Made by a program: the position numbers and the translations under genes. Shown piece by piece: positions 1 through 64,000 of a stretch of 64,000 bases of DNA. The number at the start of each line of letters is the position of its first letter. Positions within the stretch are counted from its first letter, which is position 1. Origin of the DNA: Vanrija pseudolonga (taxonomy: Eukaryota; Basidiomycota; Tremellomycetes; Trichosporonales; Trichosporonaceae); assembly GCF_020906515.1 (NCBI RefSeq), contig NC_085850.1, positions 2,914,001 to 2,978,000 of the forward strand. The letters are read 5' to 3'. The notes beneath the pieces were generated by a model. That model was not told where the DNA came from. It searched no databases and was given only the letters and a program-made list of their open reading frames with translations.

Positions 1-1637
1 GACGGCGAGCGCGACTTGATCCGTCTCATTGTCGATGTTGTCACCGAGCTCCGTGTCGGCGACGGCGATGTCGAGACCCAGGAGCCTGCGACGCCGTCCA
101 GGTCGACCCTCGGCAGCCCCTCCCGCCCAACGCGTGCCCCCGCTCCCTCTGACGACCCCGAGGCCCGCAAGCGCGAAGCCCTGATCGACTACCGCTGCCT
201 GCTCATCTGCACTAGCCTGCTCGAGCGCGTCAACTCGCCATGGCAGGACAACACCGTGTTCCACGGTCTCCTGCACGACGTCATCATCCCCGCAGTCCGC
301 AACAAGGAGGAACTGGCGCTCCGTGACCAGGGTCTCATCTGTCTCGGCCTGTGCTGCATGATCGACCAGAACATGGCGACCGACACCTTTGTCCTGTTCA
401 TGCAGCAGATGAACGCTGCTGGCGATGACGACGAGCTCAGGGGCAAGGTCATGAAGATTGTGCTCGATCTCTTGATGGTGCACGACATTGCCACGCTCGT
501 GGCCAAGACCATGTCCGTGGACGCGGTGCCGGCTCTCCTCAGCCACATGCTCCAGCAGGACGTCCCCGAGGTCCTTGGCGTTGCAGTTGAGGGCGTTGCC
601 AAGCTCATGCTCGCCGGCATGGTTACCGATGCGACGGTCCTGCAGCACCTCGTCTTGCTGTACTTCCACGCCGACACGGCCGACAACCAGCCTCTGCGCC
701 AGTGCCTGTCCTACTTCCTCCCAGTGTACTGCTACTCGTCATCCGAGAACCAGCTCCGCATGCTCGAGGTGGGTTATCAACTTCTGTCTCTAGCTAACCC
801 CAGGTCTTCCCCTTGGTGTTTGCCAACTTTGCGCAGAACGAGGAAGAGGAGGACGCCACGCCCGTGGCTCAGATTGGTCTGATGATGGTGGACTGGCTCG
901 ACCCCCACAAGGCTGTGTAAGTGGTTGCGCCTTCTGAGGTCTAACGGATTTAGTGAACGCCCTGGTGCGGTCGTCGACCTCAACGTCCACCTCGACCTCG
1001 CCATCACGATCTTCAAGCTGATCATGACAGAGGAGGGCCGCGACACCCGCAAGACACTAACAAGCTATCTTGGCAAGCTCAACCTGCCGGACAGTGCCGA
1101 GACGGACGCGTGGCGTCCAAAGGCAGTGCTGGCCCTGATCAATGCTCTGAAGGAGGTTAGTTGCGCCCTTAGAGATCAGCATTGACACGCCAGAAACAAC
1201 CCCTTTCAGACGCAGTGTCGCGGAACTCGCTGTCCAAGTTCCAAGTGTCGCTGCTCAAGCTCTACCCCGAGCTCGAGGGCTACGACGAGGAGACGTTCCG
1301 CGCCGAGGGCGCCGAGCGAGAAGACACCAAGGAGCTCTGGGGCTTCATTGACGATGTGTAAGTGGCGGCGCCAACGCCAGTGGCCATGACGCCCGTGAGG
1401 TCAGTGCTGAACAATGTGCCCAGGGAGGAGATTGAAGAGGCGCCAGAAGCCCGGACAAGGCGAGGTAGCCGCGCTCCTTCTCGATCTCGGCGCACTGCGT
1501 CCATGTCTGTTGACCCCACGTCCGACTCTGATGCTGCTCCGGTGTCTCGGAACCGCAAGCCGCGGCCCGAGACTGTTGCCGAGGAGACTGAAGACGACGA
1601 GTCTGAGGACGTGGAAGGGTTACTGGACAGTGATTAG
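1..1637 (+). CDS. YCG1: Condensin complex subunit 3 (CAP-G/Ycg1), C-terminal part
   Basis: This is the 3' portion of a HEAT-repeat subunit of condensin, which with the SMC2/SMC4 ATPases and the kleisin compacts mitotic chromosomes. The reading frame is open from base 1, so the 5' end lies outside the window. Helical repeat text such as LRDQGLICLGLCCMIDQNMA and a following ...GKVMKIVLDLLMVHD match the Cnd3/CAP-G C-terminal domain. Predicted exons are 1-768, 804-916, 954-about 1155, about 1210-1357 and 1424-1637. Phases join cleanly at all junctions except the third intron, where the donor at 1156 leaves the frame off, so a donor at 1160 is possible. The last exon encodes a Ser/Arg-rich then acidic tail (EDDESEDVEGLLDSD), the sort of disordered tail condensin subunits carry. 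Family assignment comes from recalled similarity, without an alignment. Confidence 0.8.
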
Positions 1638-1996
1638 TGTGTGAACTGTTTTGTATTGTATTTGATGCAGCCGTGTGATGTGTGTGAGGGTGGGCACATG
1701 GGCTATTGAACGACGTAAGTGGTACGTCATTTAGCTTTTGGTTTGGGTGGCGGGAAGCATGCGGGCATCCAAAGTAGGTTGCTTGATTGAGGGGGGGTGG
1801 CCAGGGTGGTGGGTGCGGTAATAAATACCTACGGCCACTGTGCAGTGCAGTGGTGGTGACGCAGCCAAAGCAGGGTGGGCACACACAAACACTGGGCAAC
1901 CGACAACGACGGACCACTCCACCACCCAAACCAACCGTTTACAATCCTCCGTCGTCACTCTCCTTCATCCATCTCCCGTCCAACGCATCACCAATC
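1638..1996. other. Intergenic, YCG1 3' end to membrane-protein start
   Basis: This stretch holds the YCG1 3' UTR and the promoter of the next plus-strand gene. There is a G-rich tract with an AT-rich TAATAAATA stretch near 1819-1827 and a pyrimidine-rich leader close to the ATG at 1997. I see no gene here. Confidence 0.5.
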
Positions 1997-3871
1997 ATGC
2001 CGGACGAGCGCACGCCTCTAGTCGGCGCCAGCGCCTCGGCACCACCACCAACAGCAGCAGCAGGAGCATACGGCACGTCGCCCGCCGTGGCCCAGCCACC
2101 AGCCGTTTCGCCCGACACGCCGCTGCAAGAACGTGCGGCGCAGCTGCTCGCCTCGGGCGGCGGCGACAACTCGAACCTGGCCAGCATCGACCTAACGCAC
2201 GAGCTCGCGTCGGCGCTGTACGCGCTGCACGTTGTCGAGCGGCACGACCGCGCGCGGGGCTCGGCGCGCGCCGCCGCGTCCCGCGCGAGCGCAACGGCCA
2301 GACAGCGCGCCGCGCTCCGCGACCACGCGCTGGCTGTGCTCGACGAGGCGCTGCACGGCGAGCAGCCAGACGAGAACAAGGACGACGAGGAGGACGTCCT
2401 CGACCTCAACTTTGGGCTTATTATCGAGCCGGGCAACTGGACCACTGGTGGGTTGGACGTGGGGGACATCAGCTGGACACAGGGGCCCAGTTACTAACCA
2501 CACCACACCGCCAGTCGCTGCCCTCCTCTCCCACCACACCACCCCCGGCGCCGTGCTCGCGCACCCGCTCATCCGCGCCGCGCTCCCCCGTGCTTGGTCG
2601 CGCCCCCGCCGCACGACGGGGCGCGGCCTCCGCGTCATCCTCCAGAACGCCGTCACGCCTGCGTGAGTCAAAAGCGTCCCAGCCAGCCAGGGTAGCGCCG
2701 TTGCTGACGACGACGTCTGCCCTTTGTTTGACCTGTAACGCATGCTGCGGCGCTCGACTGGAACATTGTCATATCGACGGCGGCCGGCACCATCGACGCT
2801 CGAATGCATACTAACGGCGCTACTATTGATGCGATGCACCACTCGCTTCTGTGGATCATTGCCCGCTCCACCCACAACAGCCGCGCACACGTGCTCGAGC
2901 TCGTCGCTTCGCTGGTCTTCGTCGCCCTCACCCTCGTCACGGCGCTCGTGCCAGACGTCGACGTGCGGCCCGACACGTCGGGCCCGACTACCATCGTCTG
3001 GTCGGTGTGGGCGTGGGCCTCGTTCCTTGCCGTGAGTCGAGTGGCGGTGCAACAGATCTAACCAGCGTAGTCCATCTTCGACACGGCACACAACCGCCGC
3101 GGACCCAGCTCGACGTCGCGCATCATGCTCCTCCTCCCCGCGCAGTTGGCTGGCATCCTCCACCCGATCCCGTTCACCGAGGGCATCGCTGTGGCCCTCC
3201 GCACGCTCGCTATCCCGTTCAGCACGCTCGCCGTGGTCCTGCCTGCCGCGCCGGCCCTCCCGCTGCTGTTCCCCGCCCGCCTGCTCCCGCTCGCCACGAT
3301 ACTCGCCGGTATCCTCGCACGTGGTGCGCGTGCCGCGGCACTGCTCATCCCGCTCGCGGCCGGCCTGTGGGCCCTCTTCGCCTACGCCCTCAACGGTGAC
3401 GTCTGGAGGGCTGGTTCCGTCTCTACCATGACGGGGCCAGGCGGCCCAGTCGAGGTCGGCGTCGCGCCGTTCGAGACCCGTGTCGCGCTCTTCATCACCC
3501 TGGTGCTGGTTATCGGCCTGAGCGCTGGCCTGTCGATCCTCCGTGCCCTCGCCCCCAGCAACGAGCTGCACGACGGTACCTGGGAGGCAGAGTACGGCCC
3601 AGATATCGGGCACGCCTCGCGCCGTGCCCTCGCTGCCGCCGTGGCCCGCTACCTGCCGCCCTCGCGCGACAGCGCGCCGCCAGCCCCGCCCCTACCCATC
3701 CCGTTCAACCTGCTCATGGTGCCGCTCGACGTTGCGGCCGGCGTGTGGCGCGTCATCCGCGGCGAGCCACCACTCCACATCCGCCGCGCACGTGGCTGGC
3801 TCGCGATGATCATTGTCGCCGTGCCATGCCTCGTGCTCGCGCCGCTGTCCCATCTCCTGCCGTCCTGGTAG
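1997..3871 (+). CDS. Polytopic membrane protein, unidentified
   Basis: I do not recognise this family. Predicted exons are 1997-2447, 2515-2662, 2881-3031 and 3071-3871 (516 residues). The N-terminal ~150 residues are soluble: an Ala-rich start (MPDERTPLVG), a helical Arg/Ala segment and an acidic stretch (DENKDDEEDVLDLNFG). Five or six hydrophobic segments follow (for example VASLVFVALTLVTALV, then FITLVLVIGLSAGL and MIIVAVPCLVLAPLSHLL near the end). Order and spacing recall fungal TRP/Yvc1-like vacuolar cation channels, but I see no diagnostic motif, so this is a weak guess. The second intron is unusually long (2663-2880, 218 nt) and contains an open stretch with hydrophobic text, so an extra or alternative exon in it is possible. 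The donor/acceptor pair I chose is the only one I found that keeps phase. Confidence 0.55.
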
Positions 3872-4306
3872 AGGCTGTGTTTTAGTAGGATTAATACTGT
3901 ATGAAGAGTGTGTGGGTGTGGGGTGGGGGGTGGTAGGATGGGTGTGGTCGGGGGTTTCGGTCCGAGGTGTCTGCCCAGGCGTCATGCTAGGAATGCTACT
4001 AACATCTACACCCACTACTCGCACATCGTCGACGTGCCGCTGCGGTGCACAGTCACCTCTCAGTCACCCACCTCCCCCGCCCAGCTCCCAGCGTCGAGCG
4101 CCACGCGCGGCGCAGAAACGCCGAGGCACCCGCCGGACCCGCCGGAGACACGGCGGACACGACGTCATCGGCACGGCGCGGTTGCCCTGTCGGCACGTCT
4201 CGACTCGACTTGCCCGCACGCGCAGCAACAACATAAGTAGCCCAACTTCGGGACGCACAAGGTGCACACCAACCCCCCTAGTCAAGCCGACACGACCACC
4301 AGCACA
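3872..4306. other. Intergenic promoter region
   Basis: GT-rich downstream of the membrane-protein gene, then C-rich leader sequence before the GST start. No gene is seen. Confidence 0.45.
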
Positions 4307-5099
4307 ATGCCCGACCCCTCTGCCGATGCTGCCCCCGAGCTGGTCCTCTACGACCTCAAGTGCACCAAGGACGTGTGCTTCTCCCCTACCGTGTGGAAGA
4401 TCCGCCTGATGCTCAACTACAAGCGGATTCCGTACCGGACCGAGTGGCTCGAGTTTCCCGACATCAAGCCGACGCTTGCGCCGCAGTGCGTGTCAGCTCC
4501 TTCTCTCCGCCGCCTTGCCCCACTGACGCTGACCCCGCAGCGTCGGACCCCTGCCCGAAGGCGCGACCAAGTACACGGTGCCGACGATCCACCACGTCGC
4601 AAGCGACACGTGGCTGATGGACTCGGCCAAGATCGCGCCGTGGCTCGAGGCGACGTACCCCGCCCGTCCCGTCATCCTCTCCGCGCCGCTGTCCGACGAC
4701 GTGACCGCGCTGGTGCGCACCGCAGGCGGCAAGGCGCAGCAGGTCAGCCTGGCGCCGCGCGAGCCGGCCATCCTGTCCCCGCGCGCAAAGGCGTACTTTG
4801 TCAACATGGTCGAAGGGCTGATTGGGCACCCGCTCCAGCAGCTGCTGGCGTACGAAGACGGTGCTTGGGCCGGCGCGGACGAGGGCCTTCGCAGGACGAG
4901 CGAGATGATGCTGCGTAACAAGGATGAGGGGCCCTGGATCGAAGGCGCCGAGCCCAGCATGGCTGACTTCTTCATTGCCGGCGCCATGCAGTGCGCGCGG
5001 GCTATCCACGAGGGGACGTGGGAGAGGGAGTACAAGTACGAAGGGCTCAAGCGGGCCTACGACGCGTGTGGCCTGTTGCTCGAGCGCGGGAGTTACTAG
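4307..5099 (+). CDS. Glutathione S-transferase, UstS-like
   Basis: Two exons, 4307-4485 and 4541-5099, encode 245 residues. The N-terminal ~95 residues form a thioredoxin-fold GST domain: a first strand LVLYDL, the motif FSPTVWKIRLMLNYKRIPYR, the cis-proline region VPTIHH, and the glutathione gamma-glutamyl contact region MDSAKIAPWLEATYP. The C-terminal half is the all-helical GST-C domain. SP.(T/V)WK.RL.LN(Y/F)K in place of a classical Ser/Tyr site is typical of the fungal UstS-like/etherase-type GST group. The expected activity is glutathione conjugation or reductive cleavage in the cytosol; the substrate cannot be told. The ATG at 4307 is chosen because it opens directly before the first beta strand; upstream in-frame sequence lacks another ATG. 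Confidence 0.8.
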
Positions 5100-5976
5100 A
5101 TGGGTTATGTAGATGGACTATGAAGTGGTGTGTGCGAGGAAGGTGTCTGGGGGTAGGCTGATGTGGCAGGGAGGTATCTAACGGTAGGCCTGTTCGCGTC
5201 ATCCGCTGCTGCTTGCACTGTGTGGGACCTTGGAGGTGTGCGGGGTCGAGTTGGGGACACGTCGCGTGGAGGACGAGAAGAGGGTGTCATTGACGATGGT
5301 GCCGGGGTTAACTCCGCCTAGAGACAAGAGTGAACTGGGTGCTCGATGTCCCCTCCGTTCCAGATGGTGTCAGTGAGCCCTCGCAGGCTTGAAAGAGAAC
5401 ATTTCTGTGCGTTCTTTCAATAGGGGACAAGAGTGATACGAAGATCAGCTGAGAAGGACATGTGCGGGCACAAAGGGGACCCGTTCTAGACACCATCTCT
5501 ACAAACCACAGAATCGCACCACAGCACGCACTACTCGCCAATTTATGCACTACAAACACTCGAAGAAACATCCCCTCCAGCCTCGGGGGCACGAGAAGAG
5601 GCGGCGGGCCCCAATGTGCGCCAAGGCAGCCGTCCATAGCCACTCGGGCGGCCAGTAGCACGCTTAGCAGCCAACCCCGCCGCCGCGCCTTTCTCAATGC
5701 ATCTACCCCGGCGAGAATGTACCCAAGCACCAAACACATCCACTTCAACAACGTATGTATCCCCAGAACGCCGCATGGCCGAGAACGACGGAACGCAATA
5801 TCAGTCCCAGCTCTGCAAACGAGTGCCACTGACCGCCCACCCACGCAGCCAGCGCCACGCCCCGGCTCCCCACCCAGCCAACCCCGCCGCCACCGCCGTG
5901 TCGTCATCCCCGGATCGACATAACCCAACCCCATCTTCATCTTCCACTCATCATCCAACACACACCACACACCACC
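5100..5976. other. Intergenic, 877 bp, no convincing gene
   Basis: Contains the GST 3' flank and the promoter of the PEX14-like gene, with a C/A-rich leader at 5860-5975 leading into the ATG at 5977. A 220-codon minus-strand open frame (5308-5970) has no recognisable protein character and is treated as chance. Confidence 0.45.
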
Positions 5977-6756
5977 ATGGCCGCGCCGCCAGCGTCCACC
6001 ACAACCAACGAGGAGGAGATCCGCGCCCTCGTCGCCAGCTTTGAGGGGTACAACTTTGTCGAGGACGCCGACTTCCGGGTGGGTGTTGCCGGCCGCCTCT
6101 CCCCACTTGTGCTGCTCTCCTGCCCCTGCCCCACCTCACGCCTGCTCGCTCGCGCTCGCTGACGCTCGCTCGCTCACTTTAGGCCGGCGTCCCCGCCGTC
6201 ATCCGCAACGCGCGCACCGAGGGCCTGAACGCCGCCGAGATCGACACGGTCATCGGCAAGGCCCAGTGGTTCTACTATACCCGGTGGGTATGCCCCCCCC
6301 TCCTTTACGCCCCCCCCCCTGACACTCCCCAGCAAGGTCAACGCGTCGGTCCCGTTCGAGACGTACCTCCAGTACAGGAGCAACGAGACCGAGTCCCTGC
6401 CGTGGCGGCACAGCGCGAGCGTCGACGGGGACGACGACGCGCCGCCCCCGCCCCCCCTGGCCGACGCGCCGCCGCCCGCCGATCTGAGCTTCAACGAGGT
6501 CGTCCAGCTCATCCAGGCCGGCCGCGCGTCCGAGGTGCCCACCATCCACGTGCCCAACGAGCTTAATGGGCAGCCCGCGAGCGTGTCCAAGCTCGAGGCG
6601 CGGCCGAAGCCATGGGAGAAGGCCGAGGCGACGAGCGGAGAGGTCGTGCCAGCCGCCCCGGGACTCGTCGTCTCCGGCGCTGATGGCGCTGAGGCCACCA
6701 CCCCGCTTGGCAACCCCCCTGGGGTGCGCACCCCGCTGCCAGAGTACACGCCCTAG
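5977..6756 (+). CDS. PEX14-like protein with KPWE motif
   Basis: Exons 5977-6078, 6183-6283 and 6333-6756 give 208 residues. Residues ~10-75 form a small helical domain (EEEIRALVASFEGYNFVEDA...GLNAAEIDTVIGKAQWFYYTRK) of the PEX14-like helix-turn-helix type. After a Pro-rich linker comes SFNEVVQLIQAG, then PTIHVPNELNGQPAS and the diagnostic RPKPWEK (residues ~155-161), the KPWE motif. This pairing is seen in fungal proteins annotated as peroxisomal membrane protein PEX14-like. A role in peroxisomal import is inferred from that annotation only; there is no membrane segment here, so it is not PEX14 itself. All three exons join in phase. Convergent with RPL7 downstream. Confidence 0.65.
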
Positions 6757-7103
6757 TGCCGTAGATTGGATCACGATAGCGTAGACCAGCCCGTCATTCA
6801 CTGTACATTATGGCAATGATTGCAACGACGTCGCGGGCATTACTCTGCGCCAAGAAAGTCTGACACTCATCCCGCTCCACTTCTCTCCTCCCGGCAAATC
6901 ACTTGGCAGCTGTCAGTTCAACATCAAAGCTCCGTCCTGGAACCTCCCCGAGCCTCTCCCCCAGCGCCCCCTCCAACTCCTCTCCACATGCCACGCTACG
7001 CTCGATCGGGAATGGGTACATGCAGTATATCAAGACGACCAACACCCGGTCGCTAGTCGCCTCGGCCCTCGTCACAACTCTACCACCACATCCAGCTGCA
7101 CGC
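6757..7103. other. Convergent 3' intergenic
   Basis: Shared 3' flank of the PEX14-like gene (plus) and RPL7 (minus). No gene or clear hairpin terminator is seen. Confidence 0.45.
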
Positions 7104-7515
7104 TTAAACGAGCTGGTGGATGAGCTGCGAGATGTGCTGCTCACGGTCGCCAGTGTCACCGCCCTGGATGTAGGGGGTGAACTTGCGGTCACGGAAGCCA
7201 CCAGTGGGGTTGGAGAGCTTGAAGGGCCAGAGAGCCTGGGTGGCCTGCTTGAAGTTGGGGCCAACAGTGGCAATCTCGTGAACGAGGTCCTCAATGCAGA
7301 TGATGCCGTACTTGCCGAGCTGCTGCTCAATGATGGCGTTGTCGGTGATGGGGATGCGCTGGCCGTTGACCTTGGCGTAGCCGCGCTTGTAGACAAGCTC
7401 GCGGATGGCCTTGAGGTTGGGCTCACCGTAGGCGATGTAGGGCGAGACAAGGCGGAGCATCTGCTCGGTAGCCTTGGTGACGCGGACAAAGACACCGTTG
7501 TTGATCTGGAGGAGA

Positions 7516-7552
<37 letters not shown>

Positions 7553-8406
7553 GCTTGGAGATACCCTTCAGGCGGACAACGAAGAAGACCTTGGCCTGGG
7601 CGGGGACGTAGTAGTCACCCGACTTGCGGGCCTCGCGCTTGAGGCGGATCTCCTCACGCTCCTTGGCGTTGTACTCCTTGACGTACTCGTCGGCACGCTT
7701 GAAGATGACCTTGCGCTTGGCCTTGAGGGCCTGAGATGGGGTGTCAGCTAAAGCTTCTTCAAACTTTCAACCACACGCCAGCACGCCTCGTCGAGAGATG
7801 GATTCAGCCCCGAAAGATGGTTAATTACAGGCAGCATTGTCGTAGCTAGCCGTGGTCCAACGAGTGTTGGTCTTTGCATCATTGTAGGGGGACCAGGCAG
7901 CCCCCCTACTATCCCTCTCCCTCACACGATCTCCTCCAGTCACCCAAGTCCACAACTCACCTTGCGGGCCTCAACGGCGGCAGCAAGCTTGGCCTCACGA
8001 GTGGCCTCGTTGGTGCGGCGCTTCTTGAGCAGGGTCTCGGGGACGGCAATCTGCTGTGGGGGTGTTAGTTGGCTGCACATCAAGTTGGCCGAGGTTGGGT
8101 TGAGAATTTGAGGTTTTGGTTTCGGCGTGCGATGGGTGCTGCAGAGCGACAACAGCAGCGCCGAACAGCGCAGATTCGATGCCAAGCAACGTCCGCGCAT
8201 GCTCGACATGCCTTGTCCCCGCTCCAGCTCGACCACAAGTCGCCCAAGTCGACGCCGTCGCCAGACCTCAAATTTCTCTCTCCAGCCCTCGGTGTGCTCG
8301 CGCAATACTCGCCTCGACGCTGGGGACGCTGGGATGGTCGTCAGTGCTGGTCCTAGTCGTGTGTCTTGTCGTCGTCGTCGACGTCTACTCACGTAGTGGC
8401 CACCAT
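7104..8406 (-). CDS. RPL7: 60S ribosomal protein L7 (uL30)
   Basis: Large-subunit ribosomal protein. The C-terminal exon (7104-7730) carries the family text from the [19 protein letters not shown] helix through [54 protein letters not shown] and [19 protein letters not shown] to the final [16 protein letters not shown] second exon (7961-8050 or 8053) encodes the lysine-rich N-terminus [20 protein letters not shown]. The start codon is probably 8406-8404 in a 14-nt exon (8393-8406, MVATT), but its phase does not fit the exon-2 acceptor I can see, so the 5' structure is uncertain and a further micro-exon may exist in the 8054-8392 intron. It is divergent from RPS11, which fits coordinated expression. 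Confidence 0.88.
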
Positions 8407-8888
8407 TTTTGAGATGTGTTGACGGTTAGAGGAGACCTCTGTGCATGAAGGTCAAACTACGAGAAGGAGGCCAGCCTGCCAGCGGGAGGAGGGGGCGACC
8501 GAGCGAGCGACGGACGGCCAACCCACCCACCAGCCAACAGCCTGGATCCACACGGAGCCAAATCGAGTTTGGGCAGTTTGTTCACCCATTTTTCGATTTT
8601 CTTTGGCCAAGTTTCGTGGATTTATCCCAATGCCACATTGTCGCCGTCGATCATTGCATCTCTACGCCCTGGAATCCAGCCGTCTATAACACCGAATCTC
8701 CGGCGACCAAGTTTGGACGGGAGTTTTTTGGGACGAGGTGGCAGCCTGGGTGGGTGTCGCTGCCTGGCACACGCTCGCTGGCTGCACTCTGCCTCCTTCC
8801 CTCCTCGCTCGCTCGCAGTGGCCGGACCGCCGCAACATCGCATTGAACGTCGTCGAGGCTACCACTCTATCCTTCAACAACATCCAAA
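8407..8888. promoter_or_regulatory. Divergent promoter of RPL7 and RPS11
   Basis: 482 bp separate the two ribosomal protein start codons, which point away from each other, so this must hold both promoters. T-rich patches (for example ATTTTTCGATTTTCTTTGG near 8587-8606) stand out against the GC-rich background. No specific factor site is assigned. Confidence 0.6.
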
Positions 8889-9768
8889 ATGGCTGAGATC
8901 GAGCGTGCCTTCCGCAAGCAGCACCTGTTCCAGAACGCCAAGTCGAAGGGTGAGCAAGCGCACGATCAAGACGACGAGGAGACAGTGCTGACAGTCGCGT
9001 TCTCGCCGTCATTATCGATCTCCCGACTCTTTACACCTCGAACCCGACCTGTGCTCGCCTGATGTGAACGACCTTGCTCGACTTCTGCTCTCCCCTCGAT
9101 CTCCTATGATCCCTACGACGCTGCCGTGCTGTTCGCTGTGTTTTCTGCGCTCTCTGGACCGTTCTACACTGCGATTCAAACTTTTCGACATTTGCGTACC
9201 ACTGGCCCGTGTGACCACTCGGACTTGTGCAATTCGTGCCATCTCGCGTCTCTGCCTGCTCCTGCTCCTGCCCTCTGCGACCACCTACAGGCGGCAAGAA
9301 GGTCGCCACCAAGACCAAGCGGTGGTACAAGGACGTCGGTCTCGGCTTCAAGACCCCCGCTGAGGCCATCAACGGCACCTACATCGACAAGAAGTGCCCC
9401 TTCACCGGCGATGTCTCGATCCGTGGCCGTATCCTCTCCGGTGTCGTCCACTCGACCAAGATGACCAACACCATCATTGTTCGCCGTGACTACCTCCACT
9501 TGTGAGTGCTGCGTGGCTGGCTGGCTGGCTGGCCATTCATTACCAGAGCCAAGTCTCGAGACACAAGCCCTAACCACCCCCCAGCATCCCCAAGTACCGC
9601 CGTTACGAGAAGCGCCACAAGAACCTCGCCGCCCACGTCTCGCCCGCCTTCCGTGTCGAGGCCGGTGACCAGGTTACCGTTGGCCAGTGCCGCCCCCTCT
9701 CGAAGACTGTTCGCTTCAACGTCCTCCGCGTTCAGGCCAACAAGGCCAAGGGCTTCTCGAAGTTCTAA
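8889..9768 (+). CDS. RPS11: 40S ribosomal protein S11 (uS17)
   Basis: Exons 8889-8949, 9291-9501 and 9585-9768 encode 151 residues. The text [18 protein letters not shown], then [56 protein letters not shown] and [20 protein letters not shown] is diagnostic for eukaryotic S11. It is a small-subunit protein that binds 18S rRNA; length matches the family (about 155). The first intron, 341 nt, is much longer than neighbours' introns, a common trait of fungal ribosomal protein genes. I looked for a box C/D snoRNA in it and found none I could support. Phases join exactly. Confidence 0.95.
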
Positions 9769-10482
9769 GCCAGTCTAGGACTTGACTTTGGGAGTGTAGG
9801 ATTATGCATCGGCATTTCGACGAGGCGGAGCGGGTGAACTGACTGCAGAGTTGAGGGAGGGAGATGGGAGGGACTGTTGAAGGAGGCTTAGAGGAGAAGG
9901 ATGTTGGGAGGACGACACGGCGGGCCGGACTCTGCGTGCAAGGAGGCACCAGGCAGTAACGCTGCAGACGAGGAGCTGGCGATCATACCAAGGGGCTGGA
10001 GTTGTGGACATGAGCGGAGGGCGTCAGTGGTTGCGTGGGATATGGCTGCCGGAGTGGCTCTGAGGCAGGAGGATGGGGTTTTGCACCTGTCCCCAGTTAC
10101 ACTGTCTTGAGTGTCACGTCGTTCCCCAGCGGCGTCATGCTTGCACTCGGGTCCAACTACGCGCGTTCATCTCTCATGTCATGCACGCAAGACGTCGCGG
10201 CTGGCACCATAATTGCCCAGACGACTGTTGCAACCAGCCAACCTTGTTGAAGACTTTTGGCTGGTCGTTTCGTTTCATGACCCTTGGCGGAATAGGCGCG
10301 CAAAAATCATTCTCAAAGGGTAGTGCGCCTAACAATAATGCACGCCTACCAAAGCCCCGTGGCCATGACGCTGTCCCGCTGTCGATATGTCCACCGTCTC
10401 CACCAGGCTGCCGTCCAGCTGGAATTCACAACAGCTGCTCGTCTCGACTCGTCTCGCCCAACCCACCACACCCACACCCACA
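9769..10482. other. Intergenic, RPS11 to GET4
   Basis: 714 bp with the RPS11 3' UTR and the GET4 promoter. No coding region is supported. Confidence 0.45.
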
Positions 10483-11750
10483 ATGCCGCCACGAACAGCA
10501 CGCACGCCGACGCTCGAGGCGCTCCTGCCCCCCATCCTGGCCAATCTGCAGTCGGACCCGCCAAACGCGTACAGCGCGCACCAGAAGGCGCTGACGACCA
10601 CGGCGCGTCTAGTGCACGCGGGGCACGGCGCGCTCGCCGTCGAGATCCTGTTTGCCGTCGCGCGCGAGCTGCTCAAGCTCGGCGAGGCGGGCTCGGGCGT
10701 CGAGCTCGGCGTGCGCATGATTGAGATCATGGGCCAGATTGGCACCCCCGTCGACGACAAGAGCAAGGGTGAGTAGGCGTGGTGGACGACATGCTCATGC
10801 CCCAGCTTCCGTGACCCAGCTCCTGGCCCTCACGCCCCCAAGCGGAAACTGGCGCAAGAAGCTCGCCGACGCAGCAGTCAAGTGGTCGGCCGCCGGCGGC
10901 TGCCCCACCGGCGACCCAAGCCTGCACCAGTACCTCGGCGAGCTGTACTACAAGGGTGCGTCAACTTGTGAAACGCAGCGCTGATGTCCAGACCGCCTGT
11001 TCGTGCCCGCCGAGCACCACCTCCTCGCCAGCGGCAAGCGCGACGCCGCGACCCTGCTCGCCGAGCTGTTGTTCGAGTGGTCGGAGAAAGGCAAGCAGGA
11101 CCCCGGGCCGTACGCCGTCAAGGGCACGCTTCCGTGAGTGGGCCAATGCCGCTGTGACTGGCTCTCTTCGGCGCCGTCCCCGCCCACCCGCTCGCTCGCT
11201 GACGCCCGCTCGCTCTCCCCCTCACAGCTTCCTTGCCCAGTCCCCGCCCAACGTCCTCCCCGCCGCAGCCTTCCTCCAGCGCTTCCTCTCGCTCCTGCAG
11301 TCGCCAGCCTCTGCCGCCTCGTCCATCTTCCTCGGCTCGGCGCCAGGCCCGACCCCGACCGACGCATACGTCGAGCTCACGACCTCCCCGACGCTCAACT
11401 TCCTGCAGCTCGCCCTCGCGACGGTCGAGCGCGCGCCGGCGCCCGGCGTCTCGGGCGTGCAGGCGCGCGGGACGGACGGAGGCGTCGCGCGTGACTGGCA
11501 GCAGCTGCTCGCGCGCTACCGCCGCATTGCGGGCAGCGACGGCGTGCTCGCCAACCCCGACGTCAACGAGGTGAGCTGCGAAAGTGTTGATCGATCTCAG
11601 CTGACAGCCCAGGCCCTCGAGCACATCTCGGCCTCGGTCTTCCTCATCCCCCAGCGCAACACGGGCCAGAACGACCTGCTCCAGAACCTCATGGGGTCAC
11701 TGTTCGGCGGCGGCAGCGGCGGAGGCCTGCCTGGTCTCGGCGCGAGGTAG
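10483..11750 (+). CDS. GET4: Golgi-to-ER traffic protein 4 homologue
   Basis: Five exons (10483-10768, 10806-10955, 10992-11133, 11228-11570, 11613-11750) join in phase to give 352 residues. Get4 is the helical scaffold that binds Get5 and hands tail-anchored proteins from Sgt2 to the Get3 ATPase in the cytosol. The protein is helical-repeat throughout, with family landmarks ARLVHAGHGALAVEILFAVA, KWSAAGGCPTGDPSLHQYLG, FVPAEHHLLASG and FLQLALATVERAP. The end is a Gly-rich tail (SLFGGGSGGGLPGLGAR). Length is close to yeast and animal Get4. Confidence rests on recalled similarity of the GDP.LHQ and AE.HLL segments. Confidence 0.85.
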
Positions 11751-11920
11751 CGCGATGCGGTGTGTTGTCAGGGTGCAGCGCGGCGTGAAGAGGTATACTC
11801 ATATGCACACATATAACTGGGCGGGGAGGGTGTGAATGGACGGCGTAGAGCTGGAGTCGAGCAGTTGTCGTGAGGAGATGCCTGTCCCAGTGAATGTTCA
11901 ACAATGTCAACCAACATGCA

Positions 11921-11925
11921 CATCA
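11921..11925. repeat. Left target-site duplication CATCA
   Basis: The five bases CATCA directly before the 5' LTR recur directly after the 3' LTR (17105-17109), as expected for integrase-made 5-bp duplications. Confidence 0.9.
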
Positions 11926-12049
11926 TGTTGGATTCTAGCCTTACGTAACATTGATTCTGGCCACAGGCCGACGCCGCTCTACATGTGCGTGCGTGCAACT
12001 ATCTTTCTATGCAACCATTCTTCTCTCTACTAGCGTGTAAAACCCAACA
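11926..12049 (+). repeat. 5' LTR (124 bp)
   Basis: Starts TGTTGG and ends CCAACA, a short inverted end repeat with the usual TG...CA termini. Identical by eye to the 3' copy. Confidence 0.95.
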
Positions 12050-12495
12050 GATTAAGAGTCAAACACCTCCGACGCCGTCTACGAGTACGACAGCATCCTC
12101 GGCGACAGCTCCACGCACCAGTACTGCAAGAATCACCACCAGCGACACGTTCCTCGCCCAGGCAGCGAGCTGTGTCAACCGGTGACACAACCAGGCCAAC
12201 AAGGACCACCTAGCCGAGCTCACAGGGCAGCTAGAGTAGCAGTTCTTGCGCGAGGGTGTACCCCCAGCGCGGCCCAACGTCTGCGCGCTAACGGCAACGC
12301 ACGAGACCCAAAACTGCGAGCTCGCCATCGCCGTCGGCGCCGCACCTGTGCGAGACGTTCACACTACCACGCCCCCTGGACGCCCTCCACACAACCTCCA
12401 CCGGGCGTTCACTCAACGTCATCGCCGTCATCCCACAGTCACGTGACCACGTTCCCACGCACACTGCTCAACCTCCACTACTAGAGGAGACCAAC

Positions 12496-15400
12496 ATGAG
12501 CGACCACAGTAACGGCGACCTAGCCAAGGCCACCAAACTCAAAGGCTTTGACAGCTTTGCGAGGTGGCACAAGGATCTCCAGGCCATCGCCTACGAAAAG
12601 GGCTTTCACGCCGCGCTCAACGGCAATGAGAAGGACCCTTACCGCAACCCCAATGCGCCGCGCGACAGCCTCGAGCACGCCGGCACCTCCTTACCAGAGG
12701 GCTCAGCCTTCATCACTCGCCCTGCTCTAGAGGCACGCCGTGAGCGCGAGCGCTCAAAGACGCCGACTCCACCCACCACCGGCGCGTCATCCAGCTCAAG
12801 TACCTCGGGCACAATCACTCGTCTTCAGGCAGCAACGGCGCAGCGCGCTTTAGAGGCCGCACAACAAGCCGCCCAAGCAACCACAGGAGGACAAGAGGTC
12901 ACTGGCGTAGACATGACAGCCATCTCCGTCATCCTAGCCACCACCATGTCCCTCCTCCACGGCGACTCTGTCAAGCCAGAACCCGATGAGGAAGCCCTTA
13001 GCAAGGACGAACGCGACGAGTGGTTCAAGTGGCAAAAGCGCGAGCTCGGCGCACGTGGCGCACTCCTACGCACCGTCGAGCCCCACATCATCTCGGACTA
13101 CGAGCATCTGTGGTACGCCGCAGACATCTTCAAGGCCCTCAAACAGCGCTACCTTTCGGACACCAAGCAGCAGGTGATCCGCATCCGCTCAGCCATGGCC
13201 ACCCTCTTTGTCAAGACCGACGCAAACCTTGAGCAAAAGAAAGCCTACATGACGACCTTTCGCAAGAAGCTCACCGAGCTCGCCGACCTGGGCTCTCCTC
13301 TCACAGAGGATGAACGCGCCCAGATGTTCTACAACGGCATGCCACACGAGCTAGAGGCAACCATCCGCCGCATGGCCACAGACGACAAATGGGAGACCAT
13401 CTCGCGCGTCTACGACAGGTACATCGACTCTGTTAAACGCGATTTGGAGCGCGAAGGCAAGCACGTCGCAGCCAGCGCAAACAAGAAGGACGACAAGGCC
13501 GACGAGGCCAGTACCTCCACTGGCCGTGGCCGCGGCCGCGGACGCGGGCGCGGGCGTGGACGTGGCGGTGCCACCACTGGGCGCACCACGGACACCGACA
13601 CCGGCACCTCCAACAAACCTCCTCGCTGGTGCGCATACCACCACGTTTTCTCACACATGACCAACGATTGCAACCAGAAGGAGTACCACACGGCCGAGAA
13701 TACCAAGGACTCGCCACCTCCTAAGAAGGAGAAGCCCAAGAAGGACGGCGAGGACAAGTCCGGCGCGTCGATCGCCTCATACACGCGTATCCCTGACCAC
13801 CTCGTGTCGTCATACTCCCACGCGCCACCGGCACAGGCAGCTGCTGCCACCCTCTCGGACACGCATGCGCATCTCCTCATCGACTCAGGAGCCAACACCT
13901 CACTCATCGGCGACCGCACGCTGCTCAGCAACATCTGCGCGCTCAAGCGCACCGCCTACTTTGAAATGGGCGGCACTGGTTACCTCATCCCCGCGGATGA
14001 GGTTGGTGACATCATCATCACCACCAGTGACGGATCAGCCACCATCCCAGACGTGCACTACTCCCCCGGCACTGTCCACAACATGATCTCCAAGCGCGTC
14101 TGCAAGGAGGCTGGCTGGACCTTTGACGGAGAAGACACCTGGATGCGCAACGGCGCCGTCAACCTCGAGCTGGACGACAGCCTCAACGCGCGCCCCACGG
14201 CGACACTCCGGCGCCCTCAGCGTGCGCAGGTGGCACCAGTGGACATTGTCCGCGACGACGAAGCTGAACCCGCCAAACCCAAGTACGGCGTTGGCTTTGT
14301 CCTTACCATCCATCGCCACCTCGCCCACATGGGCAAGACTAAGATGATCGAGCTTGCGCGCGCCGGCCTCCTCACCGGCGTGGACCCAGAAGCCCTGGCC
14401 AACTCGGACTACCGGCTGCGTGATTGCCAACACTGTGCAATGCACAAGTCCACCAACCACCCACGCGACCAGCACTCAATGCGCGGCTCTGCCAAGGGTG
14501 AGATGATCCACATGGACCTCACCGGCATGATCTCCAACACGAGCGAGCGTGGCAACCAGTATCTCCTCTGCATGGCAGCAGACTACACTGGAGCCAAGGA
14601 GTACATCCCCCTGCCTAGCAAGTCTGGAGCCCCCATCCTTGCCGCCGTGCGCAGTTTCGTGCGCCGCATTGAGAGGCAGACCGGCATCAAGGTCAAGTGG
14701 ATCCGCTCGGACCAGGGAACGGAGTTCCTCAACGACGGCATGGCCGAGTACTGCGCCGAGGAGGGTATCAATCACCAGACCTCCGCTGTCTACACGCCAG
14801 AGAACAACAGCGTGGCCGAGCGCGCCATCCGCACCATGAAGGAGGGTATCGCCACCCTCCTTGCCGCCGCACCGCACATCCCTGAAGACCTATGGGACTA
14901 CGCCGCCGAGTACCTCGCCGTCTTAATCAACATGGCATCACTCAATGATGACGGCGTATCGGCGTACGAGCTCATGACTGGCCGCAAGCCCCACTTTGAC
15001 AATCTCAAGCCCTTTGGCACCAAGGTGTACGCGCGGCTTGCAAAGGCCAAGGTCAAACACCTCGACACGTTCGAGCGCCCACGATCCGTGCCAGGTTGGC
15101 TTATTGGTATCGACCCACACTGCGCTGGCTGGTGCGTCCTCCTGGAAAACGACCACAGCGTGATCTACACGCGCGACGTACTCGCTGCAGGGGAGCAAGG
15201 ACCAGGAGAACCCATCGCCGCGCCAGACGACATCGAGTACCTCGAAGACGACCCCGACGCCGAGCAGGATGACGTCAATGATGACGACATTGCGCCGCCC
15301 GGTGAAGCCGCTGCCATCATGTACTACGACCAGCCCATGTCCCTCGCCGCTGCCACCGAGGCCTCCGAAGGCGATGACACCATTCCTGTCCACGAGGGCC

Positions 15401-16914
15401 TACGCGGCGCAGAGCGCGAGCAGTGGCGCAAGGCCATGGACGCCGAACTCGCCAACCTGCAGAAGTACGGCACCTACGTTGAGGCAGACCTGCCCGAGGG
15501 ACGCAAACCTCTCTCTGCCAAGTGGGTCCTACGCCGCAAGCGCGACGCCAATGGCAAGATTGTCAAGTACAAGGCACGTCTGGTCGCGCGCGGCTTCATG
15601 CAAGTACCAGGCATCGACTTCGAGGACACGTACGCGCCTGTGAGTCGCATGGGCACTGTACGCCTGTTCTTCAGCACCTGCGCGGCCAAGAAGTTCAACA
15701 TCCGCCAATGCGACGTCGAAGGAGCCTACCTCAACGGCACGCTGGACGTTGAGCTGTACCTCAGCCCTCCAACCGGCGTTGCTGTCAAACCTGGCAAGGT
15801 CCTCATGCTCAAGAAGGCAATCTATGGCCTCAAGCAGTCTGGCCACCACTGGTGGTTGGAGGCCCGCGCCGCCCTGCTCGAGCTCGGCTTTGAGGCCTGC
15901 GAAGACGACTGGGGTTTCTACCGCCGCAAGACCGACGGAGCGCTCGTGACCATCTACGTGGACGACTTCCTCATCGGTACAGCCACCACAAAGCAGGCCG
16001 ACGACATTATCACCGCCCTCCGCAAGCGCTGGACAGTTGTCGACCTGGGCTACCCCTCACAAATGCTCGGCATCCGCGTTGAGAAGCGCGGCGACACCAT
16101 TGCGCTCAACCAGGCCACCTACATTGAGCACATTGCCAAGAAGCACAAGGTGGAGAACTGGAAGACTGGCAAGACATGCCCTCTGCCAACTGCAGGGGAG
16201 CTACCCGGCTCTGAGGACGGCGACGAGCTCAGCGCAACCTTCACCTCCGAGTACAGGACCATGACAGGCGGCGTCCTTTGGACAGCAAGCGTATCACGCC
16301 CAGACATCGCCTACACAGCTGGCTATCTCGCGCGCTTCAACAACAAGCCCACCACAGTTCACCTTGCGACAGCGCGTCGCACCATTGGCTACCTGTGGCA
16401 CACGCGCAACCAGTGGCTTATCCTCGGCAGCGACCCAAAGCAGACCAGGCCTGACGTGTACGCGGACTCGGACCTCGGCGGCTGCGTGGACACACGCCGC
16501 TCTACCACCGGCTACGTCGCATTCTTCCTGGGCTCGCCAATCACATGGCAATCGCGCCGCCAACAGACCACAGCCACGTCCACGACCGAGGCTGAGTACA
16601 TGGCCATCTGCGAAGCTGGCCTAGAAACTGTCTTCCTCCGGCGCATGGCTGAATTTGTGGGCTACCCCCAGGACAAGCCGTCCACCCTGTACGTGGACAA
16701 CACAGGCGCAATCTCGTTGGCAAACAAGCCTACTGCGCACTCGCGCTCAAAGCACATCGAGCGCCGCTACCACAAGATCCGCGACCTGGTCAACACTGGC
16801 CAGTTTGCTTTGCAGCACGTACCCGCCGACAAGCAGATTGCCGACGGCCTCACAAAGGCTTTGAGTGGCCCCATGCAGGCCAAGGCCTGCAAGGATCTCA
16901 AGCTCCGCGCCTGA
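12496..16914 (+). CDS. Copia gag-pol polyprotein (1,472 residues)
   Basis: A single uninterrupted frame encodes gag and pol. In order: a gag-like N-terminal region (to ~residue 330), an Arg/Gly-rich basic stretch and a variant Cys/His knuckle (~335-400), an aspartic protease (DSGANTS, ~460), the pre-integrase zinc region, the integrase core (~670-830), the copia reverse transcriptase (YVDD box, ~1,155) and RNase H at the C-terminus. A single fused frame is usual for many copia elements. It appears whole; activity cannot be judged from sequence alone. Confidence 0.93.
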   Translation: MSDHSNGDLAKATKLKGFDSFARWHKDLQAIAYEKGFHAALNGNEKDPYRNPNAPRDSLEHAGTSLPEGSAFITRPALEARRERERSKTPTPPTTGASSSSSTSGTITRLQAATAQRALEAAQQAAQATTGGQEVTGVDMTAISVILATTMSLLHGDSVKPEPDEEALSKDERDEWFKWQKRELGARGALLRTVEPHIISDYEHLWYAADIFKALKQRYLSDTKQQVIRIRSAMATLFVKTDANLEQKKAYMTTFRKKLTELADLGSPLTEDERAQMFYNGMPHELEATIRRMATDDKWETISRVYDRYIDSVKRDLEREGKHVAASANKKDDKADEASTSTGRGRGRGRGRGRGRGGATTGRTTDTDTGTSNKPPRWCAYHHVFSHMTNDCNQKEYHTAENTKDSPPPKKEKPKKDGEDKSGASIASYTRIPDHLVSSYSHAPPAQAAAATLSDTHAHLLIDSGANTSLIGDRTLLSNICALKRTAYFEMGGTGYLIPADEVGDIIITTSDGSATIPDVHYSPGTVHNMISKRVCKEAGWTFDGEDTWMRNGAVNLELDDSLNARPTATLRRPQRAQVAPVDIVRDDEAEPAKPKYGVGFVLTIHRHLAHMGKTKMIELARAGLLTGVDPEALANSDYRLRDCQHCAMHKSTNHPRDQHSMRGSAKGEMIHMDLTGMISNTSERGNQYLLCMAADYTGAKEYIPLPSKSGAPILAAVRSFVRRIERQTGIKVKWIRSDQGTEFLNDGMAEYCAEEGINHQTSAVYTPENNSVAERAIRTMKEGIATLLAAAPHIPEDLWDYAAEYLAVLINMASLNDDGVSAYELMTGRKPHFDNLKPFGTKVYARLAKAKVKHLDTFERPRSVPGWLIGIDPHCAGWCVLLENDHSVIYTRDVLAAGEQGPGEPIAAPDDIEYLEDDPDAEQDDVNDDDIAPPGEAAAIMYYDQPMSLAAATEASEGDDTIPVHEGLRGAEREQWRKAMDAELANLQKYGTYVEADLPEGRKPLSAKWVLRRKRDANGKIVKYKARLVARGFMQVPGIDFEDTYAPVSRMGTVRLFFSTCAAKKFNIRQCDVEGAYLNGTLDVELYLSPPTGVAVKPGKVLMLKKAIYGLKQSGHHWWLEARAALLELGFEACEDDWGFYRRKTDGALVTIYVDDFLIGTATTKQADDIITALRKRWTVVDLGYPSQMLGIRVEKRGDTIALNQATYIEHIAKKHKVENWKTGKTCPLPTAGELPGSEDGDELSATFTSEYRTMTGGVLWTASVSRPDIAYTAGYLARFNNKPTTVHLATARRTIGYLWHTRNQWLILGSDPKQTRPDVYADSDLGGCVDTRRSTTGYVAFFLGSPITWQSRRQQTTATSTTEAEYMAICEAGLETVFLRRMAEFVGYPQDKPSTLYVDNTGAISLANKPTAHSRSKHIERRYHKIRDLVNTGQFALQHVPADKQIADGLTKALSGPMQAKACKDLKLRA

Positions 16915-16980
16915 AACCAGCAGACCTCCGCACGACAGCCCGCTCGCGCAAACTGATCGCGACGAGACGTCCGAGGGGAG

Positions 16981-17104
16981 TGTTGGATTCTAGCCTTACG
17001 TAACATTGATTCTGGCCACAGGCCGACGCCGCTCTACATGTGCGTGCGTGCAACTATCTTTCTATGCAACCATTCTTCTCTCTACTAGCGTGTAAAACCC
17101 AACA
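16981..17104 (+). repeat. 3' LTR (124 bp)
   Basis: Same sequence as 11926-12049, preceded by a purine-rich tract ending GAGGGGAG and followed by the CATCA duplication. Confidence 0.95.
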
Positions 17105-17109
17105 CATCA
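17105..17109. repeat. Right target-site duplication CATCA
   Basis: Matches 11921-11925 exactly. Confidence 0.9.
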
Positions 17110-17161
17110 GTATGCTCGCGCGCTCCATCCTGCCACACACACACACCCAAGCTGTGCGCCC

Positions 17162-17166
17162 AAAAA
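17162..17166 (-). terminator. RNA polymerase III T-run terminator
   Basis: Five A on the plus strand, so five T on the minus strand, seven bases downstream of the tRNA-Leu 3' end: a standard Pol III stop. Confidence 0.7.
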
Positions 17167-17172
17167 CACACA

Positions 17173-17287
17173 TGATGAGAGTGGGGTTCGAACCCACGAT
17201 AGCTAACGCAATGGAATCTGGCTTCCGGCCGGAAGAAGTGCACGCAACACTTGACTCCACCCCCTTTGACCACTCGGGCATCTCACC
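17173..17287 (-). tRNA. tRNA-Leu(CAA): tRNA-Leu(CAA) with intron
   Basis: On the minus strand, the acceptor arm GGTGAGA pairs with TCTCATC (one G-U), followed by discriminator A. The D arm has CCC/GGG around GAGTGGTCAAA. The anticodon stem GTGGA pairs with TCCAT, with anticodon CAA at 17251-17253. A 33-nt intron (17217-17249) sits one base after the anticodon, the canonical place. A class II variable arm (13 nt) and a T arm GTGGG-TTCGAAC-CCCAC follow. tRNA-Leu(CAA) is an intron-bearing species in many fungi. The CCA end is not encoded, as expected. Confidence 0.93.
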
Positions 17288-17909
17288 GGGCTGCGCGCCG
17301 CGTACGCGGTGGGGTGCCGCGGGCAGGGTTCGGACGCTTGTAAGGCCATAATAGGCTGGACATGGCGGCGGTGCGAGCGCCGTCGCGTGCGCGTGCGGGG
17401 TCATCTCGGTGCGAGGTGGCGCCACGCCGGCTCGCGTGGCGCTGTGGCGTGTGTGTGCCACTCGTCTGAGGATCTGAATAGTTGTTTCACGAGGGCGTGG
17501 AGTTGATGTTTGTTCACTTTGGATCTATGTGCGGCCTGTTTGTCGACGCCCAATGCGTCATTACGGACGGACAAGGAGAGCCTTCCCTCTACGCTGTTGT
17601 CGACACCGAGATGACTTGCGGCCGTTAACATGGCTCTGATCCTCCACCCTGCCACACTCTTGCCCTCGCGTCCTCGTCGACTCTGTACAACTGCATAGAC
17701 ATTTCTTCTTTACTTCTGTTACTTCTGTTCACAACATGCTTGTTCTGCTTCTTCGCTACACACAATACTCCCTTCAACCCTTGCTACCTCCCCCCTCACC
17801 CGCTCGACTTTCCGAAAGGACAACTTGAGAACGCAACGCCCGGGATGTGCGGAACGAGACTCTATGACGCGACGGTGACTATGCGTGGTGGTGGTCGGGG
17901 GACAGGTGC
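17288..17909. other. Intergenic, tRNA-Leu upstream flank
   Basis: 622 bp between the tRNA 5' end and the 3' end of the Cys-rich gene. I see no coding region or repeat in it. Confidence 0.45.
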
Positions 17910-19008
17910 TTAGACGTGGAGGTTGGACTTGGGCTTGTTCTTCTCAGCCTTGGCGTTCTTCTTGGCCTCCTTGTGAAGCTTGGTAATGCTCTTCTTCCAG
18001 TTGACTGGCGCGTGTCAGCGGGGTGTGGGAGTGTGGGTGTGGAAGGGGAGCTGGGATGGGCCGGCGGCAGTACGGGCAGCACGGGAGGGCAGCACTGGAC
18101 GACAGACCCGGACAAGGCCGGCCGCGCCAGCGTGTCCTGCTGCTCCTGCCCTGGTGCCCATTGTCCGAGTCGAACAGCACGAGTGTGGGGAACTTGCCCA
18201 ATTCAGGGCACCCGGTCGGCTATTTGCCTCCGCTCGTACCCCGTTGGCTCGTTGTCCAGGGGTCGAGCGTGGGACGAGGGCCAGCATGCCCAACAAGGCT
18301 AGCGACGACGCAGGCAGCATGCCCAAGGATGGGAGAGCATGGGCAGGCGTGACGATGGGGGACCCGTGGGGGATGCCAGTGGCCACGCCGTTATCAATGG
18401 CCAGGGCGGCGCGTCGTCGTGCGAGCAGAGCCAGGTGGGATACAACAACAATAATACTCACAGCACTGCTTGCACTCGTTGTTGGCGTGCGCCTTGCACA
18501 CGTACGAGTTGTCCTTGGCGTTCTTGTAGTACGCGGGGAGGTCGAGGGGCGCGCGGGGCATTGGGTCAAAGCCCATGACGGCGTCGTTGTCTGGTGCATG
18601 GGTCAGTGACGTCGGTGGTGGTGGTGGGGGTCGCGCGAGCGAGCGAGCCGACCCGGCTCACTCGCTCACGCATCACGCCAGAACTCACCCTCACGACCGT
18701 CGAAGCCGCATGGCTCGCAGACCTCCTTGCCGTGCTCGCAGAAGAGAGCGTCGTTGATCTCGACTGGAAGTGTCAGTGGTGGGTTGCGGCGCGGTAGGTC
18801 CGTCACCCTCAACACTCACTGGACGCGGTGGAGCTGGGGCAGTGTCAGCGAGTGAACGGCGTGATGGATGCGGCACGGAAGGGGGGATAGCAGCTGCGCA
18901 CGGCCGCGTGCGGCGGGGGCGAGCGCGTCACGGCTAGCTAGGTGGGGGAGGGGGAGGGGGGATGCTCATTGCCACTCACTCAGCGGGCGAGGTACCGAGG
19001 GCGTCCAT
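17910..19008 (-). CDS. Small Cys-rich protein, conserved fungal type
   Basis: Five exons on the minus strand (18980-19008, 18820-18833, 18689-18763, 18462-18590, 17910-18004) join in phase to 113 residues. The start reads MDALGTSPADSTASIEINDA. Three cysteine-containing stretches follow: FCEHGKEVCEPCGFDGRE, then VCKAHANNECKQC and FNWKKS. The C..H....C..C spacing repeated twice looks like one or two small zinc-binding modules, as in MYND-like fingers, but no textbook finger matches exactly. The C-terminus is lysine-rich (KLHKEAKKNAKAEKNKPK). I recall similar short proteins in other tremellomycetes without assigned function. Exon 2 is only 14 nt; the last intron is 457 nt. Confidence 0.65.
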
Positions 19009-19721
19009 GTTGATGTTGCGAGGGGTGTGGGCTGGGCTGGGCTACGAGGTGGTGGGCTACTACTTGGCTGTGGGGGCTGCTTTGTCACTTGAGAGTGAGT
19101 GGATGAAGGAGACAGAGCGAGTCGATCCGGATGACGGTTATATAGGTGGCCGCTGGGGTGGGTGAGGTGGGTGTGGGTGGGCGCGCACGGCGGGTGTTGC
19201 CGTGCGTGTGCGTGTGCTTGTGCTTGTGCTGTCCTGCTGTCCTGTCCCACTCTGTCCCACCCGTCATGCCGCGCTAGAACATGCTCCTCGTGCTGTCGTT
19301 GGCTGCTGCAGTCGCAGTCGTTCGAGTTAACAAGCCCCCCCACCCACCAAGACACCTTGTTCATGTGACCACCTCATCGACCACCCACCCGGGCTTTAAG
19401 TGGAACCCGCCACAACAACGCCCCGAGGTGGGGCCCACTTAATGAACCTTGGCCTCGAGCCCTGCTTCCCCAGTGCTTTGTCTTGATGACGTACGCAGTG
19501 ACACTGCGATCGCGTGAATGACCTGCAAGTGCAGGCGCGTAGGGCATGTGTGACATGCATGGTGGTGATATGGCGGTAGTAGGTGCAGTGTAGGTGTGGG
19601 TGTGCTCGCCCATCGCGCGCAACTCGCTCGAACGCACCCCTGCGCGCGTCGTCTACGCTTCGTGTACGCTTCGTCGCGCCCCTCGCCCCGTTGGCCGTGG
19701 CCCGCTCGTCCGCGGCCCCCG
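19009..19721. other. Intergenic, promoter of Cys-rich gene
   Basis: 713 bp with (GT)n-like stretches near 19195-19230. This is the upstream region of the Cys-rich gene and the 3' flank of the L2HGDH-like gene. No gene is seen. Confidence 0.45.
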
Positions 19722-21519
19722 CTACAGCTCCCACCCCTCTGCGAGCTTCTCGGCACCCGCCGCCTCGTTCCACACCTCGCGGCGCACGAGGCGCGCGACA
19801 TACTCGCCGGCGGCAAGGCTGCTAGTCAGGCCGGGACTAGCAAAGCCCATGAGCTCGACGAGGCCGCGGCGCTCGGGCGCGTGGCGGACGACAAAGTCGA
19901 AGAAGCCTGCGCCCGGCGGGCGGATGTTGGGCCGGAAGCCGGCATAGTCGGGGGTCAGGCGCGACGCGTCCACGCCGGGCAGGTACTCGCGCGCCGCGCG
20001 CCCAATCGCCTCGAGCTGCGCCTCGGACGCGGCGAGGTGCGACGTCCAGTAGTCGGGGTTGGCGCGCGAGTCGGCGTCCGTCCCGAGCGGCTCGGCGTCC
20101 GGCCCGAAGCGCACGTTGCCGTCGAGGTCGAGCGTCTGGGAGGGTGTCAGCGGCAGTGGAGGGGCGAGGGCTCACCAGGTGGGTGCCGAGGTGGTCGAGT
20201 GTGCGGCCGGGGCACGGGTAGATGAGCCGCTGGATATTGGAGACACCGGGGCCCTTGTAGGACATGTAGTTGCCTGCGGTGTGAGCGGAGTGATGGGGGA
20301 GGGGGGGGGGGGGAGGGGTCGGTCCAACGTAGGCGTGCTGGGATGCCACGCACGCGCTCCCGAAGAAGCCCAGTCCAGCTGCCAGCGAGCAACATGTGCA
20401 AGCTCAAGCCTTGACGAAGAAGCGCAGTTGTCGCTCCAGGCCTGTGCAGCCTACTGGCTCCCTCGCAGGCTCCGCCTGCTCGCGCACTCACCCTTCGAGA
20501 TCCACATCCCGAGCCTCTCTTTCTCCGGCACGAGGTTCTCTGTCAAGCTGAGGCAGTTGAGCCCAGCGGCGTCGATGACAACGTCGGCGCGCACGGCCTC
20601 AACCTCGCCCTTCTCGCCCTCTGGGATGCCTTCCCAGCCAGTTTCGAGCTGGACGACCCAGCCGGGCCCGTTCTCTTCGCGGTCGACCCGCACCACGCGC
20701 GTGCCGGGCACGACTACGCCCTCGCCGCGCTCGTAGTCGCGGCCACCGCTCAAGCCGACGCCGACGCCTGGCGCAGCGGCAAGATAATCCTCCTCTTCGA
20801 TCTCGCGCGCGAGCGAGTCGACGAGCCCGGCGGAATCGACAATGCCCGTATCGGGCACGTACAGCGCCGCGCACACGTCCGGAGAGAGATCAGGCTCCAT
20901 CTCCCGCGCCTCGTCGCCGGACAGGAAGTACGCCGGGATCACGCTGTTCGGCGAGCGCGCCGACACCTCCCCGCCTGTCGAGAAGGACGGGTGCTGCGTG
21001 TGCTCGTTCAGCTGGTCGAGGTACGGGATCTGGTGCTTGTCCGTGGCCACGATGAGCTGCGTGGGTCAGCGGGAGGGGGCGGACCAAGGGGGGCGTTACC
21101 CACCTTGCCGGTCTTGCGGTGCCGGATGTCCAGCGCCGCGGCGCGCTTGTACAGCAGGTCGCGGCCGCGGATGCAGAAGCGCGACTTGAGCGAGCCGACG
21201 GGGTAGTAGATGCCCGAGTGGATGACTTCGGAGTTGCGGGCGCTGGGGCGGGGGGGTCAGCATTGCCGGACGTTCTGGTGCTGCACCCACGTCGTCTCTT
21301 GTCCCAGCTACTCCGTCAGCACTTGTTATCCCTCCGCGCGCGACTCACAAGTCCCCGCCGCTCGACGACAAACGTCGTCCGGTCCCGGCCAGCAGTGTTC
21401 ACCAAGCCAGCAGCGACGCTGAGCCCGACGACGCCGCCGCCCACGACGAGGTGGTCGACGCTCGTACTGGGCGCCTTGAAGGGGTATGCGGTGCGCAGGC
21501 GCGCGGCGTACGATGCCAT
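19722..21519 (-). CDS. L2HGDH: L-2-hydroxyglutarate dehydrogenase, FAD-dependent
   Basis: Six exons (21349-21519, 21291-21307, 21104-21242, 20492-21056, 20176-20273, 19722-20135) give 467 residues. The enzyme oxidises L-2-hydroxyglutarate to 2-oxoglutarate with FAD, normally in mitochondria. The Rossmann motif VVGGGVVGLSVAAGL lies at residues ~24-38. The family signature GQETTARNSEVIHSGIYYP (~59-77) is only restored when a 17-nt micro-exon (21291-21307) is included. Further landmarks are FCIRGRDLLY, PGVSNIQRLIYPCPG, GTHLTLDLDGNVRFGPDAE and a final GFASPGLTSSLAAGEYVA. The N-terminal ~20 residues (SYAARLRTAYPFKAP) could be a mitochondrial presequence. All phases fit. Confidence 0.88.
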
Positions 21520-22655
21520 TGTGATATGGTGTTGTGGGAGCAGCAGCAGCGACCTTGCCGGTCGTTGGGCGCGGACTCGACTTTATCGAGTTGGTGATGG
21601 GCGGGGCGGGGTAACTCTGGTCCGCGGGCCGCTGGGTGCCGATCGGCTGTAAGCGGACGCGGTCGGCGAGCGCCTCGCTGCCAAGTTAGCGATAGCTCAT
21701 GGCAGCGGCGTGTGGGTGTGCGTGAGTGGCATGCTGCGGGGTGCTGCAGAGTCTGTTCGAACGGCGGAAAGGCATAGAGGGAGGAGAGCGCTGTCGACGA
21801 GGTGAGGCGACGGCTGCGATGGTGGCATCGGCAGCGTGCCCCGCTCACCTTGCTGGCGCCCTTGTTCGGTGGATGCACGGCTCACTTGCTCGTGTGCCAT
21901 GAGTTGTGACGCTATGCATGCTCTAGCGTAGCGAGACATTGACTAGGCATAAGTGAGTGGGCATGACACGGTGGTTTGCACACGGCGGATCGGCGCCGCA
22001 CCACATCGACTAAGTCTGACGGACTTGGTGTTACATCGCTGCCAGTGGTGCTGCTCCAGTGCATCCATCCAGCTGCATCCAGCCCCACCTGCCTTCCTGC
22101 CTGGCTGCACGTTTCATCCTCACCTCTCACGACGGGGCGATGCTCCTCGGCGTCTTGGTACGCCACGACGCAGCACCGCAAAGTGACCACTATCAGCTAT
22201 CGATAAGTCGGACATGCACTGGGTCTACACCGCCATTGTAATAATGGCACAGCCTAGTGGTGCAGTGGGTGTCGTGAGCAGTGGGTCACAGTCGGCGCAC
22301 CACCCCAGGGCCAACCACCCCACCCCGCGTCTCAACCCCTCGCCGCTGGCGCGGATAAGACTTGCATTTCAGCACTGCCCATCTTCCCCGCGGGCTCACG
22401 ACGCCTAAATGCCCGCGAGCCCTCATGATCGCCCGCGCATGGCCGTCTTCAGCTCTCATGCCTGGGTGGAATGTGGATAGCGCTGACGAGCAAGACAGCC
22501 GGCAGCACGAATGGGGTGCTAGGCAGGTGCAGTGCAAGTGAGGTAGGGGCACTCACATGACGGCTGCTGGAACGGAGTGGGGTACATAACGAGCACGCAC
22601 TTGGGTTGCCTTGGCTGACTGACCTCTTCTTCGACTGACGACCCCATCTGTTACA
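21520..22655. promoter_or_regulatory. Divergent intergenic, L2HGDH / tetraspan 1
   Basis: 1,136 bp upstream of both the minus-strand dehydrogenase and the plus-strand first member of the membrane-protein array. It must hold both promoters. No coding region is supported. Confidence 0.5.
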
Positions 22656-23617
22656 ATGAGCGACCCGTACTACACTGGCTATGCGCGACCAAAGTCGGCG
22701 GTGGGCCCCGTCTTCCGGTGAGTTGGCGTTGGATGGCGTCGGCGCCGGTGAGCATGCTCGCTCACACGCTGCCCAGCGGCTTCGTTATCGGCCTCGGCAT
22801 CATCTGCTTCCTCGCCTCGCTAGGCTGGGGCGGGTACCGCATCGCCATCATCGCCATGTTCCTAGCCGCGGACGGCACGCCGACCGGCACGTGGGTGTGG
22901 ACGCTCGGCACGCTCATCGAGGGCATCCTCCTCGGGCTGGTCATCGCGCCTATCGCGCTCACGGCGGTGATTTTCGCCGGCAAGCGCACCCCCACGAAGC
23001 GGTGGCGCTGGATCACGACGCTGGTGGTCGGCATCGTCTGCGCGTGCATCATCATCGGCATGCGCGCAGGCTCAAAGGTCGAGGTGGAGAAGTTCTGCAA
23101 GCGCGTTTCGGTCTACTACACCGATTGTGGGTATCTGGTGCGCTGGGCAGCGCTGACGACCTAGACTGCAACAGTATCTGGGGACCGGGTATGGGCATCA
23201 GCGCGGGCGTCGCCGTCGGCATCCTCCTGTGGACTGTGAGTCGCGCGCGAGCCCTCTTCGCCGCAGTTGGCAACGCAACTAACGCCCACCCCCCGCCAGA
23301 TCTTCTTCACCGTCTTCTTCCACAAGAACCAGGCCGTGGGCGGCGCCGCAGGCCACGTCCCAGTGGGCATGCAGCCGCTCATCAACCAGCCGTACCCGTT
23401 CGCGAACCAGGGCTACTCGAACGCCGAGGCGGCGTACGCTCCCCCGCCGCAGCAGACGGCATACGACCCGTACGTGTCCACAGGGCAGTACCCCTACCCC
23501 ACGCCATACGGCAACACGTACGGCGGCAACCGCGAGCTCGACGACAAGGACAGCGTGCACTCTGGCGCCCAGTCGTTGGGCTACGCGCAGGGCGGTGGGC
23601 ACGGGTATGCTAGGTAG
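22656..23617 (+). CDS. Four-TM array protein, member 1
   Basis: Exons 22656-22717, 22777-23126, 23165-23235 and 23300-23617 give 266 residues. Membrane segments: TM1 ~22-50, TM2 ~59-88, TM3 ~98-118, TM4 ~146-170. Between TM3 and TM4 are Cys128 and Cys139, the second within C-NSI-W, the array's C-x3-W signature. The tail (~170-266) is Pro/Tyr/Gln-rich with repeated YP and YG. The TM4 exon is exactly 71 nt, phase 1 in and phase 0 out, as in members 4, 5 and 6. The TM3-end N-I-V-x-R-Y block is absent, making this the most divergent plus-strand member. Topology suggests cytosolic ends and a non-cytosolic cysteine loop. Function unknown. Confidence 0.7.
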
Positions 23618-24886
23618 CGGGGCAGGCGAGGGAGGTGGGGGAGGTGAGGGAGGTGGGGCCGAGTCGACGACGACGACAACCACACGGACTCTGATATGTA
23701 GCATCTTTATAACGTGTCATGGATGTGCAATCATGCAGCGAGAGCGAGCGAGCGAGCAAGCAAGCCGGCAGCAGCATGAAGCGAGGAACGCGCGCCCCTG
23801 CCCGACTCGCTCGCGCCTGACCCAGAACCGCGCAGAACGCCTAGAAGTTACAGAACGACCGCGACACACATGCATGATGCCGAGAGCGACATGGCGGATG
23901 TGTCACGACGCGTCGGTCGCGTCGGCGGCTTCCGCGTCTGTCAGATGGCAACCCGGTCTCGGGGCGCTCGGTGACTACCGCCGTGGTGTGCGCGGTGCAC
24001 GTACTCGCGCGCGCATGTGTAGTGGGCGACGCGCGACGCGATAATCTCGCGCACCACGCACAGCGTGCCGCGGAAGTGCCGACGGGTGCGTAGAGAGCAT
24101 CGCGACGCGCCGCACGACATGGACAGCGCAGCGTCGTGCAGCGTGCAGCTTCTTCAGCAAACAAGTCAGGCGCGAGCAACTGCTGCAACCTCGTCCTCCT
24201 CGTACGCTGCCCGATCACACCGTCACCAACACGGTGCCTCGGCCGCCCCGGCCCACACGCGCAGCGCATGCATAGCGCCGTCGAGGAACACAAAGGAACA
24301 GCAGCCCGCCGCCGCGCCGGGCGCACCGGAGCTGGCGGGCGCGTCTGTTGGTCGCCAGCAACATTGCGCGCGCGGCGCGATGTTTGTTGGGAACGCCGCT
24401 GCCCCGGCCCGGGCCCTCGAGCAAGCATAACGCTGCGCAGGGGTGCTGCCTTTCGCCGTGTTTACACTGCCCTGCTGCCCTTTGGTGCCCTGGTGCTCGT
24501 CGTATGCGAGGCTGAAGGCAAACCTAAAACATAGGCACGAAGGCAGGGCAGGGGGACGGGTTCCGGCGGGGACGAGGCGAGGCAGTGGCGACTGGCGAAC
24601 GGCGTACGTACCGTCCGTCGGCATGAGTTGTTTGTGTTGGTCGACTCTGGCGTTGTGCGCGAGCTGCAGCAGCAGCACGACGACGACGACGACTGGAACC
24701 GGTGCTGACTGTGTGTGTGTGCGGGGCTGTGTGCATGTAATTGTAGACTCGGTGCTGGGTGCTATTGTTGACATCTGCACATCATCCACGACACGACACG
24801 ACGAACACGGCGCGCCAGACACCACCACCACCAGCAGCAGCAACAACAACGACCCCAAAACACCAGCTAGACCGAACACGCGCGCT
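23618..24886. other. Intergenic between members 1 and 2
   Basis: 1,269 bp, very GC-rich, with triplet repeats (ACC, AGC, AAC) at about 24820-24850 in the presumed leader of member 2. A long minus-strand frame (23841-24428) is Arg/Ala-rich noise. No gene is supported. Confidence 0.45.
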
Positions 24887-26185
24887 ATGTCAGCGCTGAA
24901 AAGGTGCGTCAGCGGCACAACTGCCGAGCTTACGCCCAGGCCAGCCGCAGCCCTCGCGGCACTCATCTGCGCCGTCCTCTCCGGCGCGCTGTCCGCCTGG
25001 GCGGGGTGGAAGGCGAGCCAGGTGCACCGTTCAGCCGACAGCACGCCAGGCGTGATGGAGATCCCGGCGAGCGCGGTGCTGGGGGTTGCGTGCTTTGTGT
25101 ATCTCTGGGCGATGGGCGCGATTGCCAGTGTAAGTGGCGCTCAGCGAGCGCAGCGAGCTGTACGCCGCGAGGAAGAACATCGCATGGATGTAACTCACGC
25201 ACGCCCCAGCGCGCACGCCACGCCCACCCCCTGCTCTTCGCCTTCACGGCCTTCTTCGGCCCCGCGGGCGCCATCTACACCATCGTGCTGGCCGCCATGA
25301 ACCTCGTGCACCGGCGCGACCGCGTGCTCTGGGACACGTGTGTGTCCGAGCTGGGCAACAAGACCGAGACTGCCGGTGAGTGGCGGTGGTGGGCGAAGGA
25401 CGCAGATGCAGAAGCTGAAGCCGTCGCCGCAGAGTGCGACCGCGAATGGCACAACCTCTGGCGGCCGTTGACTATCGCTGCTATCGCTGCGGCTGGCCTG
25501 CTGATCGTCCTGACGGTGAGTTGTGCCCCGCCGTACGCCCGACCGCAGCTCACACCCCCAGGCCTACGTCCTCGCGTACCTCCGCCATATCAACGCGGTG
25601 CACGCGGCCAAGCGGCGCACCGAGAACTGGATCGAGAAGGACGCGCTGCGGCGGGACGCGGGCATCGGGCGGCTGGTGATCACGCACCACGTGCCGTCGC
25701 CGTCGTACACGGAGACGAGTCTGCCCATCTCGCCGGCGTCGACGGCGCACCTCAACCCGCACCCTGCGAGCCCGAGCCCGAGCGCGACACCATACACGCC
25801 ATACTCGCAGCAGCGGTACATCCCGCACTCGCGCAGCCAGATGTCGGGCGTGTCTGCGTCGCTGTCGGGCCACCACGGCCCGGCGTACGCGCCAAGCGAG
25901 ACAGTGACCTACTACGACGACTTTAGCGAGACGATGCACTCGGAGAGCGGCGACGCGCGCGCGCTCGACGAGCGCCTTGCCGGCGGCGCAGGCGGCATGC
26001 GCTCCCCGCCCCTGCCGGTCGTCGACGTCGACCGCGAGTTCCAGGAGTACATGTCCGCGTCGGGCCACTCGCGCTCCTACTCGCGCGGCACGACGGCTAC
26101 GGGGTACTACTCGGCGTCGGCGCACTCGGGGTACTACTCTGACGAGGCGGAGCCGCGCACGAGCAAGGTCGGGCGGGCGTTCTAG
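24887..26185 (+). CDS. Four-TM array protein, member 2
   Basis: Exons 24887-24903 (17 nt), 24940-25129, 25210-25515 and 25562-26185; 378 residues. A 36-nt in-frame GT-AG segment inside exon 3 (25376-25411) may also be spliced out. TM1 starts at once (RPAAALAALICAVLSGALSA), TM2 ends GVACFVYLWAMGAIAS, TM3 is LLFAFTAFFGPAGAIYTIVL and is followed by NLVHRRD (~100-106), a degenerate form of the N-I-V-x-R-Y block. Then come Cys113 and, before TM4, AECDREW (C-x3-W overlap). The long Ser/Tyr-rich tail ends S-K-V-G-R-A-F, a C-terminus shared with members 3 and 4. Exon 1 of 17 nt, phase 2, matches member 3. Function unknown. Confidence 0.72.
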
Positions 26186-27256
26186 GGCACGGGGAGGGGG
26201 AGGAGGAGCATACACAGCGGCCGCGGCTGCACAGCACAGGACATTCAGTCGCCACACACACACACCACCCATATACACCCACCTCTATAATGATGCACAT
26301 GTGACGCCCTGACGACACTGTGGAGCAGCGCCAGCGCCAGCGCCCCAGAGAACCGGGAGTGCCGAGAGGACGATGAGAAATCAAGGTGCGTTGCGTAGCC
26401 TGCTGTCGTTCCATAGCGACGGCGTGTGGGCTGGTCGGGGCAGCGGCGGCGGCGACGACGACGACTGACGATGGTGTGTTCGCGTAGACGACGGTTACAG
26501 AGCATGGTGGTGCACCCTTGATCGTTCATTAGGAGAGGGTGGGCGCGGCGCTGGGCGCGTGGACTGCAGCGGGCAGAGGAGGCAGAGGAGGCAGGCACAA
26601 GTGCAGGGAGACTTGTCAAGTGCCACCACACCCTAGCGTTTCATCGACGATGAGACGCCAGGGGGTGGGTGGAGTGATGCCTTGGGTGGTATGCCTGCAT
26701 CCCCGTGGCCATTGTCCTCTCTGCGTCTGCCCCCCCATGATCCTCTCCAGCTCTGCTCCTCCCCCCTTGTCCCCCCCCCCCTCCCCCGTCCCCCTCCCGC
26801 GACCCCAGTCTCAGTTTCCTGCACCTCACCCCTCCCCTCCCTGCACTGCGCTTGACGAGCTACTCACCTCTACGGCCCCAGGTTTGCCGCAGACCCCCGC
26901 CTCTGACGCAACAAGCTCACACCCCCCACGTCACAGACTCAAGCTCTGAGCTCACACACCACACCCTGCCCTGTGCAGGCTCTGGCTCTGGCTCAGCACC
27001 GTCGCTCGCCTTGCCGCCCTTGGCTGCTGCCCACACACTCTCTCAGCTCACAGCTCACACACTCTCAAACGACCAACCTTGAACAGTCTCTACGCAACAA
27101 CGACCAATCGATGCCTTTCGTAACACTGCACTCTTCACAACTACTACTTACTCAAAACGTCTCGACTTCGTCCCGGTCAGCCAGCGACGACGACGACGAC
27201 CACGACGACGGGGCGAGCAGCCCACAAGCAGCAACTTGTCCACGACGACTATAATC
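26186..27256. other. Intergenic between members 2 and 3
   Basis: 1,071 bp. A strong pyrimidine tract (mostly C) lies around 26750-26830, and CT/CA-rich leader sequence precedes the ATG at 27257, with a GAC repeat near 27187-27212. No gene is seen. Confidence 0.45.
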
Positions 27257-28347
27257 ATGTCCCGGTTTAATAGGTGAGCGAGCGCGGCGGCGCGGTGCTT
27301 CCAACGGATCGATCAGATTCGCTGACCACCCTTCCCAGGTGGATGGTCATGGCCGCATGCGTCCTCGCGGCCGGCATCTGCGGCGGCTTTGGCGCATGGA
27401 ACGCAGTAGTCGTGGCGAATGATGGTGAGCGCGTTGGCTGGCGCAGTGCTGAGCGACCCCGCAGACTCCTCGTCGTCCCTCTTTGTCATGGAGATCATCA
27501 CCGCGACGCTCATGTTCCTCGCCATCCCGTTCTTTGCTGGAGCGTTCGCGCACGCTGCAATGGTGAGTCGATGGTCCAGTAACGTCGCAGCTAACCGGCC
27601 AGAAAAAGCAGCGCGCTACGCCGGCCCTGCAGCTCGGCACGCTTGTACTCGGGGTCGCGCCGGCCCTGTTCTACTTTATCGTCCGTTTCGTCGGCAAGGG
27701 CCAAATCACGTTCCGCTGCCGCCTGCGCCCAACGTACGACCAGGTGCAGTCGCTGCCCAAGATGGTCGAGTCTGTCGACCCGGACATCAGGAGCGCGTGC
27801 GACAAGACGTGGGCGGGACAGACGGCCGGAGTGGCTATCGGGTGTATTGCGTTGGTGGCGTGTACGGTGAGTCTGATGGCGTGGGTGGCGTCGTCTTCGT
27901 GACAGGCACGCAGCGATGTCAGCGGCGCGCACGCATACCGCACCATACCACACGATCAACTAGCTCACACAGCGCCAGGTCTACATCGTCGCATACTACC
28001 GTGCCTGCGACGCAGCGTACGAAGCGCACAAGCGGACTGTCGCATACGGGATCCTCACGTACCGCCAGCACGCGCGCCGCGAGCACCGCCGCCGGACGCA
28101 GGAGGCACACGCGATGGCCGCGGCCATGGCACATGTCAACGCGACGCTGCCGTACCCGCCACCAGCGGGCCTCAACGGCGGACCAGATGCGCACTGGGCA
28201 AACGGAGGACTCGAGTCGCTCGCAGGATGGTCGCCACCCCCGAGTTATGACCACACGAGCGGGTGGGAGGGGACCGACAAGCGCGGCGAGAAGCGTATCA
28301 GCGAGGAGGCATCGCCGAGGCCCAGCCAGGTTGGGCTGGCGTTCTAG
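27257..28347 (+). CDS. Four-TM array protein, member 3
   Basis: Exons 27257-27273 (17 nt), 27339-27424, 27465-27562, 27603-27866 and 27979-28347; 277 residues. TM1 ~8-25 (MVMAACVLAAGICGGFGAW), TM2 ~43-66, TM3 ~77-95 ending FIVRFVGK (residues 92-99), the array block. Cys106 opens the loop; C133-DKT-W137 leads into TM4 (GVAIGCIALVACT-VYIVAYY). The tail is Arg/His-rich, then Pro-rich, and ends P-S-Q-V-G-L-A-F. The first three exon boundaries fall at codons 6, 35 and 67, the last two of them the same positions as in member 4, and the VGK block ends at residue 99 in both, so these two are a close structural pair despite low identity. Function unknown. Confidence 0.75.
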
Positions 28348-29194
28348 CCCGCTGAGGAGGATGACATGACGAGGAGACGACTACGAGTGGCGCCGACCAC
28401 TACTAGCAGCGACGAGCGCACGACATAGCTCACGCGACGGCACGACAGCGACCCAGTGTGCACAACACAACACAACAACACTGGACGACAACCGTGCCAT
28501 GCATGCACGCGCGCGCAACAGGCACAGTGCGTGCCCGCACCGGACTTTTGCCACATGGCAGACAAGACATTTACTGGCAGCAACAACAACAACAACAAGT
28601 TGGTGTCAGCCACACCCACGACCAGCATCATGAAACCCATTAATACGACCGCATCTGTAGTATATGCAACTTGTACAATACGGCAGACGTTAGGGGTGGG
28701 TGTGAAGCAAGTAGGTGGGCAGGCAGGGATGGCCGCCCGGCTGACAGCCTCCCTCCCGCCGTGCCTTGTCGTTTCGTCTCCTCACTATACTACCCGTCTT
28801 ACGTCCTGTTGTTGTTTTGATTGTTGTGTGGTTGCCGGCTGGCTACCACCACCCCACCTGCCGCTCTCGGCCCTCGCGACGGCCTGGCTGCCAACTGCCA
28901 GCTCCCTCAGCCACGGCCCGTCGGATGAGCGGCCCACCACTGATCAGACGAGCTGGCCGTCAACAACGTCAAGCCTCTTTCCCGCACAACCGACTAATTA
29001 CCGCCAGAAGAAGTTGCAGCTGCATGTCGGCGGCGGCTGTAGCAGCAGCAGTGACGGCCGCTGCTCCATGCCCATCCCATCTGCCAAGAGGCCATGCATC
29101 TCTCATCTCTTCTCACACTTCTCATCATCATCATTACCCTCACTGACCAGCTCATCGGCGACGGGGACGCACTGCTCCCCCATCCGCCACCAAC
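28348..29194. other. Intergenic between members 3 and 4
   Basis: 847 bp with an AAC/AGC triplet run at about 28576-28600 and CT-rich leader from 29090. No gene is seen. Confidence 0.45.
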
Positions 29195-30560
29195 ATGACA
29201 TGGAAGAGGTATGGCGCGGCGCGTTGGGCTGTACTAACGACTAGACCAGCAACGGCCCTCGTCGCGGCGTTCGACGTGGCCCTCGCCATAGGCCTCGGCG
29301 CCTGGACGGCAATCAACCCCCTCCGGGCGTTCGGTGAGTCGAACCAGCGTGAGTCGGCCGCGTGCTCGCTGCGACTACAGTACGGCACTGACTTGTCGCC
29401 CTTTTTTGCTGCTGCAGAGTCCATGGCGCTCGTGGCTATTCTGCAGCTCGTGCTGGCCGTGCTGTTTCTCCTGCTTGGCCCCGTATTCCTTTATGCCGTC
29501 GTGCATGCCGTCATGGTGAGTCGCGCGGCGTGCGCTTGGGGCTAGCTACATAGCTGACATCGCCCAGCGGAATGAAAAGGCCGACCTGTGGCTCCGCTTC
29601 TTCACCGTCATCCCCGTGCTGCTCGTCGCGGCGTGCTGCATCGTGCTGCGCTTCGTCGGCAAGCACCTCATCCAGTCGCAGTGCATCCACTACTTTGAGC
29701 ATGATGCGGATTGGGGGCCGAGTCGTGAGTCGTGGTGGCGGGCGTCGCGTCGAGTCGAGCTGCACTCACACCCCCAGGCTGCCACCACTTCTGGCTACGC
29801 GACACCATCATCTACACTGTATCATGCGGAGTTCTCGTCTTTACAAGTGTAAGCTGCTGCGCCACTTCCCCCCACCTCCCACCCCGTGCTCACCCCGCAG
29901 TTCTTTATAATCTACTACTACGCCCACGTGCACCGCCGCGCCGTCAACCAGCAGCAGGTCGACATGTGGATCACCAAGGCCGCCGAGCAGCGCGACCGCG
30001 AGCTCGGGCTGCCAGAAGTCAAGCTGCAGCGGCGGAAGAGCGAGAAGGGTGACCGGATGCGCGCGGCCGCGCCGTCCCCGGCACCACAGCTGCCGCCCAT
30101 CCCGCGCGTCTACTCGGTCGTGGCAGGCTCGACCGCCACGCTCGACCTGCAGAGCCGGCACCTCGCGCACATGCAGACGAGCCGGCTGAACCCCAACCAC
30201 ACAATGGTCACGGCGGCGGGCGCCAGCGGGCAGAAGTACAGCGAGAACCCCAAGCTGTTCCCGTACCCCGAGAGCTCGAGCGGGCACTCTGACGCGGCGG
30301 TCCGCTCGCCCACGCTCTCGAGCTTCACGGCGAGCGGCAGCATCCAGCACCACCAGGCCCACCACTACAACTACCGCCCCGTCGACCTGCCGTACCACTA
30401 CCCCTACCGCTACGGCGGGTACGGCCAGGGCCCGAGCCTGGCCGCGCTCAGCCAGCACGTCACCGAGAGCTCGGAGTGGGAGGAGGGGCTGGTGGACGAG
30501 TATGGCGCCACGCGCGGCGGGCGGGATCCGAGGGATAGCGAGGTCGGACGGGCACTGTAG
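29195..30560 (+). CDS. Four-TM array protein, member 4
   Basis: Exons 29195-29208 (14 nt), 29245-29333, 29418-29515, 29568-29724, 29778-29848 (71 nt) and 29901-30560; 362 residues. TM1 ~6-28 (RPATALVAAFDVALAIGLGA), TM2 ~36-66, TM3 ~78-95 with CIVLRFVGK at 91-99, Cys106, then C121-HHF-W125-LR at the entry of TM4 (IIYTVSCGVLVFTS-FFIIYYY). The ~220-residue tail is His/Tyr/Ser-rich, with a lysine/arginine patch (KLQRRKSEKGDR), and ends P-R-D-S-E-V-G-R-A-L. The exon ladder is a full example of the array's phase pattern 2-1-0-1-0. Function unknown. Confidence 0.78.
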
Positions 30561-30884
30561 CCCCGCCGGACACTGTATTTGTACTCCTTAGCATTTGGGT
30601 TTTACGATGCACGAGGGTCATGATAAACACAGGGAGGCTGGACTGGGGATGTGAGTCAGGGCGAGCCAAGGCGGGACGATAAGGAGGCGAGTGAGTCACC
30701 AGATGCACGCACATCCACGTACCCCCTGTACCCCATTGTCAGTACCCTCGTCAGTGCTCCCGCGTCATTGCTCCCACGTCAGTACCGCTTGTCAGCCAGG
30801 ACAACCAACGTAGCATAACCAAAGAAACAACCGAACAAGTCTACTACACTGCACAACAAGCTTTTACTCCGAGTCGCTTTACGC
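30561..30884. other. Convergent 3' intergenic
   Basis: 324 bp between the 3' ends of member 4 (plus) and the FDTEG-motif gene (minus). A short repeat of CAGTACC(C/G)... (GTCAGTAC) occurs three times at 30737-30785. No gene is seen. Confidence 0.45.
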
Positions 30885-31804
30885 CTACGCCGCCCTGACC
30901 ACCTCGTCGTACGACGCTGCGTCGTCGGCATCAGCAACTACGCTCTGGAGGGGAAGGGGGGACTCACGCGGCGCAGCAGCAGGGACGGGCGTCGCGCTGC
31001 CCTCCGTGTCGAAGAAGCCCACGCCGCCATCAAACTCGCCGTCCGCGACGGCCGGCGGTGCGCGGGGTGCAGTGGCTGGCGCCGGGGCCGTAGCGCGCTG
31101 CGGGGGCACTGCAGCTGCGTCAGCGAGCCCTCTTCCTTCCCTTGTTGCTTTGCTCGCGACTCACGCGGCGTACCAGCCACAACAGTCGTAGGCACGTGGC
31201 TCACGCCCTCGGTGTCGAACACGCCGACGCCGCAAAAGTCCTCGGTGGGCGTCTCGGTGCCGCCAGCACCAGCGCCGGCCCGCGCGCCGAACAGGCTGCT
31301 CGAGAGCAGCCGCCAGCCAGCGAGCACCTCACCCCGCACCCCCGCAACCTGGGCCGCGACGTCGCTCTGCACTTTCCCCGCGGTGGCGCCAAGCGCCCCG
31401 CGGACGCCCTCGTACTCCTTCGCGAGCTCGCGCCCCATTGTCCCAGCTTCGCGGGACAGGTCCGCCCCGAGACCAGACAGCTCGGTCGTCATCCCGCGAT
31501 ACTGCGTCGCCCACTCGGCCTGCGCGATCGCGAACGCCGACGCGACGTTGTCGTACGCGGCCGTTAGGGCCGCGGTGGCCTGCGCTGCTGGGTCGGCTTC
31601 GTCGGCCTCGTCGGCCGCGGTGGGCGCTGCGGGCTCGGCCGTGCTCGTCTCGGCCCACGCGGCGGCTGCCTCGTCCTTGTCCTCGTGCGTTGCTTCGTCG
31701 GAGGCGGGGGCGTTACTCGACGATGGAGGCGCCGGCGCTGGTGCCGTTGCCGCCTCCACCGCTGGCGCCGCTGCCGGCGGCACGCTGTCCTTGGTCTGCG
31801 TCAT
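30885..31804 (-). CDS. Ala-rich protein with duplicated FDTEG motif
   Basis: Exons 31165-31804 and 30885-31108 (or 31114) on the minus strand give about 290 residues. I do not recognise it. The N-terminal ~85 residues are Ala/Pro/Glu-rich and disordered. A helical, probably coiled-coil region follows (~85-165: AYDNVASAFAIAQAEWATQY...LSREAGTMGRELAKEYEGVR). Then a short motif occurs twice: GVGVFDTEG, followed after about 14 residues by G-T-P-R-E, and GVGFFDTEG, followed after about 9 residues by A-P-R-E. The end is DDAASYDEVVRAA. No transmembrane segment or signal. It is the only non-membrane gene within the left arm of the four-TM array. A tempting 22-nt GT-AG stretch near the 3' end is too short and out of phase, so I read through it. 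Confidence 0.55.
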
Positions 31805-32677
31805 GTCGGCTGCTGCGCGTGTCAGCCCTACCCCAGTGGTACGCCTACACCCCTTCCCGTGTCTACTCACTCGCAATGGCTCACTGGTCAGTCCATGGGA
31901 CGGTGTGAGTTGCGCGCGTTGTGTGATGCGCGTGGTGGCGATGGTGTGGGGGGTGGGCGCGGGGTCTGGTCATAGTTGTGGGGAGCGACGCCTCGCTAGC
32001 TCGACTGGAAGGTCGGATCTCGCCGGCGGCGGCAACACGTGGCTTGACGTCGAGTGGCTTTCACACTTGGCCAGCGTCAATGTGGCCTGTGGCCTGCTCG
32101 ACACCATTGTCATCGACGCGCGCTCGTGAGATCGCGAGCAACGGCAGCTGCATGGCGGACAATCCACCAGCAACATGCACGTCGTCACCTCGTCACGGAC
32201 GGCGACATGACCCGCCCCAGGTGTTTCACCCGCTTCCATCGATTCCATCGTCTTGTTCCTCTGGTCGCCAGCCAGCCATCACAAAACCCAACACATGACT
32301 ACTGCAACAATAGTCGCTGTGCCTGCTGGTTACTCTCACAACTACAGGCCTGCTCGCCTCCTCCTCTCCTGCTGCATCGCACGGGCGCGTGAGCCTGTGC
32401 CCGGCGAGAATGCGTGCGAGCCTGCGCCAAGTGAGGTTGCCAGCCAGCCTTTGTGTCAGGACGTTCGCCCGTGCCGTCGCGCGCAACTTGTCTCGCAACA
32501 GCTATCTCACAACATCGTATACGACTCAAAATACCACCCACTCACCTCCCCCGCTACTCACTCCTCGCAGACAACTCGGATCACTCCTCGCTCCGGCCAC
32601 GTTCAAACACTGGCGAAACCTGCCGTATCATCCTCCACCTCCTCCGAGTGCACGGAGTACTGCAGCAACAGATCTCG
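31805..32677. promoter_or_regulatory. Divergent intergenic, FDTEG gene / member 5
   Basis: 873 bp upstream of both genes. The minus-strand gene may have a 5' UTR intron near 31805-31870. No coding region is supported. Confidence 0.45.
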
Positions 32678-34533
32678 ATGGTGGTCGCGGCGGACAGGAA
32701 TAGCACGCTGAGCTGCAAGGCTCCTCCTTCTCGGCCAATCCGTTCAGTCAGGCGGTGAGTCGCCAGTCGTGGACAGCCGCCACGGCAGTTGCAAGTTGCT
32801 CTCAGGCTAACGCTCGCTCGCTGGCGCCACCAGCATCGTCGCCCTGGTTTTATCTGCAATCTCTGTTTGCTGTGCCTTTGCATTCGGAACAGCTGGCGCC
32901 ATCTGGGCTGGCCAGCTGGGCGAGTATGGTGAGTCACTGGATCTCGCTGGATCGCGCTTGGCGACATTCTCGGCTCCGCTTGGTGTGATCCCACTCCCAC
33001 ACCAGTCCCGTAGGCGTCCGTTTTGTGCGCCTCGACCGACCCGGCAGATTCGACTCCTGGCCTACTGCTTCTGGGTCTGTCACCAGTCCTTGCATGCTTG
33101 TCTGCCTAATGAAAGGACCGAGACTGCTGGAGCGTGTCGGCAGGCTCGATAGCCTCGATGGACCCGAGATGGTGTGCACCGAGAAAAGTTAGCTGATGCG
33201 TCCATCCAGGGGGAATCCAAGGCCAAGGTGTCCTGATAGGGCTCGGCGCGGGCGTCGCTGGCGGACTATTCCTCCTGGCAGGGCTGGGCATAGTCGCCTT
33301 TATGCACGCCATATCAGTGAGTACTAGCTACGCATTGGGACTGGTATTGATGTCTCCAAGTGGGGCCAGACTAGCCGGGGCAAGCGTGCAGTGGTGGCAT
33401 TAACCCCCGTGCTTGGCGCGGCTACAATGACTTGTAACATTGTGAGACGATATGTTTGCAAGGTGGGTGGGTTGGTTTGGTTGGTTGGTTGAGCCGTTGT
33501 CCCATGTCCGACCGACGACGGCGCACAACGCCATGCACAACGTCGTCTGTCTCTGTCCGTCGCCGGCTAACGTTTCGCCGTAGGACACGATTGTGGGCAT
33601 CTGCCGCGAGAAAATCGCAAACGAGCAGCGCCGCGTCGACCCCCTCACTTCCGACTTGACTACCGGTGAGTGGAGCCGTGGTGAGACAGCGATCGAGCAG
33701 ACGCGTGGTTGGTGGTGGCTCGCGCTCGCTCGCTCGCTCGCTGGCGCCGACGACGTGTGTGGCGCTGCAGGGAGTAGCAACTAGCAGGCTAACTGTAAAG
33801 TCTGTACTCTTAACTGGCGCCGAGACAACGCCCTGGCGATAGCGGGAGCTGTGGGCATTGGAGTCATGACGGTGAGTGGAGCTGCGGCGGCAGCGGCAGC
33901 GAGCGGCAAAAGTCGCCCTGCTACCGCACAGTGTCATCATCATGTGGCATCTGGCAGCAGCAGCAGCAGCAGCTGACTGACACCCCGACTAAGGCTTGGA
34001 TCACATACTACTTTGTCGAGGCTGCGTGGTTTGCCGCGCGGCCAGTCCGTTTCGGGGACGCAACCGTGGCTGTCGACCTCACCGAGGACGTCTACCGCCC
34101 GGACGCATTCAGGCCACGACCACGGTCGTTCATCGTGGCGGCAGCAGCAGCAGCTGCTCGGGCACGAGCATTTACCAACAGCCCAACGCCGACGACGACG
34201 CCGGGCGACATGTCAGCCGAGCTGCCGCCGTACGAGGCGACCTCGGCTGCGTCTGCCTCAGACGGGCACGAGGTCGACTTTGCGCTCAGCACCGCGGGGC
34301 ACGGCGGCGGCGGCGGCGGCGGCGGTGGTGGTCGTGGCGGTGGCACGTCGTGGGATGATGGGCATCATGCCGCCGCCCAGCAGGCCCAGCACTACAACAT
34401 GTTTGCCTCCGGTCCGGGCGCGGGGCGTCCGCTCGCCGATCGAAAGGTGCCGCTGCCGGCTGCGCAGCAGCCAGTAAGGAGCACGAGCGAGCGAAGCGAC
34501 AGATCGTGGCTTGTCGTCCGCAACAATGTGTAA
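32678..34533 (+). CDS. Four-TM array protein, member 5
   Basis: Seven exons (32678-32754, 32834-32928, 33210-33316, 33370-33462, 33584-33665, 33801-33871, 33991-34533) all join in phase to 355 residues. TM1 is VALVLSAISVCCAFAFGTAG (~27-46), TM2 VLIGLGAGVAGGLFLLAGLG, TM3 VALTPVLGAATMT running straight into C-NIVRRYVCK (block at 116-124). Cys131 opens the loop; C153-TLN-W157-RR leads into TM4 (AIAGAVGIGVMT-AWITYYF). The tail has an Ala run, a PPY-containing stretch and a run of about ten glycines (34307-34332). TM3 exon 93 nt equals that of member 9; TM4 exon 71 nt equals members 1, 4 and 6. This gene keeps the most complete set of introns and is the best template for the family. Function unknown. 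Confidence 0.78.
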
Positions 34534-34971
34534 TGCCCACACGGCGGATGTGGGCAGCCGCGAGTCCAGTGGAGCTGCGGCGCCAGGTGGGGACGAGCGA
34601 GTTTGATGTACGGTGTCGTACCCGCACGCGCGCCTCGTTGCTGTCGGTGCCGGCAGGCGGGCTGGCAGCGGGTGGTGGTGGTGGCACTGCGCCGTGCCCA
34701 CCGCAGCCGGTGGTGGGCAAGTGGCTTTGGAACCGACTCGGAAGGTGTGTAAAGTATCGTGTTATTTCATAAGGCATTATCGTAATGGACGTGATGATAA
34801 GGCTACCGAGGAACGAGCGACGCCGGCGCTCGGCGCACGTTGATCTCGGGGACGGAGTCGGGGTGGGGGGCGCGCGGCGTGTCGTGACTCCACAATGTGA
34901 TGAGACACGGCCAAATGTGCTGGCTGGGTGTCAGCGTCGCGCTCGTGTCGCGTCTTCGTCAGCAGCGAAAT

Positions 34972-34989
34972 CAAAGTCAATTGACTTTG
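34972..34989. repeat. 18-bp perfect palindrome
   Basis: CAAAGTCAATTGACTTTG reads the same on both strands. It is AT-rich compared with its surroundings and lies in a convergent 3' intergenic region. Confidence 0.85.
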
Positions 34990-35106
34990 CCCAACTTGGA
35001 TATGCCAAGACGTGGCTGCGATGCGGGACCCACTGGCCTGAGAACGACGTGTCAACAACAAGTAAGCCCAAGTGCGTGCGCAGTCGGTCCGCAGCTGGTA
35101 GGGCCG

Positions 35107-35165
35107 ACCATGAGGCCGACCATGAGGCCATGAGGCCATGAGACCATGAGGATGAGGCCATGAGC
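35107..35165. repeat. Short imperfect tandem repeat (CCATGAGGCC-like)
   Basis: Five to six copies of an 8-12 bp unit built on CCATGAGG, with spacing that varies between copies. No coding meaning is seen. Confidence 0.75.
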
Positions 35166-35346
35166 CGACTGACCGACCGACCATCGTGGTGCGATTGACT
35201 CCGCAGCAGCGACTCAATCAGTACCTCAGTGTCACTTGCCCACCGCACGCAGTGGATCTAAATGGATACATACATGCTGCTGCTGCTACTGCTGCTGCTA
35301 CTGGCTATCGGTACACGAAGATTATACTCCAATCCTGGTTGGTAGT

Positions 35347-37443
35347 CTACAAAGTGGTGGTGGTGGTGGTGATCTGAAGGGGGATGAAAAACGATGATGA
35401 CTCTGGTGCGATTTTTGGTGTGGGCATGGCCGGGATTTCGGTGCGGGCATCGACGTCGACCTCCCAGTCCTGCTTGCGGACAGCGACAAACTCGGACGCG
35501 GGCGGAAGCCAGCCGTCCGAGCCCGAGCAGTCGGGGGTGGGCGGCCACGAGGGGACCTCCTCCTCGAGACTCGAGTGTGACGAGTCGGAGGGTGACGTGC
35601 ACGACATGGGCGCAAAGCTGATACCGAGACCAATCAAGCCACCAGCGCCGCCAAGGGCGCCAAAGCCAGTGGTGAGGTCCAGGTCGGCGTGGCTGATGCA
35701 GCACGTGGACGGGGCCGGGCGCGGGGCGGCGAAGGGATCACAAAAGGCAGGCGCCACATCGTCATCGGCGTCGGCGATGCGATCAGCATCGATGGTAACG
35801 ACGGCGGCCAGGGGCGTAGGGACAGGGAGCGGGGCCGGGATGGGGAGAGGCCCGAGGAGGCGTTCGGCCTGCTCAAAGTGAGGCTGGGTAGGCTCGGGAA
35901 CGGCACATGCGAAGCGGGGTGCATCGGCAGGGCGAGGGGCGAGCTCGTGGGCGGCAGCGGGGTGGACCCAGGCCGAGAGAGCAATGGAGCGCACGTCAGA
36001 GTGGTAGTTGGAAAAGTAGGTCGAGACCGGCTCGTCCTCGTCGGCGAGGAGCGCAGGGGGAGCGAAACCAGCCTTGGGCTGGGGCTGGCGGCCGCGAGCG
36101 AGGGCTCCGCGGGCGTCGAGGTCCTCGAGCTCAGCCTCGGACATGTCAACACGCCAAAGAACGAGAGCGTCGAGGAGGCCAGCGGGGGCTGGCCGTCCAG
36201 CAGCAAGAAGGATAGCGACCTTGAGCTCTGCGACCGTTGCGTCTGCGGTAATGTCGACGAGGGTGAGGCCAGAGGGCATGGAGTAAGTGCCGTCGATGGA
36301 GGCGAAGCGAACGCAAAAGGTGAGGGGAGTGGCAGGTGCTGCCTTTGCCCAGTCGAGAGAAGAAGAGGAGGCAGAGCGAGCAAGCACGTCAATGTGCTCG
36401 CCGTCACTTCCGTCCGGGAACCAGTCGCGAACCGAAGGACAGGGCTTGCCGCAGCGGACAGAACGGCGCCGACCACGGACGCCGCCGTTTGCCGCAGTTA
36501 GCTGACTCGCGTCGTCAATGTTGAATCCTGCAAAGACGGAGAGCAGGGACGCGGGTGCGCCATAGCGTTCCGAGTAGGCGCCGGCTTCGTAGTATGCCTG
36601 CCAGGGAATGGAGACCTGGGTAATGTGTCAGCGCCAAATGTCGAACGTGTTTTTTAGAACATGTGGTGGGGAGACGAGGCGGTGCGGGTCGAGTGGTTGG
36701 TGGGGGGTCTATGGGATGAGTGGGTGCAGGGATATCCCGCAAGCCTTTCCCCACCGGAAGCAGCGGACCCCATGTTCTAGATGCCAAAGCAACGCGTGTT
36801 GTGAAGACAGCAGCAGCATCGCAGTAGTCGTTGTGTGGTGGCGTCGCGACCCGCGACGTGGGCTTAGCGTGCCAAAGTTGTCTAGCGCGAGGCCGACCGA
36901 CGACCACATGCCGAGGCGGACATGGTCGCGGACTTTGCCACCTTGGTGGGTTGGTTGCTGGGGGAAAGACGCCACATGGAGTAAAGTGACGCAACATTGA
37001 ATAGCAGGCTAACGATCCGCGCCCGCGGCGGCGGCAGATGTATGGCCGCCATTGAATATTGCACCAGGCTCCCAAAGGAAGACGTGTTGCAATGACCGAG
37101 ACACTATCGCTGCGTAGTGCATGCACGATACATCAAACGGCCCGGTTGTTGAAAGCTTGGGAGGGGAGGATTTGGAAGGGCGGTGAAACACGGTCGCCGG
37201 GTTGCCACAACTCACCTTGAACAAGGACATGGACGAAATGCCAGTGTGCTGCGCAATGGCGGAGCGGATGGCCTCGACGGGCTCGTCGGCAGACACGCGG
37301 ATAGCAAACAGCTCGCGCTGGGCTGGTCCAGAGTCGACGAGGACACGGAGGGCCATTGTATTGGTGTTGGCCGTCTGTTCTGTTGGTGGGGCGGCCGAGA
37401 CCGAGGCGAACTTGCGGCGACGTTGGAATATTCCGAGGCCCAT
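35347..37443 (-). CDS. Protein with Crinkler-like ubiquitin-fold headers
   Basis: Two exons on the minus strand (37216-37443, 35347-36615) encode 498 residues; the 600-nt intron is the longest in the window. Residues ~30-150 read as a beta-grasp header: LRVLVDSGPAQRELFAIRVS, then PVEAIRSAIAQHTGISSMSL, FKVSIPW, and later PDGSDGEHIDVLA. The LFKVSIP and EHIDVL pair is typical of Crinkler N-terminal domains. A second, similar unit seems to follow (~165-270): FCVRFASIDGTYSMPSG, ATVAELKVAILLAAG and ALVLWRVDMSEAELEDLD. The C-terminal ~200 residues are Pro/Ser/Asp-rich and disordered, ending in a Thr run. No nuclease or kinase effector domain is visible. Assignment is from pattern recall, so moderate only. 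Confidence 0.6.
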
Positions 37444-40400
37444 GGTGGTGGTGTGGGTGTGGGGGTGTGGGGGGGGGGGGGAGGGGGAGTTGTGCTACAG
37501 CAGTATGTAGTTGCTGCGTCGGTTTGGGAGGAGAGGTGGTACTATACAACGGGGGTGGAAGGAAGGAAGGCGGGGTGCGCGGAGTGCTCTGGGTGGGGGG
37601 AATCTGTCACGGATGATTGTGCGGTGACTTTATGTAGATCACTGCAGCCGTGATGGATGGTGGATGCTTCAGCCGTCCATGCTCTTGCCGTGGCGTTCTG
37701 GTGGTCTACTCTACTCGCGACAACCTCGACGGGTGGCTCGCCCTCGCGCTCCCTTATCCAGGACATGGCTGTCTGTCAGGTCAGGTGCGTGCTCCATCGG
37801 AACAATAGGCCAGCACTCGAGATACCGTCGTTGGCTCTCCTCGTTTGTTCCTTCGTTCACTCTGGCGGCGAGCGGGCGGGCCACAAATGTCGCGCTACAA
37901 TCAAAGGTGATCGGCGTGCGTCGAGCCCGCACCGCCGCCGCGTGTCACCCCCCCTGGTTCTCCTGGTTCTCCCCCCCACATTCGGACCCCTATCGAGCCC
38001 CGGTGGTGGCGGCGGGAGGGGGGAGGGGGGGAAGGGGGGACAAGGAAAAGGTACAGGTTCAGTGGTGTCGGTCGGCTCGGCTCGGCAGTTAAAGAGTGAC
38101 GAGACGATTGATTGGTTGGCGCACGCGTCGGCGCCTTCACGTCACATCTCAGGATCCAGAAAACTTTCCTGGACATTATTTTCCTCTGGGTAGAGTGAGA
38201 TCGAGCACGCGTGCCAGGTGCATGGGACGTATGGGACCAGAGGCGCCGCCAGACCAACTAACCCATACATCTCCGGCCCAGCCCCAGCCTCCACCCACAG
38301 CCAGCCAGCAAGCCTGACCAGGCCACAACCAGCCCAGCGGCGGAACCAAGACGACTACGGCTCGTCGTTGACGCTAACGGCCGCCTTGCTTTTACTGCGG
38401 CGGCGGTCGGTTGCAGGCCGTCCAAGGCAAGGCAAGCTTGCGAACAAAAAAAAAAGTTAGCTTGCGCTTGCATGCTCCAAGCTGCTGCGTGATGCAGATC
38501 GAGTATTCACATCGAGCGCACCATGCTCCCACGACCATGCTGCCTACTCGCTCGCGCGCCCTTTGTTCACAGCAGGCACGGCCCAGGCAGATGACCATGT
38601 CGCGTGGTGCCGAGCAGGCGTCGGTCAGCCTGTCGGATCTGCCTGCGCCACCTAGCATACGCCGCATGCATCACGTACTCTGCACCTTCTTCCTTCTGTG
38701 CATTCCCGTCCATAGGCACGGTGGTGGGCGAGCAGGTGGGTGCACCTCGATTTTTTTGGGTCCTTCTTCCTCTTGCTGGCGTCACCAACCAGCCTGTCGC
38801 TTCTGCGGCACGGATGCACGGCGAGCTGCGAGCGAGGGCTGGTACAAAATTCCGACACGCACGCAAACTCTCTTCTCGGCTGTCTGTCCCTGGGTGCCGC
38901 CGCGCCGAGAGCCAAAGACAGCAAAGCCCTGGCACGCACACGGCTCATTAGTGCACGCCGCGCGCACGCCGCATCAATCTCTACAAACGCGGCACGGGCG
39001 TACAACTGGCAAACGGACCCTTGAGCCTCACTGATCAGCATACGTATGTGCCTTGCTCCTTTGTTGCTGGTGTTACCGGTGCCGTGGGCAGGGCGGGCAG
39101 CCGCGCAAAGGGGTGTTACCAAGGATTAGGGGAGTTTTGATCGTGGCGTTGGCGGGAGCAGCGCCACACCCTCGACCCGAGCCTCGTCTCCTCTCCCCTC
39201 GTGCGCCACTGACCTCCCGCGCTGTCGCTCGTCTGCCACGAGGTGTGGCCGTAGTATTCTCGGAGAAAGCGCATCCTGAGCGGCATGAACAGCCTGACCT
39301 CGATGTCCTCGACACAGCTCAACTCGTCGTTGCTTGCGGCATTTACAACCAGGAGAGATGCGGCATCCTTGAGCACACCCGTGTATCTGAGGCTATCTTG
39401 GCCGCCGACGTTCTCCTCGCTCGCTATGCAAGCCACAATTCGCTCCAATCGCACCAGGACGACGTATGGAGAAGAACGGCTCGCCCGGTCGCTCGGTGTG
39501 AGCGCTCGCACCGTTGACCATGTATCCCATCGAGCTAGTCTGTGTTTCAGGACAACTACGGTATGGCAGTGCCTATTCAGCTTGCCCATCTCGGTGGTGC
39601 GGTGGTAAATCTGATTCCAATATCGGGGGTGCTCTTGCCATAACAGGGAGACGCAGCGCCCGAGTCACACCCGCGCGTCATGCACTGTCGTCCTTGTTCC
39701 TGCTCGGTGGTTCCAGCGACCCCGTTCCAGTGGCCGTGCTGAACCCCGCGTACCGGTGTATGCCGGCATTCAGCGAACAACGCAAAGGGAGCGAATGCTC
39801 GCGCCAAGGAGCGATGCGCAGCGTCTACCTTCTGCCTAAACCACCACGGCGACTGGTTTGCTTGCCTTACGTTTGGTGTGATCTGGATGGCCGCCAAGAA
39901 GTCAAAGTGTTGCTTGTTGGTCCCGGTCGGTCCCATGGTTGATTAGGCCAGCACGGCGGCCCTTGATTACTCTATTGAATTGCATACCATCAGACACGGA
40001 GCGAATCGACCGAATTAGGCTCTCGGACGTGCGCTTCCATGACCCAGAACTGTGCTCGGGTAGGGAGGGACCAGGCGGTCACAGGACCGCCCAGGGTTGA
40101 CGGTCCAGGGACAACTGTGGCGGGCCGTAGTCTGCATTGGCACTCTCCTTTGTCCCCATTTACGGCCCTCTTGTTCTTTGATCGTCAGGACGGAGACAGA
40201 CAGCATATTAGTCTCAGGTTTGGCCGACAGCCTGCCGCCGTCGCAGCCCGTGTGCACGGCATCATCAGCCACGCGGCAGGCAGTCAGGCAGACACAAGTG
40301 ATAACTGCCAGAACTATACCCAGCAGATACACCCATGGTCCCCGCTCCGCTGGTGGCAGTGAGCGAGCAACGGACGCTTGCAGTCCCTCCCGCCCCCCCG

Positions 40401-42963
40401 CCCCCCCTACGCCACAGTACATGCACAGCCAGCTTACCTGACGCCTCATTCCGCATCATGCCTTTGATCAGTGATCAACGCGTCGAGGAGAGCGAAGCGC
40501 CTGTCACGTAACGTAACCTGGACGCGATTCAGTGCCTGTGCTGCACGCCAGTGCCCAGTGGCCGTTGTATCGACGACGCCGTGTCGACGCCGCCCGTCGT
40601 GTCAGCAGCGCCACAGCCGCCCCTCCCCCCGCCCCCGCCACGCAAATCACACAGGCTAAAGCCCCCCGCGACGCCGTGCACGTCAGTGGTGGTGTCGGCA
40701 CCCTCAAACAATGCGGCGACCGTGATCGCAATGCATACCCTCGGTGCATGCCACACCGCCCTGCCCAGCGCCACTCCGTAACCCCCTCGAATCAGCCCTG
40801 TGATGGCGTGCGCGGGCTTACCAAGGCGCATGGGTCGGTCGTCATCGGCTGGCTTGGCTTGGGGGTGCCACCGCCCGGCGACGATCACGAACATTCGCGC
40901 GGCGCACGACACAATTGAGCTGCTCTCGGCGTGGATGGACGGTGGCTGGGTTCGCCGGCGACCACCACGCCGCCAGGGCCGCAGGTCTGGTACCCGCTGC
41001 CGCCCGCCGCCGTCTATCAGTCCGCTCACATCGGCCGGCCGTGCCATTGTATTGTATCGCGCGTGCGTGCTCGGTCGAGCAGCGGCGGCACTTGGGCGGC
41101 GATACATTGCACGCCGAATCGGCACTGGTGTGGGAGTCGACCCGGGGAACCGAGCATTGTTGGTTGGCCCAGCACCCAGCCAGTCAATTGCAGTCTGGTC
41201 ATATGAACGGCATGCCACGATGCCATTGTTGCACTGGTGCGAATATCGCGCGCCGTTACAATTCACGGCGCGGCTCGTGGCTCGTGACTCACGCCGAACA
41301 GGTGGCCGGCGGAGCCTCCGATTTTGCGGAGCACGGTGCTGGATGCAGCAGCTCGAGGCGAGACAAGACGGAGCCGGCCGCTGGGCCCGACCTCCGCAGG
41401 AAGGATGGGTGCATGTGCGTACGGCGAAACATGCCGCGCTCGGCCTGGCCACGCCTGGCGACAACGCGACGGCTGTGAATCGGGCTAGACGTGACGAGGC
41501 CAGATCTACGGCGTGCCGCTACGATACGGCAGCAGCAGAAGAAGCAACAGCAGCGGTTGTTACTCCTGCTCCATAGATAGAAATCCGTGTCTCTCGGCCG
41601 TAGGCGGACGACGAGGCAGGCGACTAGCAGATCCCACTCGAGTCGCTGGAATTCATTCATTGACAAGCGCGATGTGGCAGGCAGGAGGCAGGCAGGATTA
41701 GACGCCACTTGGTTCAGCCGGACGTCACCACCACCACCACCACGACGCACACGGTCGCTGAAACGGACCAGCTGCTCGCTACCTCATGCATGCCCCGCCT
41801 CGCTGCCGTCGGAATCCGCCTGGAACACACCACGCGGCACGGTGACGCAAGCACGCAAGTAAGCACGCGGCACCGCCTGCCCCTCCGTGAATGGCGGGTC
41901 AGATTCCAGCGTCTGGAACTGAGACAGACACCAGCACTAGCGCGGGCGTGTACGTTTCGTGCTGCCGGCACGGACGGCACCAGTCACAGCTACAGCTAGC
42001 TAGCTAGAGCTGCGACATAGGCGAGTCTGTACAGAAAGCCGAGGGTGGTCTTGCGAGCCTGCGAACTTTGCGCACACAGCGGTCTCCAGACCGGTGCGCG
42101 GGTTAGCACCAACTGGGCCACGAACCAACCTACCTCGGACCTCGTCTGCTCTGCTGCCGTGGTTCCCAGTCGCTTTTCCGGCTCGCTCGCTCGCTCGCCA
42201 CGTCAGCGACGGCCGACGACGCCGCAGGGCCATCGACATTGCAGAGATTATGATCATGTTTCATTCCCCGCCGCGGCCCTCAGCAATGAATCGGGACCTG
42301 CAGCAGGGACCTAGCGCTCCCAGTGCGCGTATCGTTTACTGGAATGCGGAACGCGGCTTCAACTGGGCGTGGCTGAGCGATGACGATGAGCGCGTCTGCG
42401 GGCCTAATGCGCTCCGAGGGGCCAAGCGAGACCGTCTGACGTCTGCATGTCGCGTGTAGCGTGGCTCAGAGGGTGCTGATGGCCTTGTCGCAACGACGAA
42501 ACGGGTTAACCTCGGTGTGGCGTTTTGGTGTGGAGACGGTGGCGCCCGATTGCGTAGTCTTGGGGTGAGGTCTCCTGCCTTGCCTGGGGGGATAAGGGCA
42601 TACAATTCAGGCCTTTCTCTAGGCAGGCATGCAGTCGGGGATTTTTGAGTACACACAATGCATTGGTCGGCGAGTGCGAGCGCGGTCAGCGTCATCGCAC
42701 TCGCAAGTGGATCTGGGATGAGGTGGGTAGGTACGATAGAACAATAACGATAAACGAGACAGTGCGAGAGTCCAGGGACCATTACCCCGCAGTTACCGTA
42801 CTATGCCGAGACATCGTGTGCGGTAGGTTTAATTCCGACGGTGCAGGGAGGCGTGTTCGTCTTAGACAGATCTAGGAAGGAGGAGGATCTGGATATCGAG
42901 GTCGCTTCGACGACTTTGGGATCTCCATACCCAAGCTTTTTCGGTTCGGCGTCTGGACATGTC
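37444..42963. other. 5.5-kb gene-poor island
   Basis: No gene of normal quality is visible in 5,520 bp. Contents: a poly-G-rich start (37470-37495), an A10 tract (38446-38455), CTAG-rich palindromic sequence near 41993-42008, and long but characterless open frames on both strands (for example 40529-41464 minus, Arg-rich; 38411-39034 plus). One weak spliced candidate, 40015-40459 minus, is listed separately. The island lies exactly between the two oppositely oriented arms of the four-TM array. Confidence 0.5.
40015..40459 (-). CDS. Possible short single-pass membrane protein (weak)
   Basis: A two-exon model on the minus strand (40438-40459, 40015-40349) gives 118 residues: a short exon 1 (MMRNEAS) and an exon opening with a strong hydrophobic segment (GPWVYLLGIVLAVITCVCL). 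A short first exon followed at once by TM1 is how array members begin, but the phase differs (1 rather than 2) and no TM2-TM4 or C-x3-W can be found after it. It may be an eroded array member, an unrelated small gene, or chance. Confidence 0.22.
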
Positions 42964-44521
42964 TCACGCGGCGTGGCGGATCAAGTTTCGCTCTTCCTCA
43001 CTGTTCCGAGACAGTGTCTGCTCCAGCGGAGCTCCGGCAGTCGGCGTAGCGCGTGGGTTGCTGGCACCCGCCGAACTCCGAGGGGGAGATGTTGGTGGCT
43101 CGTCCATCCAACTGCGCTCCGCCTCTGCCTTCTCCTTTGTCTCAACCGCGCGCGAGTGGTCGTACGGAGGAACCTCATACGCGGGCGCGGAGCCGGGCCC
43201 ACCAGCGGGCGTGTACGGCGGAGCGACAGGCGCGAACGGCGGCGGCTGGTACAGGCCGTTGCTGCCCGGGTACACACCGGCGGGCGGGGGCGGGTTGTTG
43301 GCGTACGGGTTGGCCGGCGTGAACGAGTCGAGGGGGAAGGAGCTAGCGTTCGTGTCCAACGTGCGGCGCGGTGGCTGGCGCCCCGCCGCAACGAGGGACC
43401 ACATGAAGAGGAGCTGGGGTGTTAGCGGCGGTCGTGAGGTTGGGGCGGAGCGGAGTGCGGAGGCGAACAGCAGCTGTAACACAGCTCTCCGCACTTGTCG
43501 GCGAGCCGCGCTAGCGAGGCCGGTGTCTCGGCCCATTGTTTCGCCTGCCTTCCAAGTCCGCTGCTTCCAGCCAAGGTGCCTCCAGTCAAGCAGTCGCTGG
43601 CCTCGCCTTGGGGTAGTGGAGCCACCGGCCGCTGGACCGCTGGACATGGTGGCTCGCGACAGGTTCTCCTTCTCCCAACTTCCCCTCATCTCACTTAGAG
43701 CTGCCCAGCTGCGTCACACCCACTTCCCACTGACTTGACCCGCAGACTTACCGAGAGAACGACAATGATGGCCAGGTAGAAGAAGGTGTAGTTGGTGTTG
43801 CGGCGCCACCTTGCATCGCAGTCTGTTTGGCGTGCGTGGTTAGCAGTGTTCTCAAAGGCACGTGCAGCACCAAACAAGCTGCAACTAAAGCTGCTGCGCG
43901 CCTGTGCGCTCGCCCCAACATATGCCCATCACTCACCAAGCTTCCAGTTGTTCGATCTCGAGTCCTGGTTGCACTGGTCGATAATCTCGCTCTGTGCGCG
44001 AATTAGCAATTAGCCCTGGGCGTCCACCAAACACCGCCGCCTCCCTCGTACCTTTGCGACGTATCGCCAGACGATGAGCACGACGCCATAGGCCATCGTG
44101 AAGGCGATGCCGAGGGGCGCGAGAATACCGACGGTGACCATGCGGGGCACGGCGAGGCGGCACTGCCATGTCAGCTGACTGACTGCGGCTCCCACGGGGC
44201 TGCCTGGGGCGCGACTCACACTCGTGAGCAGGATCACAATGCCGACAGCGACAATGCCAAAGGCCATGCCACCGCGGATGGCGTCAAACGTGCGCGTCTT
44301 GGGTCCGATGTCATCGTTACGGTCGACAAAGGCAGAGATGCCGGCCCAGAAGCCGAACACGACTGCGATGAAGGCGACGATGGCCGCCGTCAGGCTGCGG
44401 ATTAGCTAGGGCCTGCGCGCAGGGCGTACCTTGGCCCGACGACGCTCTGCCGCCCCGTGAAGCCTTGGTTTTGGCGAGCTGCAGGGGGTGTAGTTGGAGG
44501 CCGGGGTGGTGGCGGGGTCAT
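42964..44521 (-). CDS. Four-TM array protein, member 6
   Basis: Six exons on the minus strand (44430-44521, 44220-44394, 44052-44162, 43937-43991, 43752-43822, 42964-43413) give 317 residues. After a Pro-rich N-terminus come TM1 (SLTAAIVAFIAVVFGFWAG), the loop DRNDDIGPK, TM2 (GGMAFGIVAVGIVILLTS), TM3 ending LIVWRYVAK (118-126), Cys133, then C146-DAR-W150-RR and TM4 (FFYLAIIVVLS-LLFMWSLV). The TM4 exon is 71 nt. The Pro/Tyr-rich tail holds P-P-Y-D-H-S-R-A-V-E-T-K-E-K, closely matched in member 7. The loop DRNDDIGPK also matches member 7's DRSNDYVGPK, so these neighbours are a recent duplication. Function unknown. Confidence 0.78.
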
Positions 44522-45017
44522 TGTTGGTTGCCGTGGGAGTCGTATGGGCGGTGCGACAATGTTTGTGCGAGTGGAGGTGGTGGTGAGTGGTGGCGAGCGC
44601 AAGGTCCAATGTCAGCGATGCGCCAAAGTGACACACACAGAGAGAGAGAGAGAGAGGACGAGGACTGGCACTCACGCATTTGAAGGTCTAGAAATAGTTG
44701 GTTGATGTCAGAAGAGTGAGAAGAAGAATGAAAGGTTGGGCGTCGAGATGGCTGTTGCACCGCCGCCCGCCGCCCGCCGCCCAGTGCCGAAAACTCAAAC
44801 GAGGCCGGCGGCGGCAGCGGCAGCGGCGGCGGTGGCCATGACGACACACTCCAGCGCAGCAGCCAGCTCTCTTGGCGCTGGTGCAGCGTCATTTTCATCT
44901 GCTGCCACGAAGGTTCCAGCACAACACACACGCTGCACTGCACACAGTCACAACAATGTCATGCATACAGTCAGTCTCTGGCGGCCACGGCACCACGCCA
45001 ATCTCCCCCATCATTCT
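44522..45017. other. Intergenic between members 6 and 7
   Basis: 496 bp: promoter of member 6 and 3' flank of member 7 (both minus). Holds an (AG)n microsatellite at about 44638-44658 and GC-rich GGC/GCA triplets at 44805-44835. Confidence 0.5.
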
Positions 45018-46330
45018 CTATAAAGCATACCCGCCCGGCTCGCGGCGGGCATTGTTGTTGTTGTCCGGGGCGCGGGGCGGCTCCTCGTCCCTCATCCACT
45101 CCGGCATCGTGTCCTTCTCCGTCGTCTCACGCGCGCGGGCGTGGTCGAACGCCGGCAGCTCGTCGCCGCCGTTGCCGTTCCCACTCGCGGGCGCGCCAGG
45201 CGCAAAGGCGTAGCCCTGCGGCCCCGGTGGCGGGCGCACGACCGGGTCCATCTGATAGCTCTGCGCCAGCGCCGCGGTGCGCGCAGCGAACGACGAGCCC
45301 TTCTTGAGCTTGCGCGTCTGGTAGAAGAAGTGCACGAAGATGGCCTGCGGTCAGCGACGCAGGCGCAGCACACTCACGGTCCACAGCCCGATGGCCACGC
45401 TCGCGATGTAAGTCCAGATCGTGATGCGCCGCCAGCGCGACGCGCAGCTCTCGTCTGGTGGTTAGCTAGGTCAGCGAACCCTACCCACCGTAGAACGTCA
45501 GCCCGGCGCCGCCCGCCTGCTCTGTACACGCGGAGATTAACTCGCTCTGGGGGCGTCAGCAGGGCGCGACCAGCAGCAACCCGCCTTGCACACGTAGCGC
45601 CGCACAATGTTGAGCACGAGCGTCGCGGTGCCCAGCAGCGCCGCGAGCACCATGAGGGCCGGCATGAACCGCACGCCGGGGTACGAGCGGCCCGTGGCGG
45701 CGTGCAGCACGCCGACACACGCGCCGACACAGCACAGCACGAGGCAGATGCCGAAGCCGAGCCACATCGACTTGATCTTTGGGCCGACTGCGGCGCGGTT
45801 AGCGATCGCAGCAACCGCCGGCGGCACGTACCATAGTCGTTGCTGCGGTCGAGGAAGGTCGAGATCGCGTACAGCATTGCGCAGACGGCGGCGATGCCCA
45901 TCCATAAGACGTCGAGCCAGCTGGGCGGCGTGTCAGCGGGGGACCCTCTCTGCGGCGCAGCCGTCGCCTCATCGCCTGGTGTCACACAAAGTCGCAACGC
46001 TTCTGGCCTACCCCGCCACCCTGCTGCGCGAGCGACATGTCGTCCGACCACCACGCTGTGTTCGCACAGCGAGCAAGAATCATGCCCCACGCACTCTCTC
46101 CCCGACTCCGCGTCGCCACTGCCCACCGGCTCCACCCAACCTCCACCCGACCGCGGCGACACTCACCGTCCATTACGCTGCCAGAACGTCGGCTGCTGCG
46201 TGTACTGCACCGGCGGGGGGTACTGCGAGAAACCCCCTTGGGGCGGGTATGCGCCGGGGTGGGGGTAGGCGTTTAGCGGCGGCGGCGGCGGCGGCGCGCC
46301 GGGCGGTGGTGGCTGGTACTCTGGGGGCAT
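45018..46330 (-). CDS. Four-TM array protein, member 7
   Basis: Six exons on the minus strand (46167-46330, 45832-45920, 45585-45787, 45489-45546, 45378-45454, 45018-45344) encode 305 residues. The N-terminus is a Pro/Tyr-rich stretch (~1-50), unusual for the array. TM1 is VLWMGIAAVCAMLYAISTFL, then DRSNDYVGPK, TM2 SMWLGFGICLVLCCVGACVG, TM3 ALMVLAALLGTATLVL running into NIVRRYVCK (144-152), Cys159, then C175-ASR-W179-RR and TM4 (IASVAIGLWT-AIFVHFFY). The tail has L-P-A-F-D-H-A-R-A-R-E-T-T-E-K as in member 6. The intron after CK must use a GC donor (GCGGGT at 45584-45579), since the only nearby GT breaks phase. Function unknown. Confidence 0.78.
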
Positions 46331-46694
46331 CAAGTCAGTGGGGTGGACGCGACGGGGAAACAAGAGCAGACTGACGCATTGTTGAGTGATCTGCGCGTTT
46401 ACGCGTCGCCGCCGGGCTGTGCTGTGCGAGAGCGACGTCGGGTGGGGCTTGCGAAGAGTAGAAGTCCAATGCAGCGAGAGAGAGAGAGCTTGGCAACGGA
46501 CAGGTGGAGATGCCTGCATCTTATAACCTTGCCGCGCCCATCCCGCTGCCGTTGTTGTGCCAAGCCATGAAACAAGGCACCCCATGACGGCAACAAGCGG
46601 CGGCACAACCAACAGAGAGGCATCCATCATTATACATCGTCAATAGGTCGTTACAGTACACCTCGACACTCGTATGCAGAACCAGAACCAGTAG
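46331..46694. other. Intergenic between members 7 and 8
   Basis: 364 bp: promoter of member 7 and 3' flank of member 8. A short (GA)n run sits near 46472-46488. No gene is seen. Confidence 0.45.
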
Positions 46695-48092
46695 CTAGAA
46701 CGGCACGCCGCTGACCCGTGGGCGCGGACGAGCAGACTTGCGCTTCGAGCGGCGCGCGTACGCCTCCGAGCCGGCCGTGTGCCGCTTGGACGGGGACGGC
46801 AGCGGCAGCGGGGGCAGGATGCTGGCCGGGCGCCAGCGCACGCTCTTGCTCGACTTTGTCGATTTGCTGCCTGCCGACTTGCGGCTGCCCGCGCTCCGCT
46901 TGCTGAGGTTACTCAGCCGCTTGAGGCTCAGCCTGGGGAGAGGCGGCTCATCCTGCGCGTCGTGGTACTCGCTCCCGTGGGCCAGCGACGACTTGGCGTC
47001 GTGGTACAGCGAGCGGCTCTCGTCGCTGCTCCCTGCGCCGCCCGCCTCGTCCACGCCCTCCCACTCGCCGTCGTCGTCGTTGTTCTCGTGCTCGTGCGCG
47101 ACAATGTCCACGCCGCCGTACACGCTGTCGAGGCTCATCTTGGCCGCGACGTCGAGCTCGGTCGACAGCTTGCTCTTAAAGTCGACGAGCCCCTTCTCCA
47201 CGTCCGTGTCGTACGACGGCAGCTGGCTGCTGCGGATGTACGCCGGCGGCCCGCGCGGGCTCGGCGACCCATACGACGGCAGCGTCGACATGGACGTGTC
47301 TGCCTCAGCCGCGATGGCGTCGGCCTCGGCGTCGCGCTCCTTCCGGTCGGCATAGCCCGTGTCCTTGGTCTCGAGGACAGCCTGCTCGGGCGTCTTGGTG
47401 ATGCCCAGCGCGGCGCGCGCAGCAGCGAGCTGGTTGCTCGCGGCGACCGGGTCCACACGGCGGGGGTGCGCGACCTTGTGGCGCAGGCGGAGGGCGGTGC
47501 GGCGCGTGAGGGAGAGGTAGGCCGCGAAGAGGGCCTAGGGCGGCGTCAGCGCCAGCCAGAGTCACGAGCCATCGCACGTACATTGCACATGAGGACCAGG
47601 AGTGCGGCCGGCACGATCCAGATGCCGTCGATCTCGACGAGGCTGTCGCAGTCCTTGCGGTGCTTGCCGCAGCCGGCGAGGAACGCGCCCTGGCCGCCAT
47701 AGTGCGCGCCGACGCTCAGCGCGAACAGGAAGCACCCGTACACGGCCACCGCGAGGATCGTGAGCGCCGACACGACGCCGCTGCGCCGCACCAGCGCGAG
47801 CACGCCCACGGCGGGGATCCACAGGCCGAGGAACGACGCGAGCGCGAGCACCGTGTTGGTGCCGAGGGCCGAGGACGAGGCTGGAGGTCAGCGCGGCGGG
47901 GCGGGGGAGGCTCGGCCAGACTCGGACTCACCTCGCGCCGTGTGTGCGCGCGACGCGGCGAGCCCGCCCGTCACGATGTCCATGAGCACGCAGAGCGCGG
48001 TGAGGATGCCCACTGCGATGCTGGCGGCGTCAGCGGCTGTCTCTGTTCGTCATCACGCACCGCTCGCCTAGTGGCTTTGGTGGTCTGGTCAT
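46695..48092 (-). CDS. Four-TM array protein, member 8
   Basis: Four exons on the minus strand (48061-48092, 47932-48020, 47582-47880, 46695-47534) give 419 residues. TM1 (AVGILTALCVLMDIVTGGLA), TM2 (VLALASFLGLWIPAVGVLAL), TM3 (ALTILAVAVYGCFLFALSV), a loop with Cys111 and Cys118, then a Trp at 128 starting TM4 (IVPAALLVLMCN-ALFAAYLSL). The N-I-V-x-R-Y block is missing and C-x3-W is stretched, but the 32-nt first exon (phase 2), the 89-nt TM1 exon (phase 1, same size as in members 4 and 7) and the phase-0 intron inside TM4 mark it as family. The tail is the longest and ends in a Lys/Arg/Ser-rich basic stretch. Function unknown. Confidence 0.68.
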
Positions 48093-48486
48093 GCTGTCGT
48101 GTCGCGTATGGATGGTTCAACAACACCAACACGCCGCCGAGGCCGCATGTTATTGTTATTGTTGTGTATGCTCGCGGACATCGAGCCAATCTCGGCCGCC
48201 AAGCGACAACCGACCGGCACGGCACGGCGGCCCTGCCAGCCGCCAACACCTGTCTGTCGTCGCAAAGCAAGGTCGACTTGTCGCCGAGGCACCGCCACGC
48301 AAGGTGTCGTCGGTTTGTCCCCAGGCACGGGGGGAGTCGACGACAACTACGGCTTTCGGATGCTGTTTGGGACGTTGTTTGGGTATCGTGTTTAGGATCT
48401 GGTGCATACCGCTGCTGGTGCGCAAGATCTGCCGACGAGGGGGGGATGCATACGCTACTGATTGGCGCGTATGATACGTGCTCGTG
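48093..48486. other. Intergenic between members 8 and 9
   Basis: 394 bp, promoter of member 8. No gene is seen. Confidence 0.45.
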
Positions 48487-49327
48487 CTATGCAGCGGCCA
48501 TGGCCTCGCCCTGCCCCTGCCTGCCCAGGGCGGCCGCCGTGCGCTGCGCGTTCATCGCGACCCACGGCTGCGGGTCGGTCGTCGCGCGGCCGCTTGACAC
48601 AAAGTAGGCCGCGACGCCGGCCTGGCGGGCCATGTCAGCGAGTCCTCTGGGCCTCTGTTTCAGTCTGACGCGCGACAACGTACCGCTGCGACACAGGCGA
48701 CAACCGACCCGCACCACTGCACGACGGTACCCCGTCGCCAGTCGGCGCTGCACGCCGTCGCATCGTACGTGGGGTCTGGAGTCGGTCAGTCAGTCAGTCG
48801 TCATGTGCCTTCCTTGCAGTGCCCACTCTTGTGGATGCACCATGCCTCAATGGATGTCTGGGGTCAGTCGCGCCCCTGGGGACACTCACCTTCCCGGCGT
48901 AGCGCATGGCGACATTCCATACCGCCACTCCCAGCGGTAGGAGCAGCGACGCGACGAGCGCAGTCGGCACGCATCCCCAGCGCTGGTGGGTGTCAGTTGT
49001 GCCAGCAACAAGCGACAGACATACCTTCTGTGCGTGGATGAGAGCATAGACCGCGGGAACGGCACACAGGAACCACGCAACACAGAGCGCGATGGACGCG
49101 GCCTTGCCACCCGAGTGCGGGGGATAGTCTGGTATCATCAGCTCGCGCTATCCACCCGACGCACAGATGTTCAGTCCCGTCTCCACTGCGGTCTGGATAC
49201 CCCAGCTTATGCTCAGCCCGAGGAGCACCGAGCCCGCGATGGCGCCGAGCACACCGCGTGCGGTTGGCGGGCCGCTGCGCCACTTGCTGGGCAAGGCAGG
49301 CGCGCTCTCTCGCGCTTGCAGCGGCAT
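48487..49327 (-). CDS. Four-TM array protein, member 9
   Basis: Six exons on the minus strand (49156-49327, 49025-49128, 48890-48982, 48827-48857, 48684-48775, 48487-48621) give 208 residues, the shortest member. The usual first intron is absent, so exon 1 fuses the N-terminus with TM1 (VLGAIAGSVLLGLSISWG). TM2 is SIALCVAWFLCAVPAVYALI, TM3 ends VAVWNVAMRYAGK (block at 115-123), then Cys130, then C142-SAD-W146-RR and TM4 (VVQWCGSVVACVAA-AGVAAYFV). The TM3 exon is 93 nt, as in member 5. The tail is only about 40 residues and lacks the Pro-rich region. The loop exon (31 nt) was found by demanding phase and the C-x3-W-RR signature. Function unknown. Confidence 0.74.
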
Positions 49328-49484
49328 GGTGAGGGATGTGAGTTGAGCGTCAGCGGCGATGCATACAACCACCGCCTTTTATCAGTGTGCTTCTCGAGAT
49401 GCAGACACATGACCCGACGTCATGTCGGCTGCGCCGGTTGTACACCGAGATCTCTTCATAGCCTTGCATATGCACGTCCCCCGC

Positions 49485-50639
49485 TTAACACACATGCTCA
49501 ATCTTCTGCCCCGAGCTCTTCTTCGGGCCGAGGTCGCGCGCCACGAGGCGAGTAAACGACTCGATCATGAGCGTGAACAGCGAGCGGGAGAGCGCAGCGT
49601 CCCACCGGCCCTTGGACGCCTCGTCGCGGATAAACGCGTGCTGCGCCTGGACCTCGACGAACTGAGCAGGTGTCAGCGAGCTCGTCCCCCAGTGGCAACG
49701 CCACACAGCTCGCTACTTACCGAGAAAGTCGCTCCTGCATCGTCAAGCGTCTCGCGGATAAGCGTCCGTCCGGCGCGGTCGACGTGCGTGTCCTGCTGGG
49801 TCAGCAGCCTTGATGTCACGCCACCCACCTGCTTGCCGAAGATAAGGACCACCTCACCCTTGCCCGTCAGGTCACCCTTCTTGACCCTGATGAGCGTGTC
49901 GTCCGACTTGCCCTTGCCAAGCGTGGCCGAGTGAACGCTGCGGTGTGAGCTGGAACCTGATCCGACTTGCAGCTCACTCGGTGGCAAAGTAGCAGAATGT
50001 GCTCAGGACGCGGGGGTCGAAGGCCGCCTGGGGTTAGTAGGTGGTCGAATGACGGGGAACCTACGCGGAGAGCCTGTGATGGGGTTAGCAGCCACAGAGA
50101 CCTATGCACCCACCAAGTGGCCGCCGAGACACATGCCGGTCGCGGCGATACGGCCATTGCAGCTGGGGAGGGAAGACAGGAAGTCGATGGAGAGAGTCGC
50201 GTCCTGACGTCAGCTCTCGTGCAAGGTCCCAAGCTAACCTCGTCGTACGCCTCGACAGTCTTCTCAATCTATGCACGTCAGCTTGGCCGCTCCCCGCTCA
50301 GCTCGCCCACCTTGTACTTGTTGCCGCGGTCGGTACCCTCCGTGTCGTAGGGGATAGCTTCGGGTCCCTCGAACTCGTGAAAGCTCGAGGGGAGAGCGAC
50401 GACGTAACCCTCCGAAGCGATGTTTCCAGCGAACCGCTCAACGGGCCCAGTGACCTGGTAGATCTCGGAGAAGACCACACCTGGGGCATTAGCGCCGAGC
50501 GGAGGAAGGGAGACGTACAGCCGGGGAACTTGGCCTCGGGGTAGCCTGGGACGTTGGGCTCGATGATGAAGATCCTGATGGTGCCCGCGCGGCCGTTGGC
50601 CTTGGTTGGGATGTCGTGGTACGAGGTCTTGATAAGCAT
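49485..50639 (-). CDS. Dienelactone hydrolase family protein
   Basis: Nine exons on the minus strand (50519-50639, 50311-50480, 50239-50262, 50114-50203, 50063-50071, 49978-50027, 49829-49937, 49721-49795, 49485-49661) give 274 residues. It is an alpha/beta hydrolase of the DLH type: start MLIKTSYHDIPTKANGRAGT, then VVFSEIYQVTGPVERFAGNI and the nucleophile elbow ATGMCLGGHLALRAAFDPR with Cys in place of Ser. The predicted Asp and His are in the GKGEVVLIFGKQDTHVD and VEVQAQHAFIRDE segments. Family members cleave cyclic lactones or related esters; the substrate here is unknown. A 9-nt exon (50063-50071, encoding ALR) and a 24-nt exon are needed to keep the frame. It sits between members 9 and PAT1. 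Confidence 0.87.
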
Positions 50640-50943
50640 GGTGTGTGGTGGGTTTGTGACAAGAAGATGTGAAGCAGCAGATGGATGTCGATGCCAGTGA
50701 TGCCAGTGACGTACCTCCACTTGCCAACTGCCGCCCAGGCACCGCCGGCTCTGGTCGGTGCCACTTGCCGGGGAAATGGACGCTATCGCCGCGAGTGCCA
50801 CCTGGAGTCGGTCAGTTACCGAGTGCGTCGAGGACAAGCACCTGCCTGGACGCTGCCAAGTCGACCCTCGAGCACCATCAACATCCACAGCTTGCATCAT
50901 CACATCGCACACATCGCATCAGATACCCACACACATACCCACA

Positions 50944-53591
50944 ATGTCAGGCTTCTTCGGCTTTGACACGGCATTACCTGACCGCGGCAAAGCACCCCAG
51001 CAGCCAGGCGGCTTCCAGGGCTTTGCTCAGCCCGGCGACGACTTCACCGGTCTCGGTGGCGCCGGCGCAGGCGAGGAGGAGGACCTGGCCGTCTACCAGT
51101 GGGGTGAGGGTGCCGGTGGCCTCCTCGAGACGGGCGACGACTTCAACGACGAGACGTTCGGCGACGCTGGCGGCTTTGGTGAGCTGGAGCCACAATGTGG
51201 CGCGAGGTCGCGAAGCAACAACGAGCTGACACGTGCAGACGGCGACTTCCAGTTCTCATCACAGCCCCAGCAACAGTCGAGCAAGCCCCGTGTTGCGTCG
51301 ACCAGGTCGCACTTTGGCCCCAAGGCCCATGTCGACCTGTTTGCAGCGACCGAGGATGACTTTTACAGCTCGCGCCCAACGCCCAAGAGTGAGCTCGTCG
51401 GATCCGGAAGGCGACTGACCCCACAGAGTCGAACAAGCCCAGCAAGAAGCAGCAGCAGCGCCAGCCCGAGCCTGAGCCGCTTTGGGCCAAGGCTTCGCCT
51501 GCGAACGCATGGGGTGCTGCTCCCGCTGGCAAGACACATGCCCAGTCCGGATCCATCTCGCGTGCTGCCCCTCCCCCTCAGCAGATCCTGTCGATCGACG
51601 AGATCGAGGCTGAGATGAGCCGCACGAGCATCGACCAGCCGCGCGCTCCCCAGAGCCAGCAGGTCCTTTCGCTCGAGGAGATTGAGAGCCAGCTGGTCGG
51701 TGGCGCCCCTCAGCAGCAGCAGGCCCAACAGCAGCAGCACCACCACCAGCAGCCACCCCAGCACCAGCAGGCATGGCAGCACCCTCAGCAGCACCAGCAG
51801 CCTCCTGCTGGCCCAACACCCCCGCCGCAGGGAGCACAGATCACTCCCCCGCCTGCCGGTCTCCCCGACTCGGGTTACGCCCGTGGCCAGGCCCTTCTTG
51901 ACAGCATGTTCCCCGACCTTGGCTCGGCGGCGCCAGCCCAGCAACAGCAGCACCAGCAGCAGCAGCACTTCCAGGGCCCTCCCCCCGACCAGCGCCAGCC
52001 TTCGCCCGAGGAGCTCGCTCGCATGGAGGCACTGCACCATCGCATCTCGGCCAAGATCGAGGCCATGTCCAAGCACAACAACCTCATGGGCAACTCGGAC
52101 AAGGACTTTATCACCCGTATTCAGCTGTCGCAGCTCGCGTCGTCGGACCCCTACTCGTCCGACTTCTACGCCCAGGTCTACTCGGCGCTCGTGCGCCGCC
52201 GTGAGGCTGCCGATGGCCACGGCCCTGCGCCGACAGTCGTCCAGGTCGCCCCAGGAATGGGCTTTGGTGTGGGCGGTGCCGCCGGCAACCGTTTCGGCAA
52301 GATGGGCACGTCGACGATGCAACGCCTCAACACGCAGGTCAAGAAGCTCGTCTCGACCACGGCCAAGCGCCAGGCGAACATGTCCAATGACGCTCTCCAG
52401 GGCGCCCTCGGCCGTGTCCCCCGCCGCGGAGCTACCCAGGCTGCTCCCCGCCCAGTGCTCGCCGTCCCTCAGGCCCACCGTCCAGAGCACCGTCCGGTCA
52501 ACGTCCTCAACCAGTCGACGGGCATCACCCGCCCTGCGCTTACGCGCAAGCAGGTCATGTTCGCGCTGGAGGAGCTCTACGACGACGTGCTCGAGCTCGA
52601 GCAGATGCGCCGCGACGCCCCGCCCCCGACCGACGTCCCCCGCGTCGAGGCGTGGAACGCTGCTTGCTCTGCCAAGGTCGAGGGCCTGTGGAAGAAGCTC
52701 ATGGTTATGGAGCCCCTGACGATCAGCAACCCCCACCCGTTCATCTCGCTCATCAACCCGCTCAAGGGCCAGCGCCTCTTCCCCCGTCTCCTGCGTCACC
52801 TGCCCCAGCAGCAGGCGCTCACTCTCCTCACGCTTCTCATCGCCACCTACCCCCAGCTCAACGTTGTCGCCCGCGCGCCCCCACCGCCGGTTGCCGACTC
52901 GTCGCTGCTCACCAAGGCCGACAGGCTGGACCGCGCGCAGCGCGAAGCCGAGACCGACTCGTTCCTGCACAACATCATCCCCGGCGTTGACATGCTCATC
53001 AACCAGTGCAACCTTGGCCTCGTCTCGGGTCTCCTTGGCATTGTCGCGCAGCGCATGGAGGTGTGGAAGGTCGCGTCGACGCGTCCCGGTGTGGCACTGT
53101 TCACCGCCTTACTCTCCCGCGCGCAGACCCTCGTCCGTGCGCCGCAGCCCGACCCGAACCATCCCGATCAGCCTGCGCCAGTGGACCCGGCCGAGGTCGA
53201 CCAGTGGAACAAGACGTTTGCCTACCTGCTCCACCTCGTCATGCCCCACCTGCCCGAGCTCTTCCCGTCGTCGCAGGCACAAAAGTTTGCGTTTGGTCCT
53301 GGCGCGTACCTCCTCGGTGGAGACGCTGCCGGCGCGAAGCAGTTCAACGAGAAGGAGGGCATGGAGATGGAGCGCCGCGAGGCCGAGACATGGGCGTTCG
53401 CCGCTGCTCTCGCCGTCAACGCGCCCGAGGGCGAGCAGACCAACCTTGTCGCCGCGCTGCGCGAGAAGATCTTGCATACGGTGCAGGCCGCGCGTGACCC
53501 GCACACGCCACGGGCACGGGCCGAGCTCAAGCTCCGCAACGTGAACATGTTCCTGCACGGCCTTGGCCTCGACGCGTCGATGATTGAGTAA
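50944..53591 (+). CDS. PAT1: PAT1 mRNA decapping activator
   Basis: Exons 50944-51178, 51239-51388 and 51427-53591 encode 849 residues. Pat1 links deadenylation to decapping, bridging Lsm1-7, Dhh1 and Dcp2 in P-bodies. The N-terminus starts MSGFFGFDTALPDR, as Pat1 proteins do, and is acidic. A Gln/Pro-rich region (~240-370, CAG/CAA repeats at about 51700-51985) supplies a low-complexity stretch. The helical C-terminal region includes MSRTSIDQ-type and QVMFALEELYDDVLELEQM segments and the alpha-alpha superhelix (HPFISLINPLKGQRLFPRLL, LLTLLIATYPQLNVV). A 535-codon open frame antisense to it is a codon-bias artefact. Confidence 0.88.
51700..51985 (+). repeat. CAG/CAC triplet-rich region in PAT1
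   Basis: Interrupted CAG, CAC and CCT triplets encode Gln/His/Pro runs. Low-complexity coding sequence that is likely length-variable between strains. Confidence 0.7.
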
Positions 53592-53836
53592 GGGTGTGTC
53601 TGTGTAGTAGTAGTAGTATCAGTCCGAATCTAGTGTCGTATTTTTTAGACACAGCAGCGGCGCGGGAGGCGCGCGCGCGCGCAGAGCGAGAAGATCCAGC
53701 AGATATCCATTGTTATCCATTGATGCACACTAGCATGTGGAGTGAATGGTGGGAGAATGGGAGCAGCGGCGGCTCATGAGTGTTCTACGTGCTAAGGAGG
53801 ATAATATACAGGGCGGCGTGGTGCGTGAGCCGGGTA

Positions 53837-54851
53837 TTAACGGCGGTTGTTGTTGTCGTACTGGGGCGGGCCGTCGGCGAAGGGGTTCTCAGCCTGGTGG
53901 GCGGGGCTGAGGAGGTGGTCGCCCTTCTTTGTGTCGGGGTCGGCGAAGGGGTCAGCCTGGCGGGGTGGCTGCGCGCCGTCGTCGTAGGCGGTATCGTAGC
54001 GCTCGGAGCGGGTGATCTCGACCGAGTTGAAGCCGCGGTTCGCGGCGGGGTTGAGGCCGCGCTCTGCGCCGAACGGCGCGAGGCGGAACGCCTCGTCGGC
54101 ATCAGTGGCGCCGGTCACGAAGCTGCGCGTGTTGGACGTGCGGTCGGCCGCGAAGAGGTAGAACGCGCAGTACGCCGCAAACAACAACACGATCACGCTG
54201 CCGACCCACGCGCCGGCGTTCCACCTGCCCCAGGACGTCTCGCACTCGGCCGCCATGTGCGAGTTGAGCGAGCCGGGGGGGTACGTCTCGCGACAGAGGC
54301 GCAGGAGCTCGTTGATGCCCGCGTACCGGCGCACAATGTTGAACGTGAATGCGGCCACGCCGGAAAAGGCCGCGATGAACGCCAGCAAGCGAAGCTTGAG
54401 GTTCAGGCGCGTGCCCCGCGCGTGGATGAAGACGGCGACGGCGGACAGCGCGGTCGTGTACATGAATGCTGCGGTCAGGCCCGTGAAGACGCGGTACTTG
54501 AGCTGCTCGTTGGCGTTGCGCGAGGTCCAGACTAGAGAGCGGGCGAGCGCGTCAGCGCGAGCTCGCGGGGGTGAAGGGGGGGAAGGCGGCGCCGCATGCA
54601 GCCTCGGGCACGGCATGCCCCCGCCCCTCGGCTACTCACACTTCTTGCTCCGCACCGCCTCAACGGTGAAGACGACGCCAAACGCGCCGCACACGAGCGT
54701 CGCGATGGCCGACACGAGCAGGGTCGTGTTGCTGTAGCACAGTGGTCAGTCACGCGCACGCCGCACGCCACCACACCCCCTCAACCCACCGGTTCATCCA
54801 CGCCGGCGTCTGCTGCGGGCCCATGCTGAAGTTGAACGGTTGTTTCGCCAT
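53837..54851 (-). CDS. Four-TM array protein, member 10
   Basis: Exons on the minus strand 54790-54851 (62 nt), 54640-54731 and 53837-54531 give 282 residues. TM1 is TTLLVSAIATLVCGAFGVVF, TM2 FTGLTAAFMYTTALSAVAVF, TM3 LLAFIAAFSGVAAFTF running into NIVRRYAG (116-123). Cys131 follows, then C148-ETS-W152-GR and TM4 (AGAWVGSVIVLLFAAYCAFYLF). The later introns are lost, so TM2 through tail is one exon; the first exon is 62 nt and phase 2, exactly as in member 1. The tail is charged, with PFADPDTKKGD and PFADGPPQYD repeats. It lies apart from the other right-arm members, beyond DLH and PAT1. Function unknown. Confidence 0.78.
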
Positions 54852-55265
54852 GTTGCTTGCTTGTGCGTGATGGAGGAAGGAGGAGCGGAAGTTGCAACGT
54901 TGACACGACAAAACGGCGCCTGTGGCCGTGGCGTCGCACAACAACACCGCACCGCCTGCCGCCGCAAAGCGGTGATCGCGGGCAGCGCGGGGGCAAAGTC
55001 GCAACCACCACCCCAGGCGACCACCCCAGAGCCCCAGACCGACGCCACCACGCCTGCTGGCGGGGAGCTGAAACGCGGGCGTCCTGAAGCCTGAAGGCAC
55101 CACTGCACCACGCAGAGTGGCTCCGTGGCAGCGTTCTATGGCAATGATAGCATGAGTACAGGTCTACGTATCTAACAACAGGCATCTCAGACTCGTCACG
55201 GCCGCTCGTAACAGGCACTTATGGCCTCCTCAACAATCCCGCTCCTCGCACCTCCTCGCACCCCG

Positions 55266-57519
55266 CTAGTGCCGGTCGGCACTGTCCCAGCCAAGAAACT
55301 CCTCACGAAGACGGAATCCGACACGCTGGAAGTACTCTTCCTCTACGCGTGCGCCAAACGCTGCGCCGAGCGGGTTCACCCCGCTGCGCTGCTGCCAGTG
55401 CTCGTGTTCTGGGCAAACTACACTCGTCAGCCCCAACTCAGTCGGCGGCATGGTCTACTCACGTGCGCCTCGCACAGGGGGGAATCCCTGGCCAAACCTC
55501 ATATCCTCGAGAATGTCGCCAAACTGCGCTTGGTCTGGACGTCAGCTCACGCCACAAACACCCCACTCACGTTGCCCGTCAGATGTGTAGCTGTGCAAGT
55601 TGCCGCACTTGGCGTCCCCTGGCTCGAGCAGCTCGTCTGGCCCAGAGTCTTCCTCGTTGGCAAGGAATGCGTGTCTCAGAGCCGCCGAGGCGGTAAGTCG
55701 CGTCGTCGAGTCAAGACGCAGCAGGCGCGAACACAGGTCAAGTGCCTGGTCGATCGCCGTGATGTGCTCCATCGCCTCTTCTGCCGTCGGGTTGGACTGG
55801 TGCGGAGTATACAGGTGGGGGTTGAGGCGAAGGATGAGCGCCGACAGCGAGTCGGGCGCCGCGTCGACGCTCGGGACATTGGTCATGATTGTTCGGTCTG
55901 TGAGAGTCAGCATCGAGCAAACACACACCACCAGGCATTCTGCGCCACTCACTATGCAGCAACGCACACCGCTCCATCGCGCTGCGCCCAAACAACGCAG
56001 CAATCTCCATCAGCGCCTCTATGTCGTCGGTCGAGTTGAACACTGGGAACTTGTGCGACAGGAGCGACAGCAGAATGACACCAGCCGACCACACATCGAT
56101 CGCCACAGTCTGGTTGGGACACTTGAGGAGCACCTCTGGTGCACGGAAGCCTCGTGTCCCGGCACGGTTCGTCTTGATCGACGGCCGGGCATCCTCCTGC
56201 CGGAAGCCTATCCGTCCCTCGCCGGCTTTGGCGCGTTTTCTGGCATCGTACACGGCCTGCTCGACGGTCGGCGTGTCGTTCGTCTTTGTTCTCGTGCCGT
56301 GCAGCGACGCGCGGGTCGCCGGCTCGTGCTGGCACGTCGGGCGCCGTGGCGGCGTGTATCGCTCCGCCAGACCAAAGTCGACCAGCACGCCGTGTCCGCT
56401 CTCGTAGTCGAACAGAAAGTTGGCCGGCTTGACGTCGCGGTGCACGATACCCCTCGCGTGGATATCCTTGAGCGACCGCATCAAACACGTCATGTACTGC
56501 CGCATCTTGGGCGGGTCCATGTACCGGTAGAAGTAGCGAAAGTCGTCGCACGCGTGGTAGGGCAGCACAATGACAATCTGGTCCTCGTCGCGGAATGCGC
56601 TGATGAGCGGCGAGACATTGCGGCACCCGCGGAGGTTCTCGAGGATATGCAGTTCGTTCTCCACCCGGGCCGGGGACGACGTCACGAGAATCTTCTTGAG
56701 CGCGACGCGGGTCGTAATGGACGCCTTGTCGCCAACCTCGACGTCTGGCTCGCACGTCCAGTACGTGTTGCTGTGCATGTCGTGCAGCGAGTCTTCGGCG
56801 AGGTACACGCTCGAGAAGGTGCCCTCGCCGAGCCGGTCAATGGCGCGGTACCGCGCCTGGTCGTATGCGCCGTTCCACATGCCCTTGATGGCGTACAGCT
56901 CCTGAATATCGCGCTTGATCGACGTGCGCTCCAGCCATGGGCGGTGTTCCATGTCGTACTCGTCCGAGTCGCCCGAGTGGTAGCTTAATGGCTCCTCGTA
57001 GTCGTCCTCGCTCTCCTCTTCGACCTGGAACATCTGGTCGTGGTGCTCGAGCACGCGAGTCATCTGGTCGGGGGCAGGATCGTTGGGTGCGGCTGGCTCA
57101 AAGTCGGCCTCGGCGTCGGCAGGCTCGTTGCTCTCCTCTAGCCAGTCGTCCATGTCGACATTGTCGTCTGCTGGCGTTTCCGTGGCGTTGTCCGAGCCGG
57201 CTTCAGCCGTGGGCTCCACGGCGCCAGGGGCGATGCCAACCTTCTCGTCGTCAATGTAGTAGAACATGCTGCCCGAGTAGTCGCCGCCGTCGTCGTCACC
57301 CTCTTGTGTCTCGTCGCCTTCTGGCCCCGTGGTCGTGGCCATGGTCGAGCGGGAGCGCGACCGAGAATCCCGGCTTCCCTCGATCTCGGCGCGCACCTGT
57401 TCTGAGAAGAGAACCGAGTCGCGCTCGCCCGTCTCGCTTGTCGAAGTGTTGGTCTCGGCTGCTGGGGTGGCAGCGTCGGCGTCTGGGTCTCCCATGAGGA
57501 CGTCGGCGTGCCCCATCAT
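55266..57519 (-). CDS. CDC7: CDC7 (DDK) protein kinase catalytic subunit
   Basis: Exons on the minus strand 55953-57519, 55571-55897, 55463-55534 and 55266-55417 give 705 residues. Cdc7 with Dbf4 phosphorylates the MCM helicase to fire replication origins in the nucleus. The first ~205 residues are an acidic, disordered extension. The kinase domain follows: GEGTFSSVYLAED (P-loop), VALKKI (lysine), IVHRDVKPANFLFD (catalytic loop), VLVDFGLAE (DFG), an insert of about 70 residues, then GTRGFRAPEVLLKCPNQT and AIDVWSAGVILLSLLS. The insert before APE and the KCPNQT box are typical of Cdc7. The start is the first ATG of the frame (57519). The last two exons are supported by phase only. Confidence 0.88.
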
Positions 57520-58289
57520 GTGTGTTGGTTGATTGTCGGTCACCAAAGTTGATGGAGTGGGTGTTTACGTGAATGGGCGGGAAGGCAGGCGCGTGGGTGT
57601 TGCGGCACTGTCCGTTGGCTGGCTGGACGTGACGCGAGCTGTGTGTTGTTTTGTTAATGAATCAAGTTTTTGCATTACAACTGTTTCATCAAATTGATTA
57701 CAATTTGATGTTTGGTGACCGATCGACCAAACATTGGTTGACGACTGGAGATCATCACATCTCCGCCTCACGTGGTGTCCATGCCACTATGCTTCCGCGA
57801 TCAGCAAGCGGGCAAACGCCACTGGTGTGACCATACGACCACCATTCAGCCCCCCTTGTGCTTTGTGGCCAAGACCCGCATTGGCGGACCCGCGGCTTTG
57901 TAAAGGTCCAATGCATCCCTTAGCCCTTGACCCTTATGTTGCTTTGCTAATGGCGACGCACGCGAGCATTACCCCTCTCTCTCGCATCGTCGCATTTGAC
58001 CGGATCTTGAGCGCAATGCACGTTGCAACATGCGGTTGACCGGTGCCGGTCGCCGGGGGACCATACGGAACATGCAGCTTTTAGCGAGCACCAAAGACGT
58101 GCTCCTGGCTGGTGCGGTCACTCCATCTGACGCGCGCCACTCAGCAGCCGACCAGCCCATACCAAGACAATCCCATCGCCCCCCCCCCCACCCCGACACC
58201 CTCGGCCAGCCGATACACTCGGAAAACCTGCATACATCTCTCTTCTGCTCTATATCCCAACCCCACACTCTCACCACCCACCTTGCACA
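57520..58289. promoter_or_regulatory. CDC7 / CYS4 divergent promoter with inverted repeats
   Basis: 770 bp between divergent start codons. An AT-rich island at about 57650-57735 stands out from the GC-rich window. It contains a perfect 10-bp inverted repeat with a 4-nt spacer (CATCAAATTG at 57687-57696, CAATTTGATG at 57701-57710) followed by TTTGGT (57711-57716) and ACCAAA (57726-57731). CT/CA-rich leader sequence precedes the CYS4 ATG. Confidence 0.6.
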
Positions 58290-60119
58290 ATGGCCTCGAC
58301 CCACCACTGGAACGGCGTGCTCGACTCGGCGCTCGACGCCGTCGGAGAGACCCCCCTCATCCGTCTCGACCGCATCCGTGACGCCGAGGGCCTCAAGTGC
58401 AACCTCCGTAAGTTTGCCATGATACGGTCCCCGCCGAGCAGCACTAACCGTTCCAGTCGGCAAGGCCGAGTTCTTCTCGGTCGGCGGCAGTGTCAAGGAC
58501 CGCATCGCAAAGGTAGGCCGGCGGTGCCAAGCCACATTCTAACCCTCAGCGCATGCTCGAGCAGGCCGAGAAGAATGGCATCCTCATTCCCGGCCAGAGC
58601 GTGGTTATTGAGCCGACTAGTAGGTGGACACGGCGACACACCGCCGAGAAGCTTGTCACTAACCCTCTGCCCAGGCGGCAACACTGGTACGGCGTCGGGA
58701 TCCAACTCCCCGCTGTTCTCACGGGGATCCAACTCCTCGCTAACGCCGTAAACAGGTATCGGACTTGCCCTCGCCTGCGCCATCAAGGGCTACAAGTGGG
58801 TAGCTCGCGCCCCGAAGGTGGGCTAACGCCGTGCAGGTGCATCATTACGCTTCCGGCCAAGATGTCGCTCGAGAAGGAGGTGCTCCTCCGCTCGCTCGGC
58901 GCCGAGGTCGTCCGCACCCCGTATGTCTGAAGGTGTTGTAGCCCCGCACTCGTACTGACCAGCGCGCAGGACGGAGGCTGCGTGGGTATTACTAACTGAC
59001 ATGACTACACGGGCGCATTGCTAACCTGTACAGTCATGACAGCCCCGACTCCCTCATTGGTAAGTTGTTGACGCGCGATGGCGACATGATTGGCGTCGAC
59101 GCCCAACCAGCGGACAGTCCGCTGGTGCGAACCAACGCCGAGCCCGTCCAATACGCCCTGATTCGCGACTGACAATCCAGGCGTGGCCGAGCGTCTCAAG
59201 GAGCAGATCCCCGGCGGTGTGATCCTCGACCAGTACTCGAACCCCAACAACCCGCTCGCCCACTACTACACGACGTACGGCGAGATTGCTGTGAGTGGTT
59301 GAAGCGGTGTGCAAAGCCGAAAACCGGCGTGGCGTCAGAAGTTCGGCCAGTCATGACGCTGACAGTGACCAGTACGCGCTCAAGACGTCCAACCTCCGCC
59401 GCAAGAGCATCTCGGCCCTGATCGCCGGCGCCGGTACGGGCGGCACCATCACTGGCCTTGCCCGTGCCGTCCGCGACTCGGAGAAGGACGGAGCAGCTCG
59501 CGCCACCATCGTCGCTGTTGACCCCGTTGGATCCATCCTCGGTGGCGGCGACGTCGGCATGTACCAGGTCGAGGGTATCGGCTACGACTTCTTCCCCGCC
59601 GTGCTTGACCCCAAGCCCCCTCTTATTGACGAGTGGATCAAGACGAACGACGATGAGGCGTTCGCTGCGTGCAAGAGGATCATGTGAGTGGGCGACAGCG
59701 GGCGCAGCGAGTTCGACCCTGCTGCCCACCGTCGGCTACTAGCCTTCGTACCCCTGCAAAGTGCTCTTACTGACAACCGCAGCCGCCAGGAGGGTCTCGC
59801 TGTCGGTGGCTCGTCGGGATCGGCCCTCGCCGGTGCCCTCAAGTTCCTCAAGTCGGAGGAGGGCAAGGCTATCGCCGAGGACCCCACTGCCAACGTCGTC
59901 GTCGTCTTCCCCGATGGCGTGAGGAACTACATGTCCAAGGAGTGGTTCCTCAAGCAGGAGGAGGGCAGCCGTGACGCCGAGCTGCACGACACGATCCGCG
60001 GCATCATTGGCCGTGACCTCGACGACCCGTACCTCAAGAAGAAGGCGGCTGCCGACGCCAAGGCGAACGGCGCCTCGGACTCGGCCAAGCCGAACGGCGT
60101 GCATGCGACTGCGGCTTAA
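58290..60119 (+). CDS. CYS4: Cystathionine beta-synthase, catalytic core only
   Basis: Eleven exons (58290-58407, 58457-58512, 58550-58619, 58675-58686, 58756-58795, 58837-58920, 58970-58981, 59034-59059, 59181-59290, 59373-59683, 59783-60119) give 391 residues. The PLP enzyme condenses serine and homocysteine to cystathionine. Landmarks: [19 protein letters not shown] with the PLP lysine (~residue 52), [63 protein letters not shown] and GGSSGSA. Two exons are only 12 nt; each is needed to rebuild a conserved motif. Unlike yeast Cys4 and human CBS there is no C-terminal Bateman pair, only ~55 polar residues after NYMSKEW, and no N-terminal haem-binding segment. Confidence 0.9.
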
Positions 60120-60474
60120 GTCGGTCTCGCCGACGCACCGCGGCCTATCGCACGCTGCATCAACTGCTGCGTGAGGGAGACTGACACGATGTGATAATAG
60201 GACTCGCTCGTGTAGAGAGCACCCATGTTGTTGTGATTACTATATGACTATGCATTGGAATCGTTGCATGCGGGGTGGGCTGATGACGGCTGACAGGCGG
60301 GCTGGCTGACCTGGCTGACCACTGATGGGAGTGGCGCCGCGCCGTCTTCCTCGTCTCCGTCTTCTTCCTCATCACAACACACCCAGCATCAACAGCTCAA
60401 CCAACATCTTCCACCATCAGTGACACCATCACCCCCAGACCACCTCTCCGACCATAAAAGCTCATCTCACAACG
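60120..60474. other. Intergenic, CYS4 3' end
   Basis: 355 bp with CYS4 3' flank and a CT/CA-rich leader before the next gene. No gene is seen. Confidence 0.45.
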
Positions 60475-61048
60475 ATGGTCTCGACGTCTTCATCAACCAC
60501 AACGTATCGCAAGAGCCTGCTCCACCTCGGGCGTACACGGCCACCCACCCGCCTTCCCCAGAACACAAGCATGTTCGAAGCCGCGCACAGCACGCACCCG
60601 CCGCCCTCGCGCCCAGCAGCCGACACGCCGGCAGCATGCGGTAGCACAGTCCCATGGCCCATCAACCCCCCCGTCGAGGCAGGTAGTCCGGCCCACCTAC
60701 GCGCAGCATGCTCAAGTCTCCTCTCCGCAGATCGAAGACGCAGCCTGGGTCGCCTGGCACAAGGCGCACACCGCACACCTCAAGGCCAGGGCGCGCAAGG
60801 AGGCGGTGTACGCCGAGATTGAGGCGCTCGCCGCCGCCGCAGCGCGCCGCAAGACCGACGGCGTGCCGGGGTACCTGGTCGTGCTGTACGACGTTGCGTG
60901 TCTCGAGCTGGACGACGCGCGCGTGCAGCAGGCGGCGCGCTTTGGCGCGTGGCTGCGCTCTCGAGGAGAGCGGACGGTGCCGTCTGCTGGCGTTGAGCTT
61001 GGCGAGCTCGAGCTGTTCCCCGGCGTGCTGGGCTGTGGCGATGTGTAG
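60475..61048 (+). CDS. Hypothetical protein, helical C-terminal half
   Basis: A two-exon model (60475-60682, 60717-61048) gives 179 residues. I do not recognise it. The first ~70 residues are Ser/Thr/Pro-rich and disordered. The second half is a likely amphipathic helix (AWVAWHKAHTAHLKARARKEAVYAEIEALAAAA, given here in pieces: KAHTAHLKARARKEAVYAEI) followed by VPGYLVVLYDVACLELDDAR. The short intron was placed with an AAG acceptor because that is the one that keeps the second exon in its best coding frame. The tryptophan-and-lysine-rich helix opening resembles the WAKWAKASEARHKAE opening of the next gene, so distant kinship with the three-gene family downstream is possible. Confidence 0.45.
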
Positions 61049-61306
61049 CGCTCACGCTTGGGCTGGCGATCTGATGTATGTACGAGTTCGTTGTGCTGGG
61101 GGAAGACAGGCGCGTGGGTGCTGGCGCACGGGCCGCTGGCTGCCTTTCTTGTCTTCCTCGCCTTCCTCGGTTTGGTCCTACAGATCTTTACTCACTCTAC
61201 ATCTTCTCTTCTCTTCTCTTTCTCTCTCATCACAACTCACCTTCCCTCCATTACGATCACCACTCAGCAACCCATTCGAACCCAAAGCGACACACAGCAT
61301 CACCCA

Positions 61307-62021
61307 ATGCCGTGCAATCACAAGACTGCGAACAAGATCAAGAGGGTGCGCACCTTTTCCTTCTCGGAGGATGAGGGCGACTACGTGATCACCGTAACCA
61401 AGAAGCCCAAGACCGAGACGAATGTAGGTCCCCCATACATTACCCAAGCCTCAGCTTACCCACTCGCAGGGCAAGTGGGGCGACGTCTGGGCGAAGTGGG
61501 CCAAGGCTAGTGAGGCCCGCCACAAGGCCGAGGTGGCCCTCTCGGCCGCCCAGCGCCTCAAGGAGTGGGCTGAGGCTCACTGCGAGAAGGAGGGTGAAGC
61601 GCTTCGCATCGCCCGCAGCGAAGCAAATGCCTCTCGCGGGACGAAGCGCTCCAAGGCCGTCACCGACCTCGACAAGGCTCTTGAGCGCTGGGAGGCGGCA
61701 ACCGCTATCCGCGACGAGGCCGTGGCCCGTGTCACCGAGGCGCATCAAGTTGTCGAGTGTGTTCGTTCGGGAGAGACTTGGGAGGCCAAGCACTGTCTCA
61801 GCAAGTACTCTTACGACGTTAATCACGGCACCAGGCGCGACGAGGACAACCGCAAGGCTTCGGGGGGCGACAACCTCGATGCCCTCCTCGACGTTGATTC
61901 TGTCGAGTTTAGCGACGGCTTCAAGGCGACCCTTCGTCGCTTGCTCACCGCGGTCGAAAACAACCCCATCCACTACACGCCCCCTCCCCTTCCCTCTGAT
62001 GGCTCCCTTTCGCCACTGTAG
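61307..62021 (+). CDS. Charged helical protein, tandem family copy 1
   Basis: Exons 61307-61423 and 61470-62021 (552 nt) encode 222 residues. Unknown function. Residues ~1-39 are basic with a TKKPKTETN patch that could serve as nuclear localisation signal. The second exon is almost wholly helical: KWGDVWAKWAKASEARHKAE, then AAQRLKEWAEAHCEKEGEAL and a late SDGFKATLRRLLTAVE. Copy 2 (62437-63145) has the same two-exon plan, a phase-0 intron after a KKxK/R patch, a 552-nt second exon and the ending EEFKAVLKRLADA, so the two are tandem duplicates. A CT-rich tract (61190-61235) precedes the gene. Confidence 0.6.
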
Positions 62022-62436
62022 TAAGTGGTCATAGACATTAATTAGACAGTTGGATCGTCGCTGACCCAGATAGCATTCCTTTCGACTATGATGAGTAGTT
62101 GCCCGGCCAAATGGCCATGTTTTCAGCGTGTTCGACTCCAGTAGTTCTCAGATTCGTCGAGCATGCATGTATGTACCCGTGTCAAGCCTTATCGTTATCC
62201 TGCACGGAATTGTGAGCCAGCTGGTGGCAAGTGGCACCCTGAGCACAGACCACCAGTGCCCCCGTCGCTCTTTTCCTCGACCGCTATCCCACCAACCTGA
62301 GTATTCCTCATCACCACCCATCTTCTCACTCATCTTCACTCGCCCATCACCTCTCTCCGCATCACTCATCAACAACTCGATACCCATCTTGACTGTCCAA
62401 CCCGCGCCACCCACCCTCACTACACCTTACCACGCA
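62022..62436. other. Intergenic between tandem copies 1 and 2
   Basis: 415 bp. A C/T-rich tract (about 62262-62360) precedes the ATG as it does for the other two copies. No gene is seen. Confidence 0.45.
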
Positions 62437-63145
62437 ATGTCCCTGAACGAGAACACCGGCAAGAAGCGCCGCGCCACCTCCGAGGTCGAGGGCGACGCGA
62501 CTCCCCCCACGAAGAAGGCTAGGTCCGACGATGAGTGCAGCGTACGTTATGGTGGTTCTTCTCGGCAGCCCTTTCACTCACCCTGTGTCACAGGAGACGA
62601 CCTCCTCTTCGGAGGAGAGTGAAGACGCAGATGCCATTGACGAGATATTCGACTTGGTGTGCCGAGCCACTTCCCTCTGGGAAGAGTGGAGGGCACGAGC
62701 GACAGACAGAAACAGGGCTGAGACGAGGCGTAGTGCCTCGGTTCAGCTCCTGGGGCTCGCTAGTACCCATTGCGAGGACACGAGATTGGCTCTGCTCCAG
62801 GCGGTCTCGGCCAGCGATAACACTCTCGAGAGAGTCGTCACCGTCCACGACGCCATGGGACGCTGGCGTGAGGCGCTTAGTATCAAGATCCAAGCAGAAA
62901 TTGTCCGGCTCTCGGACTACGCGGCTTACAACAAGGCCGAAGAGGCAGCTGACAAGGCCTCCAGAGCCTGCGTTGAGTGGTTTTGCGCCGATGGGGTCCG
63001 CCGTGGCGACGGCTACTTTGCAGCGGCCCGCTTCAGCGACCTCTTCGAGGACATGTTCCCCGATAGCGGCACTTGGGGCGAGGAGTTCAAGGCCGTCCTC
63101 AAGCGTCTCGCTGACGCCACTCACCGTGACGCGGTCCCGAAGTGA
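62437..63145 (+). CDS. Charged helical protein, tandem family copy 2
   Basis: Exons 62437-62541 and 62594-63145 (552 nt) encode 218 residues. The N-terminus NTGKKRRATSEVEGD...TPPTKKARSDDE has two basic nuclear-localisation-like patches. After an acidic Ser/Glu stretch (TTSSSEESEDADAID) the rest is helical: FDLVCRATSLWEEWRARATD, AEEAADKASRACVEWF and FKAVLKRLADATHRD. The plan and exon size equal copy 1, but sequence identity is low, so the duplication is old or evolving fast. Function unknown. Confidence 0.6.
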
Positions 63146-63591
63146 CTGAACCGTGAGTTCATGTGGCACCAGAAAGGGCAGCGATAGTGACACATCAGCT
63201 CTCCTCTCCGCCTCGATAGGGCTATGTTGTCCGTGAACTGAAGTAGTGGCGTGGTTGAGCAGTTGTCCCAGGTTCAGTATAGCAGAGGCAGCGAGACCCC
63301 AGTATTCCATGTATGTATTCGTGTCAGTACCGCGGCGTAGAGCCTCGTTGTTCCTCACGTCAGCTGGTGAGAGTGACGAACAGCCCACGGACTTTCTACC
63401 CCCTCATCCACGTCAACCGTGGCTTCCTCGTCTTCCTCGCGTTTCTCAGCCAGACAATGACCGAATAAATCCCCCTTTCTCCCATTAATTCTGTTCTTCT
63501 CCTCTCCATCACCCACCACCTCTTCTGGTCCAGTCTGCTGGCCCTCGCTACCTTCCTTGTCCCCCAAACCCCCCAACCCCTTGCCCCAGCC
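63146..63591. other. Intergenic between tandem copies 2 and 3
   Basis: 446 bp, with a CT-rich tract (about 63475-63545) before the ATG of copy 3. No gene is seen. Confidence 0.45.
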
Positions 63592-64000
63592 ATGACCATC
63601 GACAATAACAAGCGTCCCCTCGATGAGGATGAGCCAGCCCAGGTAGCTGGCCCCGTGAAGAAGCCCAAGACCGACGACGAGGGCGAGGAAGGCGAGGTCG
63701 AAGCGACTAATGTCGCTGAGCTCGGGGAGGGGTGGGAGGAGTCGACTGAGGAGACGGACGACGAGGACGACGAGTCGACTGAGGTGACGGACGAGGACGA
63801 CGAGTCGACTGAGGTGACGGACGACGAGGACGACGAGGGCTACGAGAACCACGAAGATGATTACGAGGAGTCGATCGCAGAGTCAAAGAACGATGATGAC
63901 AGCGACTCGGAGGTGGACGAGTACGACACGACCGACGATGTGGACGTAAGTCTTGGCCGCCCTGTACCACAAGTGTTCCAACTCACGCCGCTTTGCAGGA
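63592..64000 (+). CDS. Acidic protein, tandem family copy 3 (cut by window end)
   Basis: Exon 1 (63592-63945, phase 0) and the first two bases of exon 2 (63999-64000) are in the window. The start TIDNNKRPLDEDEPAQVAGP and VKKPKTDDEGEEG repeat the basic-patch plan of copies 1 and 2 (TKKPKT, TKKARS). It then becomes extremely acidic, with a tandem DDESTEVTD repeat (DNA 63756-63836). The basic patch followed by an acidic run suggests a nuclear, histone- or chromatin-binding protein, but that is a guess from composition. The 3' part lies outside. Confidence 0.55.
   Translation, partial: MTIDNNKRPLDEDEPAQVAGPVKKPKTDDEGEEGEVEATNVAELGEGWEESTEETDDEDDESTEVTDEDDESTEVTDDEDDEGYENHEDDYEESIAESKNDDDSDSEVDEYDTTDDVDVSLGRPVPQVFQLTPLCR
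63756..63836 (+). repeat. Acidic coding tandem repeat, ~30-33 bp unit
   Basis: Two full copies and one partial copy of a unit encoding (D)DEDDESTEVT. Copies are nearly identical, so the expansion is recent. Confidence 0.8.

Follow-up and report, generated by a model that had tools for sequence, protein, structure and literature searches.

An array of ten related four-transmembrane protein genes in the basidiomycete yeast Vanrija pseudolonga

Introduction

Tetraspanins are defined, in a survey of fungal members, by a CCG motif and two further cysteines in the large loop (PMC2278132). That survey places paralogs in Tsp2 only, describes large C-terminal tails for Tsp2 and Tsp3, and reports the tetraspanin-like Tpl1 proteins of ascomycetes as absent from basidiomycetes (PMC2278132). 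Tpl1, which was detected with PF00335, is described there as having a short tail of 9-17 aa and, in MgTPL1, two introns (PMC2278132). Sur7 is described as a four-transmembrane (4-TM) membrane protein (PMC5753163).

Here we analysed a stretch of 64,000 nucleotides of the V. pseudolonga genome (the window), in which a preliminary description had recognized an array of related, undescribed 4-TM proteins. V. pseudolonga is a soil yeast, and no published description of a Vanrija 4-TM family was found in a literature search.

Results

Gene models and conserved features of the array

Ten spliced 4-TM gene models (F1 to F10) occupy positions 22656-54851 (Table 1), with the outer starts, 22656 for F1 and 54851 for F10, falling exactly where the preliminary description had placed the ends of its ten 4-TM genes with polar tails. 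In a hydropathy scan, which divides one region into two in F1, F4, F5, F7 and F8, each product showed four hydrophobic regions followed by a polar C-terminal tail, and the tails range from about 30 to 260 aa. All 15 motif strings listed earlier were found in the DNA, NIVRRYVCK being present twice, at 33436 (+) and 45585 (-). The TM3-TM4 loop contains two cysteines in all ten members, one soon after TM3 and one directly ahead of TM4, so that the loop cysteine formerly assigned to nine members extends to F8, while the C-x3-W signature stands at nine (all except F8). In the ten-member alignment the only invariant residues were two cysteines, and one tryptophan was nearly invariant. As already described, the topology recalls tetraspanins without a CCG motif, which was absent from the ten members, four further models (S1-S4, see below) and all nine database proteins checked.

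For six models, support comes from independently annotated V. albida proteins, F8 is identical in sequence to V. pseudolonga LOC62_02G002893, and the single GC-AG intron in F7 is backed by its ortholog. The weakest model is F5: its partial version from automatic prediction reached a coding score of 5.7, and the complete model contains long introns and uses AAG as an acceptor twice; F5 is possibly decaying. The 37.4-42.9 kb gap yielded neither a convincing gene nor an Rfam match. A low-scoring 48-aa piece at 37104-37356 may be the first exon of the predicted minus-strand gene at 35347-36909.

Table 1. Array members and interspersed genes in the window
Feature	Position	Strand	Product	Sequence features	V. 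albida ortholog
F1	22656..23617	+	266 aa, 4 TM	CNSIW	
F2	24887..26185	+	359 aa, 4 TM	CDREW; C-terminus PRTSKVGRAF	
F3	27257..28347	+	279 aa, 4 TM	FIVRFVGK, CDKTW; C-terminus SQVGLAF	Q8F55_004070
F4	29195..30560	+	362 aa, 4 TM	IVLRFVGK, CHHFW; C-terminus SEVGRAL	Q8F55_004071
Interspersed gene, non-family	30885..31804	-	270 aa	C-terminus PPSYDEVVRAA; no Pfam match above cut-off	
F5	32678..34533	+	354 aa, 4 TM	NIVRRYVCK, CTLNW; long introns, weak coding score	
Interspersed predicted gene, non-family	35347..36909	-		gene prediction	
F6	42964..44521	-	317 aa, 4 TM	LIVWRYVAK, CDARW	Q8F55_004075
F7	45018..46379	-	303 aa, 4 TM	NIVRRYVCK, CASRW	Q8F55_004076
F8	46695..48092	-	419 aa, 4 TM	two loop Cys, no C-x3-W	Q8F55_004077
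F9	48487..49327	-	205 aa, 4 TM	NVAMRYAGK, CSADW	
Interspersed dienelactone-hydrolase-family gene	49485..50639	-		PF01738	
Interspersed PAT1 gene	50944..53591	+		PF09770	
F10	53837..54851	-	282 aa, 4 TM	NIVRRYAG, CETSW	Q8F55_004081

Shared introns and profile scores indicate one family

The gene models follow a common plan of six fixed intron places with phases 2-1-0-0-1-0, found in the ten members and in S1-S4. Only F5 has the full set within the window array; the other members lack one to four introns, F8 retaining three of the six and F10 two. Among the 42 introns of the ten members, 102 pairs agreed in place and phase, compared with a mean of 6.7 ± 2.6 matching pairs and a maximum of 18 in 5000 trials of random intron placement. 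Leave-one-out HMMs scored the members at 27-97 bits, and each of the ten exceeded its 500 shuffled controls, in which residues were permuted within 20-residue blocks. On the basis of the intron agreement together with the profile scores, the descent of F1-F10 from a common ancestor is confirmed at the sequence level. The earlier view of a single family with low paralog identity and fixed architecture is borne out; identity of the paralogs to F4 is only 15-23%.

As splices were hand-refined with the motif in view, circularity is a real risk, and at E ≤ 0.01 BLAST gave no direct link from F1, F2, F3, F4 or F8 to other members. Both points would fit an artefact in which unrelated 4-TM genes were aligned by eye through chance motifs. 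Against this stand the agreement in intron place and phase, the leave-one-out scores, the independent V. albida annotation of six members, and the BLAST links F6-F7 (E 2e-6), F5-F7 (E 1e-6) and P0003-F10 (E 8.5e-6), which leave an artefact scarcely credible.

A second array and the search for further relatives

A second array of about nine genes related to F1, the window member closest to it, lies on another chromosome, at about 119-140 kb of contig 6, and four of its models (S1-S4) fit the family plan in their four TM segments, loop cysteine pair and intron phases. In V. pseudolonga the family is thus split between contig 2, with ten genes, and contig 6, with about nine. The genome-wide protein scans, each run with a single sequence (F1, F2, F9, an open frame of F10, and the orthologs of F3, F4, F6, F7 and F8), give lower bounds. 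A match of the F10 frame at C6:215538 (E 0.007) was dropped because the matched part of the frame lies outside the spliced protein. No further members were detected in another 200 kb of sequence, of which 140 kb surround the window and 60 kb lie elsewhere (best E 0.24).

Protein searches returned only Vanrija proteins and two assembly-derived proteins; no relatives outside Vanrija were found among 5.8 billion proteins searched by shared exact 5-residue words. Since such words were required and only the best 8000 candidates were scored in two of the three runs, distant kin may be missed, and we therefore do not claim that the family is absent from other fungi.

Orthologs in V. albida and age of the array

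F3, F4, F6, F7, F8 and F10 have 1:1 V. albida orthologs that are collinear and 67-80% identical, and the tails are conserved within each ortholog pair. Word-based protein searches found no V. albida counterparts of F1, F2, F5 and F9. The splits between the six paralogs are therefore older than the split of V. pseudolonga and V. albida; judging from these sequence comparisons, the array is old and stable. The earlier suggestion of rapid diversification as in allorecognition is not supported.

Only the TM3-TM4 loop was somewhat more divergent between orthologs than the TM helices, with 63% of aligned positions conserved against 72-78%, a comparison without a genome-wide yardstick. A surface recognition family (allorecognition, mating or cell contact) with diversifying outer loops would be in keeping with this least conserved loop, with the low identity of the paralogs to F4, and with clustered genes and a second array. 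We consider such a family improbable, however, because all six orthologs found are 1:1 and collinear, the loop difference is small and lacks that yardstick, and the loops are short.

Profile and structure searches

Pfam scans, which covered all ten members, each through its own sequence, an exon frame or its ortholog, placed no family over the cut-off, in line with the preliminary description; the family is not limited to ten, given the contig 6 array. NCBIfam scans of the six orthologs gave no match over the cut-off, and a PDB sequence search with the family profile reached a best E of only 0.5. TMEM51 on P0007 (E 7.6e-5, 23.0 bits, below the cut-off of 25.5), DUF4064 and DUF1634 on S1 (E 9e-4 and 0.0023), and Anthrone_oxy on P0002, P0001 and S1 (E 0.003, 0.5 and 0.65) were set aside, all being under the cut-off and none family-wide. 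PF00335 was unlisted at E ≤ 1 for all ten members, and no Sur7 profile was listed in the Pfam scans. The claudin signature is situated in the first loop; Claudin_2 was listed once, on P0007, far under the cut-off (E 0.97).

Structures were predicted for the F7 and F8 orthologs from seven-row alignments, and both were four-helix bundles of modest confidence. Neither had a Foldseek match in the PDB at E ≤ 0.001, and many VIA structure-comparison rows were generic helical bundles, some of them designed.

The six V. albida orthologs bear the UniRef name "MARVEL domain-containing", but none of the proteins scanned had a listed PF01284 match (cut-off 32.8 bits) at E ≤ 1, so the label is unconfirmed by that profile. 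Genome-wide, PF01284 detected one gene over the cut-off (C1:3551809) and one below, neither inside the array. The former is a single open frame without a loop cysteine pair and scored 10.8 bits against a profile of F2-F10, inside the range of controls (up to 17.4 bits shuffled and 14.0 reversed). Descent of the array proteins from the fungal MARVEL (Nce102/Tpl1) superfamily proper, beyond likeness of architecture, is disfavoured by the unlisted profile and this score, and we regard it as a tentative possibility.

Discussion

The most likely reading of the array proteins is that they are tetraspans that organise membranes, each paralog having a cytosolic tail of its own. We favour on balance, as a probable account, one tetraspan gene family whose duplications preceded the split of V. 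pseudolonga from V. albida and were kept since, with a putative scaffold role. Both termini would be cytosolic, and the TM3-TM4 loop would lie outside, closed by one disulfide. The proteins may organise the plasma membrane or secretory pathway as scaffolds, like Tpl1 and Nce102/MARVEL, with each tail recruiting its own cytosolic partner. A few members have [LP]PxY motifs, suggesting partners with WW domains, for example ubiquitin ligases of the Rsp5 type.

The array proteins could instead be membrane enzymes or redox proteins with a lumenal cysteine pair and not scaffolds, but the ten-member alignment leaves just the cysteines invariant, with the tryptophan nearly so, and the sub-threshold Pfam matches differ for each member; we consider this very unlikely. 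Rather unlikely, too, is a Vanrija-restricted family without descent from MARVEL proteins or tetraspanins, its paralogs forming separate membrane platforms in which the divergent, disulfide-closed outer loop would sense a surface partner and the private, conserved cytosolic tail would recruit the paralog's own effector.

The arrays define a gene family that is clear and open to testing, whereas its database entries read "hypothetical" or bear a MARVEL name that is unconfirmed. Because its members share introns but have private tails, the family is well suited to studying how membrane scaffolds diversify. If likeness reflects descent, about nineteen Tpl1-like members in two clusters of one basidiomycete yeast would revise the survey's picture of paralogs in Tsp2 only and of basidiomycetes without Tpl1 (PMC2278132).

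As the survey portrays it (PMC2278132), Tpl1 resembles the array proteins in its four TM segments, short first and TM2-TM3 loops and larger TM3-TM4 loop, and in two conserved cysteines near TM3 and TM4 without CCG; this cysteine arrangement is present in 10/10 array members. It differs in its much shorter tail and in the two introns of MgTPL1 (PMC2278132), whereas the array genes are clustered and share six intron places; Tpl1 was moreover found by PF00335 in ascomycetes, whereas the array is in a basidiomycete. Pls1, Tsp2 and Tsp3 share the topology, Tsp2 and Tsp3 also the large tails, according to the same survey (PMC2278132), and tetraspanin rows appear in the structure comparison, where many rows are generic bundles; unlike these tetraspanins, the array members lack CCG and have as a rule two loop cysteines rather than four. 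Sur7 and claudin-like proteins are likewise 4-TM membrane proteins, as the cited passage states for Sur7 (PMC5753163), but the conserved cysteine pair of the array lies in the second outer loop. Fungal MARVEL/Nce102 tetraspans match the array proteins in TM number and in the UniRef name of the orthologs, and differ in PF01284, for which the array proteins have no listed match, and, in the case of the MARVEL gene C1:3551809, in the uninterrupted frame and missing loop cysteine pair.

Gene models and architecture

The window, together with 200 kb from the same genome, served to train a small gene finder; splice sites of family members were then set by manual refinement, yielding ten family genes in the window (F1 to F10). 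All ten models contain four hydrophobic regions followed by a polar tail, as proposed in the preliminary description, and all 15 motif strings quoted there are present in the window. That description also counted nine members with a loop cysteine and C-x3-W; the latter count stands (9/10, F8 being the exception), but the cysteine is actually a pair present in all ten, one shortly past TM3 and the other immediately ahead of TM4. The majority of members have a basic block following TM3.

Introns of only 32-38 bases occur in F1, F2, F4, F6, F7 and F9, and one very short intron, in F7, is GC-AG. The reading of F5 is open across seven exons, yet its coding score is weak, its introns are long and two acceptors are AAG; F5 is possibly decaying. 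The 5.6 kb at the junction of the two strand blocks yielded no convincing gene, and nothing there matched Rfam.

Positions of the window array, the second array and associated features
Feature	Position	Strand	Remark
F1-F5	22656-34533	plus	gene finder, manual splice refinement
F2 shared end	26153-26185		PR.S.VG.A[FL]
F3 shared end	28315-28347		PR.S.VG.A[FL]
F4 shared end	30528-30560		PR.S.VG.A[FL]
Interspersed gene	30885-31804	minus	
F5	32678-34533	plus	
48-aa piece	37104-37356		low-scoring prediction
Block junction	37357-42963		
F6-F10	42964-54851	minus	gene finder, manual splice refinement
Second array	contig 6, about 119276-140165	minus (all predicted)	about nine genes, kin of F1; loci L038, L040, L042-L045
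S8	contig 6, 138754-140165	minus	predicted gene

Evidence for one family

Six intron places recur: ahead of TM1 (phase 2), past TM1 (phase 1), past TM2 (phase 0), past TM3 exactly at the RxxxK block (phase 0), ahead of the second cysteine (phase 1) and within TM4 (phase 0). Among the ten window members only F5 has all six; the TM4 intron lies at an identical column in every member except F10, which is without it. With a match defined as the same phase within two columns, the 42 mapped introns gave 102 matching pairs, against 6.7 +/- 2.6 (maximum 18) in 5000 runs of random placement; probable matches in F1, F6 and F8 (first intron), F7 (second) and F9 (fifth) fell outside the two-column limit. 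In leave-one-out profiles, the left-out member scored 27-97 bits (F8 lowest), above all 500 block shuffles in each of the ten cases. BLAST at E <= 0.01 joined F5, F6, F7, F9 and F10, and gave no tie of F1-F4 or F8 to other members. Genome scans linked the database proteins P0003 to F10 (E 8.5e-6) and P0007 to F7 (E 7.7e-5), and F9 to F10 (E 7.9e-5). Judged by introns, profiles and these ties, F1-F10 are one family. The motif was known while splices were picked, which carries a risk of circularity; against this, independent V. albida annotations made by others concur with six of the models. The agreement extends to a pair of doubtful introns, the GC-AG one of F7 and the 36-base one of F4.

Orthologs and age

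The V. albida orthologs are Q8F55_004070 (F3), Q8F55_004071 (F4), Q8F55_004075 (F6), Q8F55_004076 (F7), Q8F55_004077 (F8) and Q8F55_004081 (F10). Three V. albida tags fall between F8 and F10, where three genes are predicted in the window, and three between F4 and F6, against three predicted genes, or four with the 48-aa piece. The F8 protein is identical letter for letter to V. pseudolonga LOC62_02G002893, which assigns the window to this species or a very closely related strain; the hits of our limited protein searches included no own-species entry for the other nine, so several members may be absent from the deposited annotation.

All six ortholog pairs were supported at 100/99 or better, and the splits between paralogs lay deep, for the most part in a poorly supported order (10 of the 18 inner branches were open). 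The tree thus indicates that the duplications behind these six genes predate the V. pseudolonga/V. albida split. Ortholog identity was 67-80%; by region, with TM ends placed by hand, it was 72-78% in the helices, 63% in the TM3-TM4 loop, and 79% of aligned positions in the tail (69% when gap columns were counted). The rapid diversification first suggested is not borne out: the family appears older and calmer.

A second array on contig 6

With F1 as query, matches appeared on contig 6 (E 5.5e-10 and 2.0e-9), and a contig-6 protein in turn found seven genes at 121-140 kb. On the stretches read, which exclude 133-136 kb, ten predicted pieces (about nine genes) all matched a profile of F1 and S1-S4 at E 2.2e-5 or better, four of the matched genes being themselves included in it. 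S1-S4, modelled by hand with the 3' end of S4 open, carry the same cysteine pair, and their introns, where present, share the places and phases of the window array; one extra intron lies near the start, as in F7. Against a profile of F2-F10, S1-S4 and S8 scored 15-25 bits, each exceeding its own 300 shuffles, with a narrow margin for S3 (15.3 vs 13.9) and with reversed S2 still scoring 14.0. For the tie of the contig-6 group to F2-F10, F1 (39.4 bits) and the intron evidence weigh more than these scores. In the tree, S1-S4, S8 and F1 formed a single clade (100/99). The proposed family is real but not limited to ten genes.

C-terminal tails and possible function

Tails are unlike among paralogs and conserved inside each ortholog pair, so each probably has a separate partner. 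F2, F3 and F4 have a C-terminus in common, whose VG.A[FL] ending is absent from all other genes among the 117 predicted; the final seven residues of F3 and F4 are conserved in V. albida, and the shared end may serve as a signal for sorting or binding. PY-type motifs ([LP]PxY) number six in 1406 tail residues, with 0.39 expected from other genes and about 1 from shuffles. One in F3 and two in F8 are conserved in V. albida, and that of F10 is not conserved in its ortholog; excess and conservation are a hint that F3 and F8 may have WW-domain partners. The interspersed gene ends in PPSYDEVVRAA, with a PY-type motif resembling some family tails, and had no Pfam match over the cut-off.

In the proposed arrangement, the tails would face the cytosol, the TM3-TM4 loop would lie outside, closed by a disulfide, and the proteins would act as membrane organisers. 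Within reach of limited searches, this real, undescribed tetraspan family was seen only in Vanrija; the family and its two clusters are new, and the architecture itself is not.
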